Below are positions 1 through 64,000 of a stretch of DNA of 64,000 nucleotides, in pieces. Every line of letters starts with the position of its first letter. Positions within the stretch are counted from its first letter, which is position 1. The stretch lies in the IMG/VR virus record IMGVR_UViG_3300049617_000207, positions 32,015 through 96,014 of that record, one strand, 5' to 3'. The notes under the pieces were generated by a model. The model made no database searches, was not told the DNA's origin, and worked only from the letters and a program-made list of their open reading frames with translations. Made by a program: the position numbers and the translations under genes. The DNA is from a virus.

Positions 1-2
1 TT

Positions 3-416
3 GCCGTAACGGACCTCTGCAAGTCCTTTCAGGGCATCACAAATAGCAATCTCTCGTATCATTGCAAACAAATGGTGAAGCACGGCGTGCTCACCGTTCC
101 GAAGCCGGGCTTCTATCAGTTAAACGCCACGAAGCCAAAGTCCAGCGAACAAATACGAGCCGAAGTCGCAGCGCAACCCTCACGAGTCGTCCAATCGCAA
201 GAGTCCTTCCAGCACGGCAAAGAGAATGGCATAAAACCCGTCGACACCCTGTGGACGAAGTTGCTTACAAAGCAACTCGATTCGATTTTAGCCCGCATGG
301 ATAGCGAGCTTCCCGCGAAGGCGCTCTTCATGGTCGCGGATCGCGATGCCTTAACCGAGATGCTAAACCTCGCTATCTCGCGACGGCCGATGCTGCCAAA
401 CACCGTCGAGGTGTGA
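3..416 (+). CDS. Winged-helix DNA-binding protein, 5' end outside window
   Basis: The reading frame is open to the left edge, so the N-terminus is missing. The first 40 visible residues (LCKSFQGITNSNLSYHCKQM, then VKHGVLTVPKPGFYQLN) have the helix-turn-helix plus wing pattern of MarR/ArsR-like winged helices, with a beta wing ending in YQLN. The remainder (residues about 45 to 138) is polar and unrecognised. It ends in GTGA, overlapping the start of the next small gene, which suggests translational coupling. An internal ATG at 72 would cut the recognition helix, so it is not the start. Role inferred: regulator; target unknown. Confidence 0.7.
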   Translation, partial: AVTDLCKSFQGITNSNLSYHCKQMVKHGVLTVPKPGFYQLNATKPKSSEQIRAEVAAQPSRVVQSQESFQHGKENGIKPVDTLWTKLLTKQLDSILARMDSELPAKALFMVADRDALTEMLNLAISRRPMLPNTVEV

Positions 417-571
417 TACAGGTTGGCGGCGAGTATGTTTGCGCCTGCGTGGTTCCCCTACCGCCGTATCATCGTCTCGCAGACGACGTGACCGCCGCCT
501 GCATGTGCGTGTGTCACCTGGGCGCCTGCGACTTCGCGCGGTGCGCAGCGCACGCGAAGACCAAGTCGTAA
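413..571 (+). CDS. Small Cys-rich protein, 52 aa
   Basis: GTG start overlaps the stop of the upstream gene (GTGA). The peptide has a CxC near residue 10 and a cluster CMCVCH, then C and C downstream (residues 30-44), enough to bind one zinc. A terminator hairpin begins 6 bases after the stop, which supports a real last gene of the operon. No family recognised. Confidence 0.5.
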   Translation: MIQVGGEYVCACVVPLPPYHRLADDVTAACMCVCHLGACDFARCAAHAKTKS

Positions 572-576
572 AACGC

Positions 577-611
577 GAGAGGCCGCCCGTCGCAAAACCG
601 GGCGGCCTCTC
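577..611 (+). terminator. Rho-independent terminator
   Basis: A perfect 13-bp stem GAGAGGCCGCCCG pairs with 599-611 across a 9-base loop, followed by TTTG. It lies between converging gene sets; the reverse strand also has a T-rich flank, so it may work both ways. Confidence 0.8.
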
Positions 612-678
612 TTTGATCGGTTCGCACTCTATCCGGGCCATAGTCACGTGGGATGCCTATGAGGATTTATTGCCTTCG

Positions 679-1002
679 TTATACGCCGTCGTAGCCCTTG
701 TCCGGCGGCTTGTCAGGATCGGCGCCGGGAATCATCCACGGCGGGAGCGGCTCCGCGCGAAACCCCTCGTCGAGCATGCCCTGCCGCGTGAGTTGCTCGC
801 GCCGGGCGAGGTGGTACTGATCCACGTAGGACAAGAGCGCCGCCTGATACTCCTTCGCGGCTTTTAGCTCGGCCTTCGCACCGTCGTACGCGCGCTCCGC
901 GCGGTCGCGCTCGCGGTTGGCCGCAAAGAGCTTCGCGAGCGCATCGTCGGGCGAGGCGATTTCGACGTTCGTGATTTGATACGGCGGGTTGTTTTGCGGC
1001 AA
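679..1002 (-). CDS. Helical phage protein, 107 aa
   Basis: TTG start with the ribosome site CACGGAGG five bases upstream. Residues 20-75 are charged and helical (rich in A, E, K, R) and probably form a coiled coil; the C-terminus is Pro/Asp-rich. Last gene of the leftmost minus-strand chain, 15 bases after the small membrane protein. Function unknown. Confidence 0.6.
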   Translation of the reverse strand: MPQNNPPYQITNVEIASPDDALAKLFAANRERDRAERAYDGAKAELKAAKEYQAALLSYVDQYHLARREQLTRQGMLDEGFRAEPLPPWMIPGADPDKPPDKGYDGV

Positions 1003-1017
1003 GGGCGCCTCCGTGCG

Positions 1018-1332
1018 TTACGCGCGAGTGAGCTTGGCGATGGCCTCGGGTGCGACGACCGCAACGCCCGCGGCGACCGCGCCGACGCCGCCCGTGGCAA
1101 CCACCGGCACCGTGTTCGTTGGGATGATCGCCGCGGTCGTGCCCGGCGCAGGCGTCGGGTTGAGGAGCGTCCGCACCAGGCCCGCGACTGAAGCAAGCGC
1201 CAGGCCGACCGCGACGATAAGCGCCGCGTGGCCGGGGAGGATGATCGCCACGGCGGCGCCGACGACGCCGAGCCCGCCACCGGCGACGTAGGTCACGATT
1301 GCGAGGAGGTCGGCCGGGTGGCGCGATGTCAT
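1018..1332 (-). CDS. Small membrane protein, 104 aa
   Basis: Two or three hydrophobic stretches (residues about 9-32, 37-58 and 76-95), rich in Ala, Val and Gly. The frame stays open about 115 codons upstream, but that part is Arg/Pro-rich and looks non-coding, so the ATG at 1332 was chosen. Holin-like topology is possible but unproven. Confidence 0.55.
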   Translation of the reverse strand: MTSRHPADLLAIVTYVAGGGLGVVGAAVAIILPGHAALIVAVGLALASVAGLVRTLLNPTPAPGTTAAIIPTNTVPVVATGGVGAVAAGVAVVAPEAIAKLTRA

Positions 1333-1364
1333 CGGTGGTACTCGGCGACGCGCGCGCGGATCGC

Positions 1365-1394
1365 CTGCTAGAGTTCGCGCGGAGAACGTGCTAA
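1365..1394 (-). promoter_or_regulatory. Weak candidate promoter
   Basis: On the minus strand TTAGCA, an 18-base spacer containing CGCGCG, then TAGCAG, with GAGTGCC upstream. It resembles a degraded copy of the GCGCGC-core promoters found elsewhere in the window and would serve the 1332 gene. Confidence 0.3.
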
Positions 1395-1660
1395 CATCGC
1401 GGCACTCGCCGGGCTCGCCTTCGCGACGCGCAGAGACCCTCACGGGTGAGTATGCCGAGGAGGCGGGGCGTACGACCGGCGGGAGCGACTTGGCAAGAGC
1501 CGTGAAAGCATCGAGGCCCCTGCAATGTGGGATCGCCTCGGACGCTCGGACGCCGCGCTGATCGGCGGTCGCGTGAGTCAGAGTGAAGCGAGGGGACGCT
1601 CTCGCGAAAGGCCGTGCGATACGACACGGAGAGCGCGCAGCGAGGCGGGGCGGGCGCGCA
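1395..1660. other. Intergenic stretch without recognised gene
   Basis: Between the divergent genes at 1332 (-) and 1677 (+). Six-frame reading gives only Arg/Pro-rich shadows. It should hold the promoter for the + gene, but no convincing -35/-10 pair was seen. Confidence 0.4.
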
Positions 1661-1676
1661 CAAAAGGAGGCAAGCA

Positions 1677-1907
1677 TTGGGCTACGCGCTCACGCGCGAC
1701 CGGGTCGTCGCCAAGTGTCACATCGGGGAGGGCGCGCGCTGCTGCAAGTATCTCATGGCTGCGCTGCAAGGCTTCGAGTGCGCCGCGACCAACGTCACCG
1801 AGCGCGAGAGCATCGACGCGCGTGCCGCGAGCTTCACCGCCAAGAGCGGTCCCTGCGCGGACCCGAGCGACGCCACAAGCGAGGCGCGCGCGTACGAGCC
1901 GCCTTAG
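1677..1907 (+). CDS. Small Cys-containing protein, 76 aa
   Basis: TTG start chosen because a very good ribosome site (AAAAGGAGG) ends at 1670. Cys at CHIGEGARCC and near residues 35 and 60 may bind metal. It overlaps the end of the converging minus gene by 4 bases. The frame continues upstream of the TTG but has no ribosome site there. No family recognised. Confidence 0.55.
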   Translation: MGYALTRDRVVAKCHIGEGARCCKYLMAALQGFECAATNVTERESIDARAASFTAKSGPCADPSDATSEARAYEPP

Positions 1908-2101
1908 CCGTTCTTCACGGCGCACGACACGCAGCCGAACGTATCACCATCGCGCACCCATCCCAGGCTACCCGCTAACCGCTTCACCGCGTCTTGCGGG
2001 TCGACGTCGTCGGGCGGATCGCGCGCGAGCGCCCCGATGAGCGCGAGCGCGCATGCCGGACATGTGAGCGGGCGCTGCGCGGGCACGTAGAGCGCGCTCA
2101 A
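1904..2101 (-). CDS. Zinc-ribbon-like protein, about 65 aa
   Basis: CPAC near the N-terminus and CVSC near the C-terminus frame an acidic helix, a simple two-knuckle zinc ribbon. The start is uncertain: TTG 2101 is used here, GTG 2086 is possible; the longer ATG frame is the shadow of the upstream gene. It lies 25 bases after the previous stop. Confidence 0.5.
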   Translation of the reverse strand: MSALYVPAQRPLTCPACALALIGALARDPPDDVDPQDAVKRLAGSLGWVRDGDTFGCVSCAVKNG

Positions 2102-2126
2102 CGGAGCGAACGTGGGCGGGCGGGCC

Positions 2127-2330
2127 TTACGCGAAGCCGTTGCGGTGCCGGGCAAGTGCCGCGGCGTGCCATTCTTCGAGGATCGGATCGTAGACCGGCA
2201 GTTGCACGAGCGCCGGACGATAGCCCTGCGTGACGCCGACGACGAGCGCGGGCGGCACGTGTTCGGGCGCGGGATCGGGCGCGACGACAACGGCCGTCGT
2301 GGGCTGCGTGAGCTTCACTCCCTTCGCCAT
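2127..2330 (-). CDS. Short Pro/Val-rich protein, 67 aa
   Basis: ATG two bases after the stop of the 202-aa gene, with GAAAGG upstream. Composition is Pro/Ala/Val-rich with a conserved-looking PVYDPILEEWHAAALARH end. No family recognised; probably part of the terminase operon. Confidence 0.55.
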   Translation of the reverse strand: MAKGVKLTQPTTAVVVAPDPAPEHVPPALVVGVTQGYRPALVQLPVYDPILEEWHAAALARHRNGFA

Positions 2331-2331
2331 G

Positions 2332-2940
2332 TTACGCGCCGCCTTTCATGACGTCGGGCTTTACGGTCGACGTCGCCGCCGCGGTCGCCGCCGGTGCCGG
2401 TCCACTCGCGAGGTACGGGCGGCCGGGCAGCGTGCGGTTTCCGGGCCGCACCTGGCCGCTCTGCGTATCGAACGTGACACCGGCGGAGGTGCCGGGGTGT
2501 CCGGCGGCAACCGCGATGGTGCCGCCGTCGCTCAAGGTTGGCGGCGCAGGCCGTCCGGCGAGCGCCGCGTCCGCGGCGGCGACCTTCCGTGCGCCTGCGC
2601 CAAAGAGGTACGCGCGCGCATGTGCGGCGGTCGAGATAACCGCCTGGGCGACGCGTTCGTAGACGGGGCCGCCCGCCTGCGGGACGATCCCCGACGGCAG
2701 CGTCGCGGGCTTGACGGCCTCGTCGGCGGCCTCGGGCTCTTCTTCTGCGGGTGCCGGAGCGGGCTCGGGCGGTGCCTGATCGGCGATGGCCTCGGTCGGC
2801 GTCGTTGCCGTGACGGGCGGCGGCGCATCGGGCGGGAACGTGCCCCCGTGCGCTTCCACCTCTGCGCGAGCCGCGGCCTCGGCGTCCGTGTGGGCCTGCG
2901 CGGCGCGCTCGGCTTCGAGCGCCTGCTGTTCCTGTTCCAT
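2332..2940 (-). CDS. Ala/Pro/Glu-rich phage protein, 202 aa
   Basis: Starts after a textbook ribosome site (AAGGAGG, 4 bases from ATG). Residues 1-32 are a charged helix, 35-75 a Pro/Glu/Ala linker, and the C-terminal half is Gly/Ala/Thr-rich. Low complexity suggests a scaffold- or decoration-like role, but this is a guess from composition. It lies downstream of the terminase. Confidence 0.65.
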   Translation of the reverse strand: MEQEQQALEAERAAQAHTDAEAAARAEVEAHGGTFPPDAPPPVTATTPTEAIADQAPPEPAPAPAEEEPEAADEAVKPATLPSGIVPQAGGPVYERVAQAVISTAAHARAYLFGAGARKVAAADAALAGRPAPPTLSDGGTIAVAAGHPGTSAGVTFDTQSGQVRPGNRTLPGRPYLASGPAPAATAAATSTVKPDVMKGGA

Positions 2941-2981
2941 GTCGCCTCCTTGCGTTTACGATCCGAGTGCGCGCGCCGTCC

Positions 2982-3221
2982 TCATTGCACCTGCTTGACT
3001 AAGGCGTACTGTGCGAGCACCTCGAAGTGATGGGACTGCGTCTCGTGGCGCCGCAGCCACCCGAGATGCGACGCGCACGTGAAGCGCGCGCCGCACTCCT
3101 GGCAGAGCACGACGGCTACCGGATACTCGTGACACGTCGCGTAAAAGCACGCGTAGTCGACGCCGCGGTGCATCGTGACGTCGCCGGTCATACGCGTCGT
3201 CTTTTCCTCGCTCGACCTCAT
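2982..3221 (-). CDS. C2H2 zinc-finger-like protein, 79 aa
   Basis: ATG overlaps the terminase stop (ATGA). Residues about 38-64 read CQECGARF, then a helix with two His (HETQSHH), the spacing of a C2H2 finger. Upstream CFYATCHEY adds two more Cys. Phage C2H2-like proteins usually bind DNA or RNA; here it would be made together with the terminase. Confidence 0.65.
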   Translation of the reverse strand: MRSSEEKTTRMTGDVTMHRGVDYACFYATCHEYPVAVVLCQECGARFTCASHLGWLRRHETQSHHFEVLAQYALVKQVQ

Positions 3222-4726
3222 ACGTCAAGCATACCCCGAAAGAGCCGCACGAGTAGGTAGCGTCCGGCATCCATCGCGTGATCGTCGCTCTTGACCGGCC
3301 GCTCGTCGATATTCTTATCGTCTTTCTCGTCGGGGTGGTGGTACTTCTTTATCTCGCGGATCGTGTTGACGCACCTGCGCGCGATATACAGAATGGGCCG
3401 CCTGCGTCCCATTGGCTTGAGCGCCCACCGCACGACCGAGATACCGCCGACCACGTTGGGGAGGTTATTGATGAGCGCATGCTTATTCGCGGGCTCCGTC
3501 TGCACGCCGAGCGCCGCGAGCGTGGCCGCGTCACCGGCGTCGTGATCGGCCACGCGCCACGCCGTGTTCGTGAACCAGGGCTCGGCGATGATCGAGCGGG
3601 CGAAGACGTCGGCCGTGCGGCCCGAGGCGTAGTCCTCGGCAAAGATGATGACGTCGTCGCTCGGGGTCGGCTGCGCGTAGAGCGCGACGCACGGATTCGT
3701 GTAGCCGAAGTCGATGCCCGAGACCACGGGGAAGGCCGGGTTGTAGTCGTAGTCGACGACGTGGAGCTTCTCGTCGAACATCGGATAGGCGAGGCCCTTC
3801 GTGTCGGGCCGCAGCGAGAGCCATTGCGAATTCCACACGGACTCGTCCATGCGGAGATACTTGTGAATGACGTCGTCAATGGGCATCCACCCGTGCGAGC
3901 GCGACGCGCGGCCGGGGCCGGGCACGTAATGCTCGACGCCGTTCACGTCGGTCGTTTTCGCGCGGCACGTGGCTTCAAGTTGGCATGATCCGCAACCCGT
4001 GGGCGCGCCGTCCTGGTGACGCTCCGGCGGGCAGTTCTCAATAATTTCCCACACGCACCAAAAGTAGCGGCGCAAGTCACTCGCTTCTTCGAGTAACTGC
4101 TCCATCGGGCCGTACGCCTTCTTGCGGCTCGACGTGTAGATCGTCGCGGGCGGGTTGCCATTCGTGCGCACCGGCATGCTCAGACCTTCTTGAATTATCG
4201 TCCAGGATGTTAGCTCGATTTCGTCCCAATGCGCGCGCTCGGGATGCGGCGAGTTCACGCGGTTCATCGTTGCGGGCATAATCTCGACTTCACCGCCGTT
4301 GCGTAGCGTCGTCTTCGAGATGAGCGACTCGCCCCGCACATCGTTACGGAATTCCGGCAGCGCAAGAAAGCCCGTGATGTATTTGTAGCACTTCTTCGCC
4401 TGCTCTTCGATGGCGCCGATGTTGGCGATGGTCGTGCCGAAGTGCTTCATCATGAGATGATCGAGCAGCGCGAATTGCACGGTTTTGCCGCCCGTTCGCG
4501 GGCCAACCCATATCGCATCGAGCACGACGCGAAAGAACGCATCGGCCAGCGCATCGAACGGGGAGCAATGCCCGTCGCACACGGCCACGCGTGGGATCGT
4601 GTAGCCGTAGTGCTCTTGGATGTAGAGGTGCAGGTCGTCGCGGTCCTGCGGCGGGAGCGCGGCGGAGAGGACCGCGTACGATTCGGCAAGGGCTTTGACG
4701 TATTCGATTTCGTCATCCGTGACCAC
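3218..4726 (-). CDS. terL: Terminase large subunit
   Basis: DNA-packaging motor: an ATPase translocates DNA into the prohead and a nuclease cuts it. Walker A is GPRTGGKT (residues 75-82), Walker B AHWDEIE (165-171, catalytic E169). The RNase H-like nuclease has SGIDFGYTNP (D339), VADHDAGD (about 392-399) and the closing KSDDHAMDAGRYLL. Between the two domains sits a four-Cys cluster (C232, C245, C248, C254). The GTG at 4726 is preferred to the GTG/ATG further upstream because AAAAGGAG lies 8 bases before it; this gives 502 aa. The neighbour downstream overlaps by ATGA. Portal and capsid genes are not adjacent, so packaging and head modules are split. Confidence 0.95.
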   Translation of the reverse strand: MVTDDEIEYVKALAESYAVLSAALPPQDRDDLHLYIQEHYGYTIPRVAVCDGHCSPFDALADAFFRVVLDAIWVGPRTGGKTVQFALLDHLMMKHFGTTIANIGAIEEQAKKCYKYITGFLALPEFRNDVRGESLISKTTLRNGGEVEIMPATMNRVNSPHPERAHWDEIELTSWTIIQEGLSMPVRTNGNPPATIYTSSRKKAYGPMEQLLEEASDLRRYFWCVWEIIENCPPERHQDGAPTGCGSCQLEATCRAKTTDVNGVEHYVPGPGRASRSHGWMPIDDVIHKYLRMDESVWNSQWLSLRPDTKGLAYPMFDEKLHVVDYDYNPAFPVVSGIDFGYTNPCVALYAQPTPSDDVIIFAEDYASGRTADVFARSIIAEPWFTNTAWRVADHDAGDAATLAALGVQTEPANKHALINNLPNVVGGISVVRWALKPMGRRRPILYIARRCVNTIREIKKYHHPDEKDDKNIDERPVKSDDHAMDAGRYLLVRLFRGMLDV

Positions 4727-4740
4727 CAGGGCGGCTCCTT

Positions 4741-5031
4741 TTACGGTTCGAGTTCGTCCGCGTTGACCCACCCGCTCACGCCGCGGGTTCGCCCGGCGAG
4801 TGACCGCACGCGCACGAAGCGGCCTTTACATTCAAGCGTGACGACCTGCCTATCGTTATCCGCCACCCTCGCGCGCCGCAGGATTTGCGATGGGCTCGGC
4901 CACTCACCCGCATCGTATTCTTCGAGGTTCTCCTGCGAGTTCCAGATAAGCACGTACGGCGCGCTATGTGACATGCCTGAAATATGCGCGGGTGCGCCGA
5001 CCGCGCATGCAAGAACGGTCGCGACGATCAT
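4741..5031 (-). CDS. Exported SH3-like small protein, 96 aa
   Basis: The start overlaps the previous stop (ATGA) and has AAGGAG 7 bases upstream. The first 14 residues are hydrophobic (MIVATVLACAVGA), a short signal or anchor with a poor lipobox (VLAC). The C-terminal 35 residues (VRVRSLAGRTRGVSGWVNAD) match bacterial SH3 repeats, which bind cell wall. Together with the two membrane genes upstream this could be an envelope or lysis set. Confidence 0.6.
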   Translation of the reverse strand: MIVATVLACAVGAPAHISGMSHSAPYVLIWNSQENLEEYDAGEWPSPSQILRRARVADNDRQVVTLECKGRFVRVRSLAGRTRGVSGWVNADELEP

Positions 5032-5444
5032 TGGCTTTTCTCCTTGCATGAGTTGGAGCCGAGTGCGTCGAGGTCATGGAAGAGTGTATCGAACGCATAG
5101 AGGCGCGCCTGGTTAAACGCCGGGGTCTCTTTTTGCTGCAGTTGGTCCGCGATAGCTTGGTTGGCCTCAAACTTATGCACGGCGGAAACGAATTTCGACG
5201 TGTAGGCGCATTGCACCGCGCGTTGCGCTGCGGCTTGCGCCGCGCGGTTGACGATTTCGTCGTGCGCGGCGTTGACCACGAATTGCGTGCGGATACTCTC
5301 GTACCCGAGCGTCGCAATCATGATGAGCCCGACCACAACGGTCATGAGCATGAAGCGATTGAGTTTATCGTTAGTGAGCGTGTGAATGTGCTCGTTGCTT
5401 TTCTCGATGGAAATTTCCTCGTGACCGTCGACAAGTGGCATCAT
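5028..5444 (-). CDS. Single-pass membrane protein, 138 aa
   Basis: One membrane segment (about residues 31-48, FMLMTVVVGLIMIATLGYES) after a polar N-terminus, then a long Ala/Gln-rich helical region outside. This topology fits inner-membrane spanin-like or holin-associated proteins, but no sequence family was recognised. It starts in ATGA overlap with the upstream gene and ends in ATGA overlap with the downstream one. Confidence 0.65.
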   Translation of the reverse strand: MMPLVDGHEEISIEKSNEHIHTLTNDKLNRFMLMTVVVGLIMIATLGYESIRTQFVVNAAHDEIVNRAAQAAAQRAVQCAYTSKFVSAVHKFEANQAIADQLQQKETPAFNQARLYAFDTLFHDLDALGSNSCKEKSQ

Positions 5445-5920
5445 GTCTTCTTCTTCCGTGCAAATGAATTCGCCAGCGTTTGAAAAAATGTCAAATTTTG
5501 CAAGTCGCGCAGTTCGTCTTTGACCGAGGTGAGTTCGCGAAGAAGCTCCACGTTTGCACGCAGAGCTTCCGTGTTCGTGGTCTGCAGGTCGCCGATTTGC
5601 GCAATGAGCGTACTCATACGGCCGTCGACCAGGCCATGCACCTCGTCGATTTTCTCGCCGTTGGCATCGGTGCCGTCCTTAATCGCCGCGGCGTCGTTCT
5701 TGAATTGGCGCAGGGGCGTGACGATAAGGAGCGTGACCATCGCGCCGAGCGCGGGCGTGAGGATGGAGGCGAGTACGCCGATGATCGAGACCGTCAGGCC
5801 GTCGCCGTACTTGAGCGCCAGCAGCGCGCACACGGCGAATACCGTGGAGACCGAAAGGATCGGGACGACGACTTGCCATTGCTTCGGGTGCAGCGCCGCA
5901 TTAGCGAGCGTCGGTTTCAT
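5441..5920 (-). CDS. Two-pass membrane protein with coiled coil, 159 aa
   Basis: Two membrane segments (residues about 16-37 and 43-66) followed by a heptad-like helix to the C-terminus, which ends in basic KKKT. ATG 5920 lies 8 bases after GAAGG; GTG 5929 would sit on the ribosome site. Holin is possible from topology and from the adjoining membrane and SH3 genes; not shown by sequence. Confidence 0.65.
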   Translation of the reverse strand: MKPTLANAALHPKQWQVVVPILSVSTVFAVCALLALKYGDGLTVSIIGVLASILTPALGAMVTLLIVTPLRQFKNDAAAIKDGTDANGEKIDEVHGLVDGRMSTLIAQIGDLQTTNTEALRANVELLRELTSVKDELRDLQNLTFFQTLANSFARKKKT

Positions 5921-5985
5921 AAGAGCCACCTTCCTTGGTGCATACTGCTTCTTCGTACGTGTAGCAGGAGTGACCCGCTAGAGTT

Positions 5986-7032
5986 TTAGTTCACCCGGCG
6001 CAGGTCGGCGGGTGCGGGGTCGCTCGCGGGCTCGATGATGTGCTGCCCCGGCTCGGGCCGCTCGACGTCGCGGATCGCCTCGAAGAGCATCTCGGCGCCT
6101 GGGCTCTCGCGCGCAAGCTCACGCGCGCTCCACCCGCATCGCGCGCAGACCATCGTGCTCGGCGCAAAGTCGTGCTCGGCCCCGGAGCACCGGCGCGCGG
6201 GTTTACTCGTGTATTGCTCGCGAAATTCCGCCTTCGTGACCGGCGGCGCCTCGACGTCGATGATCGGCCCGGTGCGCCGCTTGGGTGGCGCCGGTAGCTC
6301 GGGGCGGGGCACGTAGTCGTGTGGGATCGCGCGCACGGCCGCGATGCGCTCGGGCGTCACGATGCCGGGAGCGCCTGCGCAGTAGCGCCGGACGCGCGTG
6401 TTGAGGCCGTCGTCGTCCTCGCCGGGGTTACGCGTGAGGCCGTAGACGGCCGCGACCTTATCGGCGCGGGTGGGCGCCGCGGGCGCGAGTAGCTCGCCGA
6501 CGAGCACCGTCTGCACCGGCCGAGGCGGCTCGGCGAGCGGCGCGAGTACGTTGAAGCCTTCTTCTTCCACCGTGTCGACGAGCCCGCGGAACGGATCGGG
6601 CGGCATCGGCAGCGCGATGTGCTCGACGCCGGGGATCGCCGACGCCGCCTCGGCCATCGCGCGCCCGTAGGCGGAGTCGGGCGAGTAGCCGTGCCGGTCC
6701 ATAAGTTCGAGCATGCGGCTCGCGGTGTTACGCGGCACGCCGCCCGCTATCAGTCGCGCGAGCGTGCCGTTGTGCTCGTCGGCCGCCGCCTGGCTCGTTA
6801 CGAACGCCTCGCGCGCGAAGCTCTTGAAACGCTGGCTCGGCTCGTCGATTGGCGCCGCGGCCGGGCCGACCGTGCGCATCTCGTTGCCGGTCTCGACCGC
6901 GGCCTCTTGCATCGTGCGCTTGCACTTCGTACAGGGCGCCCGGCCGCTACCGAAGTCGTGTGTTCCGCGGGGGCATAGCGGCCTTGTATGCAGCGAACGT
7001 GGGTCGGGGCGGCGGGGCGAGAGGTTGTCCAT
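5986..7032 (-). CDS. Protein with two zinc ribbons, 348 aa
   Basis: Two similar zinc-ribbon signatures bracket the protein: CPRGTHDFGSGRAPCTKC near residue 20 and CSGAEHDFAPSTMVCARC near residue 295. The centre is helical and Ala/Pro-rich with repeated acidic stretches. The start overlaps the upstream gene by 86 bases; no other start lies before the first Cys pair. Function unknown; possibly a nucleic-acid-binding scaffold. Confidence 0.7.
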   Translation of the reverse strand: MDNLSPRRPDPRSLHTRPLCPRGTHDFGSGRAPCTKCKRTMQEAAVETGNEMRTVGPAAAPIDEPSQRFKSFAREAFVTSQAAADEHNGTLARLIAGGVPRNTASRMLELMDRHGYSPDSAYGRAMAEAASAIPGVEHIALPMPPDPFRGLVDTVEEEGFNVLAPLAEPPRPVQTVLVGELLAPAAPTRADKVAAVYGLTRNPGEDDDGLNTRVRRYCAGAPGIVTPERIAAVRAIPHDYVPRPELPAPPKRRTGPIIDVEAPPVTKAEFREQYTSKPARRCSGAEHDFAPSTMVCARCGWSARELARESPGAEMLFEAIRDVERPEPGQHIIEPASDPAPADLRRVN

Positions 7033-7144
7033 CGGGGTCCTCGATGCTCGGATCGTAGAAGATGATCGTCGGGCGGGGCTCGGCGCGGAAGATCATCTTA
7101 CGCGGCGCCTCGCCGGTGAGCCCCTTCTTCACCCGCTCACTCAT
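6947..7144 (-). CDS. Small basic protein, 65 aa
   Basis: ATG inside the last codons of the 46-aa gene (8-base overlap). Basic N-terminus, then PTIIFYDPSIEDPDG. Its 3' third is read in another frame by the 348-aa gene. Support rests on the overlap chain; no family recognised. Confidence 0.5.
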   Translation of the reverse strand: MSERVKKGLTGEAPRKMIFRAEPRPTIIFYDPSIEDPDGQPLAPPPRPTFAAYKAAMPPRNTRLR

Positions 7145-7277
7145 CGCGCCGCGCGTCCCCGCGGATCGGCCACTCGGCGGAGCCGTAGCGCGGCGTACCT
7201 CGCTCCACTCTCTCCGCCAGGCGCGCCAATAGGTAGCCTAGCGAGAACGCGAGCATCATGCGCTCGAAGTCGTTCAT
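7137..7277 (-). CDS. Short helical protein, 46 aa
   Basis: ATGA overlap with the upstream stop and 8-base overlap with the next ATG. Sequence begins MNDFERMMLAFSLGYLLARL, an amphipathic or weak membrane helix, then a charged tail. Too short for a family call. Confidence 0.5.
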   Translation of the reverse strand: MNDFERMMLAFSLGYLLARLAERVERGTPRYGSAEWPIRGDARRDE

Positions 7278-7672
7278 ACGTTACGCGGCTCGTCGAGCGC
7301 CGCGGTCGTCGCGCAGATTGGCTTGCCGGGGCCGTGGTCGTGGCCGCTCGCGCACGCTTCGGTCTGGAAGCGTTCGCCGTCGGTGCAGCACTCCGTGCAA
7401 ATGTCGTACTCGTGCAGGCACGTGAGACCGATGTCGTCGATGCCCTTGACCTCGCCGCCTGCCTCGGTGTGACCGTGGCCGCACTCGCCATAGACGCCCC
7501 AGGGCCGATGAATTCGGCGGATGCGCAAGAGGGCGGCTTTCGCAAGCGCAAGGTCGGCCGCGATGATGTCGAGCAGCGACCTGTCGAGCACCTCTCCCGG
7601 CGGCACGACGGTCTGCCCGGCCTGCGGCACGACGGTCTGCCCGGCAACGGAAAGGTCGCCGTCGTTTACCAA
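7274..7672 (-). CDS. Cys/His-rich phage protein, 132 aa
   Basis: TTG start overlapping the previous gene's last codon. Residues 60-115 contain ECGHGH, CLHEYDICTECC and CASGHDH, a set of Cys and His able to bind one or two zinc ions. The N-terminus carries a tandem repeat GQTVVPQA/GQTVVPPG. Similar short zinc proteins with a central helix are common and uncharacterised in actinophage-like genomes. Confidence 0.6.
   Translation of the reverse strand: MVNDGDLSVAGQTVVPQAGQTVVPPGEVLDRSLLDIIAADLALAKAALLRIRRIHRPWGVYGECGHGHTEAGGEVKGIDDIGLTCLHEYDICTECCTDGERFQTEACASGHDHGPGKPICATTAALDEPRNV
7601..7645. repeat. Tandem 24-bp repeat, two copies
   Basis: Two exact 21-base copies (7601-7621 and 7625-7645) at 24-base spacing, encoding the doubled GQTVVP in the overlying gene. 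Confidence 0.85.
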
Positions 7673-7776
7673 AGCGGCACGCAGTCCGTGCAGTAGTACG
7701 GGTCGCGTTTGAAGTCCGGGGCATCGCGGCGCACGTCGTACTCACGACCGCAGTAGCGGCACCGGATCGAGACCAC
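7666..7776 (-). CDS. Zinc-ribbon peptide, 36 aa
   Basis: CRYCGREYD then YYCTDC, a complete C2-C2 zinc ribbon. GTG start 10 bases after the upstream stop; the longer frame is a shadow of that gene. The stop overlaps the next TTG. Confidence 0.55.
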   Translation of the reverse strand: MVSIRCRYCGREYDVRRDAPDFKRDPYYCTDCVPLW

Positions 7777-7786
7777 CGGCGGCAGA

Positions 7787-8125
7787 CTAGTTGCCACCGC
7801 AGCAGCCCCCACGCTCGTGCAGGTGAACGTGGACGACCATGTGATCGAGCCCGCGACGCAGGCCGCCAAGTTCACGGCGCTCGGCGCTCGCCTGGCGCAC
7901 TAAGTCGCCCAGGCGGCGCGTTGCGGCGTCAAGATGCCGGTCGACCGCGTCGAGGTGCGCCGTCTCGGCATCGAGCGATGCGCGCACGTCGCGCAGGTCA
8001 CTCGATGAGCGGGCAATCGCGTTACGCTGCGAGTCGATAGCGATGATCGCAAGTATAATGATCGCCGCCGCGACCACGAGGTAGACGACGAGCGAGATGA
8101 GATTCGCAACGCCCTTGGTGCTCAT
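7787..8125 (-). CDS. Membrane-anchored coiled-coil protein, 112 aa
   Basis: One N-terminal membrane segment (residues 8-30, LISLVVYLVVAAAIIILAII) followed by a coiled coil (35-90) with regular Leu/Val/Ala and charged heptads, then HVHLHERGGCCGGN. The layout is that of an inner-membrane spanin, yet no outer partner was found. ATGA overlap with the gene upstream. Confidence 0.65.
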   Translation of the reverse strand: MSTKGVANLISLVVYLVVAAAIIILAIIAIDSQRNAIARSSSDLRDVRASLDAETAHLDAVDRHLDAATRRLGDLVRQASAERRELGGLRRGLDHMVVHVHLHERGGCCGGN

Positions 8126-8388
8126 GGGTTGAGCCTTTCTTGGATGGCCTCGGCGCGCCGGTACTCTCCGCGCGCGGTCTTGCGCTGCCGCTTGACGTCG
8201 ACCGGCTTGCCGGACTCGGCCATCACGCGCTCGTAGCGTACGACGTCAAGGCACGTCGGCCCGTAGCCCGCTCGGCGCCACTTCACATTAACGAGCTTGC
8301 GATTGCAGCGCAAGCACGTGGGATGGTCGGCGTTCGGTACGGGCGGGAAGCCGCTCGTGTCGTGCTTGATCCGGTGTTTCTTAGGCAA
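8122..8388 (-). CDS. DUF6011-like zinc protein, 88 aa
   Basis: CLRCNRKLVNVKWRRAGYGP followed by TC gives the CxxC, Gly-Pro and closing Cys typical of DUF6011, a short phage zinc domain of unknown function. The TTG start lies inside the end of the methyltransferase gene. A second member is at 40236-40664. Confidence 0.65.
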   Translation of the reverse strand: MPKKHRIKHDTSGFPPVPNADHPTCLRCNRKLVNVKWRRAGYGPTCLDVVRYERVMAESGKPVDVKRQRKTARGEYRRAEAIQERLNP

Positions 8389-9884
8389 CGTAGCCTCGCT
8401 CTGCCGCCGCGCGCGCGCAGCGTGCGGTTGCGGTCGCGGCCGAGTCGGGCTCGCGCTCGACGAGGATCGCGGACACGCCTTCGGCTGCCGCTGCGACGCC
8501 GGTCGTGCCGGAACCCGCGAAGCAATCGAGGAGCAGGCCGCCCGGCGGGCACACGAGCCGGATGAGGTATTGCATGAGCGCGACCGGCTTCACGGTCGGG
8601 TGCGCGTTCTTCTCGGGCTTCTCGCTCGGGTTGGCGTCGAAGAGCGAGAGCGTCCGCAGCGCGTCTTGTTTCTCGGCGCTGCTCGGCTTGGCGACGTAGA
8701 AGAATCGCGACGCGCCGCCGCGGTCGTCATACCCGCGAGCGTTATCTTCCTTTCGGTTCTTGGAAAGCCAATCACCGCCGTCTTTTCCGTTCCGCAAATA
8801 ACTCCGCGCCGACTCGCTCTCGCCGCTCTGCGCGTCGAGTTCGGCGACGCTGCAGCCGGGGACGCACTCCCACACCTCCTGCGTTTCGTCGCCGTAGAGC
8901 TTCCCGTTCGGAGCGCCGTCGCCGTTCTCGGCGCCGACGTTGAGAAACCCGCCCGGCGCGCTTTCCGCCTTCGCGCGGGTCGCCCTTCACGATGCGTTCG
9001 CCGACGCGCGCGCAGATCGGGTGATGCGAGAGGACCACGTTCGCAGGCCAGCGCCCACCGGCGGCCTGCTCAAAAGCCGGTAAGTCGGGATGCGCTCGAT
9101 GCCCCGCTGCGAAGTGACCGCCGCGTATGTCGTTGCGCACCGTCGAGCCCTGCAGCGCCTCGCCTTCGGTGCCAATCCGACACGCGTCGATGTTAAGGGC
9201 GCCCGTGCCGTACTTGAGCACGTTGGCCGCGACGCTCTTTTCCGCGAGCGGCTTGCGAACGACGATCCAATGCTCGGAGGCGGGCTTGAGCGCCGTGCCC
9301 CACCCATTCCACTTCTTCGCCGCGTCGGACTTCGCTTCGTACGCGGGCAATAGCTCGCCGGGCGGAAGCGGCGTCCCATCGGGACGCACTTTTGATGCCG
9401 TCGAAATCGCATGCCCGCGTGGGCCTGTCCCCAAGAGTTTGCGGTCGATAGCCGCGGAGACGTTATGTGATTTCGGGAAACCCTGCCCAAACAAATGAAC
9501 GACGCAGTCCCTTACCTCGAAGCCCGCATCCTCTAACGCCGTCGCGGTCCAATGCGACGTGCGCGGCAGCGCCCACACGACCCCGTGCGCGCCGGGCTTG
9601 AGCACCCGCAAACACTCGGCGAAGATCGGCGTGAGGGAGGCGATAAACTTCTCGCGATTCCCTATGTCGCGCGTGCCATTCGTGCCATAACGCGTCGTCG
9701 CGCGACGAGCATACGGGGAGTCAAATGCGCCCCACGATTCCGCAGAGGGGTCATCCCAATTTTTGCCCATGAACGCGATACCTGCGGGCGGATCGGTCAC
9801 GAGCGCGTCGACGGAGTCCTCGGCCATGTCGTGCAGCGCGTCGAGCGCGTCGGCGCACAGGACCCGCACGTACGCCTCACCCAT
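8381..9884 (-). CDS. DNA methyltransferase (beta class), apparent +1 frameshift
   Basis: S-adenosylmethionine-dependent amino-methyltransferase. The catalytic motif (VDALVTDPPAG, about residue 25) comes before the cofactor motif (DCFAGSGTTGVAA, near the C-terminus), the beta-class order. The first frame runs to GDPREGGKRAG, then switches: the family continues GGFLNVGAENGDG, which lies in the +1 frame from about 8957 to the stop at 8381. One surplus G in a GGG run near 8948-8957 would explain it. Either a sequencing error or a recent inactivating mutation. Start ATG overlaps the upstream stop by 8 bases. Likely role: protection from host restriction. Confidence 0.85.
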
Positions 9885-10062
9885 ACAGGCGCAGCCCCGC
9901 GGGATGCGTGCCGTGCTGCCGGATTTGATCGAGCGCGGCGTGCGCGACGTGTAGCGCCACCTCGGCCACGGGCGTCCGCGAGCCGCCTGGCAGGATGATG
10001 ACGAAGACGCCGAGCTTCTGCAGTTGCACGCGCGGATCGAGCGCGATGCGGTTGCGCTTCAC
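9877..10062 (-). CDS. Small protein, 61 aa
   Basis: GTGA overlap with the upstream stop. Contains a hydrophobic patch LGVFVIILPGGSRTP and a helical tail with AEVALHVAHAALDQI. No family recognised. Confidence 0.55.
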   Translation of the reverse strand: MKRNRIALDPRVQLQKLGVFVIILPGGSRTPVAEVALHVAHAALDQIRQHGTHPAGLRLYG

Positions 10063-10160
10063 AGGTCGCCGTCGCCATGCCGGATCGTGATGTTGGCGGA
10101 GGTGGCGATTGCGACGGCAACGATGGCGACGGCGGCCAGCAGGTAGAGCACGACCTTCAT
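10059..10160 (-). CDS. Tiny membrane peptide, 33 aa
   Basis: ATGA overlap on both sides. One membrane helix (residues 2-22, KVVLYLLAAVAIVAVAIATS), then a short polar tail NITIRHGDGDL. The chain of overlaps supports it. Confidence 0.55.
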   Translation of the reverse strand: MKVVLYLLAAVAIVAVAIATSANITIRHGDGDL

Positions 10161-10465
10161 CGCGCGTAAATCCCACGGCTTACATCGAAGATTTCGCGCA
10201 CGGCTCCGCCCGCGTCGAGCGCCTCTACGCGTACCGCCCACGGTTGCCGCTCTAGCGAAGCCAAGGTGCGCGCGGTTAGCTTCGGTACAAAGCCCGCAAT
10301 CCATGACGGCATCCCCGGCTGACTCCAGATAACCCGCCACCCGCCGCCGTAACTCGCGAAGGGCGCGTCGTCGTCGACGACCGCGGTCTCGACGGCAGGC
10401 AGCGCGATAGCGAGCGGGGCGGCCAGCAGCGCGCCGAACCGAGCAAAGAACGATCCGCGCTTCAT
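10157..10465 (-). CDS. Protein with signal anchor, 102 aa
   Basis: N-terminus MKRGSFFARFGALLAAPLAI fits a signal peptide or anchor with positive n-region. The rest has beta-rich segments (GGWRVIWSQPG, AVRVEALDAGG). ATGA overlaps at both ends. Possibly exported; no family. Confidence 0.6.
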   Translation of the reverse strand: MKRGSFFARFGALLAAPLAIALPAVETAVVDDDAPFASYGGGWRVIWSQPGMPSWIAGFVPKLTARTLASLERQPWAVRVEALDAGGAVREIFDVSRGIYAR

Positions 10466-10599
10466 CGCGCGAGGTCCTCGGCGGCGGCGCCGCACCGTTG
10501 ACAGTAGAGCATGAGGTCGAGCCGGTGCTCGCAGCCCGCGCTCGGCGCCACGCGTTCGATAGCCGCTCGCGCGCGCTGTAGGATACGCTCGGACGTCAT
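10462..10599 (-). CDS. Zinc-binding peptide, 45 aa
   Basis: ATGA overlap with both neighbours. Residues 23-35 carry C, H and CQRC, a plausible zinc site after an Arg-rich helix. Confidence 0.55.
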   Translation of the reverse strand: MTSERILQRARAAIERVAPSAGCEHRLDLMLYCQRCGAAAEDLAR

Positions 10600-10832
10600 C
10601 GCGCGGCCTCGATCCGCGCGAGCGCCTGATCGGCCGCAACAGCAAGCTCGTAAAGCTCTTCACGCGACACGGAGAGCGTCGTCGTGAATTGGTTCTCGAC
10701 CATCGCCTGCGACCTGTCGATGAAATAGGCGCGCAGCCGCGCGAGCCGGGCGTAGCTCGGCTCGAAGGTTCCGCGGGCTGCGAGGCTCCCGCGGATCGGA
10801 TCGCGGACGTCCGCGAGGTCGACGACGGCCAT
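10596..10832 (-). CDS. Helical protein, 78 aa
   Basis: ATG preceded by CACGGAGGG. All-helical look, with LSVSREELYELAVAADQALARI. First gene of the chain that leads to the methyltransferase. Its leader is closely similar to those of the genes at 59489 and 59732. Confidence 0.65.
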   Translation of the reverse strand: MAVVDLADVRDPIRGSLAARGTFEPSYARLARLRAYFIDRSQAMVENQFTTTLSVSREELYELAVAADQALARIEAAR

Positions 10833-10880
10833 GTTTGCGCCCTCCGTGGCGATGCGAGGTGTTAGGTCGGCGAGGTCATC

Positions 10881-11063
10881 CTAGACGCGACGATACCACG
10901 TGGACGCACGCCGCTCTATCTCTCCGAGCTTCCGCTCGGCCTTCTTCTGCCGCAGGTACTTGGCAAGCACGCGCACGGCCTCGCTCTCGGTCACGCCTGC
11001 GTGCTTTGCAATATCGGGTAAGGCGCGCCATTCACCGGAAAGCGCGTTCCACAGATTCGCCAT
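10881..11063 (-). CDS. Small winged-helix protein, 60 aa
   Basis: ATG 4 bases after GGAAG. WRALPDIAKHAGVTESEAVR reads as helix-turn-helix, followed by KYLRQKKAERKLG as a wing. Likely a compact DNA-binding regulator. The upstream ATG would add a run without ribosome site. Confidence 0.6.
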   Translation of the reverse strand: MANLWNALSGEWRALPDIAKHAGVTESEAVRVLAKYLRQKKAERKLGEIERRASTWYRRV

Positions 11064-11120
11064 ATCGCTTCCGAGTATATCAGCGCGGGGCACCAAAGTC
11101 CACTTTTCCGCGCGCGCGCA

Positions 11121-11447
11121 CTACGTCCATCGCACCACGACTTCGTTCCAGAGCGTCGCGACCGGCACGAACACACGCGGCCACGACCGCGCCCACGCCT
11201 TGCAGCCCGCCCACTTCCAAAGCCGCTTGGGCACGAGCAGCGCCACGTAATACGGGCGGGTCGCGCGCCGGGTCGCGCGCCGGATCGCCCGCGACGCCCG
11301 CTCCCAGGGCGGCCCGTCGCACGACGGGCAGACGTTGACACTACGGTCCTCGCCATGACGGCAATAGCCGAGAAAGCGCGGCCGGAAGACCATCTCACTC
11401 CGACCCTGCGGCACGAGCCAATACGGCAGCCGCAGCCTCTCTTTCAT
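11121..11447 (-). CDS. Basic Cys-containing protein, 108 aa
   Basis: ATGA overlap with the terminase-small-like gene upstream. Has GYCRHGEDRSVNVCPSCDG (zinc-binding pattern) and an Arg-rich stretch (RRATRRATR) coded by a 12-13 bp direct repeat near 11262-11297. Possible nucleic-acid binding. Confidence 0.55.
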   Translation of the reverse strand: MKERLRLPYWLVPQGRSEMVFRPRFLGYCRHGEDRSVNVCPSCDGPPWERASRAIRRATRRATRPYYVALLVPKRLWKWAGCKAWARSWPRVFVPVATLWNEVVVRWT

Positions 11448-12127
11448 TGCATGGCCTGGCCCGGTGCCGACGGCAACACCGTGCGCATCCGTGCGACCTT
11501 GGCCGCCAGGGTGTCCGTGCGGATACCGACCCGCTGCGCCGAGGTCATGTTCCGCCACGCGGTTATCATCGTTTGCATGGCCTCCCCGATGTCCGTCGTC
11601 GGCTCGGTCTTCGTGGGCACCGCAAGGCCCAGGAGCGCGCACAGGGCCTTCTCGATCCCGAGCAGCGTCTTGCGCTCCGAGGCGATGACCGAGCGCAGCG
11701 ACGCGGCCGATTGGAGCTTACCCGCGGCCCACGCGGCATCGGCCTGGGCCTCGTACTTCGTCATCGCCGCTTGACTGCGCGCCATGAGCTTCTCGTAACG
11801 GTCGGCCTGGACGGTTACGAGCGCCGCCCGCTCGGGGTCGCCCTCCTCGATCCGGCGCCGGGTCTCCATCCGCACGTCAAGAGAGACCGTGCGCCGGTCC
11901 ACGTCGAGCATCCCGGCGATTTGCGAGAACGTGTACCCGGCGATACGCGCGTCGTAGGCACGCACCTGGCGTTCGAGAACCGCCGGATCGGTTGGGTCGA
12001 GCACGCGCTCGCCGCGGTCGTAAATCGGGTTCGCAGGATCGTGCGGCACCCCCTTACGCGCCCGGCGCGCTTTGCGGTTGAGCGGCCGAGGGCGGCCGTC
12101 CGTGGACCCTAATGCGACATCGTCCAT
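11444..12127 (-). CDS. Helix-turn-helix protein, possible small terminase
   Basis: 227 aa from ATG 12127. Residues about 65-90 (FSQIAGMLDVDRRTVSLDVR) form a helix-turn-helix; the rest is a long helical region with YEKLMARSQAAMTKYEAQAD, resembling the oligomerising part of small terminases or recombination directionality proteins. It heads an operon well upstream of the large terminase. The family call is tentative. Confidence 0.6.
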   Translation of the reverse strand: MDDVALGSTDGRPRPLNRKARRARKGVPHDPANPIYDRGERVLDPTDPAVLERQVRAYDARIAGYTFSQIAGMLDVDRRTVSLDVRMETRRRIEEGDPERAALVTVQADRYEKLMARSQAAMTKYEAQADAAWAAGKLQSAASLRSVIASERKTLLGIEKALCALLGLAVPTKTEPTTDIGEAMQTMITAWRNMTSAQRVGIRTDTLAAKVARMRTVLPSAPGQAMQ

Positions 12128-12182
12128 GATGATGCGCACCGTATTCCCGCACGAATACCCCTCTTTCCTGCGCGCGCGTATC

Positions 12183-12197
12183 CTAGTATGCTTTAGC
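12183..12197 (+). repeat. CTCGTATGCTCTTAC-like site (variant)
   Basis: TAGTATGCTTTAGC, a diverged copy of the 15-base motif near the par genes. TATGCT also fits a -10 for the + gene that begins 7 bases later. Confidence 0.45.
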
Positions 12198-12199
12198 AC

Positions 12200-12418
12200 A
12201 TGACAACGGAACGAAAAGCCGCGATAGCGGCCGACCTGCGCGAGCCGGGCTTCGAGTGCGCGTGGCGCGACGACGCGCGTGACCTCCTCGACGCCCTCGA
12301 AGAAGCGGATCGCAAGCTCCTCACTCGCGCGCCGCTTCGGGATAGCCGGGCAGGTCGGATCGCTTCACGCCACGTTCGAGGATGTCGCGGGTCGGCACGA
12401 GGTGCGTCTTGCCGGTGA
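12200..12418 (+). CDS. Small helical protein, 72 aa, overlaps converging gene
   Basis: ATG lies 7 bases after TATGCT, so the transcript would be leaderless or nearly so. The first 41 residues (CAWRDDARDLLDALEEADRK) look coded; the last 30 are Arg/Ser-rich and overlap the minus gene by 98 bases. Either a true antisense overlap or a gene whose end was lost. Confidence 0.4.
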   Translation: MTTERKAAIAADLREPGFECAWRDDARDLLDALEEADRKLLTRAPLRDSRAGRIASRHVRGCRGSARGASCR

Positions 12419-12863
12419 CGGCGTCGACGATCCGCTTGGTCGGCCCAAACTGCGCGACGACGTGCTCGATATAGGCAAGGTGGCACGGCTCGGAGCACGT
12501 GTTCTCGTAGGCCATCCGCTCGAAGCTCTGCCCGCAATTCTGACACCGCTTCATTTCGTTCCACTCCTTGAGCGCGTCGCGACACGCGACCATGAACCGG
12601 GCGGCGGCGTCCTCGTCCATGCCCAGGCTCTTCGCGACCGTGTAAAACGTCGCATCGTGACGCGCCGCGGTCGCCGCCTCGATGAGATAGGTGGCCTGCC
12701 GGATCGCCTCGGCCGGATCGAGCAACACGTGCAGCCGCCGGTCGCCTTCGACAAGTTCGAGCTTCACGAACGGCGCCTTATTCCAGAGCCCAAACATCGA
12801 GTCGATGAGGATGTTGGAGGATGTCGGCTGCTCGGATGCGCGCTCGCGCTCGGGGCCGCTCAC
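12321..12863 (-). CDS. Zinc-finger protein, 180 aa
   Basis: GTGA overlap with the upstream stop sets the start. N-terminal alpha/beta part, then CQNCGQSFERMAYENTCSEP with a further Cys and a helix with His (residues about 110-140), a treble-clef-like zinc finger as in HNH relatives but without the HNH residues. Function unknown. Confidence 0.65.
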   Translation of the reverse strand: MSGPERERASEQPTSSNILIDSMFGLWNKAPFVKLELVEGDRRLHVLLDPAEAIRQATYLIEAATAARHDATFYTVAKSLGMDEDAAARFMVACRDALKEWNEMKRCQNCGQSFERMAYENTCSEPCHLAYIEHVVAQFGPTKRIVDAVTGKTHLVPTRDILERGVKRSDLPGYPEAARE

Positions 12864-13051
12864 GCCGCGGCCATCGCGGCCTTGTAGGCGGCGCTCTCGA
12901 CGGCGTAACGCGACAGGCGGCACGGACACTCCTCACCGTGCTGGCGACCTCGGCAGCCGCTCCCGAAGTCGTCGTGCGCCTGAGCCCCGTGCCCGCACCC
13001 ACAGACCGGCCCGCAGCGCCGCGGCTCGGCGTCGACCACGCCCTCCCTCAT
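12860..13051 (-). CDS. Cys/His-rich protein, 63 aa
   Basis: ATGA overlap upstream, GTGA downstream. Motifs CGPVCGCGHGAQAH and CRGRQHGEECPC are typical of small phage zinc proteins. Ends in an Ala-rich helix. Confidence 0.65.
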   Translation of the reverse strand: MREGVVDAEPRRCGPVCGCGHGAQAHDDFGSGCRGRQHGEECPCRLSRYAVESAAYKAAMAAA

Positions 13052-13284
13052 ACCCACGACTCCACGATGCACGGATCGTCCGTGACGTCACGCGGTATGC
13101 GATAGAGCCCCTGCTCCTGCAACGGCGCGCGCGCTTCGGCCAGCGTCGCGAACGTCTGCGCCTCGCCATTCGTGACCGGCCCATGCGCACCGCTCAAGAC
13201 GCCCCACCGGCGCACGACGTAGAGGCCGGGGAAGTCGCTCGGACTCTCATACACGGTCCAGCAGGCGAAGACGTCGGTTTCCAC
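13048..13284 (-). CDS. Small phage protein, 78 aa
   Basis: GTG start after GAGGAGAGGAGG. Compact alpha/beta look (DVFACWTVYES, LYVVRRWGVL, QTFATLAEARAPL); no motif recognised. First gene of a chain running to 12321. A copy of the 15-base repeat lies just upstream. Confidence 0.65.
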   Translation of the reverse strand: METDVFACWTVYESPSDFPGLYVVRRWGVLSGAHGPVTNGEAQTFATLAEARAPLQEQGLYRIPRDVTDDPCIVESWV

Positions 13285-13299
13285 TCGTGGCCTCCTCTC

Positions 13300-13314
13300 C
13301 TCGTATGCTCTTAC
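13300..13314 (+). repeat. 15-base repeat, par region copy 1
   Basis: CTCGTATGCTCTTAC, identical to 14990-15004. No + gene starts downstream, so an operator or centromere site fits better than a promoter here. Confidence 0.6.
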
Positions 13315-13691
13315 ACGCTTCGAGGGGAATCCCGCCGGGCCTTTGCCTCGTGCCGGTCGACCGCGGCGGCGACGCCTTGGGCGTCACGCAATAACAGTTC
13401 CCTCATGGCAACTTCAAAGAGCGCGGACACCGACACCTTCCGCTTCCCCCGCTGCAGCACGTACTTTGCCTCACCGGCCGCGTCGAGCACCGATTGCGGA
13501 ATCGTGATCCCGATGCGGATGAGCGTATCGGGCGGGGCGGCCGAATAATCGGGCAGGCCGGGCGTCGGGCTGCGCCACTCCCCCGCTTCTTCTGCCGGTG
13601 GCCGCCGTCCGCGAGCAGGCGCCTCCGTCATGAGCGCGGCCACGTCCCCGGCGGCCCCACCGATAGCCTTGGCTTTTTCGAGTCTGTTCAT
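13311..13691 (-). CDS. Ribbon-helix-helix protein, ParB/ParG-like partner of ParA
   Basis: 126 aa. Disordered N-terminal half (Pro/Ala-rich), then TLIRIGITIPQSVLDAAGEA and KRKVSVSALFEVAMRELLL, a ribbon-helix-helix fold (beta strand, two helices). Small proteins of this build bind centromere repeats, repress their own promoter and stimulate a ParA ATPase. It follows the ParA gene, separated by 40 bases that hold a promoter. This pairing is the basis of the call; no homologue was searched. Confidence 0.7.
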   Translation of the reverse strand: MNRLEKAKAIGGAAGDVAALMTEAPARGRRPPAEEAGEWRSPTPGLPDYSAAPPDTLIRIGITIPQSVLDAAGEAKYVLQRGKRKVSVSALFEVAMRELLLRDAQGVAAAVDRHEAKARRDSPRSV

Positions 13692-13700
13692 CTCGTATGC
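13692..13700 (+). repeat. CTCGTATGC core, par region
   Basis: Nine-base core of the 15-base repeat, overlapping the start of the ribbon-helix-helix gene; suited to autorepression. Confidence 0.45.
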
Positions 13701-13712
13701 ACCTCTCCTGTT

Positions 13713-13742
13713 ATCCTAGTACGCTCGCGCCCTAGAGTGCAA
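13713..13742 (-). promoter_or_regulatory. Promoter of the ribbon-helix-helix gene
   Basis: TTGCAC, 18 bases, TAGGAT on the minus strand, ending 21 bases before the ATG; GGAGAGG follows as ribosome site. It overlaps the end of the ParA gene. Confidence 0.5.
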
Positions 13743-14460
13743 GAGTAGATGAGAGCATGCCGTACGCCTGGGCCGCTGCCGACCGCGGCGCGTATGCCAG
13801 CACGGATCGCTTCGCGAGCCCCGCCTCCGCCGCCGCAACGCCGCGCGGGATCGTCGCGATGATCGGGCCGTAGCGGGCCACCTCGGCCTCCTGGTCACGC
13901 GTGAGCGCAAGCCGGGCCTGATACATCGTAAGGACGATCCCGGCGAGCTTATGGGCCGCCTCTAGGCCGTGCAGGAGGCCAAGGCTCTGCTCCGCCCCGC
14001 GTACCGCGAGCGGCTCGGCGAGCACGGCGAGAAGCACCTGATCGGCCACGGTCACGGCGGCCTGCACGAGCGACCCGAACCCCGGCGCCGAGTCGATGAT
14101 GATGACCTCGAAGCTCGACCGGCGCAACGCCGCGAGGATCGAACGGTCGCGCGAGCCGTCAAAGAGGAAGCCCAGGCGCGGCGGCGCCGCCAGGAGTGCG
14201 AAGCCCTCGGCCACGCGCACCGCGGCCTGGTCGCCCGTGTCCGCTCCGGCCAGGACCGGCAGAATCGTGCGGCTCTCCATGAGAGCGCCGGGGTCGATAC
14301 CGCACGCGAAGCTCGCACCGCCCTGCGGATCGGTGTCCACCAGGAGCGTCCGCTTCCCGCTGGCCTGGGCCGCTGCCGCAAGCGCCACGGCAGTCGTCGT
14401 CTTACCGACCCCGCCCTTGCCCGAGATAACCCCGATGATCCGGGGTGTGACAGTTCCCAC
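13732..14460 (-). CDS. parA: ParA-family partition ATPase
   Basis: 242 aa. Deviant Walker A GKGGVGKTT (residues 14-22, signature Lys15), VDTDPQGG (41-48) and IIIDSAPG. ParA proteins pattern on the nucleoid and move plasmid copies apart at division. The GTG at 14460 was chosen because GAGGACGAGGGAG precedes it by 7 bases; the longer ATG form is unlikely. No N-terminal helix-turn-helix, so it is the small (type Ib) form, which agrees with the ribbon-helix-helix partner downstream. A par system implies that the phage is kept as a low-copy plasmid. Confidence 0.9.
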   Translation of the reverse strand: MGTVTPRIIGVISGKGGVGKTTTAVALAAAAQASGKRTLLVDTDPQGGASFACGIDPGALMESRTILPVLAGADTGDQAAVRVAEGFALLAAPPRLGFLFDGSRDRSILAALRRSSFEVIIIDSAPGFGSLVQAAVTVADQVLLAVLAEPLAVRGAEQSLGLLHGLEAAHKLAGIVLTMYQARLALTRDQEAEVARYGPIIATIPRGVAAAEAGLAKRSVLAYAPRSAAAQAYGMLSSTLAL

Positions 14461-14479
14461 CGCTGCGCTCCCTCGTCCT

Positions 14480-14494
14480 CTCGTATGCTTTTGC
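14480..14494 (+). repeat. 15-base repeat, par region copy 2
   Basis: CTCGTATGCTTTTGC, 13 of 15 bases like the other copies, in the gap between parA and the + genes; a likely operator. Confidence 0.55.
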
Positions 14495-14507
14495 ACTAGT
14501 CTACCAC

Positions 14508-14591
14508 ATGGCACGAGGATACCAGGACAGGGGACGCCGAGGATACGAGAAGAAGAAGCGCCGATGGACGCTAACTCGTGTCACGCCCTGA
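14508..14591 (+). CDS. Possible basic peptide, 27 aa
   Basis: ATG-started frame rich in Arg, Lys and Gly (RRGYEKKKRRW). It overlaps the next gene in another frame and has no clear ribosome site. Uncertain. Confidence 0.25.
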   Translation: MARGYQDRGRRGYEKKKRRWTLTRVTP

Positions 14592-14980
14592 TCCTGTCGC
14601 GCGACATCTCGGCCGGGCTCCTGGTCGCAACGATGGCCCTGCTCATCGCAACCGCGGTGCTCAGCGCGAAAACGCAGCGCATCCTAATCGAACGCCAGGG
14701 CCGCCTCGATGAGATGCGCGAGATGATCGTGCGTGCAGAGTCCTCGGCGATGATGGCGTCGCGCGTCTCCGTGCCGTCCACCGGCGTCGCCTGCGCCGGG
14801 CTGCCCGACGGCGACCCCGCGGCCGTCCTGATCGTCCCGTGCCTCGTCTGCCATGACCCGGTACGCCTCGGCCCCCACGGGCGCACCGTCCACTCCGACT
14901 TCGGCATGCCCGTGTGCTGCCTAACCTGCGCCGCTCGCGGGCCGGGCGACAAGCTCATCACGATCCTCGCCACGCCGTAA
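14564..14980 (+). CDS. Membrane protein with zinc ribbon, 138 aa
   Basis: Membrane helix at residues 15-35 (AGLLVATMALLIATAVLSAK), a short coiled coil, then CLVCHDP and CCLTCAA separated by about 25 residues, a cytosolic zinc ribbon. AGAAGAAG lies upstream of the ATG. No family recognised. Confidence 0.6.
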   Translation: MDANSCHALILSRDISAGLLVATMALLIATAVLSAKTQRILIERQGRLDEMREMIVRAESSAMMASRVSVPSTGVACAGLPDGDPAAVLIVPCLVCHDPVRLGPHGRTVHSDFGMPVCCLTCAARGPGDKLITILATP

Positions 14981-14989
14981 TCTCGTGCG

Positions 14990-15004
14990 CTCGTATGCTC
15001 TTAC
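14990..15004 (+). repeat. 15-base repeat, par region copy 3
   Basis: CTCGTATGCTCTTAC, identical to the copy at 13300. It lies 79 bases before the next + gene. Confidence 0.6.
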
Positions 15005-15082
15005 GGAACAGGACACGACTTGACGCGTACGCTAGGATGGGTGGAAGAAGAAGGTCTACCACAAGCACAAGGAGGTGACGCC

Positions 15083-15346
15083 GTGGACCGTATCGACCTG
15101 CACGCCCTACCCGGCGTCGCGAAGTATCTCTGCGCGCGCCTGGCCTGGGACGGCTTCGACTACGATGTCGACGCTCGGCTCGATCCGGCCTCGGCCACCG
15201 TGCTCGTGACCCTCTTCGGTGAGCGGCGCCGGTGGCTCGACGAGGAGCCGCGGGTCCTGGCGCGCCTGCGTCGTCTCTACGAGCCCGCGTGGCGCACGCC
15301 CGGCTTCGCCGTGAGCTATCGCGTCGCGGATCGGGCCGCCGCCTAG
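15083..15346 (+). CDS. Small alpha/beta protein, 87 aa
   Basis: GTG start with AAGGAGGTGA upstream. Sequence looks folded (LARLRRLYEPAW, TVLVTLFGERR) but no family was recognised. Ends right before a strong terminator. Confidence 0.65.
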   Translation: MDRIDLHALPGVAKYLCARLAWDGFDYDVDARLDPASATVLVTLFGERRRWLDEEPRVLARLRRLYEPAWRTPGFAVSYRVADRAAA

Positions 15347-15352
15347 CAGAAG

Positions 15353-15391
15353 AAGAAGACGCCCGCGGCGGTTAGCCTCGGGCGTCTTCTT
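15353..15391. terminator. Bidirectional terminator
   Basis: Stem AAGAAGACGCCCG pairs exactly with 15379-15391. It separates the + genes from the converging minus gene, whose last codons it covers. Confidence 0.8.
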
Positions 15392-15518
15392 GGTCCCACT
15401 CGATCCGGCGGTCGCGAACCGCGGGGCGCCGCTTCTGTTTGTGCGAGCCGCCCGGCCGCAGATTCACCGGCGGCCCCAGGCGCCCGACGCTCGGGGCCTT
15501 GGCGTTCTTCTTTGCCAT
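15372..15518 (-). CDS. Basic protein, 48 aa
   Basis: Starts one base after the upstream stop. Very basic (AKKNAKAPS, HKQKRRPAVRDRR), likely binding nucleic acid or a ribosome. Its end lies inside the terminator stem. Confidence 0.6.
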   Translation of the reverse strand: MAKKNAKAPSVGRLGPPVNLRPGGSHKQKRRPAVRDRRIEWDQEDARG

Positions 15519-15519
15519 G

Positions 15520-15867
15520 CTAGTCTTCGAGGTCTTCGAGCGTGCGCACGATGCGGTCGACCCGCAGCCCGCCGCAGCCGTTGATCGGCGAGATGCTCAT
15601 TTTCCACAGGGTCACGGCGCCGTCGAGGGTTTGGATCGCGCCCGAGATGGCACCGTCGAATTCGCCTGCTCCGGCGAGCCAATTCGTCTGCTTCACGGAG
15701 AGCCACTTCCCGGCGTGCATGTGCAGGTGCGCGTCGTCCACGTAGTCGCGGCGGAAGGTCGACACGTTCTTGCGGATCATGTCGAGCACGACGGGGACCA
15801 CGAGCGCCTGCACGGCCGGGTGCAGGTTCTTCGCGCTGTATTTCGGGGCTCTTTTGGCGTATGCCAT
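15520..15867 (-). CDS. Phage protein, 115 aa
   Basis: Starts MAYAKRAPKYSAKN; alternating helices and strands with HLHMHAGKW and CGGLRVDRIVRTL. The ATG is 39 bases after the predicted RNA start, with GCAGAAAG in the leader. No family recognised. Confidence 0.65.
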   Translation of the reverse strand: MAYAKRAPKYSAKNLHPAVQALVVPVVLDMIRKNVSTFRRDYVDDAHLHMHAGKWLSVKQTNWLAGAGEFDGAISGAIQTLDGAVTLWKMSISPINGCGGLRVDRIVRTLEDLED

Positions 15868-15912
15868 GATGTCGGGGTGTGCTTTCTGCGGGCCTTCGCT
15901 CGCGACTCGCTT

Positions 15913-15941
15913 ATCGTACACCCTGCGCGCTGGAAAGTCAA
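15913..15941 (-). promoter_or_regulatory. GCGCGC-core promoter A
   Basis: TTGACT, 17 bases, TACGAT. GGGGCACC lies 7 bases upstream of the -35. The leader has the hairpin-plus-GCAGAAAG plan shared with promoters D, G, H and I. Confidence 0.85.
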
Positions 15942-15957
15942 TGCGACAGGTGCCCCG

Positions 15958-16044
15958 TTATCGCCGCTTCCACAGGTGGCACGTCTTCGCGTGCCAAGGT
16001 CCGGCCGGAAGCCCGTTCGCCGAGTAGCACGCACACTTGCTCAT
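15958..16044 (-). CDS. Cys/His peptide, 28 aa
   Basis: ATGA overlap with the upstream gene. CACYSANG and HAKTCH give a possible zinc site. Its stop codon TAA directly precedes the GGGGCACC box of promoter A. Confidence 0.45.
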   Translation of the reverse strand: MSKCACYSANGLPAGPWHAKTCHLWKRR

Positions 16045-16214
16045 CCGCGCGTGCCCTCGAAGCACATGCAGTCGCCGCCCGCGGCGAGTGCCCCGCACCG
16101 GCAATAGCTCCCATCGGGGTGCCGGTTCGCGTCGTAGCGGGGATCGAGGCTCGGGCGCTGCGCATCGGAGCAGTCGCAGCCCAAGGGGCGGCAGGTCGGG
16201 CACTCGTCGTCCAT
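16041..16214 (-). CDS. Cys-rich zinc protein, 57 aa
   Basis: Ten Cys in 57 residues (CPTCRPLGCDC, CRCGALAAGGDCMC), enough for two zinc sites. TAATG junction with the upstream gene. Confidence 0.65.
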   Translation of the reverse strand: MDDECPTCRPLGCDCSDAQRPSLDPRYDANRHPDGSYCRCGALAAGGDCMCFEGTRG

Positions 16215-16534
16215 TACGCGAAGACCTCGTCGCGCTCGGCGCGCTCGAAGTCCAGGAGCGCCGTATCGTGCGCGGCCTCGGCTTCGGCGGCCTCCGCCGC
16301 GTCGGCGGCGCACCGCGCGATGTGGTCGAGGCGGCGCTGCCCGAGCTTCCCGGCGAGTGCCTCCGCGATGCTCACGTTGTGCGCGTATGCGGTCCCGCTC
16401 TTGCGGCGAGCGGTGACGTTGGCGCTGCCGCTCTTGAGGATGCGCACGTGGGCGTCGGAGGCGACGGTGCCGCCGAAGTGCTCCGCCCACAGGCGGGCCA
16501 CGGCGCGGAATTGGTCGGGAGTTGGTGTTTCCAT
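16214..16534 (-). CDS. Helical protein, 106 aa, leaderless gene
   Basis: ATG lies exactly 7 bases after the -10 of promoter B, so translation begins at the first RNA base. Sequence has DQFRAVARLWAEHFGG and an Ala/Glu-rich helix at the end. No family. Confidence 0.65.
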   Translation of the reverse strand: METPTPDQFRAVARLWAEHFGGTVASDAHVRILKSGSANVTARRKSGTAYAHNVSIAEALAGKLGQRRLDHIARCAADAAEAAEAEAAHDTALLDFERAERDEVFA

Positions 16535-16540
16535 GCGCCT

Positions 16541-16569
16541 ATCGTACGCCCTGCGCGCTGGAAAGTCAA
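16541..16569 (-). promoter_or_regulatory. GCGCGC-core promoter B
   Basis: TTGACT, 17 bases, TACGAT; the box GGGGCACC starts just after the stop codon of the Uma2 gene. Predicted +1 is the A of the ATG at 16534. Confidence 0.9.
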
Positions 16570-16585
16570 TGCCGGAGGTGCCCCG

Positions 16586-17122
16586 TTACGTCACTCCGGC
16601 CTCGTCGTAGAGCGCGTCGATGTCGAGCGTGAAGTCGACGGAGTGTAAATGCACGAGCCCGGCGATTCGGTCGACATCGTAGGCAAAGTCGCCGGTCTCC
16701 GTGCGACGGTGCAGCCGCACCCACCGGCGCGTGGAGTCTACCACGAGATATTCCTGGAATTCTGCCATCGCCCGATATTCCGTGAGCTTCGGGCCGAGGT
16801 CGTCGCCCCGGTTCGGACTCATGATTTCGCACACGAGCTTACGCGGCTTGCCGTCGCAGATGACCATGAGGTCGGGGCTGCGCTCGGGGAATCGGCCGTG
16901 CTTGCCGGTACGCAGGCGCCCGGCGAGCCGCACCTTGCAGCCCGACGGCCGGAGGTGCGGGTTGAGCATCTCTAGCAGCCGCCCGGCGAGGTCTTGGTGC
17001 GCATCGCTCGGGATGCCCATATCGACGACCTGGCCGTCCACGTACTCGAAGCGGCCTTCGTGGCTCTCGGCGTACGCGAGAAATTCCTCGTAGGTAAGGG
17101 GCTTGGGCGTGGGCTCGTTCAT
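16586..17122 (-). CDS. Uma2-family (DUF820) nuclease-like protein
   Basis: 178 aa. Begins TYEEFLAYAESHEGRFEYVDGQVVDM (read in two parts) with the family's Glu-Gly-Arg and strand, then SPDLMVICDGKPRKLVCEIM, matching the PD-(D/E)xK core (D and E-x-M positions). Uma2 proteins are abundant in some bacteria and their roles are unclear; DNA cleavage is inferred from the fold. ATGA overlap with the upstream gene. A second member is at 36648-37199. Confidence 0.85.
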   Translation of the reverse strand: MNEPTPKPLTYEEFLAYAESHEGRFEYVDGQVVDMGIPSDAHQDLAGRLLEMLNPHLRPSGCKVRLAGRLRTGKHGRFPERSPDLMVICDGKPRKLVCEIMSPNRGDDLGPKLTEYRAMAEFQEYLVVDSTRRWVRLHRRTETGDFAYDVDRIAGLVHLHSVDFTLDIDALYDEAGVT

Positions 17123-17376
17123 GCGCCGAGCTTCCCGGCGTAGCAACGCGCGCCTTTGTGCGCCCGGCGAAAGGCGAGCCGCGCGGCCATCGTCGCCTCG
17201 CGCGAAACGTGCCAGGAGATGACCCGCGAGGTCGCGTTCACCGGGTTGCCGGTGCTGCTGTAGCAACGGTGCCACGCGCTCACGCCGCCCGCCTCGGCGC
17301 TCGTGGTAAGCAGCGCCCAGGACTTGCCGGACACGCGCGGAGCGCACACGCCGCAGGTGCTCGTCGCGACGGTCAT
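17119..17376 (-). CDS. Small Cys-containing protein, 85 aa
   Basis: ATGA overlaps at both ends. Starts MTVATSTCGVCAPRV; a further Cys-Tyr and a basic helical end (ARLAFRRAHKGARCYAGKLG). Unknown. Confidence 0.6.
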   Translation of the reverse strand: MTVATSTCGVCAPRVSGKSWALLTTSAEAGGVSAWHRCYSSTGNPVNATSRVISWHVSREATMAARLAFRRAHKGARCYAGKLGA

Positions 17377-17555
17377 GTCGCGTCGTCGTCCGCAGTCCGG
17401 TTCCACGAGACGAGCGGGCGGCGCCCACCGTCGTCGTCGCCGCCGTAGTAGGCGGTGTGGCGGCCGGGGTGGCCTTGCGGCTTCTCGCATGGGGCGCCCG
17501 CCTTGTGCCAGGCGGCGCAGGTCTCGGAATCGGCCGTCTCGGTCGAAGTAGTCAT
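17373..17555 (-). CDS. Small zinc-binding protein, 60 aa
   Basis: CAAWHKAGAPCEKPQGHPGR carries C, H, C and H spaced like the short zinc motif found in many phage proteins. AGAAAG lies 8 bases before the ATG. Confidence 0.6.
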   Translation of the reverse strand: MTTSTETADSETCAAWHKAGAPCEKPQGHPGRHTAYYGGDDDGGRRPLVSWNRTADDDAT

Positions 17556-17556
17556 G

Positions 17557-17769
17557 TCAGTTGCTTTCTGTCGAGTAGACGACGGTGCCGGTCTCGTGAT
17601 CGTAGACGAAGGCCGGGATGTATTCGCTCGCCGTTCCGAAGCCGAGTGACCGGCGCTTGCGAGCCTCGACCTGGGCGCGTCCGAGGGCGCTGCCGAGGTC
17701 GGCATACATCGAGCGGGCGACCTTGATTTCGGGGGCACCGACGAGATTCACGGAGTAGCGTTTGTTCAT
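17557..17769 (-). CDS. Small protein, 70 aa, leaderless gene
   Basis: The ATG coincides with the predicted first base from promoter C. NLVGAPEIKVARSMYADLGS and YIPAFVYDHETGTVVY read as an alpha/beta fold. Unknown. Confidence 0.65.
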   Translation of the reverse strand: MNKRYSVNLVGAPEIKVARSMYADLGSALGRAQVEARKRRSLGFGTASEYIPAFVYDHETGTVVYSTESN

Positions 17770-17775
17770 GCGCCC

Positions 17776-17804
17776 ATGCTACACCCTGCGCGCTGAAAAG
17801 TCAA
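17776..17804 (-). promoter_or_regulatory. GCGCGC-core promoter C
   Basis: TTGACT, 17 bases, TAGCAT; GGGGCACC upstream begins one base after the preceding stop codon. +1 falls on the ATG at 17769. Confidence 0.9.
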
Positions 17805-17820
17805 TGCCGGAGGTGCCCCG

Positions 17821-18423
17821 TTACGCCTCGTCGAGCAACGCACCCATCCGTCGGGCCTCCGCAGCGATGAATTGCAGCGCCATCGCGTCGTCGGAGAAGT
17901 CGTCCAAGAAGGCCGTGATCGAGGCTTTCACCTCGTCGCTCACGCCGACCACGATCCCAACGCTTGCGAGCTTGCGGATGAGGTCCTTGGGCGCGACGTC
18001 GGGGAATAGCTCCATCGCCCGCGGCAGGCCGCCTGTCGTGTACCCGAGCGCGAGCTTGACCGCCTGCGCGTTGCTCCACGCCTCGCGCTGCTTACGCTGC
18101 CGCGGCGGATCGGCCGAGCCCGATGGTCCCGGCGGCGGCGGGGGCGTCTCCGGCGGCGGCGCGGCGCGGCCGTTGGTCGACGGTTGGCGGATCGTGTTTC
18201 TCACGGCCTCGGGCTCCTCTCGCGCGGGCGGCGGGGTCTCGGGGGCGTCGCGGCTCTCGACGTCGTCGCCGGGCTCCGGGGGCGCCCAATACGGCCGCTC
18301 CGCCGGAGGCGGCACGCGCTCATCATCCCGCTGCGGCGCCCCGCCCACGATTCCCCGCAGGAAGACGGGCACGGTATCGCCGCGCCTGGCCAGTTGCAGG
18401 CCGGGGATCGGCGTGCTAGACAC
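17821..18423 (-). CDS. Pro-rich protein with helical domain, 200 aa
   Basis: Residues 1-110 are Pro/Glu/Arg-rich and disordered; 115-200 are helical (AVKLALGYTTGGLPRAMELF, DEVKASITAFLDDFSDDAMA). GTG start without a clear ribosome site. Unknown. Confidence 0.6.
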   Translation of the reverse strand: MSSTPIPGLQLARRGDTVPVFLRGIVGGAPQRDDERVPPPAERPYWAPPEPGDDVESRDAPETPPPAREEPEAVRNTIRQPSTNGRAAPPPETPPPPPGPSGSADPPRQRKQREAWSNAQAVKLALGYTTGGLPRAMELFPDVAPKDLIRKLASVGIVVGVSDEVKASITAFLDDFSDDAMALQFIAAEARRMGALLDEA

Positions 18424-18448
18424 GTGGAGCCCGCTTGCTCATACGGCG

Positions 18449-18477
18449 TGCTTACGGCGTGCGCGCAAATAAGTCCC
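18449..18477 (-). promoter_or_regulatory. Degenerate GCGCGC-core promoter
   Basis: GGGACT, 17 bases with GCGCGC in the usual place, TAAGCA. It follows the stop codon TAA by 3 bases as at promoters B and C, but the GGTGCCCC box is missing. It overlaps a TACGGCGTGC direct repeat. Confidence 0.4.
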
Positions 18478-19021
18478 CCGTTAGCGGCTTTTGCGCCACC
18501 CGGATCGCAGCCAGCGCCCAAGCTCGGGCCACGTCCGCACGCCGTCGCTCCCGATGGCCGTCGCGATAAACCACACGCCGAAGAGGACGGTCGCAAACCT
18601 GGACCGTCCGCACAACGTCCTGCCCGAGCTTCCTGCGTAGGCGCCGCACGTGGACGTCAACCGTCCGCTCGTCGGCGACGACGTCGCCCCAAAGCTCGTC
18701 CATAAGCTCGTCGCGCGAGAACGCGCGCTCCGGGTTGCGCGCGAGATGCACGAAGAGGGCGTACTCCTTGGGCTTCAGCGCCACCCGCACGTGCCCGAAG
18801 CGCACCGTGTGCGCCACGGTGTCGACGACGATCCGGCCGACGCGTAGCTCGTCGCTCTGCGCCCGGCGTGCGCTACGCAAGGCGCACACGATCCGCGCGA
18901 CGCCCTCGCGCAAGTCCGGCTCGTCGGGGGGAACGGGATCGTGCCCGTCCATCCCCTCTTCCGCGTAGTAGGCGACGGCCTCGGCCATCGCGGGCGTGAG
19001 CTTAACAACGACCTCCTTCAC
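18452..19021 (-). CDS. PhoB/OmpR-type DNA-binding protein without receiver domain
   Basis: 189 aa. The C-terminal half holds a winged helix of the response-regulator type: VALKPKEYALFVHLA, RAFSRDELMDELWGD, ERTVDVHVRRLRRKLG. The N-terminal 75 residues are helical and acidic and do not match a receiver. After RTV the usual wing ending (GxGY) is replaced by QVCDRPLRRVVYRDG. The last 48 codons are also read in another frame by a membrane peptide. GTGA overlap with the upstream gene sets the start. Likely a phage transcription regulator. Confidence 0.8.
   Translation of the reverse strand: MKEVVVKLTPAMAEAVAYYAEEGMDGHDPVPPDEPDLREGVARIVCALRSARRAQSDELRVGRIVVDTVAHTVRFGHVRVALKPKEYALFVHLARNPERAFSRDELMDELWGDVVADERTVDVHVRRLRRKLGQDVVRTVQVCDRPLRRVVYRDGHRERRRADVARAWALAAIRVAQKPLTGDLFARTP
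18481..18615 (-). CDS. Membrane peptide nested in the regulator gene, 44 aa
   Basis: TTG start after GGGCAGGAC. Membrane helix RFATVLFGVWFIATAIGSDG then a basic Trp-rich tail. It reads the +1 frame of the regulator gene; its stop is followed at once by the degenerate promoter, as for other genes here. Confidence 0.45.
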   Translation of the reverse strand: MCGRSRFATVLFGVWFIATAIGSDGVRTWPELGRWLRSGWRKSR

Positions 19022-19383
19022 GTCGGGACACCGTCGCGACGGATCGGCCAGGGCCGATGCGGCAGGCCCTTCCAGGACGCGGGCGGCCACGTCGCACGCT
19101 CGTCGTCGTAGGCGGCGAAGGCGAGCCGCGGCGGCGGGCCAGGATCGCGCGGCGGATCGGCGTTGACCGCCTCCCATCGCGCCTGCTGCTCGATGTCGCG
19201 CGGATCGTACGAGTCGTGCCAAACCACAAACCCGCAGTCGAGGTGCCGGTAGCGAAAGCAACACCGCAGCCCTTGGCCGTCCCGTCCGTCCATGTCGACG
19301 ACGCGGCGCCGGTAGCAGTCGGGGCAGCGCGTGTACGCGGGGCGCGGCCACGGAATCGAGGTCTTCGCGCGCGGCTCGCTCAC
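19018..19383 (-). CDS. Zinc-ribbon protein, 121 aa
   Basis: GTGA overlaps at both ends. CPDCYRRRVVDMDGRDGQGL followed by RCCFRYRHLDCG is a zinc ribbon; the C-terminal half is Pro/Trp-rich. Unknown. Confidence 0.65.
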   Translation of the reverse strand: MSEPRAKTSIPWPRPAYTRCPDCYRRRVVDMDGRDGQGLRCCFRYRHLDCGFVVWHDSYDPRDIEQQARWEAVNADPPRDPGPPPRLAFAAYDDERATWPPASWKGLPHRPWPIRRDGVPT

Positions 19384-19730
19384 CCGCGCGGCTCCATGCT
19401 CTCTTCGACCTTCTCGTTGAACCAGGCAAGCGCCACGCGCGCGGCAGCCAAGAGGGCGCCGTCGCCGTCGTTGGGGGCGTCGCCGCTCTGCGTGTAGCTC
19501 CCGAGGTCGGCGCGCCACGAAATGATCCGCGGGTTGTGGCGCTGCACCCACACCTCAATGCCGATGTCGCCGACCTCGATGTTGGTCGCGAGGAGGGCGC
19601 CGGGCCGGGCGAACCATTCGAGCTTGCAGGCGCACGAGCAGCCGAAGTAGCGGCCGTGGTTGCACATCGACTCGTGGAAGTCGAGGTCGGCCACGGGCAC
19701 GAGGGTCATGGGCGCGGTCGGCGCGGTCAT
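19380..19730 (-). CDS. Cys-containing protein, 116 aa
   Basis: ATGA overlap upstream. MCNHGRYFGCSCACKLEW binds metal by look; then a beta-rich stretch and helix ALLAAARVALAWFNEKVEE. Unknown. Confidence 0.6.
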   Translation of the reverse strand: MTAPTAPMTLVPVADLDFHESMCNHGRYFGCSCACKLEWFARPGALLATNIEVGDIGIEVWVQRHNPRIISWRADLGSYTQSGDAPNDGDGALLAAARVALAWFNEKVEESMEPRG

Positions 19731-20140
19731 GCCGACACCGTGCGGCCCAGGCGCGCGGCGGCGGTGGCAGCCTGCTTGCGGAAGTGCTCGCGATGTTGGG
19801 CGGCGTGACGGTCGGCGTCTTCGCGTGTCGGGCACGGCGAGTTTGCTTGCACGCCGTTGATCGAGACGAAGAAGACGGTGCCGCAATCGTACCAGGGGAC
19901 TTCGACGACCATGACCGAGCGAAAGAAGCGCCCGAGCATGAGGTCGACGCAGTCCGCGCACACGTACTTCGCGGGCACGTCGCGCAGAGTCTCCGACGCC
20001 CATCCGTCGGCGTTGCCGCTCTCGCCGCAGAGCGGCAGGCGGATGCGGTCGCTCGGCACGGTGAGGTGGCGGGTCGGGCTGCTCCGGCGGTTCGTCTTGA
20101 GGGTCTCGGTCATCGGGTCGATGCCGTCGATTTTTGCCAT
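19727..20140 (-). CDS. Zinc-binding protein, 137 aa
   Basis: Start MAKIDGIDPMTETL, AAAGGA about 10 bases upstream. CGESGN and CADCVDLMLGRF look like a split zinc ribbon, followed by a beta-rich part and a His/Gln-rich helix. Transcribed from promoter D. Confidence 0.65.
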   Translation of the reverse strand: MAKIDGIDPMTETLKTNRRSSPTRHLTVPSDRIRLPLCGESGNADGWASETLRDVPAKYVCADCVDLMLGRFFRSVMVVEVPWYDCGTVFFVSINGVQANSPCPTREDADRHAAQHREHFRKQAATAAARLGRTVSA

Positions 20141-20190
20141 GTGGGTCGTGTCCTTTGGGCGCATCTCGCGCCCGGTGTCGGGGTGCCTTC

Positions 20191-20219
20191 ATGCTACGCT
20201 TTGCGCGCTGGAAAGTCAA
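20191..20219 (-). promoter_or_regulatory. GCGCGC-core promoter D
   Basis: TTGACT, 17 bases, TAGCAT, with AGGTGCCCC 7 bases upstream. The leader folds GGGCGC against GCGCCC just before AAAGGA. Confidence 0.85.
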
Positions 20220-20276
20220 GCGCATCGGGGCACCTCTCCGTCACTCGTCGCATACGAGGGCACGAGGGGAAAAGAA

Positions 20277-20303
20277 GAAGAGGCGATGGTGAGTCGCCTC
20301 TTC
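20277..20303 (-). terminator. Rho-independent terminator
   Basis: On the minus strand GAAGAGGCGA pairs with TCGCCTCTTC, then TTCTTTT. It ends the transcript from promoter E and isolates promoter D. Confidence 0.85.
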
Positions 20304-20331
20304 GGGGGTGGGATCGGGCCGCCTGGCCCGG

Positions 20332-20484
20332 TTAGAAGACGTCGGTGTCGAGCGCCCGGCGCGCGTCCGCGTAGGCCGCGAACGCGACCTCGGCGCCGCG
20401 CGCCTCGCGGCAGAATCGCTCGCCGCTCTTGGGATCGTAGGCGTGGCCGCAAGCCGGGAAGGTCGGGCACTCGTACGCGTACCA
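20332..20484 (-). CDS. Zinc-ribbon reading frame without a start codon
   Basis: The frame YECPTFPACGHAYDPKSGER then FCREARGAEVAFAAYADARRAL looks clearly coding (zinc site, natural composition), yet no ATG, GTG or TTG lies between the upstream in-frame stop and the motif. Promoter E would start RNA near 20477. A GTG at 20470 is in the neighbouring frame and would fit if one C of the next CCC were surplus. Limits given are those of the open frame. Confidence 0.45.
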   Translation of the reverse strand, partial: WYAYECPTFPACGHAYDPKSGERFCREARGAEVAFAAYADARRALDTDVF

Positions 20485-20508
20485 TGATACGCCCTGCGCG
20501 CTGGAAAG

Positions 20509-20512
<4 letters not shown>
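20484..20512 (-). promoter_or_regulatory. GCGCGC-core promoter E
   Basis: TTGACT, 17 bases, TATCAT; GTGCCCC 6 bases upstream. Confidence 0.85.
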
Positions 20513-21222
<710 letters not shown>

Positions 21223-21226
<4 letters not shown>

Positions 21227-21438
21227 GGCGCCCGCTTGAGGTAGTCGAAGACGCCTTGCCGGGCGAGGTCGCTGTAGCGTTGCGTGCCGAACATCGGCCG
21301 CCCGCACGCCGAGCACGCGTACCATCCGACGTGCTCCGGCGCCCCCGGCCGCAGGAGCGTGAAGCCAAGCGGCGCCTCATCGACACGCGCCACCGGCAGC
21401 ACGTGGCGCCCGAAGAGACAACGCACGGCCTGCAGCAC
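21223..21438 (-). CDS. Zinc-containing protein, 71 aa
   Basis: GTG start overlapping the upstream stop (TAGTG) with GAGGAGG upstream. CSACGRPMFG in the middle; the last residues run into the GTGA start of the deoxyribosyltransferase-like gene. Confidence 0.65.
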
Positions 21439-21701
21439 TACGGGTCCTCCTCGCTGCGGAACGCGCGGTCGGCGCCGTCCTCATCGTCGGGGTCGACGGG
21501 CTCGATCCCGTAGCCGACGATAGTGCCGCGCGTGGCGTGCTGCGGGATCATCCGCTTGAGCTTGGCCTCGGCCTCCGTGAACGGCATCTCCGTCGAGAGC
21601 ACCGCTGCAACGCGGACCTGCGCGCCTTGGAGGTCGTCGCCGCGGCCGAGATAGACGACGAAGAGCCGGTAGAGGTGCGTCGTCTCGTCGGGCGCGCTCA
21701 C
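21438..21701 (-). CDS. Phage protein, 87 aa
   Basis: GTGA overlap with the truncated paralogue upstream. Alpha/beta look (YRLFVVYLGRGDD, VRVAAVLSTEMPFTEAEAKL); acidic C-terminus. Unknown. Confidence 0.65.
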   Translation of the reverse strand: MSAPDETTHLYRLFVVYLGRGDDLQGAQVRVAAVLSTEMPFTEAEAKLKRMIPQHATRGTIVGYGIEPVDPDDEDGADRAFRSEEDP

Positions 21702-21817
21702 TTACGCACCGGCCGCGGCGCGCCTGGCGCATAGCCCCCGGCGAGCACCTCGCGCAGTTGCGCGATAGCCGTGGCGCCCGTGATGTGCTTTCGATGTGTG
21801 CGTCCTTTAGGCAGCAT
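21698..21817 (-). pseudogene. Truncated paralogue of the 23056-23340 gene
   Basis: Last 30 codons (HITGATAIAQLREVLAGG, YAPGAPRPVRK) closely resemble the end of the 94-aa protein on the other side of TnpB (HISGSVAISQLRDVLSGG). The N-terminal part has been replaced by the end of the TnpB element. A 39-codon frame from ATG 21817 remains. Confidence 0.6.
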
Positions 21818-23030
21818 TTTCACGCCTCCCGAGCCGGGTGCCCCCCGGCGATAACTCACTTAAAAGCGCCAACTGCGCTCGCCCTAGGATATTCCGCGCG
21901 GCGTTCACGTCGGCGTGGTCGCGATGACCACACGCTACGCAAACGAACCGCACGCCATCCCGATTCTCCGGCGCGACGTGCGCGCACTCGGCGCACGTCC
22001 GCGACGTATTCCTTGGATTCACGCTAACGACTACGCGAGCGGCACATGCTGCCTTCTCGCGGATTAACGTGACCAATGTTCCCCATGCAACATCCCCGAT
22101 GCTACGATTAAGGCTCGACTTCGCCGCGACGTTCGTGCCCGGCTTCTCGACTGTACCTCTCGCCGACCGCATCATGTTTCGCACGGTGAGAGCTTCGACC
22201 GCGATGCCGTCATACGCGTTCACGATCCGGCGCGAAAGTTTATGCAGCGCGTCACGTCGTGCGTTCGCCTCGCGCTCCCGAGCCCGCGCCAATCGTCCTA
22301 CCGCCGCCGCCCGCGCCGGGTCCTTCCAATTCACACAACGGCCCAGGCTGTCCGTTGCGGTACGCTTGGCGACAACGCGCGAGGCGACCGCCACGCGCTC
22401 CGCTCGCTTGGCGAGATGACGCGGATTCGTGACAAGTTCCCCGTCCGAAGTGGCGGCCAACACGGTCACGCCAACGTCAAGTCCGACGACGGCGCCGGTG
22501 CGCGGGAGCGGCTCAACCTCGCGGTTGCACTCGAATATCGCGTGCCAACGCCCATTCTTCTCGACCACGAAGGCACGACCGAACGCGGGAATGGGCCGCC
22601 CCTTCCGCATGGTGATCGTGCCAACGCCGGGGACTCGCACTTTCGTCTGCGCCGCGTTGAATTGGAAGTAGCGGTCGCCGTGCGAAACCTCGATTTGATT
22701 CCAGCGTGAGGCTGCACGATAGCGCGGGAACCCACGCCCCTTGCCTTCCTTAACCCGGCGGAAGAACGCCGCGAAGGCGAGGTCGAGCCGGTGGAGAACC
22801 GCGTCCTGGCACTCCCGATGAATCGCCTTTACGCCAGGATCGTCGGCCCGTAACGCGGTCAACTCTGCAGACTGCATCTTTACGGACACCGTAACGCGGC
22901 GCATCCGGTACGCGTCTTTTCGCTCTTGCAGCGCCGCGTTGTAAAGATTCCTAGTGGCGTGCAGGACGTGCCAAAGTCTTCGCTCCTGTGAAGCGGACGG
23001 GTATAAGCGAACCTTGTGCATCCAGCGCAT
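21807..23030 (-). CDS. tnpB: TnpB RNA-guided nuclease (IS605/IS1341 group)
   Basis: 407 aa from ATG 23030. RuvC residues D185 (GLDVGVTV), E279 (AVEALTVRNM) and D374 (HADVNAARN); zinc ribbon C346-C349 and C364-C367. TnpB uses an RNA from its own 3' end to cut DNA next to a short motif and keep the element in place. All catalytic residues are present. No TnpA lies nearby, so the element depends on a transposase elsewhere. A TATACT -10 and GGTAGAG precede the start. The frame extends upstream but without conserved sequence. Confidence 0.93.
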   Translation of the reverse strand: MRWMHKVRLYPSASQERRLWHVLHATRNLYNAALQERKDAYRMRRVTVSVKMQSAELTALRADDPGVKAIHRECQDAVLHRLDLAFAAFFRRVKEGKGRGFPRYRAASRWNQIEVSHGDRYFQFNAAQTKVRVPGVGTITMRKGRPIPAFGRAFVVEKNGRWHAIFECNREVEPLPRTGAVVGLDVGVTVLAATSDGELVTNPRHLAKRAERVAVASRVVAKRTATDSLGRCVNWKDPARAAAVGRLARAREREANARRDALHKLSRRIVNAYDGIAVEALTVRNMMRSARGTVEKPGTNVAAKSSLNRSIGDVAWGTLVTLIREKAACAARVVVSVNPRNTSRTCAECAHVAPENRDGVRFVCVACGHRDHADVNAARNILGRAQLALLSELSPGGTRLGRRENAA

Positions 23031-23055
23031 ATTCTCTACCACTAAGTATAACACA

Positions 23056-23340
23056 CTAGCGTCGCGGGCGGGGGGCGCCAGGTGCGTAGCCGCCCGACAG
23101 GACATCTCGTAACTGCGAGATGGCGACCGAGCCGGAAATGTGCTCGGGCATCCGCTGCCAATGCGTCACGAGGAGCTTCGCCTGCTCGACGATCCGCGCG
23201 TCGGCCTGCGAGAAGAGCATCGTGTCGAGCCCGGCGAGGATCGCCCCGCGAAGCTCCGGCTGCTGAATCCGCTCCGCGACCGTGCGCGCCGTAGCAATCG
23301 CCTGCTGCGCCGGGGTCGGCTCGACCGTCATCTTACTCAT
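23056..23340 (-). CDS. Helical protein, 94 aa
   Basis: Starts MSKMTVEPTPAQQAI. Mostly helical, ending SQLRDVLSGGYAPGAPRPRR. Intact member of the pair whose other copy was cut by TnpB. Unknown. Confidence 0.65.
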   Translation of the reverse strand: MSKMTVEPTPAQQAIATARTVAERIQQPELRGAILAGLDTMLFSQADARIVEQAKLLVTHWQRMPEHISGSVAISQLRDVLSGGYAPGAPRPRR

Positions 23341-23396
23341 GGGCGCCGCTTCGCGTCTCGCGTACGCCGTCCCTACGGCCAGGGCACCCCGTTACG

Positions 23397-23425
23397 TTGT
23401 TTTTCGCGCGACGGCGTGGTATGCT
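23397..23425 (+). promoter_or_regulatory. Promoter of ssb (GCGCGC group)
   Basis: TTGTTT, 17 bases with CGCGCG, TATGCT. GGGCACCCC lies just upstream of the -35. Confidence 0.75.
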
Positions 23426-23451
23426 AGAGGCCACCAAGGAGGGCAAGTCTG

Positions 23452-23883
23452 TTGCCTAGTTTCAACCACATAACGCTCGTGGGCAATCTCACGCGCGACC
23501 CCGAGATTCGCTACGTCGACGGCGGCGGCAAAGCCGTTACCAAGTTTTCGCTTGCCATAAATCGCAAGACCAAGGGCGCCGACGAAACCATGTTTATCGA
23601 CATCGTCGCATGGGATCGCCTGGGCGAAGTCTGCAATCAGTATCTCAAGAAGGGCGACCCCGCGCTCATCTCTGGACGCCTCGCCATTCGCAAGTACGAC
23701 GACAAGGATGGCAATAAACGCACGGCCGTCGAGGTCGTCGCAAGCGACATGCAGATGCTCGGAACCAAACGCGATGCCGCGGCACCGGCACCGGCACGTA
23801 GCGGCGCAGGCGGCGGATACGCACCGGCGAGCGGCGGCCGCACGGAAGAGGAAGAGGATGCTTTCGACGACATTCCCTTCTAG
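23452..23883 (+). CDS. ssb: Single-stranded DNA-binding protein
   Basis: 143 aa. OB-fold N-terminus (FNHITLVGNLTRDPEIRYV, KFSLAINRKTKG, FIDIVAWDRLGE, KGDPALISGRL), Gly/Ala-rich linker and the acidic tail DDIPF that binds replication partners. TTG start with AAGGAGGG 8 bases upstream. It protects single strands during phage replication and recombination. Confidence 0.97.
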   Translation: MPSFNHITLVGNLTRDPEIRYVDGGGKAVTKFSLAINRKTKGADETMFIDIVAWDRLGEVCNQYLKKGDPALISGRLAIRKYDDKDGNKRTAVEVVASDMQMLGTKRDAAAPAPARSGAGGGYAPASGGRTEEEEDAFDDIPF

Positions 23884-23914
23884 CGCGCTGAAAAGCCCAA
23901 GGAGGGGCGCACCG

Positions 23915-24430
23915 ATGCAACCGCTAACCGAAAACCCTATGCCGACCAAAGTGCGCGTGAGCGCCGAACCGAAGTTTACCCAATGGTTATGGTTCCAGCG
24001 AGACCGCTCGGACTCCGTGGGCCGCGTCGCACGCTTTGCGTTCGCCGACGTCGGCCCCGGCGGGCGCGAGCGCCCCTGCTGGCCGCACGCCTCCAAGACC
24101 GTCGGGCACTTCGTCATGCACCTGCGCACCGAGCACCCGAAGGACCCCGACGCGCCGACCGAGATAGTCGTGCGCGACGCGTTCTCGGAGTTTCGCGAGT
24201 TCCTCGCCTCGGGCGGGAAGGTCCCCTTGCGACACGGCGGCGTCCGCGCGACCGTCGCCAACGTCAACCGGCACCGCGGGTACGTGCTCCCCGGCGATAC
24301 CATCGAAAAGATCAAAGAGCTTGCCGAGCACGGCGACGTGAAGCAAGGCAAGCTTCTTGAGCGGCTCGTGGCCGCCGAGCACCGGCGGGTCTTCGGCAAG
24401 CCGAAACCAAGCGAGGCCGTGCCGTCTTGA
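23915..24430 (+). CDS. YozE/SAM-like domain protein, 171 aa
   Basis: Ribosome site AAGGAGGGG 7 bases before ATG 23915. FTQWLWFQRDRSDSVGRVAR and the helices after it resemble the YozE SAM-like fold; the C-terminal half (DTIEKIKELAEHGDVKQGKL) is helical. Follows ssb by 31 bases. Role unknown; its TGA overlaps the next promoter. Confidence 0.6.
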   Translation: MQPLTENPMPTKVRVSAEPKFTQWLWFQRDRSDSVGRVARFAFADVGPGGRERPCWPHASKTVGHFVMHLRTEHPKDPDAPTEIVVRDAFSEFREFLASGGKVPLRHGGVRATVANVNRHRGYVLPGDTIEKIKELAEHGDVKQGKLLERLVAAEHRRVFGKPKPSEAVPS

Positions 24431-24455
24431 CCTTTTCTGCGCGCTAAAGTAGTAT
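24427..24455 (+). promoter_or_regulatory. GCGCGC-core promoter N
   Basis: TTGACC (overlapping the previous stop), 17 bases with TGCGCGC, TAGTAT. RNA would start about 4 bases before the ATG at 24466. Confidence 0.75.
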
Positions 24456-24465
24456 GAAGGATATT

Positions 24466-24720
24466 ATGCCATCCCCAAAGCGAATCGCCTCCGGCGTGAT
24501 GGGCCGCCCTCGGACTCCCGAGACCGAGCGGCTCGTCGCGTACGGCCTGCACATCACGCCCGACAAGAAGAAGAAGCTCGTCGAGGTGAAGGACTTCGAG
24601 GGCGTCTCCATCCGCGAATGGATCGAGACGCAGATCGAACGCGCCTGGGTGAGCATGCAAGAACGCAAAGCCGAAGAGCGCGCCGACAAGAAGCTCGGCC
24701 GCCAACGGATCGCAAGCTAA
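24466..24720 (+). CDS. Small DNA-binding-like protein, 84 aa
   Basis: GRPRTPETERLVAYGLHITP and KKKKLVEVKDFEGVSIREWI look like a ribbon-helix-helix or short helical DNA-binding protein. The ATG at 24454 lies inside the -10, so 24466 is used. Confidence 0.6.
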   Translation: MPSPKRIASGVMGRPRTPETERLVAYGLHITPDKKKKLVEVKDFEGVSIREWIETQIERAWVSMQERKAEERADKKLGRQRIAS

Positions 24721-24729
24721 AGAAGCCCC

Positions 24730-24951
24730 GTGCGCGCGAAGAAGCCCGCGCCTTCGGTGCCCACTCCCGCCCCGCCGCCGGTCCCTCCACCGACGTGGCG
24801 CGAGCGAATCGCAACGGTCGCGAACGGCATCGGCCGAGCCCTAGCGTATCGCGAAGCCCTCAAGGGAAGCCTGCCGACCTTTCGGGTGGGGCGCCGCCTA
24901 CTCGTCGGGGTCGCAGCCCTCGAACGTCTTCTCGGCGAGGCTATTGATTGA
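24730..24951 (+). CDS. Excisionase-like helix-turn-helix protein, 73 aa
   Basis: GTG start. Pro-rich N-terminus, then ALAYREALKGSLPTFRVGRR and LLVGVAALERLLGE, the helix-strand-strand-helix pattern of the HTH_17/excisionase group. No integrase is visible, so a general regulator is equally likely. Confidence 0.6.
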   Translation: MRAKKPAPSVPTPAPPPVPPPTWRERIATVANGIGRALAYREALKGSLPTFRVGRRLLVGVAALERLLGEAID

Positions 24952-24968
24952 CAGCAAAAGAGCAGCGA

Positions 24969-25033
24969 CCCCGCGGGATGTGAGACCGCGGGGCCGCCCG
25001 CTATCCCCTCGGGTCTGCCGTGTGCCCCGAGGG
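24969..25033. terminator. Two tandem GC hairpins between converging genes
   Basis: CCCCGCGG (24969) pairs with CCGCGGGG (24986-24993); CCCTCGGG (25006) pairs with CCCGAGGG (25026-25033). Neither has a T run, so termination strength is uncertain. Confidence 0.5.
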
Positions 25034-25116
25034 CGAAGAGGCTCCCCCAATGCGGTGCCTACGGACACACGGGAGAAGCGCCTTCGTACGCGGCTCCTGT
25101 CGCACGCCGCGGCCCC

Positions 25117-25833
25117 CTAGACTTCCGGCATGATCCGCGGGTGTCCTAGCGCGTCAGAAAAGTGGTTACAGAAGCACGCGACCGCCCGCGCGAACGTCCC
25201 CGAGGCAGCCGCGCCGGGATCGGGCAGCCCGAGCCGCTCGTACGCCCCCGCGGCGAGTGCGTAGCGGTTGAGCGACTGCGGCACCTCCGAGCCTTTCACG
25301 AGCGCGTCGGCCGCGGTAAGTAGCTCGGCGTACGTCGCGCAAAAGAGCGGCACGGAGTAGTGCGGATCGGCGAGCTTCTCGGCCCGCTGCGGCCACGTGA
25401 GCGCCGCCATGCCGGGCAGCGCGACCACGGTCGCCCCCGGCACCTGGCCCGGTCCCCAATCGGTGCCCTCGGGCGTCTGCGTCGGGTTCGTGTCGAGATA
25501 GTGCCCATTGCGGCAGGCGAGCGAAAACCGGCTCTCCGCGCACATCGCCGCGGCCAAGAAGTCGACCGGCACCCGGTACTCCGCCGCCCCGGCGGTTAGC
25601 TCGGCCGCGATAGCCTCGACCTCCATGCTATTGGGGGGGATCATGAGCACGCCGCGGATCGGCACGTCGAGGTGCAGCACGTGCGCGACGATGATTCCCT
25701 GTAGCGTCGCGTTCTTTACCGGCATCGGGCCGGACTGAAAGCCGTCGCGATGCCCGAACGCACGCTCAAGCTCGGCGACGACGTCGGCGATTCCCTGCGA
25801 GCCGGTCGTGGTGAGGATGATGGGCGAGGTCAT
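25117..25833 (-). CDS. Lysozyme/transglycosylase-like protein, 238 aa
   Basis: Central VPVDFLAAAMCAESRFSLAC places Glu in the ESRFS motif of soluble lytic transglycosylases, followed by GTDWGPGQVPG and a helical lobe with SLNRYALAAGAYERLG. The first 70 residues may be another domain. Its place among DNA-metabolism genes is odd for an endolysin. ATGA overlap with the ParB-like gene downstream of it in coordinate order (25830). Confidence 0.6.
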   Translation of the reverse strand: MTSPIILTTTGSQGIADVVAELERAFGHRDGFQSGPMPVKNATLQGIIVAHVLHLDVPIRGVLMIPPNSMEVEAIAAELTAGAAEYRVPVDFLAAAMCAESRFSLACRNGHYLDTNPTQTPEGTDWGPGQVPGATVVALPGMAALTWPQRAEKLADPHYSVPLFCATYAELLTAADALVKGSEVPQSLNRYALAAGAYERLGLPDPGAAASGTFARAVACFCNHFSDALGHPRIMPEV

Positions 25834-26516
25834 GAAGCGAGACTCCCGATAGGCTTGGCGTGCTCGGCGTCGGCGGCGAAGGCCGCCTCCGCGTCGACGC
25901 CGGAGAGGTATTCAACAGCGAGGTACTCCAACGCTTGCGCGTCGGCGTTCTTGGCCCCGACTAGCTCGTGCTCGGTCAACAGCACGTCGAGCGCGCGCCG
26001 GACGATGTCGTATTGGCCTTGAAACAGCGTGAACGTGAGCTTCACCGGCGGCGCTTCGGTCGGCTCCGGCGCCATCACGCGCTCCATCGCGGCAACGACG
26101 TCGGCGTCCGCGCGCATGAGCAGTTGGAGGTCCTCGATTTGACTCTGCGACTCCGGCAGCATGAGCGCGAGACTCTTGGCGTCCACGCCCGCACGTAGTA
26201 TTTCATCGACAAGCTCGGCGCGCTTGCGCGGATCGTCGTTGCCGCGCAGGCGATTGAGCGAGGCGAGCGCGATGTCGGCTTCCTTCTCGGAGACATCCCA
26301 CACCTGACATTCACCTTCGGTGCGCCCGAGCTTCTGTAGCGCGAGCCGCCGGTGATGTCCGTCGAGCAGCATGTAACGGTCGCCGGTCGGCCGCACGATC
26401 ATCGCCGGGTAATGGCCCGTGCGTTTGATGTTCGCCACGAGCTTCTTAAAGTCGGCCGCCGCAAGGACATTCGCGTTGCGTGGGTTCGGGTCGAGCCGGT
26501 CGAGCCGGAGCATCAT
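25830..26516 (-). CDS. ParB-like N-terminal domain protein
   Basis: 228 aa. LDPNPRNANVLAAADFKKLV, HYPAMIVRPTGD and MLLDGHHRRLALQKLG form the ParB/Srx fold with its GHHR motif. Phage members act as nucleases or DNA-binding switches. ATGA overlaps on both sides link it to the DHH gene. It is not next to parA, so it is probably not the partition partner. Confidence 0.8.
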   Translation of the reverse strand: MMLRLDRLDPNPRNANVLAAADFKKLVANIKRTGHYPAMIVRPTGDRYMLLDGHHRRLALQKLGRTEGECQVWDVSEKEADIALASLNRLRGNDDPRKRAELVDEILRAGVDAKSLALMLPESQSQIEDLQLLMRADADVVAAMERVMAPEPTEAPPVKLTFTLFQGQYDIVRRALDVLLTEHELVGAKNADAQALEYLAVEYLSGVDAEAAFAADAEHAKPIGSLAS

Positions 26517-27343
26517 GTCCCGTCGCCCTCCCAATTCCGATTTCGCTGGAAGCCCGCGGCGCGTGGATGGCCGCCGCCGCCGTAGCTCTCTGCGATTTTG
26601 CTCACGTCGACGTCGCCGACGGATCGCAGCGAGAAGACGCGCCCTTTCTCCGTATCGAAATAGCAAGCCGCGAACGGCTCGCCCACGGCCATCGCGTTGC
26701 CTGCATCGCTAATGAGCGTGATCGGCAGGTTTGCGACCGGCACGTCGTATCCGCCGATGACCATGCGACGGCGCGTGATCGGCACGAGCATCGCGACATC
26801 CGCTAACTGCTTACGCTCTAACGAAACGCCCTCGCGCCGCAGCGATTCCACCGGGCGGCGCATTAGCTCATCCCACGTCGCGAAGTCCTGCGGATACGAC
26901 GAGAGGGCGGCGAAGATTTCGCGCGTGCCCGGCAACGCGAACCGCCACAAGTCGCGGTCCTCGATGTGGAGCAGTAACGGCGGAGGCGGCCCGGAGTGAA
27001 ACCACGACCACGCAAGGATGGCGCCGGAGTTTTCCATGCGGAAGACGGCCGCGGCTCCATCCCCTCCCCACTCGCCATGCGCGTCGGGAAGAAAGCACAA
27101 GTCCGCTTCGGCCGTCTTGTGATGATCGAGCACGAGCAGCGTCCGGCACGACGCGATCATCTTTTCGAGCACGGGCCGCGGGTACGAGAAGTCGACGATG
27201 ACGACGTCGCGGCCGGTAACGTCGGGCGGATCGAACCCGAAGACGCCGCCGACAAATTCGGTGTTTGCGTGCGCCGCGTGAACGGCCCAGGCCGCCGCGA
27301 AGCCGTCGAAGCACGGGCTATGGAAAATGCACAGGCGCCTCAA
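26513..27343 (-). CDS. DHH/DHHA1 phosphoesterase (RecJ/NrnA-like)
   Basis: 276 aa from TTG 27343, which overlaps the upstream stop (TTGA). Metal motifs FHSPCFDGFAAAW, VIVDFSYP and LVLDHHKTA, and the DHHA1 end SYGGGGHPRAAGF. Such enzymes degrade short RNA or DNA oligomers or act as exonucleases, suited to nucleotide recycling in infection. Confidence 0.85.
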   Translation of the reverse strand: MRRLCIFHSPCFDGFAAAWAVHAAHANTEFVGGVFGFDPPDVTGRDVVIVDFSYPRPVLEKMIASCRTLLVLDHHKTAEADLCFLPDAHGEWGGDGAAAVFRMENSGAILAWSWFHSGPPPPLLLHIEDRDLWRFALPGTREIFAALSSYPQDFATWDELMRRPVESLRREGVSLERKQLADVAMLVPITRRRMVIGGYDVPVANLPITLISDAGNAMAVGEPFAACYFDTEKGRVFSLRSVGDVDVSKIAESYGGGGHPRAAGFQRNRNWEGDGT

Positions 27344-27633
27344 ATGACGTCCTCCGCGCGCGTCACGAGCCCGTCGCCCTCCACGAGCATGACGTCGGAG
27401 AGGAACGTGCAGCGCAGCGCGCAGGATCGGCCGGTACGCATGTGCGTGCCCCACCGCCACTCTTCCCGGTTCACGACCGGCTGCAGCCTGCGCGCGCAGC
27501 GCGGGCAGCGTCCGCAGGCAATCAGGATCGCCCGGCGCAGGCGCAGCGCCGCGTGCCGCCGCACGAGCAGCCACGTGCGTAGCGCCCCGTGAGGCGGCAT
27601 CGCGACCTCGGTTAAGATCGGCGCGCCGGTCAC
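27340..27633 (-). CDS. Zinc-ribbon protein, 97 aa
   Basis: GTGA overlap upstream. CGRCPRCARRLQP and later CALRC give a zinc ribbon. Arg-rich helix before it. Unknown. Confidence 0.6.
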   Translation of the reverse strand: MTGAPILTEVAMPPHGALRTWLLVRRHAALRLRRAILIACGRCPRCARRLQPVVNREEWRWGTHMRTGRSCALRCTFLSDVMLVEGDGLVTRAEDVI

Positions 27634-28025
27634 AGGCGCTCGCCCGTGGGCGCCCGGCGGGGGATCGGCGACTTCGACCGGGCGACGATAGCGGCCCAGG
27701 CGCGCGATTCCGCGGCGGGCGGCACGCGGATCGTCCCCTTGGCCTCAAGCTCGCGCCCGAGCAGCCGCCCGTCGTAGACCTCGTGGCAGCCCCAACACCC
27801 ACGGATCGCCACGTCCACGTGATCCCACGCCTTTGCGCACTCCGCGCGCCGGTAGACGTGGCACGTCGCGGCGGAGACGCTCGTACACCGGCGCCACGCG
27901 CCGCCCGCCCGGAGCTTCTCGAAGGCGCATTGCGGACCATCCCGCGCGAGCACCGCCGCCCGCTGCGCATCCTCGCGCTGCCGGGTGTCGTCGGTCTTGG
28001 GCTTCATCCCGTTGCCCCGCCTCAC
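27630..28025 (-). CDS. HNH-like Cys-rich protein, 131 aa
   Basis: CHVYRRAECAKAWDHVDVAI then CWGCHEVYDGRLLG resembles the zinc-bound core of HNH nucleases, with a His-Val-Tyr in place of the usual DH. GTG 28025 overlaps the upstream stop; ATG 28007 is an alternative. Nuclease activity is doubtful. Confidence 0.6.
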   Translation of the reverse strand: MRRGNGMKPKTDDTRQREDAQRAAVLARDGPQCAFEKLRAGGAWRRCTSVSAATCHVYRRAECAKAWDHVDVAIRGCWGCHEVYDGRLLGRELEAKGTIRVPPAAESRAWAAIVARSKSPIPRRAPTGERL

Positions 28026-28357
28026 GACGTGCCCGCCCGCAGCGACGTGCCCGCCCGCCCGGCCGCGGCCCACGGCGCGGCGGTGTCGGCCATCCGGTCG
28101 GGGCCGAGGCTTACCTCGGTGAGCGCCGGTAGCTCGCCGAGTACCTCGACGGCATCGACGAGGTCGCGTGTCACCCCGCCGAGCTTGCGGATCGCCTGGC
28201 GCATACTGCGCAGCGCGAAGAACCCGGCCTCGCTAATCTCGAAGGTGGACACCCGCGCGCCGCACCGCAAGCACTTGCGCCGACGCCGGATGATGTTCCC
28301 TAAGAGCTTGCGCGAGTCGATGACGCTCGTGTCGCCGCCGCAGGTATCGCAGGTCAT
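28022..28357 (-). CDS. NrdR-like zinc-ribbon protein, 111 aa
   Basis: TCDTCGGDTSVIDSRKLLGN, IIRRRRKCLRCGARVSTFEI is the zinc ribbon of NrdR, the repressor of ribonucleotide reductase genes. The ATP-cone domain is replaced by a different helical C-terminus, so it may read NrdR boxes without nucleotide control. ATGA overlap. Confidence 0.7.
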   Translation of the reverse strand: MTCDTCGGDTSVIDSRKLLGNIIRRRRKCLRCGARVSTFEISEAGFFALRSMRQAIRKLGGVTRDLVDAVEVLGELPALTEVSLGPDRMADTAAPWAAAGRAGTSLRAGTS

Positions 28358-28749
28358 TGGGCCGCCCCGCGCCATACGGTGAGCTTCTTGCCGTGCGTCA
28401 CCGGCCGGTCGCTCCGCACGACGGTCATCGTGTCGACGATAACGCCTTGGCGGGAGAGCGTGCGAAAGAGCGTGCCCGCGGCCTGCCGGTCTTTTGGCAC
28501 GTCGATGTCCGCGCGGCCCGCGAGTAGCTCGTCGACCCGGTCCCACACATCGTCGGAGGTGAACGCCTCGCCGAGCCCCGCGCGTTCGCTAATCGCTTGC
28601 GACACGAGCGCAAGCCAGGCCGGATCGGCCTTGAGCGACGCGACGGCGACGGCGCGCTCCGTCACCTCGCGAGTCTTGGCCTTATTCCTCGTCCGAGTCG
28701 AGTTGGGCTTCGGCCTCGTAGACCAGGCGAAGAGATTCGGTTGCTCCAT
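28354..28749 (-). CDS. Winged-helix-like phage protein, 131 aa
   Basis: AWLALVSQAISERAGLGEAF, TSDDVWDRVDELL and GTLFRTLSRQGVIVDTMTVV follow a helical DNA-binding plan common in phage replication regions. It overlaps the upstream gene by 68 bases in another frame. Unknown. Confidence 0.6.
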   Translation of the reverse strand: MEQPNLFAWSTRPKPNSTRTRNKAKTREVTERAVAVASLKADPAWLALVSQAISERAGLGEAFTSDDVWDRVDELLAGRADIDVPKDRQAAGTLFRTLSRQGVIVDTMTVVRSDRPVTHGKKLTVWRGAAQ

Positions 28750-29029
28750 CCGTGGGCGTACCTTTCTCACCCATCCGTGGGCGAGCGTGCGGGCTGCTCG
28801 AAATGTGGTAGTGGCCCTCGGGACACGGGCCGTAGGCGTGGAAGTATCCCCGCATCGCGGGGTTGAGCCGCCCGATGTAGACCTCGGCCTGCCACATCGT
28901 GTAGAAGCGGCGCTTCGGGCGGTTGATCCGCGGGTTCATACAGGCCCGCGCGGGCCGCGCGGGCGCCACGTAGGGGATGCCGTGCCGGTTGCGCGGGAGC
29001 GCCCCGTCCGTGGGTGATCCGAACATCAC
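28682..29029 (-). CDS. Basic phage protein, 115 aa
   Basis: GTG start overlapping the helicase stop. Arg/Pro-rich N-terminus, GYFHAYGPCPEGHYHISSS in the middle, acidic end. Contains two of the CCATCCGTGGG DNA repeats. Confidence 0.6.
   Translation of the reverse strand: MMFGSPTDGALPRNRHGIPYVAPARPARACMNPRINRPKRRFYTMWQAEVYIGRLNPAMRGYFHAYGPCPEGHYHISSSPHARPRMGEKGTPTDGATESLRLVYEAEAQLDSDEE
28746..28781. repeat. CCATCCGTGGG repeat pair
   Basis: Exact copies at 28746-28756 and 28771-28781; related copies at 29005-29015 (one change) and 31037-31047 (exact). Confidence 0.7.
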
Positions 29030-30780
29030 GACGCCTTACGACGCGGCGCGCGGATCGTCCCGCGGGCGAGCCCTAGCATGATCGCATCGAGCGCCTCGAT
29101 GGCCTCGTGCTTGGTCATGGTCGCGCTCGCCTCCACGTTGAACCGCCGCAGCGCCGCGCGCTGCTTCGCGGTCGCCGGTTCGCTGCGCCACTTCGCGTTC
29201 TTGTCCACGAAGATGCGCAGGTCGCCGCGGAAGTCCCGCACCCAAAGCTCGGCCTGCGCGAAGGCGAACCGAATCTCGTTATGCACGCCGAGCGTCTCGT
29301 CGCGTGCGCCCTTGCGCGAGAGCGTCACCGTGTATTTGCCCAAGAGGTCGCCGCGGATCGTGACCGCCTCATTGCGCAAGTTTAGCCGGTACACATCGTC
29401 GCCCACCGGCGTCCACACCATATACGTGAACGCATCGAGCGTCGAGGGCATCGGCGGCGGCAGGAACATGTCGACCGGCACGTAGGTATGTTTTTCACGC
29501 GCGCGCTCCATGAGGTGCCGCACGAGCACGCCCATTTGCTCGGACTCACTTACCCCCGAGAGACGCGCGAGCATGCCCGCATCGTTGACGAGTGCGGCCA
29601 CGAGCGGGTTATCGTTCATGAGGGCGGCGTGCTTGGCCGCGACGGCCACGACGGACCTGCCGCCCAGGTTGAAGGTCGGCGGCAGCCCGAGCAGCGTCGG
29701 CAGGTTCATAATCGAGTGGCGGCGCGTGGCATCGACAATGTCGATAACGGCGGCTTTTTTCTTGCCGGGGAAGAGGCGCGTGGCGCGCCCAATCATTTGA
29801 CAATACAAAACGGGAGACTTCGTCGGCCGCGCGATGATGACGACCTCTAGGCTCGGCTCGTCCCAACCTTCGCAAAGCACGCCGCAATTTGTCACAACGT
29901 CGTACGCGCCGTCGGTGAAGCCTGCGATGATCGCGCCCCGTTCGTCCTGATCGGTCGTGCCGTCGAGGTGCGCGGCGTTGAATCCGGCAAGAGAGAACAT
30001 TTCCGCTAAGTGCTGCGAGTGCGCGACCGATGCGGCGAAGACGACGGCTTTGCGGCCGGGCGTGATGTCTTTGTAGGCGGCAATGACGCGGGCGTTTCTC
30101 TCTGCGGTATCGACCGCGTTTGAGAGTTGGCCTGCGTTAAAGTCGCCTGCGACCGTCTTGACCGCATCGAGCGAGGTCTTCGTTTCCACCCGATAGCCTG
30201 CGAGCGGTACGAGTGCGCCGAGTTTCGTTAGCTCCGCGATGCCGATGCTGTAGGCGATAGCGTCATACGTGGCATCGAGCCCCACGTTATCCGAACGCTT
30301 GGGCGTAGCCGTCACGCCGACGTGGAGCGGGCCGCTCTGCGCGGTCACGCCGAAGGCGATGTAAATCTCCTGATAACTCGCGGACGGCGCGTGATGGCAC
30401 TCGTCGGTCACGATGAGCGCCGGGACGCCCCACCGGCTCGCGAAGTCCGCCAGGCGCGCGCCTTGGAGGGTCTGCACGGAGGCTACGCACACGCGATCCA
30501 TCGGAGTCGCCCGGCTCTCGGCCTTCTCGATGCCTACCATCTCGCCCGGATTCTCACCGAGGTACTTTGCGCGCGCCTGCTGGACGAGTTCGTCCCGGTG
30601 CGCGAGAATCAGGATGCGGTCGGTCGGCCGTAAGCCGAGCCGCTTCCCTAAATGCGAGAAGAGGATCGTCTTTCCGGCGCCCGTGCTCATCGCGACGACC
30701 ACGCGCCGCGCGCCGCGGGCGATGTGGTCGGCGACCGCGTCGAGTGCGGCGACTTGGTAGGGGCGAAGCGCGTAGGGCAT
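29026..30780 (-). CDS. SF2 DEAD/DEAH-box helicase
   Basis: 584 aa. Walker A MSTGAGKT (31-38), DECHH (126-130), motif III GVTATPKR, motif V/VI VLCEGWDEPS and QMIGRATR. The C-terminal 200 residues are an extension. ATP-driven unwinding, likely in replication or recombination (RadD/UvsW-like layout). Ribosome site GGAGG 7 bases before ATG 30780, expressed from promoter K. Confidence 0.92.
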   Translation of the reverse strand: MPYALRPYQVAALDAVADHIARGARRVVVAMSTGAGKTILFSHLGKRLGLRPTDRILILAHRDELVQQARAKYLGENPGEMVGIEKAESRATPMDRVCVASVQTLQGARLADFASRWGVPALIVTDECHHAPSASYQEIYIAFGVTAQSGPLHVGVTATPKRSDNVGLDATYDAIAYSIGIAELTKLGALVPLAGYRVETKTSLDAVKTVAGDFNAGQLSNAVDTAERNARVIAAYKDITPGRKAVVFAASVAHSQHLAEMFSLAGFNAAHLDGTTDQDERGAIIAGFTDGAYDVVTNCGVLCEGWDEPSLEVVIIARPTKSPVLYCQMIGRATRLFPGKKKAAVIDIVDATRRHSIMNLPTLLGLPPTFNLGGRSVVAVAAKHAALMNDNPLVAALVNDAGMLARLSGVSESEQMGVLVRHLMERAREKHTYVPVDMFLPPPMPSTLDAFTYMVWTPVGDDVYRLNLRNEAVTIRGDLLGKYTVTLSRKGARDETLGVHNEIRFAFAQAELWVRDFRGDLRIFVDKNAKWRSEPATAKQRAALRRFNVEASATMTKHEAIEALDAIMLGLARGTIRAPRRKAS

Positions 30781-30799
30781 GTGGTATCCTCCGGGGACG

Positions 30800-30828
30800 A
30801 TGATACCATATAGCGCGCCGCAAGTCAA
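30800..30828 (-). promoter_or_regulatory. GCGCGC-core promoter K
   Basis: TTGACT, 17 bases, TATCAT; GGTGCCCC 7 bases upstream. Leader of about 13 bases with GGAGG. Confidence 0.9.
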
Positions 30829-30879
30829 ATGATGCGGGGCACCGCTCCGACTGTTTTCCCGCGCCTGGGGCGCCGTGTC

Positions 30880-31077
30880 CTACACGCGGGCAGCCACTTT
30901 TAGGATGCGGTGCGCGTTTAACTGAAAGCCGACCGCGGCCTCGCTGACACGCTCGCCAAACCGGCTATTGAAACCGGCCGTCACTTCGCGCAGCGTCATG
31001 GACGGGTAGTTGTCGCGCAGATAGGAGATGCGTTCGCCATCCGTGGGACCCCACCGTATTTGAGGAGTTCTTCGCAT
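30880..31077 (-). CDS. Helix-turn-helix-like protein, 65 aa
   Basis: RISYLRDNYPSMTLREVTAG and FGERVSEAAVGFQLNAHRIL match the short DNA-binding domain found at the front of some phage HNH proteins. Here it stands alone. Confidence 0.6.
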   Translation of the reverse strand: MRRTPQIRWGPTDGERISYLRDNYPSMTLREVTAGFNSRFGERVSEAAVGFQLNAHRILKVAARV

Positions 31078-31167
31078 GGACGAAGATCGTTCGTGCTAAA
31101 GTCTAGCTCCGCCTGGTTATCGGGCCGCCCGCGCCGTTAGTTAGTTAGTGCGGTGCCCCGGTTCACC

Positions 31168-31196
31168 TTGCATTTCGCGCGCTACTCTGTTAGGAT
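31168..31196 (+). promoter_or_regulatory. GCGCGC-core promoter L
   Basis: TTGCAT, 17 bases with CGCGCGC, TAGGAT; GGTGCCCC upstream. +1 falls next to the ATG at 31204. Confidence 0.8.
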
Positions 31197-31203
31197 TGGT
31201 GAC

Positions 31204-31773
31204 ATGATGACCCTACCCGCTACCGTCGACGACGCGCACCGTAAAGACGCACTCCGGCAAACCCTGCGCGCACTCGTGGCCGCAGGCGACACCGCCTCCG
31301 TGAAAGAGATAGGCAAAGAAGCCTACGCCACGTGTGCTCGCCTGGCAAACGAGATGCGTCCGCACAAAGACACGCTTGACGTCGTGCAAGACGTCATTTT
31401 AGAGCTTCTCGTCAATGATGGCCGCGAAGCCGTCAACGATCCCGACTTCGTGATCGCCCTCGAAGAGAAGAAGAGCGCGCGGCCGATAACGGACCAGGCG
31501 GCGCTCTACGACGCGCTCCACGCCCTCACCGTCGACGGCGAGCCGATTCCCGAGGAGCTTCTACGTGAAGCCGCCTACATCGACTTGCCGCCGCCGCCGC
31601 TCCCGGCCAAAGTCACGAATCTCACAAAGATAAAGCCCTTAATCAAACGCTTCGGCAAGCCTATCCAAGACGCTATCGACGCATGCGTCTCGTATTCACC
31701 AAGCCCGCGGCGCCTGATATTCCGCCCGAAAGAAAAACATGCTGGAAACCCAATTAACGCCCTTACTCACTAA
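31204..31773 (+). CDS. Helical protein of the recombination operon, 189 aa
   Basis: ATG at the expected RNA start, hence leaderless. Helical throughout (DALRQTLRALVAAGDTASVK, DVVQDVILELLVNDGRE), Pro patch near 150, basic C-terminus. It overlaps the ERF gene by 35 bases. Unknown. Confidence 0.65.
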   Translation: MMTLPATVDDAHRKDALRQTLRALVAAGDTASVKEIGKEAYATCARLANEMRPHKDTLDVVQDVILELLVNDGREAVNDPDFVIALEEKKSARPITDQAALYDALHALTVDGEPIPEELLREAAYIDLPPPPLPAKVTNLTKIKPLIKRFGKPIQDAIDACVSYSPSPRRLIFRPKEKHAGNPINALTH

Positions 31774-32527
31774 CGCCCTCGTCTCGCCCCGCCACTCCGA
31801 CGTCCACACGAAAATCCGCGCCGTCTGCGATGCCGTGGGCAACATGAGCAAAGAGAGCCAAGGCCCCGGCTATAAATTCGTGTCCTACGATTCGACGATG
31901 CAAGCCATTCGGCCGCACCTCTCCGCGCATCGGCTGCGCATTAAATTCTCGGAAGTCTCGTGCAGCGTCGACCCGAGCCTTAAAACCGGGAGCGGGAAGC
32001 CCGCGGTCGGTGCGCTCGTAAAGATCGCGCTCTACGTCATCGACCTCGACACAGGCGAATTCGATACGGTCGAAGCGTCGGGCTACTCGCTCGACGTCGG
32101 CGACAAGGCGGTCGCGCAAGCCATCACGATTGGCAAAAAGTATTGCCTCTTCGACGCCTTCGAGATTTCGACGTCGGGCGGCTCCAACGCCGTCGGCGGC
32201 GCAGCGAACGGCGCGAGCGATGATCCAGACGGGCGGCCCACCAAGAACGTCCGCGACGACGCGATGCGCAACGTGACGCCGCCCGCAGAGCGCGGGACCG
32301 AAGCCGCGCCGCCGGGCATGGTCGTGCAGATTCGCCGGACCCTCGCGCGACTCGTCGCCGCGGGGCAGGGCGGAGCGACCGAGGCCGCCGTGCTCGACCG
32401 GCACGCAAAGGGGAAGGCCAAGCTCGAAGACACGAATTTCGCGCAGGCCCAGGCTATCGACCGGGCGCTTACGAAATTCGAGCGCGGGCTGCGAGCGGCC
32501 AAGCCCACAGAGCGCACCGCCGCGTAA
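31739..32527 (+). CDS. erf: ERF-family single-strand annealing protein
   Basis: 262 aa. GYKFVSYDSTMQAIRPHLSA, LVKIALYVIDLDTGEF and the DKAVAQAITIGKKYCLFDAF stretch are the ERF core. These ring-forming proteins anneal complementary strands in phage recombination with SSB-coated DNA. Ala/Gly-rich linker, then a helical end. Confidence 0.88.
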   Translation: MLETQLTPLLTNALVSPRHSDVHTKIRAVCDAVGNMSKESQGPGYKFVSYDSTMQAIRPHLSAHRLRIKFSEVSCSVDPSLKTGSGKPAVGALVKIALYVIDLDTGEFDTVEASGYSLDVGDKAVAQAITIGKKYCLFDAFEISTSGGSNAVGGAANGASDDPDGRPTKNVRDDAMRNVTPPAERGTEAAPPGMVVQIRRTLARLVAAGQGGATEAAVLDRHAKGKAKLEDTNFAQAQAIDRALTKFERGLRAAKPTERTAA

Positions 32528-32543
32528 CGCGAGGTCTTCACGG

Positions 32544-32696
32544 ATGAAGCGAGTCTTCGCGGCGCTCGATGCGCTGCTCTTCGGCCCTGGCGAGCCCTTC
32601 ACGCCGGGGCCGCGCTGGCTCGACGTCGGCCTCGCGCTGCTGGCCGCGATCCCACTCTGCGCGCTGCTCGGCCTCGCGGTCTTACTGCGCCCTTAA
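32544..32696 (+). CDS. Small membrane protein, 50 aa
   Basis: One long hydrophobic helix (LDVGLALLAAIPLCALLGLA) near the C-terminus. 16 bases after the ERF stop. Unknown. Confidence 0.5.
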   Translation: MKRVFAALDALLFGPGEPFTPGPRWLDVGLALLAAIPLCALLGLAVLLRP

Positions 32697-33083
32697 GCTC
32701 GCCTGTTGCGTCCCGCCGCGGATCGGCCTAGCATGAGAGCCCATTTGTAAAGCCGCACGGATGCGCGCGGAGTGACATCACGAACGGGGCGGTGCATAAA
32801 GCGCCGCCCCGTTCGCCCCACCCCGACAAAGAGATAGGCCGCGATGATACTAGCACGGATGCTCCTCGCCGTCGATAAGCGGCCGACCTGCTGCTCGCAG
32901 GACACACTTTTTTGCGCGCCGAAAAGGTGGGCAACCCGTCTCGCACGACGACCCCGAGACAAAATCAAAGAGCCGCCTCGGTCTCTACCCGTTGCGGCTC
33001 ACGAAACCTCGAATCCCAACGCGCTCTTCACTTCACGAAGGGCCTCGATCCACACCCAAACACTCACGAAAGGACGCGGATAC
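32697..33083. other. Untranslated region with hairpin
   Basis: No convincing gene on either strand. A near-perfect hairpin (32781-32815; CGAACGGGGCGG against CCGCCCCGTTCG, AT loop) may be a terminator, attenuator or small RNA. A TTTTTTGCGCGC tract near 32910 recalls the promoter core but has no -10. Confidence 0.4.
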
Positions 33084-33194
33084 GTGTCCCGACTTCCCTT
33101 TTGCACGAAAGGCAGAGACGTGTCTAATTTAACATACCCACCTGGGCTTCGGCAAGCCCCTCGCCTGCTCGTATCCGGCGAGGCGGGCCGATGA
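33084..33194 (+). CDS. Possible short peptide, 36 aa
   Basis: GTG after GAAAGGA; the stop overlaps the next ATG (ATGA), so it may serve as a leader peptide for the replication gene. Composition is unremarkable. Confidence 0.35.
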   Translation: MSRLPFCTKGRDVSNLTYPPGLRQAPRLLVSGEAGR

Positions 33195-34303
33195 CCGAGA
33201 TAGCCCCCTGGTTCAAGTTCTACACCGAAGACTTCTGGAACAGCGCCGACGTGCAGGAGATGGGCGTCTACCACGCAGGCGCCTACCTGCGGCTCCTGTC
33301 GTACCAATGGGAGCACGGCTCGATCCCGACGGACCTGCACCGCCTGGCGGGCGTCCTGCGGGCCTCCCAGGCCGACGCGGCGGCGTCCTGGGCGCTCATG
33401 CGTCAATGCTTCGTGCCGGTGCCTGGCGCCCCGGATCGGGCCGTCAACGTGCGGATCGAGGAGGAGCGCGCGCACGCCTATGATCGCAGCGAGCGGCTCC
33501 GCCAACGCGCGACCCGCGGCGGCGAGGCGAAGGCGCGCAAGAGCCGAGAGGCCCTCAAAACCCGACTGCTGGCCGAGGCCGCGGCGCACGTCGAGCGAGA
33601 AAGAGGAAGGTCTACCGTAAGCACGGCCGTTTCAAGCCGCGCGACGACTGAAGCCGAGACCGGGACGGACGCCGAGGCGCCACCCACGCACGAAAGAGGA
33701 GTCGAAGCGGAAAGAAGGTGTGCTACAAGCACCGATTTCGGTGGCGAAAACGCTGCTAAAAGCACGACAGAGCATATAGAGCAAGGTACTCCCTACGGTC
33801 GTACCTCAGAAGACTCGTCACTTCGTTCCTCGTCGCCGGGTGCTGACGCACCGACGGCGGCGAGCGGTGAGGGGGACGGATCGGCGAAGGAGCCGGAGGA
33901 CCGACCACTCCTCGATCCGCCGGTAACGCCACAGGCCAAGCGGAAAGACCCGCGGCTCGAACGGACGCCGGACGACCTCTTGGCCTACGCCGTGCTCGAA
34001 GCGACCTGGCCGCTCATCGCCAAACAGGTGCCCGACCTCGTCGATACCCCGAAGCGGTGGCGCTCGAAAAATAAGGCCGGGGCACTCGCGCTCGCGCGGA
34101 AGATGACCCCGGAGCAGGCCGCCGGGATGCTCACGTTCGCGTACCAGGACCCGGAAGCGTCGCAGTTCTACGGCGCGCTCACCCGGCTCGACAAGCTCGG
34201 CGACGCGATTCCCCGGCTCGTCGCCCTCAAGGTGCAACGGGATCGGGGTGGGCGCCGCGGGCAGGCGGCGGTCGGTCGGACGCACGGAGCCCTCATCGGG
34301 TGA
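33191..34303 (+). CDS. DUF1376-type replication protein
   Basis: 370 aa. PWFKFYTEDFWNSADVQEMG and GAYLRLLSYQWEHGSIPTDL belong to DUF1376 (YdaU-like), found beside phage helicase genes and thought to help origin or helicase loading. A disordered Ser/Thr/Glu-rich centre (140-250) leads to a helical C-terminus (MTPEQAAGMLTFAYQDPEAS). GTGA overlap with the primase-helicase. Confidence 0.8.
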   Translation: MTEIAPWFKFYTEDFWNSADVQEMGVYHAGAYLRLLSYQWEHGSIPTDLHRLAGVLRASQADAAASWALMRQCFVPVPGAPDRAVNVRIEEERAHAYDRSERLRQRATRGGEAKARKSREALKTRLLAEAAAHVERERGRSTVSTAVSSRATTEAETGTDAEAPPTHERGVEAERRCATSTDFGGENAAKSTTEHIEQGTPYGRTSEDSSLRSSSPGADAPTAASGEGDGSAKEPEDRPLLDPPVTPQAKRKDPRLERTPDDLLAYAVLEATWPLIAKQVPDLVDTPKRWRSKNKAGALALARKMTPEQAAGMLTFAYQDPEASQFYGALTRLDKLGDAIPRLVALKVQRDRGGRRGQAAVGRTHGALIG

Positions 34304-36138
34304 GCCGGACGACCGGCTTCGACCAACCGATACCGTCGGTCGCCGAGACCTACCTGCGGCTCACCGGCATCGACCCGCGTAGCTCGACGATCCATCCGGC
34401 CGCCCACACCGTTGCCGTGCGGTGCGTGTCCGCCGCGAACCATCGGCACGGCGATGCCAGCGCGAGCTTGCATATCCACCTCGACAAAGACGTGTGGGTG
34501 TGCCGCGTCTGCACCGATGCCGGGAAGCAAATGGGCGGCCAATCGCTCGACCTCGTCGTCCACGCGGGGCAGGCCAAGGATCGCAGCGACGCGCTCGCCT
34601 GGCTCGTGCCACCGGAACCAAAGCGCACGCGGCGCCCGCCGCCGCCGGTGAACGAGCGCCGGATCGCCGCGCGCTACGCCTACGAGGACGAGAATCGTAC
34701 GCTCCTGTACGAAGTGATCCGCTACGAGTGGGACGTGCGCGAGGACGACGGCACGACGTGGACCGACAAGACCTTCTCGCAGCGCGCGCCGCTGCCCGAA
34801 GGCCGGTGGGCCAATAAGCTCGACGGCGTGCGCCGTGTGCCGTATCACTACCCCGAGATGATCGTTCTTGCGCTCGACGAGAGCCGCACGCTCTACATCA
34901 CCGAAGGCGAGAAGGACGTCGATACGGCGCTCTCGGTCGGCCTCGCGGCGACGACGAACGCGGGCGGCGCGGCGTGGGCGTGGTCGGCGGAATTCCTGGC
35001 GTGTTTTCAAGGCGTGCAGAAAGTCGTCGTGATCGGCGACAACGACGAGCCGGGCCGGGCGGCTGCCATCCGGCGCGCGGACCTCCTCGCGGACATCGTC
35101 GGCGAGGTGTGGCTCGTCGAAGCAATGCCGCAGGTGCCCGAGAAAGGCGACCTCTCGGATTGGGTCGCCGCGTATCGCAAGAGCACGCCCGACGCGTCAC
35201 CCGCACAAGTGTCGATGAAGCTCCGCACGATCCTTGCGGAATTCGCCACGAAGGTCACGCCCGAAGTCGACGACGGCAGCGCGCGCGCGTGGGAATTCTC
35301 GACGCTGCACTTCAACATTCTCGCGACCCAAAAACCCCCGGCGCCCGCACCGGCCACGGGCTTCCGGCGCATCGACACGGAGATAGAAGGGCTACACGCC
35401 GGGCAGACGACGGTCTACGCCGCGCGCACGGGACACGGGAAGACGGCCGCGCTAGAGCACACCGTTATTGCGAATTGGGAGCAGTTTAAGATTCTGCTGT
35501 TCGCGCTCGAAATGGGCGCGAAGCGGATGCACGACCGGCTTGTCTCGCGCGCGCAGGCGATGCGGCTCAAGGACTACCGCAACGCGATGCGGCCCGACAC
35601 CGTGCTCGACAAAGAGTGGTACGCGCGAAAGAAGTTGCGGATCGTCGGCAAGACCCGAAAGGCAACCGTCGATAACATGATCGAGCAGATTGAGCTATAC
35701 CGGCCGGACATCGTCGCTATCGACCACTTGCGCCACATCCCCGGATGGTACGACCTCACCGGCAAGAAGCGCGGCGACATTGCGCCGGTGGACATCATGG
35801 ATCGGCTCATGAGCACGGCCTCGAAGATGGGGCACCACAATATCCTGCTTAGTCAAATTAACCGCGAGGGCGACGGGAAGCGGCCGGAGCTATCGCACTT
35901 GCGCGACTCGGGAGCGGTCGAAGAAATGGCGGATAACGTCATCATTCTGCACCGGCCCTACAAAACCGTCGACGCGCCGCGCACCTCGCTCACGGAGGAC
36001 GACCTCATGGAAGCGATCCTGCGCAAGACGCGCGAAGGAGCCGAGGTGATCGCGCACATGGAATTCATCGGCGACCTCATGGCGCTGCAGGCACCGACGC
36101 CCGAGACGCTCGACCATTTTACGCGGTGCTGCCGGTGA
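34300..36138 (+). CDS. Primase-helicase (CHC2, TOPRIM, DnaB-like)
   Basis: 612 aa, a T7 gp4-like layout. Zinc finger C42, H48/H50, C68, C71; TOPRIM with TEGEKD (201-206) and GDNDEPGR (246-253); RecA-like motor with Walker A ARTGHGKTA (375-383), VAIDHLRHIPG as Walker B and LLSQINREGD as the sensor. It would lay primers and unwind DNA at the fork. GTG start coupled to the previous gene. Confidence 0.92.
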   Translation: MSRTTGFDQPIPSVAETYLRLTGIDPRSSTIHPAAHTVAVRCVSAANHRHGDASASLHIHLDKDVWVCRVCTDAGKQMGGQSLDLVVHAGQAKDRSDALAWLVPPEPKRTRRPPPPVNERRIAARYAYEDENRTLLYEVIRYEWDVREDDGTTWTDKTFSQRAPLPEGRWANKLDGVRRVPYHYPEMIVLALDESRTLYITEGEKDVDTALSVGLAATTNAGGAAWAWSAEFLACFQGVQKVVVIGDNDEPGRAAAIRRADLLADIVGEVWLVEAMPQVPEKGDLSDWVAAYRKSTPDASPAQVSMKLRTILAEFATKVTPEVDDGSARAWEFSTLHFNILATQKPPAPAPATGFRRIDTEIEGLHAGQTTVYAARTGHGKTAALEHTVIANWEQFKILLFALEMGAKRMHDRLVSRAQAMRLKDYRNAMRPDTVLDKEWYARKKLRIVGKTRKATVDNMIEQIELYRPDIVAIDHLRHIPGWYDLTGKKRGDIAPVDIMDRLMSTASKMGHHNILLSQINREGDGKRPELSHLRDSGAVEEMADNVIILHRPYKTVDAPRTSLTEDDLMEAILRKTREGAEVIAHMEFIGDLMALQAPTPETLDHFTRCCR

Positions 36139-36141
36139 CGG

Positions 36142-36651
36142 CTACGGGGCGGGATCGAACGCGCGCCACAGGCGCCGCAGGCGGCCCGTTCCGGCGGCGG
36201 GATACGATGCCCAGGCCCCGAGCGTCGGCGGGCGGCTGCGGTGGCGCGTGATCCGAGCGACCGTCATGCGCTGCTCGTCGGGATTGCAGGCGATGACAAG
36301 CACGGCTTCCGTACGGTCGGGATGATCCTCGATGCCCGCGCGGGCGACGCGCTCGGCCTCTTCGCGTGAGGTATCCCGCCTTTCGAGCATCCACACCGTC
36401 GAGACAAAGGCGAGGGCGCCTTCGGGGTGGCCGTGCTGGCGTACGAGGCGCGGGATGACCACGTCGACGAGGTGGTTTTTGGAAGCGGCGTCGTCGAGGC
36501 CCAGGAGCGGGAAGACGTCGGCGCGCGCATCGGGATCGGGGCCGTAGAGGAAGAGCATCGGCTTCCAATCGGCGTTCGGCTTGAGCGTAAGAGCCAAGCT
36601 CTCGGCGCCCGAGCATATCTCACCGATGATCCGGTCGAGGCTGCGGGTCAT
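36142..36651 (-). CDS. Phage protein, 169 aa
   Basis: ATGA overlap with the Uma2 gene upstream. Alpha/beta fold by look (PMLFLYGPDPDARADVFPLL, GALAFVSTVWMLERR, AVLVIACNPDEQRMTVARIT). Converges with the primase-helicase, 3 bases apart. Unknown. Confidence 0.65.
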   Translation of the reverse strand: MTRSLDRIIGEICSGAESLALTLKPNADWKPMLFLYGPDPDARADVFPLLGLDDAASKNHLVDVVIPRLVRQHGHPEGALAFVSTVWMLERRDTSREEAERVARAGIEDHPDRTEAVLVIACNPDEQRMTVARITRHRSRPPTLGAWASYPAAGTGRLRRLWRAFDPAP

Positions 36652-37199
36652 CGGTCCCACACGGAGTCGAGGTCGAGCGTAAGTCCGACACTCGCAAGGG
36701 TCACGGTCGAGAAGAAAAACTCCATCGTGAGAAAGCCCTTCGTGCGACGTTGGAACAGAACGGCGAAATGGTCCTGTGGGTGGACGACGAGATAGTCTTG
36801 CACGGTCGGGATCGAGCAGTAAAGCCACACCTTATATCCGAGGTCGTAGCCGCCGGTCGACGGAGAGACAACCTCGACGACGAGCTTCGGGAAGGAGACG
36901 AAATTAAGGTCGTCGTTTCCGCGGTCGCGTTCGTCGCAGGTGACGACGAGGTCCGGCTCCGGGCGGTCTTCGCCTGCGACCACACCGATTTCGTTGACGT
37001 AGAGGTCGCAGTCGTCTCCGAGGGCCGCTTTCACGACGTCGCGGAGGCGCCCGAGAACGCGCGCGTGGCGGCGCGTGGCGGTTGACATCGCAACGACCTG
37101 CCCGTTAAGAAATTCGTGGCGGCCTTCCTGTCGCTCGTTCCAGGCGTTAAATTGCGCGAGCGTCATCCGCTCGGGCGGCTGTTGCGCTGGCGTGCTCAT
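36648..37199 (-). CDS. Uma2-family (DUF820) nuclease-like protein, second copy
   Basis: 183 aa. EGRHEFLNGQVVAMSTATRR, RPEPDLVVTCDERDRG and FPKLVVEVVSPSTGGYDLGY carry the PD-(D/E)xK residues (D, E-V). Only the core resembles the copy at 16586, so they are not a recent duplication. TAATG junction upstream. Confidence 0.85.
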   Translation of the reverse strand: MSTPAQQPPERMTLAQFNAWNERQEGRHEFLNGQVVAMSTATRRHARVLGRLRDVVKAALGDDCDLYVNEIGVVAGEDRPEPDLVVTCDERDRGNDDLNFVSFPKLVVEVVSPSTGGYDLGYKVWLYCSIPTVQDYLVVHPQDHFAVLFQRRTKGFLTMEFFFSTVTLASVGLTLDLDSVWDR

Positions 37200-37498
37200 T
37201 AGATGATCCGCCCTTTCCCTTGCCGCGCGAGCGCGTACTCGTCGCGCACGGTCTGAATGAGAGCGATGAGTGCTTTTTCTTGGTCTAAGAGCGCGGCTGC
37301 AAGTGCGCTCATCGCGGCGTCGACGTCGGCGGCCGGGAAGACGGTCTTCGGATCGAGCGTGCCGACGCCCATCATGACGGCGATACCATGCGGGCGCCGC
37401 GCATGCACGGTTCCGCGGCGTAGCATCGGTCGGCCCGAGACGTGTGTGAGGTAAAGGACGGCGTCGCCGCGCTTGAAGCTCTGATCGGTGGCGGTCAT
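37199..37498 (-). CDS. Small phage protein, 99 aa
   Basis: GCAGAAAG lies 6 bases before the ATG. KRGDAVLYLTHVSGRPMLRR is beta-rich; the end is a helix (LLDQEKALIALIQTVRDEYA). Unknown. Confidence 0.65.
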   Translation of the reverse strand: MTATDQSFKRGDAVLYLTHVSGRPMLRRGTVHARRPHGIAVMMGVGTLDPKTVFPAADVDAAMSALAAALLDQEKALIALIQTVRDEYALARQGKGRII

Positions 37499-37719
37499 GT
37501 GTTGCTTTCTGCGGTAAGGAGGCGGGAGTGACCGCCGCACTCGTCGAGGTGCTGCCCGATGGCCCATGCCTCTTGCGAGGTGGCGCCTGCGTCCTCGGCC
37601 GCGTTGGCGGCCTCGATCATCGCGTACTGATCGTTATTGCCGACGCCGAGCGGGCAGGGCATTTCGGCGAGTGCTACGAGGTAGGCGGCTTGGGCGGCTG
37701 CGAGATGTGCGGTATTCAC
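37495..37719 (-). CDS. Small helical protein, 74 aa, leaderless gene
   Basis: The GTG at 37719 coincides with the predicted RNA start of promoter F. NTAHLAAAQAAYLVALAEMP and IEAANAAEDAGATSQEAWAI are helical. ATGA overlap downstream. Confidence 0.7.
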   Translation of the reverse strand: MNTAHLAAAQAAYLVALAEMPCPLGVGNNDQYAMIEAANAAEDAGATSQEAWAIGQHLDECGGHSRLLTAESNT

Positions 37720-37725
37720 TCCCCC

Positions 37726-37754
37726 AGGATACGCCCTGCGCGCTGGAAAGTCAA
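37726..37754 (-). promoter_or_regulatory. GCGCGC-core promoter F
   Basis: TTGACT, 17 bases, TATCCT; GGTGCCCC 6 bases upstream. +1 on the GTG. Confidence 0.9.
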
Positions 37755-37771
37755 GGAGCCGGGGCACCGTG

Positions 37772-38248
37772 CTAGGCGGCCTTGAGGGCCGCTTCGCGGA
37801 AGCCGCCGCAATGCTTCTGATAGTACGCGTACGAGCAGTCACCGCAGTCGTTGGGCGCGCCCCACACGCCGCCGGAGCGTAGCGCCCCGTGTCGCGAGGC
37901 GTGCGAGGTGAGCGGGTGGCCGCAGACGCAGAGCCGCTGCTGATCCCGCGCGTAGGCCGCTTTCTCCGCGGCCTCTTCGACCGCGCGCCGGAGCGGAGCC
38001 GCGCCGCTATATTCTTCGAGTAGCGCCGCGAGGTTGGCGTCGGTCACGATTCCGGCCTGCCACGACGGCAGGAACGTCGTTGCCTTGCGGCCCAGGCACT
38101 TCTTGCACGTGAGCGCGCCTGCGAGGGTCCCGGCGCACGAGTGCTTCGCCTGCTCGGCGTCGATGGCCGCCGTCTTCACGGCGATGCGCGCGAGCTTGGC
38201 GTCGAGCTTCGCGGCCTGCGCGACGACGTCGACCGCTGCCTGCGCCAT
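37772..38248 (-). CDS. Zinc-binding protein, 158 aa
   Basis: CKKC, CVCGHPLTSHASRH and CGDCSYAYYQKHC offer two zinc sites; helical N-terminus. TAATG junction upstream. Unknown. Confidence 0.65.
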   Translation of the reverse strand: MAQAAVDVVAQAAKLDAKLARIAVKTAAIDAEQAKHSCAGTLAGALTCKKCLGRKATTFLPSWQAGIVTDANLAALLEEYSGAAPLRRAVEEAAEKAAYARDQQRLCVCGHPLTSHASRHGALRSGGVWGAPNDCGDCSYAYYQKHCGGFREAALKAA

Positions 38249-38541
38249 TAGCGGACGCTCGCGAGAAAGGCCGCGGTCGCCGCGTCCTCGTCGCCGAAGA
38301 TCGTTACGTCGGCGGGCACCGCGAAGACTTCGTAGACTTTGTGTTTCACTTCGCGAGTGATGATGTTCGTGCCGTTCCACGCGTACACGATGTCGACCGG
38401 GCTCGACGCGTAGGGCGACGGGATCGACTTCACGCGGGGCAAGTAGCCGACGGGGATGAGCCAACCCTCGGCATCGGCGGGCAATTCTGCGAGGAAGCGG
38501 CCGTAGCCGACGTGGCTTGTGATGGTTTTGAGCTTCTGCAT
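38248..38541 (-). CDS. Phage protein, 97 aa
   Basis: MQKLKTITSHVGYGRFLAEL, beta-rich middle (DIVYAWNGTNIITREVKHKV). Driven by promoter G through a hairpin leader. Unknown. Confidence 0.65.
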   Translation of the reverse strand: MQKLKTITSHVGYGRFLAELPADAEGWLIPVGYLPRVKSIPSPYASSPVDIVYAWNGTNIITREVKHKVYEVFAVPADVTIFGDEDAATAAFLASVR

Positions 38542-38578
38542 TTGTCGGGAATTCTTTTCTGCGGGCTAGGCCCGCGAC

Positions 38579-38869
38579 TCAATTAGGATACACCTTGCGC
38601 GCTAGAAAGTCAACAGAGGGGGGCACCTCCGGCGGTTGGCGCAGGCGCTCGGCGGCGCGCTCGCGCACATCCTCGCCGACCTCCCAAAAGTGGCGCAGGG
38701 CGCACTCGCTCGCGCGGGCGGCCCGTAGCTCCGCGCGGTCGTGCTCGATCCACGAGAGCGCCGTGAAGCCCAGGATCGCCGCGATAGCGATGCCGCAGAC
38801 GAGGTGCGGGCCGGTGAGCGCCGTGACGAGCGCGACGATGGTCGAGATTGAGGCAAGGTTACGGAACAT
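38579..38869 (-). CDS. Membrane protein, 96 aa
   Basis: Two hydrophobic stretches (ISTIVALVTALTG, LVCGIAIAAILGFTALSWI), then a charged helix. Its last codons run through promoter G, an example of coding and promoter sharing DNA. Starts 11 bases inside the upstream gene. Confidence 0.6.
   Translation of the reverse strand: MFRNLASISTIVALVTALTGPHLVCGIAIAAILGFTALSWIEHDRAELRAARASECALRHFWEVGEDVRERAAERLRQPPEVPPSVDFLARKVYPN
38585..38613 (-). promoter_or_regulatory. GCGCGC-core promoter G
   Basis: TTGACT, 17 bases, TATCCT; GGTGCCCC 6 bases upstream. The leader has GCGGGC paired with GCCCGC, then AGAAAAG. Confidence 0.85.
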
Positions 38870-39152
38870 CGGGCGTGCCTTTCGCGGCGTCGAGGCGCTC
38901 GCGGGTGATGCGGGCGGGGTTGGCGCCGCGGTAGTAATTCTGTGCGACGTACGTGCGCCATGCCGCGTCCACGTGCAGGTGGTCCGTCGCGGGGCTGTAG
39001 CGGGTCCCCACGAGCGCGCCGCCGGTGAACCGTATGAGCGTGCCGTCGAAGGTCGCGCGGAGCGTCTGCGGCCTCCTGGCGGCCGGAGTCATGGGCACCC
39101 GGAACGTCGCAAGGATCGTCCACGCGGTAGCATCACAGAATGTTTGTTTCAT
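38859..39152 (-). CDS. Phage protein, 97 aa
   Basis: ATGA overlap upstream. Beta-rich (TLRATFDGTLIRFTGGALVG, DHLHVDAAWRTYVAQNYYRG). Unknown. Confidence 0.6.
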   Translation of the reverse strand: MKQTFCDATAWTILATFRVPMTPAARRPQTLRATFDGTLIRFTGGALVGTRYSPATDHLHVDAAWRTYVAQNYYRGANPARITRERLDAAKGTPDVP

Positions 39153-39502
39153 GACCTAGAGGACGCCGAGCCGTCCGCGCGGATCGTGAGCGCCTTGCCG
39201 CCCGCGGACTTCGCTCGGCCGCGTGCCCGCTTCTTCGCCGCCGCGTAGCTCGCGCAGCGCGACCGGCGGCGCATGACGGTCGTGCCGTTCGTGGTCACGT
39301 AGTCGAAGGCCCAAAAGTCGCCGTTCGTGTCCGGCGCGACCGTGTAGCAGCACTCAAGGCCGACCTTCGCGACGAAGCTCTCGTAGAACCGATTCGACCG
39401 CCGGAGCGGGTAGAGCATCGCCGGATCGCGACCCTCGACCGCGTCGAGTTGGACGTCCTCGAAGGCGGAGCGGTGGCGTTCGAGCAGGTCGTCGCCGGTC
39501 AT
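39149..39502 (-). CDS. Basic phage protein, 117 aa
   Basis: CCYTVAPDTNGDFWAFDYVT in the middle, Arg/Lys/Ala-rich end (AAAKKRARGRAKSAGGKA). ATGA overlaps on both sides. Unknown. Confidence 0.6.
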   Translation of the reverse strand: MTGDDLLERHRSAFEDVQLDAVEGRDPAMLYPLRRSNRFYESFVAKVGLECCYTVAPDTNGDFWAFDYVTTNGTTVMRRRSRCASYAAAKKRARGRAKSAGGKALTIRADGSASSRS

Positions 39503-39783
39503 GTCGGCGTCACGTTCTTGGGCTGCGGGCCGCGTTCGCCGCGGGTGATGGCCTCGATAGCGTCGGAGCGCGCACCGGCGCCCGGCTCGCGCCGCTCGAT
39601 TTCGGCGAGCACAAGGTTACGCTCGGCGACGAGCTTCATTGCGACCCGCGCCCACGACGTCGGGGAGCCTGTGCCGATGCGGTCGGCGGCGTTGGCGAAT
39701 TCGATGCCACCGGCCGCACACCGCGCGAGGTTGTAAAGCTCGGCGGTTTTCACGTTGCGGTAGCCGTTAAGCGCGGGCTTCAT
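39499..39783 (-). CDS. Helical phage protein, 94 aa
   Basis: NVKTAELYNLARCAAGGIEF, VAMKLVAERNLVLAEIERRE. ATGA overlap with the frameshifted gene upstream. Unknown. Confidence 0.6.
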   Translation of the reverse strand: MKPALNGYRNVKTAELYNLARCAAGGIEFANAADRIGTGSPTSWARVAMKLVAERNLVLAEIERREPGAGARSDAIEAITRGERGPQPKNVTPT

Positions 39784-39958
39784 TTCGTCACGCTCTTGGA
39801 TGCGAACGCGCCGAAGAGCTTCGCGCAGTCGCTCCCGACTTCGTGCGAGCCGCAGTCGCCTGCGTCCGATTCGTAGGCGGCCTCGTCGCCCGGATGCAGC
39901 ACGACGCCGCCGGGAAGCCCTTGCGGATCATCGGCATGGTGCGCAGCGTCGCGGCCAT
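39780..39958 (-). pseudogene. Short zinc-type protein with apparent frameshift
   Basis: ATG at a TAATG junction starts MAATLRTMPMIRKGFP; the natural continuation GGVVLHPGDEAAYESDAGDC and GSHEVGSDCAKLFGAF is in the neighbouring frame. The span is one base short of a multiple of three; a missing C in the CCC run (39912-39914) would repair it. GTG inside the second frame could still give a 40-aa product. Confidence 0.5.
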
Positions 39959-40140
39959 TATGTCGGCCACGTTCCGGCGAGCTTGCGGACGTCGACGAGG
40001 CAACGGACGATGCGCGTGCCGTTGTCGTTGAGGATGTAGCCGGTGGAGCCGCCGTAGGGGCCGGGGATGGCCTGTAGGCCGACGAGGGCAATGCCCTTGC
40101 GGGCGAGACCCTTGATGGTGGCTTTCGAGAGGTCGTTCAC
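39958..40140 (-). CDS. Small phage protein, 60 aa
   Basis: GTG with GCAGAAAG 8 bases upstream. GPYGGSTGYILNDNGTRIVR is a motif seen in short phage proteins of unknown function. Confidence 0.65.
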   Translation of the reverse strand: MNDLSKATIKGLARKGIALVGLQAIPGPYGGSTGYILNDNGTRIVRCLVDVRKLAGTWPT

Positions 40141-40178
40141 GGGTGATGCTTTCTGCGGGCCAGGCCCGCGACTCCCTA

Positions 40179-40207
40179 ACAATACACCCTGCGCGCTGAA
40201 AAGTCAA
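40179..40207 (-). promoter_or_regulatory. GCGCGC-core promoter H
   Basis: TTGACT, 17 bases, TATTGT; GGTGCCC upstream. Leader hairpin GCGGGCC-T-GGCCCGC followed by AGAAAG. Confidence 0.85.
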
Positions 40208-40235
40208 CGCGCAAGGGCACCTGTTTGGGCCGAGC

Positions 40236-40664
40236 CTAGAAGGCCACCCGCTTGCGGCAGACCGGGCCGATGCCCGCGAGGACCGACTTCGAGGCGGTCA
40301 ACGTGCGACCGCAGATAACGCACTCGCCGAGCAGCGCGGAGATGTCCGCCGCCTGCTCCAAGGTGAGGCGGTCGGCTTCCCGCACCGAGTAAATCGCGCC
40401 GGACACGTACACCCACTCCGTCCCCTTGAGGACCTTGGCGTAGAGGTGGCCGCTGCCCTTAGCGGTCTGCGCGCGGTACACGGTGCCGTCGGCGGCGCGG
40501 AAGGCGCCGGGGCCTTCGGGAGCGCGGTTGGCGAATTCGTCCGCGAGGTCATTTGCGCGGTCGGTGGTCTCGACGTAGAGCGCCAGCATCGCTTCGGTAA
40601 GGTTGTCGATGTCGGCGGCCGAGGCGTTCTTCTGATAGTCGGCTGCGAAGATTGCGGTGGGCAT
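40236..40664 (-). CDS. DUF6011-like protein, 142 aa
   Basis: C-terminal CVICGRTLTASKSVLAGIGP then VC is the DUF6011 zinc knuckle; N-terminal helical part and a beta sheet (GTVYRAQTAKGSGHLYAKVL). Expressed from promoter I. Confidence 0.75.
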   Translation of the reverse strand: MPTAIFAADYQKNASAADIDNLTEAMLALYVETTDRANDLADEFANRAPEGPGAFRAADGTVYRAQTAKGSGHLYAKVLKGTEWVYVSGAIYSVREADRLTLEQAADISALLGECVICGRTLTASKSVLAGIGPVCRKRVAF

Positions 40665-40712
40665 GTCGGGGTGTCTCGTTTCTGCGGCGGCTGCCGCGTT
40701 AGGTGATGCCTT

Positions 40713-40741
40713 ACAATAGCACGGGCGCGCCGTTAAGTCAA
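40713..40741 (-). promoter_or_regulatory. GCGCGC-core promoter I
   Basis: TTGACT, 17 bases with GGCGCGCC, TATTGT. The leader has GCGGC-A-GCCGC, then CGCAGAAA. Shares its upstream box with promoter J. Confidence 0.85.
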
Positions 40742-40758
40742 GTGAATCAGGGCACCGC

Positions 40759-40787
40759 TTGACACGTTTTGCAGCGCGTGATATAGT
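40759..40787 (+). promoter_or_regulatory. Promoter J, divergent from I
   Basis: TTGACA, 17 bases with AGCGCG, TATAGT, nearly the sigma70 consensus. The box GGGCACC (40750-40756) lies between the two -35 elements. Confidence 0.85.
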
Positions 40788-40824
40788 AGGCGGGTCGCCG
40801 GGCTTCCCGGCAGAAGGATTCAAC

Positions 40825-41214
40825 GTGCCAAACGAACCCGCCGAGCGAATCGGCAAGACCGGGGACGGGGTCGACGTACGCGTCGGCGACATCGTCTATT
40901 ACGTGCAGCACGCGACGTTCGCGCACGATAACGCACCCGAAACGCTGATCGTCGGAAAGCGGATTATTGCGATTTCGCCGTCGGGCTCACTCGCCGTCGG
41001 ATGGAGCATAAACGCCAAGAAGAACCGCATGCCGAATTATGGCGGGGGCGGCGGCTACGATTTCACCGGCCTCTTCTCAACGGCCGAGGCGTGCCGCGCG
41101 CAAGCCGTCGGCCGCACGCGCAGTAAGATCGCCGACCTTGAGTTGCAGTTACAGAAGGCAAACAGCGAGCTTGGGCGATTCCTCGATGCGCCCGTGAGAG
41201 AGCCGAGCGCGTAA
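40825..41214 (+). CDS. Phage protein, 129 aa
   Basis: GTG with AAGGA 6 bases upstream. Beta-rich (VDVRVGDIVYYVQHATFA, LIVGKRIIAISPSGSLAVGW) and a C-terminal coiled coil. An SH3-like barrel is possible. Confidence 0.65.
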   Translation: MPNEPAERIGKTGDGVDVRVGDIVYYVQHATFAHDNAPETLIVGKRIIAISPSGSLAVGWSINAKKNRMPNYGGGGGYDFTGLFSTAEACRAQAVGRTRSKIADLELQLQKANSELGRFLDAPVREPSA

Positions 41215-41215
41215 C

Positions 41216-41677
41216 GTGAGCGACGTACGCGACCGGATCGCCACGGCGCCGGGCGGGCCGCTGCGCATCGAGCCGCGCGCGCCGCGGCCGGGTGCGCTCT
41301 GCTACGGCTCGATGTACGCCAAGTCGTGCTCGCGCGAAGCGACGGGACCCGACGGGCTCTGCACCTTTCACGCCGCGCGCTTTGCCCGGCACGAGATTTC
41401 GTGCTTCGAGCAGTATCTCGCCGGGCGCGGCTACGCGCTGCGCTACGTCGAGCTATGCGAGGACGCCACAACGCCCGGCCTGCCGGGTTACTACGCGGGC
41501 GTCACGAGTCACCAGGGCAAGTGGGTCAAGGTCTCGATCCGCACGCCGCACGATACGCCGCGCCGCCGCTCGTGGCTGCGCGACCGGACGGTGTTCGAGA
41601 TAGCGGAGATTCTGCGCCACGAGTGCCGCCACGTCGCGGACCCCGAGTGGGACTGCGGCAACCGCAGCATCCTGTGA
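41216..41677 (+). CDS. Protein with HExxH motif, 153 aa
   Basis: GTG one base after the previous stop. ILRHECRHVADPEWDC contains HECRH, the zinc site of gluzincin-type metallopeptidases; several Cys (CYGSMYAKSCSR, LCTFH) form a second possible zinc site. The motif is short, so protease activity is a suggestion. Confidence 0.6.
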   Translation: MSDVRDRIATAPGGPLRIEPRAPRPGALCYGSMYAKSCSREATGPDGLCTFHAARFARHEISCFEQYLAGRGYALRYVELCEDATTPGLPGYYAGVTSHQGKWVKVSIRTPHDTPRRRSWLRDRTVFEIAEILRHECRHVADPEWDCGNRSIL

Positions 41678-42003
41678 GCATGCCGGGGCCGCACGTCGTC
41701 GAGTACGAGACGGAGTGGCGGGTCGACGAGCACAGGCTTGACGTCGCGGGCGAAGACGTCGAGCGCATCGACTACGAATACGTCGGCACCCTCGAAGCCG
41801 CGCGCGCCGCCGTGCGCGGCAAACGCCTACCGACCATCTCGCGCTGCACGCAAGAGGTCCGCTATAACGAGTCGTACCCGAATGGCATCGTGGAGGCAGA
41901 GACGTCCGTCGTCGTGTGGAAGTCCATTGCGTTCAACCGCGCGATGAAGGCCGCGCGGATCGAGAACCGCAAGCGCGACCGCGCGTGGTCGGCGCGCCAA
42001 TAG
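41674..42003 (+). CDS. Phage protein, 109 aa
   Basis: GTGA overlap upstream (ATG 41680 also possible). EYETEWRVDEHRLDVAGEDV, beta-rich, with a basic helical end. Its stop codon lies in the terminator stem. Confidence 0.65.
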   Translation: MSMPGPHVVEYETEWRVDEHRLDVAGEDVERIDYEYVGTLEAARAAVRGKRLPTISRCTQEVRYNESYPNGIVEAETSVVVWKSIAFNRAMKAARIENRKRDRAWSARQ

Positions 42004-42044
42004 GAAGAGGCTCCGGCGCGTGAGCGACGCCGGAGCCTCTTCCT
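42002..42044. terminator. Strong bidirectional terminator
   Basis: Perfect 17-bp stem (42002-42018 with 42028-42044), loop of 9, T-rich flank. Ends the + operon and the long minus structural operon. Confidence 0.9.
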
Positions 42045-42065
42045 CTCCTCCCCCTTGGCGAAGTC

Positions 42066-42404
42066 TTACAGGACGGTCGCCTCGTGCGAGAGCGCGGCGT
42101 CGACCGTGAGCGACGCCTGTTTGAGCGCAGCGACGACGGTCGCCGTAAGCGGCTCCGTGATCGAGCCGCCGAACGCGTCGGCCACGCCCAGGATCGTCGC
42201 GAGGTAGGGTTGCGCGGCGGCCGGGACGTGCTGCTCGATGGCCGAGATGAGGGCCGTCGCGCCGTCGCCCTCGACCTTGGGCACCTCGACTTCGGCCTTG
42301 CCGAAAAGGGCGTCGAGTGCGGTCTTGAGCGTCGTAATGCCGAAGACGCCGAGCGCGACGCCGTCGGCTACGAGCGCGGTGTCGATGGGTGCGACTGTTG
42401 CCAT
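42066..42404 (-). CDS. Helical Ala-rich protein, 112 aa
   Basis: GGAGG 8 bases before ATG 42404. Two hydrophobic-amphipathic stretches (ALVADGVALGVFGITTL, PYLATILGVADAFGGS). Last gene of the structural operon. Unknown. Confidence 0.6.
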   Translation of the reverse strand: MATVAPIDTALVADGVALGVFGITTLKTALDALFGKAEVEVPKVEGDGATALISAIEQHVPAAAQPYLATILGVADAFGGSITEPLTATVVAALKQASLTVDAALSHEATVL

Positions 42405-42474
42405 AGGGAGAGCCTCCATGCGATGTGCGTGAGGCCGGTGACTTTCCCGCGCGCTTAACGCGACGCCTGGCGAG

Positions 42475-42747
42475 TTAGCGGGCCGTTGCCTTTTCGGCCA
42501 TGAGCCGCGCGACGGCCTCCTCGCCGTATGCGAAAAGCTCCGCACGCGACGCGAACAAGACGACTTCGAGCGAGCCGTCGAGGCGGAGCCCGAGGTAGAT
42601 GTGATCGTCGTCCTCGTGGTACGTCGGATGAGCTTTGAGGAGGTAGTCGATTTCGCTGACGGCGGCGCTGGCTTGGGCGAGCGTCATCTCGGCCGGATAG
42701 CGCAGGTACACCGAAGCGGCGAGGTCGGCGGCGGTGTCGGCGGTCAT
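42475..42747 (-). CDS. Small phage protein, 90 aa
   Basis: YLLKAHPTYHEDDDHIYLGL and GSLEVVLFASRAELFAYGEE. Compact alpha/beta look; unknown. Confidence 0.65.
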   Translation of the reverse strand: MTADTAADLAASVYLRYPAEMTLAQASAAVSEIDYLLKAHPTYHEDDDHIYLGLRLDGSLEVVLFASRAELFAYGEEAVARLMAEKATAR

Positions 42748-42765
42748 GCGCGCGGGACTACGACG

Positions 42766-42948
42766 CTAGTACCGGCGTGTTCCTGGCTCGTAGGCGCGCC
42801 GCGCCGGGATCGTCTTGGGATAGTGCTCGGCCCAGGTCTTCCTGCAGTCCTGGCGCTCGCAGGCGCCGCCTTGTGCGCCGAGGTGGAATTCGCACGCGCC
42901 GAGGTGGTTGCGGGTCGTCGCGGGTCGAGCGCGCGGATCGAGGCTCAC
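42766..42948 (-). CDS. Small zinc-binding protein, 60 aa
   Basis: GTGA overlap with the lysozyme gene. CEFHLGAQGGACERQDC gives C, H, C and C. Unknown. Confidence 0.6.
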   Translation of the reverse strand: MSLDPRARPATTRNHLGACEFHLGAQGGACERQDCRKTWAEHYPKTIPARRAYEPGTRRY

Positions 42949-43538
42949 GCGACCTCGCCCGCCCAGGCGGGCCAATCCACGCTCACGCCCTGCGACACCG
43001 CTGCGAAGTTAATCCAATCCGTGAAGACGTCCAAGGCGTAATCATGATCGGTCGTCCACGCGTCCGGCGTCAAGCCCTGCGCAAGCTCTTGTGCGACGCC
43101 GCCGCCGCCCAAGTTGTAGGCCGCGAACACCGCCAGGTGCGAGCCGGGAAACTGCACGAGGAGCGGCTGCAGGAACGCGACCGCGGCGATGTCGGTTGCG
43201 CATTGGCGGTCCATGAGGTCGCCCCACCCCGGATAGCGCGGTTGGTTCGGGTCGCTCCAATCCACGCCGGAGGTGATTTGGAAGTCGCCCACGCCGCAGC
43301 CGGGGCCGCGCGCCATGCCGATTTGAAACGGCACGGCGATGGCACCTTGCGGGTTTTCACGGTCCATGATCGCCGCGAGCATGTTGGGTGAGGGCGCCGG
43401 TCCCGTCTGTGTGGCGAGGTCCGAGGCCGTGCGGAAGCGGTGGCGCGCTTCGTACAAGACCGGCCGCCACGAGACGGCGAAGTCCGGCCGAGAGGCCGCA
43501 TCGCGTATACCGATTTCCGAAACCGAGAGAGTGGACAT
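42945..43538 (-). CDS. Lysozyme-like endolysin candidate, 197 aa
   Basis: NMLAAIMDRENPQGAIAVPF, GCGVGDFQITSGVDWS and LAVFAAYNLGGGGVAQEL reproduce the lytic-transglycosylase fold: catalytic Glu (MDREN), GDFQIT strand, AYNLGGG. It would cleave peptidoglycan. Position right after the fibre genes fits an endolysin or a tail-tip lysozyme; no signal peptide. Confidence 0.75.
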   Translation of the reverse strand: MSTLSVSEIGIRDAASRPDFAVSWRPVLYEARHRFRTASDLATQTGPAPSPNMLAAIMDRENPQGAIAVPFQIGMARGPGCGVGDFQITSGVDWSDPNQPRYPGWGDLMDRQCATDIAAVAFLQPLLVQFPGSHLAVFAAYNLGGGGVAQELAQGLTPDAWTTDHDYALDVFTDWINFAAVSQGVSVDWPAWAGEVA

Positions 43539-43558
43539 CCAATGTCTCCTTAGCGTGT

Positions 43559-44725
43559 TTACGTTGCTGGCGTGCTAGTTGTGATGATTGTATACATGAT
43601 GCCGAGTCCAGGGCCGATTAGCGAGTTGTTATAGAGATTGAGTCCATAAAACCCAATAACGCCACCCGCGAAGTCCGAGAGGTCTCCTGCGACAAAAAGA
43701 ACGTACGCGTCCGTGCCGCCCGAGCTTTGCTGTACGTTTGCCGTACCGCCGATAATTTGGAACGGCACGGTGATGATCGCGTGCCCGTTCTCGTCGGTGG
43801 TTACGCCGCCGCCGTAAACGCGGTTCGCTGTAATCGTGAATTGGAGTTCCTGTCCGACGACCTCGACCCCGACCGAGTTGTCCGGCGAGCCTGCCGTCAC
43901 CGGACCCTTGAGGCCGTTAAGCGTCATGCCTTCGAGCGTGACCGCGCCGCCTGCGCCGGTGACGATTGCGATGGAGTTATCCGGGCTCGTGAGCGACATG
44001 ACGCCGACGCCGGTGTTGCCGATGGTGATGCTCTGCCCTTGCACCGCAATCGCAACGCCGGTGCCCGCAATGAGGCTGATTGCACCCGCGAGCGTTTGCA
44101 GCGACAGGACGCCGGTGTTGCTGATCGTGTACGGCGAGGTTGGCGACACCGCGATGCCGGGGCCGGGAAAGAGCGCGCTCGCGAGCGCCTGCGCGAGCGT
44201 CGGCAAGAGCAGCACGAGGTCCGCAGGCTCGACCGGGCCGCCGCCGCTTGGCGGAACCGTGACTTGCAGGATCGCCGCGTACGCACCGCCGGGGAACGCG
44301 CCGCCTTGCACGTACTCCCACGTCATGTCGTGCGCGGTCTGATAGAACGTCACGCCTGCGGTGACGGTTCCGTCGGGGTTGCGTTGGTTGCGCGTGAACG
44401 GGTGGACGGCACCGTCCTCATTGAAGGTCGCATAGATGATGTCGACGCGCGACTCCGCGGTCGTGTTCGGCGGGATCGCGAACACCTGCGGCGTGATGTT
44501 GTCGCACACGCGCCCGGCGACGACGCACGTTTGCCCCGCGCCGCCGATGCTCACGTTATTCTCGCCGTCGGTTGAGAACGCGAGCCCGCGCGAGGTGCCT
44601 TGAAAATTCGGGAAGCCGAAATAGATCGCGGCGGCGGCGCCGATGAGGTTGAGAAACTCCGTGTTTTCGGCGTTGAAGTCCGCGGCATCGACTTCTTCGC
44701 CGGACACCCAATTATTAAGCGCCAT
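43559..44725 (-). CDS. Tail fibre or baseplate appendage, 388 aa
   Basis: Start NNWVSGEEVDAADFNAENTE is common in phage fibre N-termini; the rest is Gly/Thr/Ser/Val-rich with beta-helix-like repeats (SITIGNTGVGVMSLTSPDNS). Good ribosome site AAGGAAG. Follows the gpI-like gene. Confidence 0.7.
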   Translation of the reverse strand: MALNNWVSGEEVDAADFNAENTEFLNLIGAAAAIYFGFPNFQGTSRGLAFSTDGENNVSIGGAGQTCVVAGRVCDNITPQVFAIPPNTTAESRVDIIYATFNEDGAVHPFTRNQRNPDGTVTAGVTFYQTAHDMTWEYVQGGAFPGGAYAAILQVTVPPSGGGPVEPADLVLLLPTLAQALASALFPGPGIAVSPTSPYTISNTGVLSLQTLAGAISLIAGTGVAIAVQGQSITIGNTGVGVMSLTSPDNSIAIVTGAGGAVTLEGMTLNGLKGPVTAGSPDNSVGVEVVGQELQFTITANRVYGGGVTTDENGHAIITVPFQIIGGTANVQQSSGGTDAYVLFVAGDLSDFAGGVIGFYGLNLYNNSLIGPGLGIMYTIITTSTPAT

Positions 44726-44737
44726 GTAGCTTCCTTG

Positions 44738-45421
44738 CTAGACCCCGACTTCGAGGACAGGGATGGTCTTATAGACGGGTTGCGTATTTGCCGCTTTTGT
44801 GACCGTGATCGTCGCGCCGAGCGCCGGATCGGTTGGTGCGAGCGCGTAGCTCACCGACGACGAGACGAGGCAAAGCGGGTCGGCTTCGTCGACGGTGAGA
44901 TACGAGTAGTTGAGAAAAAAGACGTCGCTCTCTTTGACCGCGTACGAGATTTCGACGACGAATTGGAACATGAGGATCGGATGGCCGCGGCCCGCATCGG
45001 TCGCGCAGGCCCCCGGATCGCTTTGCAAGTCGTACACGAAGCCGGAGATTTCGTTCCCACCGGCGACGGCGGTCGAGGCGAGGTAGGCGTTGAGCGCCGC
45101 TTCGAGCGCGGGGATCGTGAGGCGCCCGCGTGTGATCGCCGCAAGGATGCGTGCCCGGTACGGCACGTCAAGCTCACCTGCGAGCCGCGGGACCCCGTAC
45201 AGGACGCCGTGCGCGTCTAGGTAGGTGCCGGTCGCGTTTTGCACGGAGAGTTGCACTTGCAAGGCCGCGTAGTCCGCGAGCAGTTGCTCGATGCGGTTGG
45301 ACACGGACACGAGGATGGCTTTGATGGGGCCGACCGCGTATTGCGGGGGCGGCGTGTCGAAGTTGTACGGCGCCTCGGGGAACGCGTCGTCGAAGACGGT
45401 CGTTTGGTCGTACACGCTCAT
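44738..45421 (-). CDS. Baseplate protein, gpI-like, 227 aa
   Basis: ATGA overlap with baseplate J, the usual order J then I. NRIEQLLADYAALQVQLSVQ and VPRLAGELDVPYRARILAAI match small baseplate proteins that join J to the fibre. Confidence 0.65.
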   Translation of the reverse strand: MSVYDQTTVFDDAFPEAPYNFDTPPPQYAVGPIKAILVSVSNRIEQLLADYAALQVQLSVQNATGTYLDAHGVLYGVPRLAGELDVPYRARILAAITRGRLTIPALEAALNAYLASTAVAGGNEISGFVYDLQSDPGACATDAGRGHPILMFQFVVEISYAVKESDVFFLNYSYLTVDEADPLCLVSSSVSYALAPTDPALGATITVTKAANTQPVYKTIPVLEVGV

Positions 45422-46701
45422 ACGGGGATAACCACGGTTGCGACGCCGATAGAAGCCAAGTCCGCGCAACGCAAGACCTGCGAGGGCGACGGCTGCAGGT
45501 TCCCGGCCATGCCGTTAATCGTGACGCCGCCGATGATGACGTCGACGACGCCCGGCACTTCGGCGGCGTAACGGATGATTTCCGAGACGTACGCGGGTTT
45601 GCCGATGGTGAGCCCGGCGAAGTAGGTATAGATCGCGAGTTGCACGGCCGCGGCGACGCTTGCGGCCGTGGCCGTCGTGAGCACGTACTGCTGCGAGACG
45701 CGGATCGCCAGGGTGACGGTCGCGAGCAGGAGCACGGAGCCGACCACGTGGACCTGCGTGCCCGCCGCGCGGTAGAGGCCGCTCGTGAAGGCCGCCTGCA
45801 CCGTTGCCACGATGGGACTGTTCGCATCGGCGCCGAGGTTGCCGGAGCCGTCGTCGATGTAGAGTTGCCCGCGTCCGAGCAGGGGCGTGATGCCGTCGTC
45901 GGCCGTGTTCTCGGCGAGCACGGCCGAGGTGACGCCGGGGAAGCTCGCGGCGTCGTTCTCAATCGCGGAGATGGTGCATTGGGAGGCGTCGGCGATAGCG
46001 TTGAGGGTGCGCGCGCGCAGGCCGCCGCTCGGGGCGTCGTCGCCTTCGGTGTCGGCGCCTCCGGCGATGGCCGTCGGGTTGACGCCCGAGCAGCCGGGCG
46101 CGCCCGCGACGACGGTCTTGACGGCGCCGGGGATCGCGTTCCCGGCGCTTCCGGGGTTCGCGGCGGCGATGTTGACGACGCCGGACTGCGCGGAGCCCGC
46201 GGGGATCGTGGTCGGCGCGGTCGAGGTGTAGAGTACCGGGGACTGCGTGGGATCGGCCGGGTTCGAGGCGACGATAGCGCCCTTGGCGATGATCGTGTCG
46301 ACGGTGACGGGGCCTGCGAGGTTCGTAAAGACGTAGCCGCCTTGAGCCGCGACCGCGAGCTTGCGCGAGACGCCGAGGTCGGCGGCTTTGAGGTCGAGCG
46401 CCGTGCCCTTCGCGGTAAGCACGAAGGCCGCGTTTTGGACGTCCGTGAGCAGTTGGTAGGCGCCCTCGGCCGTGACGCCGGGGTACGTGCTGGCATCGCT
46501 CCCGAGCGCCAGGCACGCGCCTTCGAGGTAGGTCTCGGTGACGCCGCCGCCATTAAAGTTCGTAAGTAAACTATTGAGAGCTTCGACCGCGGCCTGTAAG
46601 GAGAGCAGGATTTGCGCGACCGTCGGGAACGCCGGTAACGTGATTTCGAGACCGTTACCGGGAATCGTTACCGTTGGGGGAAGGGATGCGGTGGTCGACA
46701 T
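45418..46701 (-). CDS. Baseplate J-like protein (gp47 family)
   Basis: 427 aa. AADLGVSRKLAVAAQGGYVF, APTTIPAGSAQSGVVNIAAA, ENTADDGITPLLGRGQLYID and the closing beta domain are typical of baseplate J, the wedge protein that triggers sheath contraction. CGGAGG precedes the ATG. Confidence 0.85.
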   Translation of the reverse strand: MSTTASLPPTVTIPGNGLEITLPAFPTVAQILLSLQAAVEALNSLLTNFNGGGVTETYLEGACLALGSDASTYPGVTAEGAYQLLTDVQNAAFVLTAKGTALDLKAADLGVSRKLAVAAQGGYVFTNLAGPVTVDTIIAKGAIVASNPADPTQSPVLYTSTAPTTIPAGSAQSGVVNIAAANPGSAGNAIPGAVKTVVAGAPGCSGVNPTAIAGGADTEGDDAPSGGLRARTLNAIADASQCTISAIENDAASFPGVTSAVLAENTADDGITPLLGRGQLYIDDGSGNLGADANSPIVATVQAAFTSGLYRAAGTQVHVVGSVLLLATVTLAIRVSQQYVLTTATAASVAAAVQLAIYTYFAGLTIGKPAYVSEIIRYAAEVPGVVDVIIGGVTINGMAGNLQPSPSQVLRCADLASIGVATVVIPV

Positions 46702-46739
46702 GCAGCCTCCGTGCTGTTGGTCATCTTAGCTTCTTCTTC

Positions 46740-47600
46740 TCACGCGGCTTGCCCGTAGTAGTTGTAAACCATGTTAAGCCGGGCGGCATCCTCGACGTTA
46801 ATCGCCATGATGTCGTAGGTGATGATCCACGAGTAGGCGTCGCTCTGATAGACCGAGACCGAGAGCGTCTTCGCGACGCGCGGCTCTTGCCGGAGCATGT
46901 CCTTGACGTTGGCGACCAGGATCGCCGCCTGCACCCCTTGGTTCGCCTGGCCTCCGCCGATGCCGCTCGTAAAGCCGAAGGTTTGGTGCATCGGTAGCTC
47001 ACCAAGCTCGGTGAGCAGGCGGATGCGCAGGTCTTGCGCGAGGCACGCAAGGCCGTTGACGGTGAGCAGGTCGCCGTTGGGGCCGACGACGCCTTCACCC
47101 GTCGTCGGATCGAGGAAGACGTCTGAGCCGAGCACGGGGTAGGGGCCAAACGCGGCGGCCGAGATAGTGCTCGGCGGGATCGTCGAGGCGATGGAGGCCG
47201 AGTAAAAAAGCACGTTGCTCGGGCCGCTCTCGTTGCCGTCGGAGTCGATGGCCGTTGCGACGTAGTATTCTTGCACGCCGAAGATCGGCGCCGCGTCGAA
47301 GAGTTGCGTGACGATGGTCGCGGGGCTAATGGGCTCGAAGTCGCAGGCAAGCGAGAATGGCCCGGCGAGAAAGGAGCCGCGGTAGAGCTTGAAGCTCGCA
47401 ATGGGATAGGCGCCGGTGAGCACGTTTTGCGCGACCCCGAAGGCAAGCACCGTCGCGCCTGCCGCCGTCGCCTGCGCTACGGATCGCAGCGTCGGCGGGT
47501 ACGGGGCTATCCGGCCAGGCGGGCAGATAAGGGTAACGGGGACGCTCGCGGAGAGCGTGCCCGATACGGTGAAGCCGGTGTCGCCGGTGACGGTTGCCAC
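46740..47600 (-). CDS. Fibronectin-III-like plus gp25-like baseplate wedge protein
   Basis: 286 aa. N-terminal half looks like a fibronectin III domain (FKLYRGSFLAGPFSLACDFE, EYYVATAIDSDGNESGPSNV); the C-terminal half (DLLTVNGLACLAQDLRIRLL, GELPMHQTFG, VKDMLRQEPRV) is the GPW/gp25 wedge fold. The fusion is unusual. GTG start one base after the upstream stop. Confidence 0.75.
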   Translation of the reverse strand: MATVTGDTGFTVSGTLSASVPVTLICPPGRIAPYPPTLRSVAQATAAGATVLAFGVAQNVLTGAYPIASFKLYRGSFLAGPFSLACDFEPISPATIVTQLFDAAPIFGVQEYYVATAIDSDGNESGPSNVLFYSASIASTIPPSTISAAAFGPYPVLGSDVFLDPTTGEGVVGPNGDLLTVNGLACLAQDLRIRLLTELGELPMHQTFGFTSGIGGGQANQGVQAAILVANVKDMLRQEPRVAKTLSVSVYQSDAYSWIITYDIMAINVEDAARLNMVYNYYGQAA

Positions 47601-47601
47601 G

Positions 47602-47874
47602 TTACGTCGGCACGAAGTCGGTCACGGTGCAGGACACAAACCACGGTACGTCGCCGCCCGAGCCGATAGCGTCGCCGGTGGGCGTGTAGAGGCCGTCTTG
47701 CGTGATCGCCCCGGCGTTCGTGGCCCACGTCGTGTTCGGCCCCGGCTGCACGGGCGCGCTCAAGCCGTCCGCGCTGTTGACGATGCTCGCGGAAAACTGC
47801 TGCGACTCGCCGATAGCGACGGTTGCCGGATCGGGCGCGATGACGAGCGTGTAAGTGCCGATGGTTGGCGTCAC
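47602..47874 (-). CDS. Immunoglobulin-like (Big2) domain protein, 90 aa
   Basis: YTLVIAPDPATVAIGESQQF and GAITQDGLYTPTGDAIGSGG follow the BIG2 domain pattern used in phage tail decorations. GTG start. Confidence 0.7.
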   Translation of the reverse strand: MTPTIGTYTLVIAPDPATVAIGESQQFSASIVNSADGLSAPVQPGPNTTWATNAGAITQDGLYTPTGDAIGSGGDVPWFVSCTVTDFVPT

Positions 47875-47875
47875 G

Positions 47876-48970
47876 CTATTCGCCTGCGACCGCGACCCAG
47901 GTGGTGCCGCTCGACGACGCGCCCGACTGATTCACGTAGCGCCGCGTCCCCATCGCGCCGTCGTAACGCAGGTATTGCGAGCCGTTGGGCGCGGAAAACG
48001 TCGGTGCGCCCGTGCCCGAGTAATAGCCCGCCGTTCCGTTTGCGGTGCCGTTACCGGGAACAATCGAGCCGAGGCTTAGGAAGTTTCCGCCGGACTGCGC
48101 CTGCTGCGTCGCGGCGTTCGAGCCGCCGTTCGCGTAGAAGCGAATCGTGCCGGAATTGCTCGAAAGAAAGCCGATATTTAGGATCGAGGCGCTTACCGAA
48201 AACGTCGATGCCGAGCCGATGTTTAGTTGCCCGACTTGGAGTGTGCCCGATTTCGTTTGCGCCGTTGCGGACGTGTCAATCGGAGTCGTGACGAGCGCAC
48301 CGTTTGGAATCGTGCCTGCGGTGAGGCCCGCGCCGGAACCGTTGAACACACTAGCATATAATGGCCCACCATCAAAAGTGAACGCTCCGCTATGTGCTAA
48401 TCCAAAATCAAGAGACTGACTACCGTTCGAGCCAAGAAAGAGAATCCCGACGCTTGCACTACGTCCAGCAGCCACGTCGCCTGGCAGGGTGTTCCCCGTG
48501 TACGGCCCAGCCGTCAATGCGCCTTTAATGCCGAGGTTCCCGTTCTCGTCAAGAGCCCACAACTGCGAGCCGCCGAAGGTTGATACGCCGAGCGCCTTCG
48601 AGCTGACACCAGCAACCGCGCCGCCCGAGGTATCGAGGCTCGTAATGCTACCATCGGAACGGTAAAAGTCGAGGTACGTGTTCTGATTCGCTATACCGAA
48701 GCGGATGACGTTCGGCTGCGCGGTCGGGCCGTTGCTAATGGCCCCGTACTGCGGCAACGTGATCGAAGCGAAGCTCCCCGAGCCTGGCACCGCAACGTCG
48801 CCGCTTGCATCCGTGAGCGGCAGCGATACCCACGCCGACCCGTTCCACGCGAGCGGCCCGCCCGTCGTCGTGCTCCACGCGATGGAGCCCGCGCCACCGC
48901 TCGGCACAGGCGTCGTTGCGCCGAGTGCGATTGCGAGGTTGACCGGCGCGAGCGGCTCTGCGGTTTTCAT
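47876..48970 (-). CDS. Tail fibre protein, 364 aa
   Basis: Repetitive Gly/Ser/Thr-rich beta sequence (TTPVPSGGAGSIAWSTTTGG, GSNGSQSLDFGLAHSGAFTF), ending with RRYVNQSGASSSGTTWVAVA. Likely trimeric fibre shaft. ATGA overlap upstream. Confidence 0.7.
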   Translation of the reverse strand: MKTAEPLAPVNLAIALGATTPVPSGGAGSIAWSTTTGGPLAWNGSAWVSLPLTDASGDVAVPGSGSFASITLPQYGAISNGPTAQPNVIRFGIANQNTYLDFYRSDGSITSLDTSGGAVAGVSSKALGVSTFGGSQLWALDENGNLGIKGALTAGPYTGNTLPGDVAAGRSASVGILFLGSNGSQSLDFGLAHSGAFTFDGGPLYASVFNGSGAGLTAGTIPNGALVTTPIDTSATAQTKSGTLQVGQLNIGSASTFSVSASILNIGFLSSNSGTIRFYANGGSNAATQQAQSGGNFLSLGSIVPGNGTANGTAGYYSGTGAPTFSAPNGSQYLRYDGAMGTRRYVNQSGASSSGTTWVAVAGE

Positions 48971-50073
48971 CCGAGAACGATAACCCGGTACGTGTTCGAT
49001 GCGGGCGCCGACGCAAACGACACCGACACCGTATTCAGGGACACGGCGAGGTTATCGGTAATCACCTGCTCGCCCGTGGAGATGAGCCGAATGGAGACGA
49101 GCACGTCGAGCGTGCCGAGGTTGTGCGTGATCGTGTACGTGAGGGTCGAGCCGTCGCCAATGGTCGTCGCGTATTTACGCGCGACAACCGTCGTATCGAC
49201 TTGTAGGCCACCCGTGCCCGCAAGGACGCCACCGGCCGCAACCACTTCGGTTGAGACGACGGAGCCGACTTTCTGTAACCCGTTGCCAAACGTCAGATTC
49301 GCGCTGCCGTTGAATTGGTTTATCGCGACGGAGGTCGTCCCCGGCGTGATCGCACCGGAGGTCGGACTCGCGAGGATAAACTGCGACCCGCCGTACGCGG
49401 CGCCTTGCTCGACGTACCACAACGCCCCGAGCGTGAGTTCGTTGTTCGGGCTTGCATCGCCGCCGGGCCGCGCCCACGCGCCGGAGGAGACGAGCCACGG
49501 CCCATTCTGTGAGGTGGTCGTCTGCGCGGTGAGCAGCACGCGAGAGCCCGCCGGCAGCGCCACGCCGTCGATAGTCGGCAAGCCCGAGAGCGCCTGATTC
49601 GCAACCGACACGGCGGCCACCGGCGGCTTCGACTCGATTCCGGCCGCCGCGGCCTGCACGCTGTTGTCGACATAGTTTTTCGTGGCGCCGTCCTGCGGGT
49701 TCACCGGATCGGCGAGGCCCGTGATGTTCTTGGCGGCGAACGGCACGTTTGCCGTCGGCGCCGCGAACGCGCTAAGTGGATACGCCTGCACGACGGCCGC
49801 GAGGTCGGAGATGGTCGACGATGGTTGCGTGCCCGTCTGATTCGCGCGCGCAAGCGGGTTGACCGCAAGGGCGCTGATCGGGATGCCCGACGCCTGGGTC
49901 GCGTCGAAGGGAAGCCACGCCGAGCCGCTCCATTGCAGCGCGGTTTTGAGCGTCGAGTTGTAGTAGACTTGGCCGGGGAGCGGCGTGCCCGGCGGCGCAG
50001 AGAGCACTTGAAAGAGCGCGTTGAGTAACTGATTTTGCTTCAGGTCGATGTTGTCGCCGTAGGCTACTGCCAT
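48967..50073 (-). CDS. Tail fibre protein, 368 aa
   Basis: Contains the fibre signatures PPGTPLPGQVYYNSTLKTAL, NITGLADPVNPQDGATKNYV and a beta-rich C-terminus with ITHNLGTLDVLVSIRL. The TKNYV motif occurs in many fibres. Confidence 0.8.
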   Translation of the reverse strand: MAVAYGDNIDLKQNQLLNALFQVLSAPPGTPLPGQVYYNSTLKTALQWSGSAWLPFDATQASGIPISALAVNPLARANQTGTQPSSTISDLAAVVQAYPLSAFAAPTANVPFAAKNITGLADPVNPQDGATKNYVDNSVQAAAAGIESKPPVAAVSVANQALSGLPTIDGVALPAGSRVLLTAQTTTSQNGPWLVSSGAWARPGGDASPNNELTLGALWYVEQGAAYGGSQFILASPTSGAITPGTTSVAINQFNGSANLTFGNGLQKVGSVVSTEVVAAGGVLAGTGGLQVDTTVVARKYATTIGDGSTLTYTITHNLGTLDVLVSIRLISTGEQVITDNLAVSLNTVSVSFASAPASNTYRVIVLG

Positions 50074-50088
50074 GTTGTGCTTCCCTTG

Positions 50089-50406
50089 CTAGACGAGCGT
50101 CGCGCTTCCGGCGAACGCGGCTGAAAACGAGATGACCAACGTATTGAGGTCGGGGTAGGACAAGGTGCCCATAAGGACGGTGCCCGCGGTGTCGATGATC
50201 GTGACGGCGGGGTAATAGCCCAGGCCGTGCGTAATCGGCCAGGTGTCCGAAGCCGTCGGCTGATTCCACAAAAACGAGGGCGCGTCGGCGCCACCGTTAC
50301 CGGAGGGGAGCGAGAGAATCTCGGAGATGGGCACCCACGACGACGCCGTCGCGTCTTCCAGGCCCGCTTGATGCACGAGCACGAAGTCGGTCGCTTCGGT
50401 CGCCAC
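50089..50406 (-). CDS. Tail appendage protein, 105 aa
   Basis: WPITHGLGYYPAVTIIDTAG recalls the C-terminal receptor or assembly parts of fibres. GTG start. Unknown precise role. Confidence 0.6.
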   Translation of the reverse strand: MATEATDFVLVHQAGLEDATASSWVPISEILSLPSGNGGADAPSFLWNQPTASDTWPITHGLGYYPAVTIIDTAGTVLMGTLSYPDLNTLVISFSAAFAGSATLV

Positions 50407-50410
50407 CGCG

Positions 50411-50974
50411 CTAACCGCCCGTCACAGGAGCACCGGACTCGGTGTTATAGCTCGCCGAGAGGGTGCCGAAGCCGGGTGCGGACGGCGTGAAAAGCCCGAC
50501 GACGAAGCCGTCGAGCGCGCCGAGGTTGCCGTCCGTGTACCAATGCGCGTCGGTCGTGACGTCACGGACGAAGGCCCCGTTGAGATAGAGGCCCGCCGCA
50601 TACTGCTGCGGCACGCCGAGCGTGAGCCGTGCGTTCGCGGGCGTGACGAGGATCGTGTAATCCGGCAGGTAGCCCGCAATCGGTACGATGGTCCCGGCGG
50701 CAACGTCGAATTGAAGCTCGTCCGCGTTGTCGTCGGTGAGCACGTTGCCGTTGTCGTCGAGGGCGTGTGCGCCCGTCGTGTTGCCGTAGAAGCTCGGCGA
50801 TTGCGTCGGTGCGCCCTCGCCCGCGAACGTCGCCGTGTAGAGCGTGTCGGAGCGCAGCGTACCCGCAATGCTGCCGGTGCCGTCGGTCGTCCCCGTGATC
50901 GGGCCGGGCGTGATCGTGACGGCCACGCCTGCTGCGAGCGTCGCGCCCGAGTCGTCGAGAAATTGAATGGGCAC
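50411..50974 (-). CDS. Tail structural protein, 187 aa
   Basis: Beta-rich, Thr/Gly/Asp-rich (VAVTITPGPITGTTDGTGSI, LYTATFAGEGAPTQSPSFYG). Carboxypeptidase-regulatory or Ig-like domain possible. GTG start. Confidence 0.6.
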   Translation of the reverse strand: MPIQFLDDSGATLAAGVAVTITPGPITGTTDGTGSIAGTLRSDTLYTATFAGEGAPTQSPSFYGNTTGAHALDDNGNVLTDDNADELQFDVAAGTIVPIAGYLPDYTILVTPANARLTLGVPQQYAAGLYLNGAFVRDVTTDAHWYTDGNLGALDGFVVGLFTPSAPGFGTLSASYNTESGAPVTGG

Positions 50975-50979
50975 CGCTC

Positions 50980-52656
50980 TTACGTGAGGCCCGAGGCTTG
51001 CGCGTGCGCGGTTATTTTCGCTTGGGTTAGGGCCGCGTTGTAGACCGCGAGTTTCCCAAGTCTCATCATCGTGTTATGCGTCCCCGCCGACAGCATCCCC
51101 AGCCGCCCGTCGCCCGCCGGGTACGGATAGGTGTTCGCGAGAGAGTAAACCTCGACGCCGCTCATGTAGAGGAGGAACGTGGCCCCGTCGTACGTGAGCG
51201 CGACGTGAAAGAGCTTCTGCGGTGTCCACAGGACGCCGGAGACATTCTCGGAGACGCCCGATAGATTTATCTCGGCTGCGCCATAGCTTCCGTTCGCACC
51301 GATGCCGAGCGTGTTATTCTCATTTGGCCCGAAGGAGCCGACAAACGCATAGCTTTGAGTTGGGAGGTAATTCAACGCGACGATCATTTCCCAGGTGAAC
51401 GGCCCGGCCGTCGGAATCGAGGCGGCGGGGATCGTGAGATACGATCCGGCCCCGTCGGTCGCAAGGCCGGTTTCGCCGTCGCCGATGAGCGGGATGCCGA
51501 AGACGATGCCAGCACCGGCGCTTACGGCGACGTCGTACGTTGTGAGCGCCGCGCCGCCTGTCGCATCCGCTGCCGTCGTTGCACCGGGGGCGTCGTTGCA
51601 TTTCCAATAATGCTGCAGCGCCGACTCGGCCATGATCGCGGCGTCGTACCCGGCTCCGCTCGCAGAGCCGACGTCGATTGTCGCCCACGTTGTCGCCGTC
51701 GAGGCGTTAGCGCCGCCGGAGTCGAGCGCGTCGTAATGCGTTGCGACCTGCGCCGCCGTGAGCGCGGCGGCGTAGAACGCAACCCCGGCCGCACCTCCGT
51801 CAATTCCATTTACGTTGCGACCCTCGTATGTGTCGCCGAGGACAAAATCGCTACCGGCCTCCAGCGCCGCGCCTGCGTATGTGCCGACCGCGACCCCTTG
51901 GACATAGAGCGTGTACGTCGTGCCGTCATAGGTGAGCGCAATGTATTTACGGGAGCCGTCAAACGCGACGCTCGCATCCGCAATGGTCTGAATTACGCCG
52001 CCGATATTGAGGTAGAGGACGAGCCCGCCACCGGGTGTCCACACGAACGTAAATCCCGCGCCGCCAGCATCGACATCGCCCGTGCCCGCAATTCGCTGAT
52101 CCGACGTCGATGCAGGCGAGATGACGAATTCGACCGACCATACCGGGAGCGAATCGGGCACAATCGGTGCCGAGAACCGGATTTGATTCGCGATGCTGAG
52201 TTGCTTGGAATTCGGTTGGTCTGCGATGAGCGAAGCGATGTTCGTCGGCGGCGCCTGTCCGATATAGGAGCCTGCACCGTATGCGCTGCCGCTCTTCGTG
52301 TTTGCGGCGACGGTTGCGCCCGCAGCGTCGGCGAGTGGGTACTGCGCGACAGCGCCGTTGGTGAGTTGCGCCGTCGAATACCCAACAGAGCCCGTCGGCG
52401 GCCACGGCCCGGTGGTCTCGGCGACGTAGAGAGGCGGCGTGCCGCTCGCGGTGCGCGCATAAAGCGTACCGTTTTGCGCGAGCCCGCTCGGCGCAGCGGC
52501 TCCTGAGAGGATGCCGCCGCCGAGTGCGAGCACGTCGGAGAGCAGCGCGCGCGACGTCTCCGTGACGCCTGCCGTCCCCGTTTGGTGTTCGAGGATCGCA
52601 AAGTCGGCGGCGGTCGGCGCAACCTGCGGGGCGGCTCCTAGCGATGCGTCGGCCAC
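50980..52656 (-). CDS. Adhesin with two LamG-like domains, 558 aa
   Basis: Two concanavalin/LamG-like jellyrolls: about 150-320 (SVEFVISPASTSDQRIAGTG, YIALTYDGTTYTLYVQGVAV, VAFYAAALTAAQVATHYDAL) and 400-555 (FTWEMIVALNYLPTQSYAFV, HVALTYDGATFLLYMSGVEV, LGKLAVYNAALTQAKITAHA). They likely bind surface sugar. GTG after AAGGAGGG. Confidence 0.8.
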   Translation of the reverse strand: MADASLGAAPQVAPTAADFAILEHQTGTAGVTETSRALLSDVLALGGGILSGAAAPSGLAQNGTLYARTASGTPPLYVAETTGPWPPTGSVGYSTAQLTNGAVAQYPLADAAGATVAANTKSGSAYGAGSYIGQAPPTNIASLIADQPNSKQLSIANQIRFSAPIVPDSLPVWSVEFVISPASTSDQRIAGTGDVDAGGAGFTFVWTPGGGLVLYLNIGGVIQTIADASVAFDGSRKYIALTYDGTTYTLYVQGVAVGTYAGAALEAGSDFVLGDTYEGRNVNGIDGGAAGVAFYAAALTAAQVATHYDALDSGGANASTATTWATIDVGSASGAGYDAAIMAESALQHYWKCNDAPGATTAADATGGAALTTYDVAVSAGAGIVFGIPLIGDGETGLATDGAGSYLTIPAASIPTAGPFTWEMIVALNYLPTQSYAFVGSFGPNENNTLGIGANGSYGAAEINLSGVSENVSGVLWTPQKLFHVALTYDGATFLLYMSGVEVYSLANTYPYPAGDGRLGMLSAGTHNTMMRLGKLAVYNAALTQAKITAHAQASGLT

Positions 52657-52710
52657 GTGTGCCCTCCTTGGCTTCTCCTCCCCGTTCGCGCTCGCGCGCG
52701 CTTCGGCCCG

Positions 52711-53862
52711 CTACGTCGGCGGCGTGGGCACGTTTCCGGTCACGAGCCGCACGTTCGGCGAGCCCTCGACCAGCGCGAGCGGCGCCATCGACGAGAGCAG
52801 GTCCGCGAAGTCTAGGCTCGGCAAGCCGCCCTTGATCGCCGCGAGCCAGGCGCCGGAGTTGGGCACCCCGGAGAGAACCGCCGCCTGGGCCGACTGCTGC
52901 AGCGCCTTCCCCACGTGCCGCTTTATCTCGGCGATTTGGTTTTGCATGTGCGTTTGATTGAACGCCCCCTCGGCGGAGGATAGCTCGCTAAAGAGAGAGC
53001 CTAAGCCAACGCTTGCCGCGACGTGAGAGATGACGTTGCCGTTGCCGTCGTGCAGCGTGAAGACCTTCGGCAGCACCGTCGGGAAGCCGGGCGCCGTCGG
53101 AAACGACGCCGCGACCGCCACCGGCGGAGTCTCCGTTACGGTGCCTGCGGCGTCCGTGGTGACACTCACCGGCGAGTGGCTTACGATGGAGCCGTCGGCC
53201 GCCATCGTGACCGTCGCGCCGCTCGGATGCGTGATAGCGACGGTGGCCTGGCCCGTTGCCGGTTCGTCGAGCACCATGTGCAAGCCGCTTGGCATCGCGA
53301 TGGTGACGTTCGCGCGCGTGGGCTTGGGCGGCGGGATCGGATCGGCCGCAAGACCCGGCACGGGCGGGATCGGCGGCGTGGTCGAGGCGTCCGGCGGATA
53401 CTCGGCATACGTGACCTTGAGGCCGCTCTGCAGGCCGATGTCGTGCAGGCCGGGCGCGCCGTCGACCTGCGCTGATCCGGGCAGCGAGTGCAGGCCGCGC
53501 GAGCGGATGTAGGCGCCCGAGCCGAAGTGCCCGAGCGTGACGTCGTCGATGTTTTCGTGATAGATCGGGAGCGGGTTCGCGTACGGCAGGCCCGGCGTCT
53601 CGGAGTTGAAGTGGCCGAGCGTCACGATAGGATTCTGCGGGTTGCCGTTGACGAAATGGAGCGAGACCGTCTGCCCCTTGCGAAAGTTGGCGTTAAAGCC
53701 GGGCGCCGTCATCACGAGCGCCTTGATGCACAGGCCGCGGTTATCGCACGGCGTCGCATCCACGTACAAGCGCCGCGACGCGTCGATAGGGTACACTTTG
53801 GTCACGTACGCCAAGCACGCGGTGTCGTAGTGAAAGATGCGATGCGGATGGATGTCGCTCAC
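52711..53862 (-). CDS. Baseplate spike protein (gpV/gp5-like)
   Basis: 383 aa. OB-fold N-terminus (ALVMTAPGFNANFRKGQTVS, IVTLGHFNSET), then short beta repeats (ATVAITHPSGATVTMAADGS) as in spike shafts, and a helical C-terminus. GTGA overlap with the hub. Confidence 0.7.
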   Translation of the reverse strand: MSDIHPHRIFHYDTACLAYVTKVYPIDASRRLYVDATPCDNRGLCIKALVMTAPGFNANFRKGQTVSLHFVNGNPQNPIVTLGHFNSETPGLPYANPLPIYHENIDDVTLGHFGSGAYIRSRGLHSLPGSAQVDGAPGLHDIGLQSGLKVTYAEYPPDASTTPPIPPVPGLAADPIPPPKPTRANVTIAMPSGLHMVLDEPATGQATVAITHPSGATVTMAADGSIVSHSPVSVTTDAAGTVTETPPVAVAASFPTAPGFPTVLPKVFTLHDGNGNVISHVAASVGLGSLFSELSSAEGAFNQTHMQNQIAEIKRHVGKALQQSAQAAVLSGVPNSGAWLAAIKGGLPSLDFADLLSSMAPLALVEGSPNVRLVTGNVPTPPT

Positions 53863-55379
53863 GCCAGGATGTTGCCGGGGGCGGGTGAGGTCGCGGCGGC
53901 GCCGACGGGCGGCGGGTAGCGAAGCTCAAGGCTCGTCGTCCAATCCTCGCCCCACGTGCCTTGGTGCTCGACCGACGCAATGTACCACGGCTGATTCGAG
54001 GTATCGGGGCGCCCGGTGTCGAGCGCGACGTTCCAGCGCGTGCCCACGCGATAGTCCGGCCGTCCGCGCACCGTGATCGAGCCCGTGTTTAGGTTATTAA
54101 CCGACGTGAGGATAACTTTACGGCGCAGCGCGGCGGCCGGAAACGACATGTCGAATTGCGATTCATATTGGCCGTACCGATACCCGTAGGTCGCAATATG
54201 CGCATCGCTCGCGTTCTTGGCTTCCATCACGCCGTTGACAAAATTCGCATTGCCTTCCCACGTGGGCGTCCCCATTGCGCTCATCATGCCGCCCAGGCCC
54301 ATCGTTGCGTTGTTCGGCAGCACCGAGAGGAACGTGAGCAGCGTCGCGTCCGAAAACCCGAAGTCGTAGTCGCGGATGTCTTCGGGGCCGATAGTTCCGG
54401 CTATCGCGCCGTACGCTCCGCTCTGCGCGGCGGCGCCGGTGTAGTTGAATCCCGTCCACGCGGTAAGGGCATCGTCGTATATCAGTTGGCCTAGCTCGTT
54501 GACGAAGATGCGCGAGATGGGCGAATTCCGAAGCTCCATCACCGTTGCCCACACCGCGCCCGCCTGTGCCGTATATGGCGGATACGCCTTCTGCTTGGGA
54601 TCGAGCGGGAGGTAGTTCGCGTCAATGCCGTCGAGGCGAATGAAGTTTTTATACGGAAACCCGAACGAGAGATACTGCGCCGCCGCCGCCGGGTCCGCGG
54701 TGAACCCGCCAAGGTCCGCGAGTGCGCCGACGTTCTTAGCACATAAGAAGTCGAGCACTTGCACGAGGAATGTCGCGCCGCTTGCGAGCTTCGAGAGTGC
54801 AAAGTTTTGCAGGAGGTAGAAGTTGTCTTCCCCACTCGCCGTGTTGCCAAGCCCCGCCTGTGCGGCGACCGAGGTGTCGGGGATGCCGACCCAATTCGTT
54901 TCAAAGATTTTCGTAAGGTCGCGCCCCTGTATGGAAAGGATCGCTTCGCCGCCGGGCGAGCCGGAGACGCGCGCCCCGTCGACCATGCCGATAAAGATAC
55001 AGTTCGCGGTTCCAAGGCGCGTGACGGAAGCCGCATCCGCGTCGCCCCAATGGATTCCCGTGAGGTCGGGTTTAATCGCATCCGCAATACGATAGCCGTC
55101 GCCGCTCACGGATTGGCGTTGCGCGTAGAGTGCGATGAGGTCGTTTGGTGAGGCGCTCGCGGCGTAGACTTCGGTCCCCGGCGCGCTCGTACGCAGGACG
55201 GAGTCGTAGTCCTGGTTGAGCGGCACCCGGATCGAGAATTGCCCGGAGTTGCCGTCGTCGGACTTCGACCACGTCCACGTCTCCACGCCGGGAAGCTCAA
55301 AGAGCGTGCCCGTGAGCGCGGAGACGGCGAGCGCGTAGAAGCGCGGCCGGTCGAAGCTCCATGAGGTAAGCGATGGCAT
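53859..55379 (-). CDS. Baseplate hub protein (gpD/gp27-like)
   Basis: 506 aa. VETWTWSKSDDGNSGQFSIR at the front, a long helical insert, and VRGRPDYRVGTRWNVALDTG near the end, the barrel domain of tail hub proteins. Between the LysM/tail-tip-like gene and the spike, the expected place. Confidence 0.7.
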   Translation of the reverse strand: MPSLTSWSFDRPRFYALAVSALTGTLFELPGVETWTWSKSDDGNSGQFSIRVPLNQDYDSVLRTSAPGTEVYAASASPNDLIALYAQRQSVSGDGYRIADAIKPDLTGIHWGDADAASVTRLGTANCIFIGMVDGARVSGSPGGEAILSIQGRDLTKIFETNWVGIPDTSVAAQAGLGNTASGEDNFYLLQNFALSKLASGATFLVQVLDFLCAKNVGALADLGGFTADPAAAAQYLSFGFPYKNFIRLDGIDANYLPLDPKQKAYPPYTAQAGAVWATVMELRNSPISRIFVNELGQLIYDDALTAWTGFNYTGAAAQSGAYGAIAGTIGPEDIRDYDFGFSDATLLTFLSVLPNNATMGLGGMMSAMGTPTWEGNANFVNGVMEAKNASDAHIATYGYRYGQYESQFDMSFPAAALRRKVILTSVNNLNTGSITVRGRPDYRVGTRWNVALDTGRPDTSNQPWYIASVEHQGTWGEDWTTSLELRYPPPVGAAATSPAPGNILA

Positions 55380-56114
55380 TTAGGTAAACACTTGCAGGCC
55401 GCTGCCCATCGCATTATTCATCGTTCCCGGTGGGACCGGCGCCGGGGCCGCCGTCTGCGTAGCGGGGTCTTGCGCCGTGCCGTAGTCGTGCAGGATGGTC
55501 GCGCTGATCGTAAGGTGGGCCTGGTTCGGCGCGGCGACGTCCTCGCTAAACCGCACGGAGTCCTGCGTGATGATGAGCGACCGCTGCAAGACGGCGTCGT
55601 GAAAGCGCAGCACGGAGGGCAGCGCGTCGTCGAGCGGGGACGTGCGCTTCGCCTTTTCGAGCAGGTCGAAGAAGGCTTGAATTTGCGCGCCGGGCGTGCC
55701 GAGGTAGGTGACGATGCAGTCGACTTCGAGTTGCCCCGGCGCGATGCCCCACTCGTCCACGTAGTTGCCGACCACGGTTTGATGTACGTTTTGACGCGCC
55801 GTGGAAGTGATGTCGATTTTCTGCGCGAAGCCGCTGACACTACGCGGTGACACGCCGAGCGTGATCGTGCTCGCGGTGTAGAGGCTATTCGGCGTGCCGG
55901 GCGAGCCCGACGTCGAGTTACTCGATCCGGCCGTGCGCAGTTCGAGGGTGATCGTGCGAAACGACACTTGCGCTTGTGCCGTCGCGTTCGCTTTAATGCT
56001 CGCGCCGAGCGACTGTGCGGTTGCGTACGCGGCGGCCTGGGCCGCCGCGGCTGCGGCTTCCTCGTAGACAATGACCGCGAAGTCAAGGAGTGAGACCGGG
56101 ATCGCGTTACCCAT
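55380..56114 (-). CDS. Tail-tip or baseplate protein, 244 aa
   Basis: Sits between the tape measure and hub. VNQ-like beta segment KIDITSTARQNVHQTVVGNY and RFHDAVLQRSLIITQDSVRF. Overlaps the tape-measure stop by 8 bases. Family not recognised. Confidence 0.6.
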   Translation of the reverse strand: MGNAIPVSLLDFAVIVYEEAAAAAAQAAAYATAQSLGASIKANATAQAQVSFRTITLELRTAGSSNSTSGSPGTPNSLYTASTITLGVSPRSVSGFAQKIDITSTARQNVHQTVVGNYVDEWGIAPGQLEVDCIVTYLGTPGAQIQAFFDLLEKAKRTSPLDDALPSVLRFHDAVLQRSLIITQDSVRFSEDVAAPNQAHLTISATILHDYGTAQDPATQTAAPAPVPPGTMNNAMGSGLQVFT

Positions 56115-58527
56115 GATACCCGGCCTTCCTGCTGCCGGGCAGAGCGGAGCCGGTCTTTGGGGCCTTCTTCTTTATCACCGTGTGGTGATGAATGTCGAGG
56201 CCGTCAAGGTCCCCCGTCGTCTTATGTGACACGGTAGGCTTACCGGAGTTCGCTTTGAGGCCCTCTTTTATATTGGCTAAGACTTCCGCCACGTATTGCC
56301 CTTGCGTTAGCGTGTTGCCTGTCGGCACGTAATCCATCTCACCCCAATGAGCCTGCCCGCCATAGTAGGAGGCGATGACGTCCGCTTCGCTGTTTGCGTC
56401 GAGGCCCTTGGTCTTGGCAAACGAATATAGGTCCTTAACGATGTCGGATGCAGTACCACGCTGCACGGCCGGATTTTTGAGGTATGCGGCTCGGCCCTTA
56501 TCGGTTACGTCTTTATCGCCGAGCGTGAAGAAGCCGCGCGTGTCGGTCCCCGCCGCTTGGAACGCCGCCTTCATTTCCTTCACGTGAAGCCACGGTTCGA
56601 CTTGGTAAATGCCGAGGGCTGTATCCGCTGCACCGGAGCCTTGGTTCTTCCCGTAACCCGACTCTGCCCCGCTAAGGCCGCCGAGGATGTTCCCGACCAA
56701 AACGTCTTGATTAAATGAGGCTTGCACATCATGCGGGAGCTTGCTAAAGTAGTTTTTGATCCCCCCGCGTTTGTTTGCGTAGTCGAGCCAATACTGCCGC
56801 GTCTGCCCCATGTAATCTTTCGTCTCGTCGCCGCCGTAATCGCTGCCCGCAGGGGCCATGCCGAATAGGGCGACTGCGGCGCCTGCCGCGATAGGCGCGC
56901 CAAGCCCGATGCCCGCCGCGTCACCCGCAGCCGCCGCGCCGCCGCCCATGAAAAGTCGTCCGAGCGGCCCAAGGAATCCCATTGCGGCTTTTAGAGCCGT
57001 CGGTCCAAGAGTTGCAACGGCGAGCGCGGCGATGAGCGCCTCGTTTGATTTAATAAGGTCCATAATGCCGCCGGTGATGTTGCCGTTGAGAATCTCATCG
57101 AGCGCGGCGGCGCTTTTCGAGAGTTGGCCGAGCACCTTCTGCCCGATTTGCAATTCCTTGTTTTGTATATCGGCGAAGAGCTTTTCGTCACCGCCGAGGA
57201 GCGACTTGTAATATGCCTGCAGGTTCGCGGCGGCTTTCTTGGCCTCTTCCTCGGGGGTTAGTGGCCCTTTGCCGCCACCGCGGCCTTCGCCGCCCTTCCC
57301 ATACGCCACGCGGATCGCGCGCATGTCGGAGGCTTGATCGTGGCCGCCGAGTTTTGTAACGAGGCTGTAGAGGGTCTTTGCGGCATCGGTATTCCCGCCT
57401 TCGGCGTTGAGGAGATTGCTAATGCCGAGGGTGCTTGTAATTCCGCCCTTGCCGGAGATTTTCGACACGTGCGCGAGAATTTTCATGTCGTCTTCGGGCG
57501 TGTTAATGCCGAGCATCATCGCCGCGGGGTCCTTAATGCCCGCCGAGGTGAGCATCGCAAGGCGATACATGGATTTGCCGACCGGAGCCATGAGGCTTTG
57601 GCTCGCACCGACGGCGGCGTTCACACCGGCGCTCGTGTTGAAGTATCCGCCCGCCTGGGAGATACCGGCCACCCACGCGGACGAGTCGGCGCCGCTGTAT
57701 TTGCCCAGGGGATTCGCGGCTTGCATCGAGCCGAGCGTCGAGGTCGCAAGGCCGATGAATTCGTCGAGCCTGCGTCCGAGTGGCCCGGCCGTCTCCGCGG
57801 CACCGAACACTCCGGCGGCCTCACCCTTGACGTCCCGGCCGGACATCGCGACGATCCCGCCCATTTGCGCAGCGAGTTGCGTCGGATCGAGCCCGTACGC
57901 GCGCGAGTAAAGGCCGATGGTGCCACCGGCCGCCGCGGCCTGCGCCGCCGTCGAGCCGGACGCCTTCCCGTACGTCGTGATCGCCTGCATCATCTCGGGC
58001 GCAGAAATGTTGTATTTCCCGCCTGCGTAGGCGGCTTTTTGCAGGAGCGCGGTGTTGCCCGCGAGTGAGCCGCCCGTGCCGATACCGAGCACCTGCGCCG
58101 TACGCGTCGAGGACTGCTCGAATTGATAGGCCATTTTCGTCGCTTGGCCGATGATCGCCGCAACGGCCGCGACGGCGCCGGTGATGGAGCCGGTCGCCAG
58201 GGCCGTCATGAGGCCGCCGATGGGGCCGAGCCCTGCGCCGCCGACGAACCCACCTAACGCGGCGCCACCCACGCCGCCGACGGCGCTTGACGCACCGCTC
58301 ATCGTCCGCTGCAGCGCGGACACGGAGCTTTGCGCGCCGCGCGCCCCACGCTCGACGTCGCGAAGCTCGCGTGCCTGGCGCCGGAGTTGGTCGGCTTGCT
58401 CGCGCTCCGCCGGTGACGACGCGGTCTTGCCGCGGAGCTTCGCAAGCTCCTCGAAGTCGCGGCGCAGCGTCTTGAGGCGGTCTTGCGTCAAGTCAACCAG
58501 GGAAATAGTTACCTTGGCATCCGCCAC
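56107..58527 (-). CDS. Tape measure protein with C-terminal lysozyme domain
   Basis: 806 aa. Coiled coil to about residue 75, hydrophobic Gly/Ala stretch 80-125, long helical middle, second hydrophobic part about 495-560, then a lysozyme-like domain (LGGLSGAESGYGKNQGSGAA, LGIYQVEPWLHVKEM, VIASYYGGQAHWGEM). Length sets tail length; at about 0.15 nm per residue the tail would be near 120 nm. CGGAGG precedes the GTG. Confidence 0.9.
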   Translation of the reverse strand: MADAKVTISLVDLTQDRLKTLRRDFEELAKLRGKTASSPAEREQADQLRRQARELRDVERGARGAQSSVSALQRTMSGASSAVGGVGGAALGGFVGGAGLGPIGGLMTALATGSITGAVAAVAAIIGQATKMAYQFEQSSTRTAQVLGIGTGGSLAGNTALLQKAAYAGGKYNISAPEMMQAITTYGKASGSTAAQAAAAGGTIGLYSRAYGLDPTQLAAQMGGIVAMSGRDVKGEAAGVFGAAETAGPLGRRLDEFIGLATSTLGSMQAANPLGKYSGADSSAWVAGISQAGGYFNTSAGVNAAVGASQSLMAPVGKSMYRLAMLTSAGIKDPAAMMLGINTPEDDMKILAHVSKISGKGGITSTLGISNLLNAEGGNTDAAKTLYSLVTKLGGHDQASDMRAIRVAYGKGGEGRGGGKGPLTPEEEAKKAAANLQAYYKSLLGGDEKLFADIQNKELQIGQKVLGQLSKSAAALDEILNGNITGGIMDLIKSNEALIAALAVATLGPTALKAAMGFLGPLGRLFMGGGAAAAGDAAGIGLGAPIAAGAAVALFGMAPAGSDYGGDETKDYMGQTRQYWLDYANKRGGIKNYFSKLPHDVQASFNQDVLVGNILGGLSGAESGYGKNQGSGAADTALGIYQVEPWLHVKEMKAAFQAAGTDTRGFFTLGDKDVTDKGRAAYLKNPAVQRGTASDIVKDLYSFAKTKGLDANSEADVIASYYGGQAHWGEMDYVPTGNTLTQGQYVAEVLANIKEGLKANSGKPTVSHKTTGDLDGLDIHHHTVIKKKAPKTGSALPGSRKAGYHG

Positions 58528-58551
58528 CCTGGCCTCCGTGCCATTAGAAGT

Positions 58552-58785
58552 CTAGGTCGTCCGTGCGCGCTTCGTCTTCTGTGTGTTCGCGAGCGCGCGC
58601 TCAAACACTCCCGAGTTCCCGCGCCGGACCTTCCGGCCGCGCGCGTCGTTACGCACTTTCTCTTCGACCATGTGAAAGAGCGTGTAATGAAAGGCGCTCC
58701 ACGACGTTATAGGAATCGGCCAACCGACGATTTTGTGCGTCTCGTGGAGCATCACGAGGTAATTTGCTATTCTTGGTTGGCCCAA
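58552..58785 (-). CDS. Tail assembly chaperone, second part (-1 frame)
   Basis: 77 aa from TTG 58785, or fused to the upstream chaperone by a -1 frameshift. LVMLHETHKIVGWPIPITSW and FHYTLFHMVEEKVR are helical, end basic. The position right before the tape measure and the overlap with the first chaperone gene are typical of the G/GT pair. Confidence 0.65.
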   Translation of the reverse strand: MGQPRIANYLVMLHETHKIVGWPIPITSWSAFHYTLFHMVEEKVRNDARGRKVRRGNSGVFERALANTQKTKRARTT

Positions 58786-59489
58786 TAAAAATCGAGTTCT
58801 TCCACCGTTGGGACGACGGCGTTACGCCACTCCTTATAGGCCGCCCACAGAGGGTAGACTTCGCCTTCGAGCACGTAGGGATCGCGTGTCGTGAGCCACT
58901 CCGGCGACCGCAGCGCGGGCCACTTCTCGGGCGTTGCGATGTTTTGCTTGAGCGCGGCGACCTGCGGCGACCGCTCGGAGAGATACCCAAAGCACGCCTT
59001 CTGTAATTCGCCGATAAGCGTCCACGTTTGGTCGGCCACCTTGAGCTTCCCGAGCGTACTGTCCGCAGCGTCGGCGAGCGTGGTCCCGGCGAAGGCCGTT
59101 ACCTCGATCATCTCCTGTTGGCGCGGGATACGCATGACGAAGAGCTTGTGCCTGATCGGCCCGAGGATCGTGATGGGGCCGTGTGTTTTGTTATCGAGGA
59201 ACGCGACGACCTTCGCCATGATGTGCGCCGGGGTGAGGTCGCCCGGCGCCTCGACACTCTCGGTCACTTTGACAGCGCCGGAGCCCGTCGCAATCGCGCG
59301 GTCGACGGCCGCTTCGACCCGGTCGGTGGCGCCCGCCACCGTCTCCATGAATTCGCGGATCGCCGCGGGCTCGGGCACGCCGTCGCCGCGGATTTTCGGC
59401 TTCTCCCCACCGGGTATACGCGCGTCGCGGGCTTCCTCGGGGAGCGGGGCGGCGTAGGGCGAGCTTGGGCGTTCGGTGTCGTTGGGCAT
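58767..59489 (-). CDS. Tail assembly chaperone, first part, 240 aa
   Basis: ATG after CACGGAAGG. N-terminal 50 residues disordered; then GDLTPAHIMAKVVAFLDNKT, LGPIRHKLFVMRIPRQQEMI and a helical end with LWAAYKEWRNAVVPTVEELD. A T5 run at 58787-58791 near the end of the frame is a candidate -1 slip site. Confidence 0.65.
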   Translation of the reverse strand: MPNDTERPSSPYAAPLPEEARDARIPGGEKPKIRGDGVPEPAAIREFMETVAGATDRVEAAVDRAIATGSGAVKVTESVEAPGDLTPAHIMAKVVAFLDNKTHGPITILGPIRHKLFVMRIPRQQEMIEVTAFAGTTLADAADSTLGKLKVADQTWTLIGELQKACFGYLSERSPQVAALKQNIATPEKWPALRSPEWLTTRDPYVLEGEVYPLWAAYKEWRNAVVPTVEELDFYWANQE

Positions 59490-59537
59490 AGGGTGCCTTC
59501 CGTGGCGAGGTGCCCTAGTGTTCGGCTTCTGTGCGCG

Positions 59538-59732
59538 CTATCCCGCGAAGAAGTGCGGTCGGCCGAACAAGAGCACGAGCACGAGGATGAAGAGCACGAC
59601 GCCGATGATCGGGTAGCCCGACCTGCCGCCAACCGAGCGCCACGGTGCGGTCGCGCCGCCGAAGAACCACCCGAGCACCCACAGGATGATGACGAGCCAA
59701 ACGATGTCGACGAGGAGCGAGTAAAGTGACAT
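59538..59732 (-). CDS. Two-pass membrane protein, 64 aa
   Basis: Helices LLVDIVWLVIILWVLGWFFG and IIGVVLFILVLVLLFG; GGAGGG 6 bases before the ATG. Holin-sized and holin-like, standing between tail genes. Confidence 0.65.
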   Translation of the reverse strand: MSLYSLLVDIVWLVIILWVLGWFFGGATAPWRSVGGRSGYPIIGVVLFILVLVLLFGRPHFFAG

Positions 59733-59761
59733 GAGACGCCCTCCGTGGCGATGCGAGTTAT

Positions 59762-60580
59762 CTACGCCTTCGCGGCGCGCGCCATAGACGCCCGCTTGGC
59801 TTTGCGGCGCTCGGCCAAGACTTCTCGGTGCGTCTCGCGGTATCGCGCGTCCGCGGCTGCGAGGCGCTCGGGGTGCGCCGCCTGCCATGCGCGGGTGGTG
59901 GCCGTGACGCGCGCGCGATTGCGATTGTCCCATGCGCGCTTCGCAGCGATGTTCGCGGGCGCTGCGTTCGAGGCTGCACGGTTGGCTTTGAAGCACGGCT
60001 TGCATTTGCCGGTGTCCGGCCGCGGGTGCAAGCCGTTGCGGCAGAGTTGCGGCTTTGTGAGGTTGTCGAAGAGCGATGCCTGCGCGCCTGGGGCGATGTC
60101 CGCTTGTTTTTTCGAGTTGCAGGATCGGCACATTGGCTGCAGGTTGAAGGCATAGTCCGTACCGCCACGGGCGAGCGGGATGATGTGGTCCTTCGTGAGC
60201 CGCTGCTTTTGATCGCCGCACCAGGCGCAACGATGATTGGCTTTAACGAGGATCGCCTTCCACTCGGCCGCGTTGTGCGTTCCGTCGCACTTTCGTTTAC
60301 GTGCGCGGCGGCGTGAATTGCGTGCGCGGAGACTCTCGGGGTTCGCTTCACGCCAGCGTTTGGCAGTCGCCTTGACCGCCTTGGGATTCGCAGCGTCCCA
60401 TGCTTTCCGGGTAGCCGTGTTTCGCCGCGCGCTCTCGCGACGAAGTTTGCGCTGCTGATCGGGATGAGCCTCGCTCCACTTTTTTCTAGCGAGTTTGAGG
60501 CACTCGTTGCAACTTTTAGAGCCCTCGATCCACGGATGCAGCCGTTTCGCGCAAAGAAAAAGGTCGGTACGCTTCGTCAT
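59762..60580 (-). CDS. HNH endonuclease, 272 aa
   Basis: Zinc HNH core CAWCGDQKQRLTKDHIIPLA with RGGTDYAFNLQPMCRSCNSK. Flanked on both sides by basic helical repeats of the form W, A, NP/HP (KAWDAANPKAV, RWREANPESL, RAWQAAHPERL), and Cys pairs at both ends (CNECL, CKPC). Free-standing HNH genes inside tail operons are usually homing nucleases. Confidence 0.88.
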   Translation of the reverse strand: MTKRTDLFLCAKRLHPWIEGSKSCNECLKLARKKWSEAHPDQQRKLRRESARRNTATRKAWDAANPKAVKATAKRWREANPESLRARNSRRRARKRKCDGTHNAAEWKAILVKANHRCAWCGDQKQRLTKDHIIPLARGGTDYAFNLQPMCRSCNSKKQADIAPGAQASLFDNLTKPQLCRNGLHPRPDTGKCKPCFKANRAASNAAPANIAAKRAWDNRNRARVTATTRAWQAAHPERLAAADARYRETHREVLAERRKAKRASMARAAKA

Positions 60581-60631
60581 ACCTACCCCGTTCGGGCGGC
60601 CTCTGGGCGCGTCCTCTATCCACCTGGCGGC

Positions 60632-61177
60632 CTACTCGGACCAGCGAAAAAAGCCGGAGCAATCCTCCATGATCGTGACGGAGTCGATTTCGTAGGACTT
60701 GCGCACGGAGGTCAGCACGCAGTCGTGCCGCACCGCGACCGCAACGCCGGACGCGTTGGCCTCGATGATGTTGAAGTAGAAGCTCGTGAAGTCGGCGCTC
60801 TGCAGGTATTGGCCGACCACCGGCCGCACGGTGCCGCCGAGCGCGTCGTCGATAGTCTGCCCGTACAGGAACGCCTTGTTAATGGTGAACGTGCCTTCGT
60901 AGACGCCCGGCAGGAGTGCGACGTCGACGGCGCTGCCGATGGCCTTGACGCGTTGCGTGTTGAATTGCTCGTCCACGCTCATCGTCTTGATGAGTCCTTG
61001 CACGATGCCGTTCATGACCAGGATGAGGTTGAGCGCGGTGGTCGTGAGCGCGGCGTTCCCGGCGATAGCAGCCCCGAACGCGCCTGCGACTTGCGCGGAG
61101 CCCGTGTTCGCGGAAATGCTATTCTGCAGGCCCGCGAATCCGCCGACGCTAGAGAGAGGTGGAACCGAGACAGACAT
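60632..61177 (-). CDS. Tail tube protein candidate, 181 aa
   Basis: AGGAGA precedes the ATG. Position after the sheath gene and size fit the tube. VGGFAGLQNSISANTGSAQV and the beta-rich end (ASGVAVAVRHDCVLTSVRKS) support a structural role; family not certain. Confidence 0.6.
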   Translation of the reverse strand: MSVSVPPLSSVGGFAGLQNSISANTGSAQVAGAFGAAIAGNAALTTTALNLILVMNGIVQGLIKTMSVDEQFNTQRVKAIGSAVDVALLPGVYEGTFTINKAFLYGQTIDDALGGTVRPVVGQYLQSADFTSFYFNIIEANASGVAVAVRHDCVLTSVRKSYEIDSVTIMEDCSGFFRWSE

Positions 61178-61202
61178 CCGTGGTCTCCTATGCGTCCGTG
61201 CG

Positions 61203-62786
61203 TTAGCCGCTTACCGTGCCGCCGAGCGACACGGAGGCGGAGTAGGGCAGCAGGTTTTGCGTCACGCCGAGATGGTTGAGCGGCAGCGTCGGCGCCATGT
61301 CGTAGGAGACGATGTCGTCCATGCCGGTCGCGCCGGTCGTGTAAATCGTGATCGAGGCGGAGTCGAACGCGGTGATCCACGAGTCGAGCAGCGCGTCTTC
61401 GAGCACGTCGCGGATGTCCGCGAGAATCGAGAGCATCGTTGCGTTCGTGTTGCCGCCGCCGATGGATTTGGGCGGCCCGAGCACCTTGGCTTTCACGTTT
61501 GCGAGCACGGCGTCGCTGACGCGCACGACGGAGAATTCCGAGAAAATCCACGGATCGCCGTTGCCGTCGGTCGGCGCGGTCGTGAGCGATTGCACGATCC
61601 GCACGCGGGCGTTCTTGCCCGTGCCGATTTGATCGAGCACGCACACGCCCGCGATAACGGCGTTGTCGCGGTCGCCCGTGGTCGAGAGCACCTCGTAGTC
61701 GACGCCGGTCGCGCCGGGGATGATTTCAAAGGTGAGCGGCGAGGCCGGTCCCCACGGGCCGGTGGCGCCGATAAGGGCGGCCATGCCGCAGATGAACGGC
61801 GCGACGTCCACGAGTTGCGTGAGCCCGGTCTTCGGATTCGCGTAGGCGATGCGCTGGCAGAAGACGCTCGACCGGATCGAGTCGAGCGCGTTTGCGGCGG
61901 CGATGCCACCGTTCACCGTCGCAAGCGAATTCTGCACGAGCGTCTGCGCGGGGATCGCCGAGCCGCGCGTTTGGTGAATGAAGCGGCGCAAGTTGCCGTA
62001 CGCGGACACGAGTGCCGCCTGCGCGTCGGCGTAGACCTGCGAGGGCGCGTCGTACACCTCGACGAGATGGCCGATGTCGAAGGGCGTGGTGAGCGCGCCG
62101 TCGACCGCGGTCTTCACGTCGGCAAACGCGATGTCTTGATTCCCGCCGCCGTGGCCGCCCGCGAGGTTCGTGACCGGCATGATCGTGGGCAGGCCGTCCG
62201 TCGCGACGGTGAGCGTGAGGAGCGGTGGGAAGCCGGTCGTGAGCGGCGGCGTCATGAGCGTGTTGCGTGCCATGACGGCTTGCAGTTGCGAGAAGAGCTT
62301 AATGTTATCGAACGCCGTACCGACGCCGCCGAGATACACGACGTTGCCGTTTTGATCCACGTAGGAGAAGAGAAACGCGACGGAGTCCGGCGCGGTGCCC
62401 GCGACGATTTCGACGGTGATTTGGTTGTTCCAATCGCCTTGATCGCCCGAGGTGAGCGTTGCGGCTGCTTCCGCGGCGCCCGCGAGGGCGAGGGTCGCAG
62501 GGGTCTTCGCGCCCATGACGACGGCGACGAACCCGCTCGCGCCACCGATGGCGCCCGCGCGGTTGAGCGCGTCCAGGAGCGGCCCCGCGCGCAGGAGGCG
62601 TGCGGCGACGTTGAGGTCCTGAAACTGATAGACGGTGCCGTTTCCCGCGCCACCGTCTGCCGCACCGAAAAACGCGAGCACGCCGAACGGGAGAAGCTCG
62701 AAGACGATTGAGGCGTCGATGTTCGTCTCGACGAGCACGCCGGGCGCGACGATGGTGCGCCCGGCAAAGGAAAAAGTATCCGCCAT
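61203..62786 (-). CDS. Tail sheath protein
   Basis: 527 aa. ADTFSFAGRTIVAPGVLVET, FVAVVMGAKTPATLALAGAA, an inserted beta domain, and the C-terminal VVRVSDAVLANVKAKVLGPP, DVLEDALLDSWITAFDSASI typical of contractile sheaths. Start ATG with AGGAGAG upstream. Shows that the phage has a contractile tail. Confidence 0.85.
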   Translation of the reverse strand: MADTFSFAGRTIVAPGVLVETNIDASIVFELLPFGVLAFFGAADGGAGNGTVYQFQDLNVAARLLRAGPLLDALNRAGAIGGASGFVAVVMGAKTPATLALAGAAEAAATLTSGDQGDWNNQITVEIVAGTAPDSVAFLFSYVDQNGNVVYLGGVGTAFDNIKLFSQLQAVMARNTLMTPPLTTGFPPLLTLTVATDGLPTIMPVTNLAGGHGGGNQDIAFADVKTAVDGALTTPFDIGHLVEVYDAPSQVYADAQAALVSAYGNLRRFIHQTRGSAIPAQTLVQNSLATVNGGIAAANALDSIRSSVFCQRIAYANPKTGLTQLVDVAPFICGMAALIGATGPWGPASPLTFEIIPGATGVDYEVLSTTGDRDNAVIAGVCVLDQIGTGKNARVRIVQSLTTAPTDGNGDPWIFSEFSVVRVSDAVLANVKAKVLGPPKSIGGGNTNATMLSILADIRDVLEDALLDSWITAFDSASITIYTTGATGMDDIVSYDMAPTLPLNHLGVTQNLLPYSASVSLGGTVSG

Positions 62787-62787
62787 G

Positions 62788-63027
62788 TTATGCGCTCTCC
62801 TGCGGCGTGAGTAAATCGGCGACGGCCTTCTGTAGCTCGTCGCGTGTGAACGTCGCCGTGTGGTAGTCGCGCTTACGCACGCCGAGGTGCGCGGCGACCG
62901 CATGCGCGAGCGGGATTTCGTTCTTGGCTTTCATCTCATGGACGAAGCGCGAGAACGCGATTTTCCCGGCCGGTGGCGCAGCCGCGTTAGAAGGCGGGGC
63001 ATCCTGCCCAATGTCGTCCGCATCCAT
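62788..63027 (-). CDS. Small protein before the sheath, 79 aa
   Basis: GAGGAGAG precedes the ATG. Helical with KIAFSRFVHEMKAKNEIPLA, FTRDELQKAVADLLTPQ. Unknown. Confidence 0.6.
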   Translation of the reverse strand: MDADDIGQDAPPSNAAAPPAGKIAFSRFVHEMKAKNEIPLAHAVAAHLGVRKRDYHTATFTRDELQKAVADLLTPQESA

Positions 63028-63082
63028 GCGATGTCTCTCCTCGTTTCGGTCTCGGGTTACGGTGTTGGACGGCGCGTAAAGT

Positions 63083-63928
63083 CTAGCCTGGCGGATCGGC
63101 CGTCGTTGCAAACGTCACGGTCTGCGCGGTACTCGGCTCGACGGCCGCGGCATCGGCAAGGGTGCTGCGTACCGCGATGAGCGACGCGAGCGTGTCGATG
63201 CCCGCGAGAAAGTCTAGGTGCTTCGCCTCGTACGACATTTGCCACTCGTACAAAAACTTCGGGCCGCCGTCGAAGTCGAGGATGCCCGTTTGCATCGCGG
63301 CCGACGTGCGGATCGGCGGATTGAGGTAGCCGAGGTCGGCGAAGGTTTGCTCGGCTGCAAAGAGAGCGGTTTTAATGAAGTAGTACGTTTGCTTGCCGAG
63401 GTTGCGGTTGAGGCAATAGACTGACAGGTCGAGCCCGACGTTGCTCGCCTGGTTTTTGAGCGTCACGTGCTGGCCCGCTTCGAGGATCGGCGCGACGATA
63501 GGGGGGATCGGGGGCGTTGCGTTCGGGTCGCCGGGGATGCCGTCGGCGACGATAGGGTTTGGGAGTGTGAAGCGCCCGGTTAGCTCGCCGAGTGATTCGC
63601 GCGAGGCGGCGTCGGAGGAGAGGCAGAGCGTGATGACCGGCACGATAGCGCCCGCGGCGCTGCGCAGTTGCGAGGGCTCGAAGGCGCCGTTGAGGATGAT
63701 CGGGATGTCGGTAAGGTTGTAGTACGCGAAGATCGCCTGCAGCACGCTTTGCATGTCGACCTCGAAGTCGCGCGGCATCGTCCAGACGGTCGTGACCAGG
63801 CCCGGCCCGGCGTTATCGTTGGCCGCGGTGAAGTCGTTGTTCGGCACCTCGGGCACGACGCCGATGCGGACGGCCGTGTAGCCGGGGGGGATCGGCGGGA
63901 CGGAGTAGGGCGGCTCGATGACGCTCAT
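63083..63928 (-). CDS. Structural protein near the head-tail boundary, 281 aa
   Basis: YTAVRIGVVPEVPNNDFTAA, FEVDMQSVLQAIFAYYNLTD, NLGKQTYYFIKTALFAAEQT. Lies between head-side genes and the sheath, so a terminator, neck or adaptor protein is likely; family not recognised. Confidence 0.65.
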   Translation of the reverse strand: MSVIEPPYSVPPIPPGYTAVRIGVVPEVPNNDFTAANDNAGPGLVTTVWTMPRDFEVDMQSVLQAIFAYYNLTDIPIILNGAFEPSQLRSAAGAIVPVITLCLSSDAASRESLGELTGRFTLPNPIVADGIPGDPNATPPIPPIVAPILEAGQHVTLKNQASNVGLDLSVYCLNRNLGKQTYYFIKTALFAAEQTFADLGYLNPPIRTSAAMQTGILDFDGGPKFLYEWQMSYEAKHLDFLAGIDTLASLIAVRSTLADAAAVEPSTAQTVTFATTADPPG

Positions 63929-64000
63929 TGGCCGCTTTCGATGAAGTGCGCGAACGCCTTTTCGATAGCGTCTTTAAGGAGCGGTGCGGTGTACGCGGCG
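63925..64000 (-). CDS. C-terminal end of a gene cut by the window
   Basis: Last 25 codons (YTAPLLKDAIEKAFAHFIES); ATGA overlap with the next gene. Position suggests a neck or tail-completion protein. Confidence 0.55.
   Translation of the reverse strand, partial: AAYTAPLLKDAIEKAFAHFIESGQ

What the first reader, a model, noticed from the sequence alone, without database searches (positions are those of the whole stretch)
15913..40787. Family of near-identical promoters with a GCGCGC core in the spacer
Seen: at least eleven sites (starting at 15913, 16541, 17776, 20191, 20484, 30800, 37726, 38585, 40179, 40713 on -, and 40759, 31168, 24427, 23397 on +) with TTGACN or close, exactly 17 bases, and TANNNT; in most the spacer reads TTCCAGCGCGCAGGGCG or close. 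The spacer is normally free to drift, so conservation there points to a bound factor. Inference: a phage-coded regulator (perhaps the PhoB-like or ribbon-helix-helix protein) reads GCGCGC and controls a regulon of small accessory genes, ssb, the helicase and the recombination operon.
Basis: partly seen in the sequence, partly recalled or inferred. Interest (0 to 1): 0.85.

Follow-up and report, generated by a model that had tools for sequence, protein, structure and literature searches.

The report
Two-part operators at phage promoters
Nearly every recognisable promoter of this unclassified tailed phage carries the same pair of DNA marks a fixed 24-25 bases apart, one in the middle of the promoter and one just upstream, which looks like the docking pair for a single regulator, most likely a repressor that can silence the non-structural genes together.

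Summary
All 14 listed sites exist with exactly 17-bp spacers; a matrix search of the whole 96-kb virus record adds five (four left of the window, one in the late operon). Spacer identity is 0.83 among the nine best sites, against 0.38 in an unrelated phage with 12 near-identical promoters. The flanks sit at background, so recent copying does not explain the family.

An imperfectly palindromic octamer (GGTGCCCC or GGGGCACC) lies 6-7 nt before the -35 box. Octamer and GCGCG are spaced 25-26 bp start to start (24-25 bp centre to centre). That spacing holds where the -35 box slides (40759), is poor (31168, 23397), or where the unit is reversed against its promoter: at 11087 the octamer is in the spacer and GCGCGC upstream, driving a 60-aa putative HTH gene. 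The pair is therefore independent of the sigma hexamers.

Best reading: a dimeric, probably phage-coded repressor binds both sites and blocks RNA polymerase at early/accessory promoters. This works like other multi-operator phage repressor regulons. The protein is not identified, and the PhoB-like or RHH assignment is not supported. No other phage in the searched collections has the element.

The parts
15913..15956 (-). promoter plus operator pair (octamer 15949-15956; GCGCGC in spacer)
16541..16584 (-). promoter plus operator pair; ATG 7 nt after the -10 box (leaderless gene 16214-16534)
17776..17819 (-). promoter plus operator pair; leaderless gene 17557-17769; probably a recent duplicate of 16541
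20191..20234 (-). promoter plus operator pair; operon of four or five genes that includes the PhoB-like gene 18452-19021
20484..20526 (-). promoter plus operator pair (octamer AGTGCCCC)
30800..30843 (-). promoter plus operator pair upstream of the helicase operon; GCGCGC shifted 1 bp towards -35
37726..37768 (-). promoter plus operator pair; leaderless GTG start
38585..38627 (-). promoter plus operator pair; leader with hairpin and GCAGAAA
40179..40221 (-). promoter plus operator pair; leader with hairpin and GCAGAAA
40713..40756 (-). divergent promoter plus operator pair sharing its octamer (40749-40756) with the + promoter 40759
40749..40787 (+). divergent promoter (TTGACA 40759); -35 box only 2 nt from the octamer, yet octamer-GCGCG spacing is still 25 bp
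31152..31196 (+). promoter (TTGCAT) plus operator pair at 25 bp; drives the recombination/replication genes 31204-36138
31130..31159 (-). operator pair on the other side of the same octamer (GCGCG-octamer-GCGCG triple); weak promoter CTAACT-17-GATAAC; small ORF 30880-31077 downstream
23381..23425 (+). ssb promoter (TTGTTT) with operator pair at 25 bp
24427..24455 (+). promoter with T-tract and GCGCGC but no octamer; drives the RHH-like gene 24466-24720
23884..23913 (-). possible operator pair without promoter between ssb and the next gene (octamer with one mismatch; overlaps a ribosome-binding site, may be chance)
11074..11118 (-). reversed unit: promoter TGGACT-17-TATACT with the octamer in its spacer and GCGCGC upstream
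10881..11063 (-). 60-aa putative HTH protein driven by the reversed unit; leading candidate for a self-regulated repressor
   Evidence: position; family matches only E 0.05-0.09; no relatives
24466..24720 (+). 84-aa protein read by eye as ribbon-helix-helix; candidate regulator
   Evidence: no family match, pLDDT 62
18452..19021 (-). orphan PhoB/OmpR-type winged-helix protein; candidate regulator, less likely

Best explanation
Each unit is a two-site operator for one dimeric DNA-binding protein. Site 1 is the imperfect palindrome GGKGCMCC, centred near -46; site 2 is (T-tract)-AGCGCGCA, centred near -21 in the -35/-10 spacer; their centres are 24-25 bp apart. Two dimers binding together would cover the promoter and shut out host RNA polymerase, so one repressor could silence most promoters of the non-structural region at once. 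Shown by sequence: the sites, their fixed spacing, their independence from the sigma hexamers, the one reversed copy, and the set of genes downstream. Inferred: that one protein reads both sites, that it represses, that it is phage-coded (best candidate the 60-aa gene 10881-11063), and that it serves lysogeny (a parA gene suggests a plasmid-like prophage) or early shut-off.
For: Octamer-GCGCG distance peaks at 25-26 bp: 22 pairs, against about 1.7 per distance elsewhere and at most 12 in 40 Markov nulls. With the strong promoters removed, exact octamers still pair at 25 bp (4, against 0.1 per other distance), and intergenic octamers with up to one mismatch 7 against 0.25. The T-tract recurs in the seven non-standard units (4.7 T in 9 nt, against 1.56; 0 of 100,000 resamples). 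Gap and flanks are at background identity (0.28-0.30), core 0.81. Control phage spacers 0.38, here 0.83. One reversed unit at a putative HTH gene; 0 such in 200 nulls. Near-consensus -35 and optimal 17-bp spacing need no activator, and a factor in the spacer should block polymerase. parA has other repeats and no unit. An activator needed at nearly all promoters would have nothing to start its own synthesis.
Against: No protein is shown to bind. No related phage with the element was found, so there is no comparative test. Similarity of the two sites (shared NGNGCNCN) could be chance. Some members lack a good octamer (24427; record 24511, 27429, 28876, 11703). No integrase was found and lysogeny is unproven. 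-10 boxes are only 4/6 in most sites, which leaves room for an activator.
Confidence: 0.55

Rival explanations
1. The pair is an activator site: a host, virion or phage protein binds octamer and spacer and recruits or remodels RNA polymerase at the phage promoters.
For: Fixed position near -46 and -21 relative to the start; most -10 boxes are poor (4/6); nearly all promoters carry it.
Against: Spacers are already 17 bp, whereas spacer-bound activators of the MerR type act on 19-20 bp spacers (established knowledge); the -35 box slides 4-5 bp against the unit at 40759; one unit is reversed; a phage-made activator would need an exempt promoter.
Confidence: 0.2
2. Two proteins share the regulon: one reads the octamer, another reads T-tract-GCGCGC.
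For: Several promoters keep GCGCGC but have a poor or missing octamer (24427; record 11703, 24511, 27429, 28876).
Against: Rigid 25-26 bp spacing even without strong promoters; shared octamer flanked on both sides; reversed unit.
Confidence: 0.12
3. The conserved spacer is ordinary promoter architecture of the unknown host's polymerase, not a regulator site.
For: Nearly all phage promoters have it.
Against: A specific form of the motif hits only 4 of about 85,000 species genomes, once each, in unrelated clostridial or unnamed MAGs; the octamer-GCGCG distance, not the distance to the hexamers, is the conserved quantity.
Confidence: 0.08
4. Recently copied promoter cassettes: conservation by descent only.
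For: 16541 and 17776 are near-identical upstream and probably a recent duplication.
Against: Across the ten best sites the bases between octamer and -35, and both flanks, are at background identity while the blocks are 0.54 and 0.81; the octamer occurs in both orientations.
Confidence: 0.05

Closest known systems
SPbeta repeated element (SPBRE) and its repressor MrpR/YopR (PMC10516654)
   Same: One repressor reads a conserved element repeated in many promoter regions of one prophage; the element was found in silico long before the protein.
   Different: SPBRE is a single 15-bp motif; here two sites 24-25 bp apart, one inside the promoter spacer. No MrpR-like (tyrosine-recombinase-fold) protein was seen in the family scans.
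Cluster A mycobacteriophage repressor with operators and stoperators (PMC6550527, PMC9283540)
   Same: 20-30 dispersed repressor sites in one genome; some members encode parABS instead of an integrase.
   Different: Those are 13-bp asymmetric sites bound by a monomer, mostly not in promoters; here almost all are in promoters and the sites are near-palindromic and paired.
phiC31 conserved inverted repeats (own knowledge, not retrieved)
   Same: Many near-identical repressor sites at early promoters.
   Different: Different sequence and geometry; no homologous repressor tested or found.
Lambda OR1-OR2-OR3 (own knowledge)
   Same: Operator centres 23-24 bp apart, one overlapping the promoter, and a shared middle operator between divergent promoters, as at 40749-40756.
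   Different: Lambda has one such cluster per side; here about 15 to 20 units. Operator sequence unrelated; no CI-like protein found.
Cluster K SAS/ESAS repeats (PMC3203893; abstract level only)
   Same: Repeated short motifs upstream of small phage genes.
   Different: From own knowledge, SAS is tied to ribosome-binding sites; the motif here sits in the promoter.

Membership tests
Multi-operator phage repressor regulon (SPBRE, stoperator, CIR kind) | Conserved site repeated many times at early promoters of one phage | tested here: met
   (that the promoters are early is inferred from gene content)
Multi-operator phage repressor regulon (SPBRE, stoperator, CIR kind) | A phage-coded repressor that binds the sites | not testable with these tools
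   Candidates only (10881-11063, 24466-24720, 18452-19021, record 31927-32430)
Multi-operator phage repressor regulon (SPBRE, stoperator, CIR kind) | Temperate life style | tested here: inconclusive
   ParA present; no integrase seen in the family scans
Cluster A stoperators | 13-bp asymmetric sites mostly outside promoters, oriented with transcription | tested here: not met
   Near-palindromic octamer used in both orientations, nearly all sites in promoters
PhoB/OmpR regulon | Direct-repeat (pho-box-like) sites replacing the -35 box | tested here: not met
   Sites are near-palindromic and a good -35 box is present
ParA-partner RHH (ParG/omega-like) global repressor | Same sites at the promoter of its own par operon | tested here: not met
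   parA upstream region has other repeats (GTATCCTCG) and no unit
MerR-type spacer activator | 19-20 bp promoter spacer | tested here: not met
   17 bp at all listed promoters

The most novel reading that the evidence does not exclude
A very small (about 60 aa) phage-coded HTH protein of no known family binds lambda-OR-like two-site operators placed at nearly every non-structural promoter of a parA-bearing, possibly plasmid-like prophage, and controls its own gene through the same unit in reverse, making the whole early genome one switch.
Probability: 0.15. Interest if true: 0.65.

Novelty: new variant of a known kind. Interest (0 to 1): 0.5.

Why it matters
Control sites that cover nearly all promoters of a phage with no known relatives give a direct handle on its life-cycle switch and, through the site, on its unknown regulator. 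It also shows how a fixed-spacing test, with the promoters themselves removed, separates a regulator site from promoter sequence in a single genome without relatives.

Tried and rejected
Relatives sharing the element: megablast and tblastn of phages, viral contigs by three patterns and five protein queries; pattern hits were single and mostly in coding sequence, and loci with DHH or DUF932 relatives lacked the element. One genome contigs pattern scan gave four chance-like hits. L005 looked like a second family, but only TTGACTT and the -10 are shared, so it became the control. Structure models of two candidate regulators were too poor to use. Leader hairpins recur in several units but are not more stable than shuffles, so no claim is made. 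Rfam: no match. GCGCGC as a generally over-represented word: rejected. ParA-adjacent RHH as the regulator: disfavoured.

Full report
Observation. The window is bases 32015-96014 of a 96,014-bp virus record; the left part was read as L001 and L002. The record encodes a tail sheath, baseplate wedge, portal, head protease, major head protein and large terminase, so it is a contractile-tailed phage, with no close relative found in the phage collection. The pattern TTGACN6GCGCGCN6TANNNT is found 11 times in the record and 0 times as reversed control. A matrix search finds four more members on the + strand left of the window (record positions 22207, 24511, 27429, 28876) and one at 11703 on the - strand inside the late operon. 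Of 19 intergenic promoter-like matches, 17 are family members.

Not copying, not composition. In the ten best sites the bases between octamer and -35 (identity 0.28) and the far upstream (0.29) and downstream (0.30) flanks are at the background of a 66% GC genome (about 0.28), while octamer (0.54) and core (0.81) are not. Only 16541 and 17776 look like a recent duplication. A different phage (L005) with 12 near-identical TTGACTT promoters has spacer identity 0.38, against 0.83 for the nine best sites here and 0.66 for 14. So spacers do drift in other promoter families.

The second site. GGTGCCCC or GGGGCACC lies 6-7 nt before TTGAC. These two are reverse complements, so the site is GGKGCMCC, read in either direction. 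Start-to-start distance from octamer (up to one mismatch) to GCGCG peaks at 25 and 26 bp, 22 pairs, about 1.7 per distance elsewhere. After removing 14 strong promoters, exact octamers still pair at 25 bp four times (0.1 per other distance) and intergenic octamers with up to one mismatch seven times (0.25 per other distance). These seven also share a T-tract before GCGCG (4.7 T of 9, background 1.56, none of 100,000 resamples as high). Selection of these units used octamer and GCGCG, not the T-tract. One of the seven (23913) overlaps a ribosome-binding site and may be chance.

Independence from sigma. At 40759 the -35 box is 2 nt from the octamer instead of 6-7, yet the 25-bp pair is kept. The octamer at 40749-40756 serves divergent promoters. 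Octamers at 31152 and at record 22193 also have GCGCG on the opposite side at 25 bp. At 11087 the unit is turned round: on the - strand GCGCGC, then TGGACT-17-TATACT with GGTGCCCC in the spacer, then the ATG of a 60-aa putative HTH gene (10881-11063).

Regulon. Units precede DUF932/CsrA genes, ssb, the helicase operon, the annealing-protein/primase-helicase operon, two Uma2 genes, the orphan PhoB-like gene and many small genes. No unit with a recognisable promoter precedes the structural operon, although an octamer-GCGCG pair (record 22171-22200) faces it, and one octamer-less family member (record 11703) lies inside it; parA has its own different repeats. Three promoters place ATG or GTG 7 nt after the -10, suggesting leaderless mRNAs, and this sets the start point used to place the sites near -46 and -21.

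Mechanism. A protein sitting in the spacer of a 17-bp promoter with a near-consensus -35 should block polymerase. Centres 24-25 bp apart match cooperating dimers as at lambda OR (own knowledge). A repressor of nearly all non-structural promoters would maintain a parA-bearing, plasmid-like prophage or shut off early genes. Repression, single-protein binding and phage origin are inferences. An activator (0.2) and two proteins (0.12) remain open.

Regulator candidates. 10881-11063 is favoured by position only (family matches E 0.05-0.09; no relatives). 24466-24720 is RHH-like by eye (no family match; pLDDT 62). 18452-19021 is a true Trans_reg_C protein in a regulated operon, but that family reads direct repeats. 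Record 31927-32430 has a weak HTH match.

Comparison. It works like SPBRE/MrpR (PMC10516654) and cluster A operators/stoperators (PMC6550527), but the paired, promoter-embedded geometry differs and no homologous repressor was found; it is not filed as a member of either. 

Noticed in passing
record 23621-23812 (L002:3621-3812, left of the window): Phage-encoded CsrA (Pfam E 2e-26), in the operon of a family promoter (record 22207).
   Followed up: partly
record about 27463-27620 (L002:7463-7620): Family promoter at record 27429 is followed by a strongly folded stretch (z -3.56) with a terminator-like hairpin and several GGA motifs, and no clear gene: a possible noncoding RNA, perhaps related to the phage CsrA.
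   Followed up: partly
8381-9884 -: DNA methyltransferase gene split over two frames (8772-9884 and 8381-8875): a frameshift or sequencing error.
   Followed up: no
13311-14460 - and 14473-14561: ParA gene with an adjacent RHH-like gene and upstream repeats GTATCCTCG: a likely partition module, suggesting a plasmid-like prophage.
   Followed up: partly
21807-23105 -: TnpB-like (IS200/IS605) gene; nearest plasmid-borne relatives about 38-40% identical in Arthrobacter, Streptomyces and Deinococcus.
   Followed up: no
record 11728-18630 -: 2300-aa protein with at least two ParB-like nuclease stretches; looks like a polyvalent injected phage protein.
   Followed up: no
15849-15905, 38545-38577, 40140-40170, 40664-40705 (all -): Leaders of four units share a short hairpin, GCAGAAA and a CCCGACA or similar stretch before the start codon; stability not above shuffles.
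   Followed up: partly
L005 (IMGVR_UViG_3300021399_000107): Unrelated 165-kb phage with 12 near-identical TTGACTT...TATAATA promoters in 7 kb and a conserved upstream TTTAC/TTAAC stretch.
   Followed up: partly
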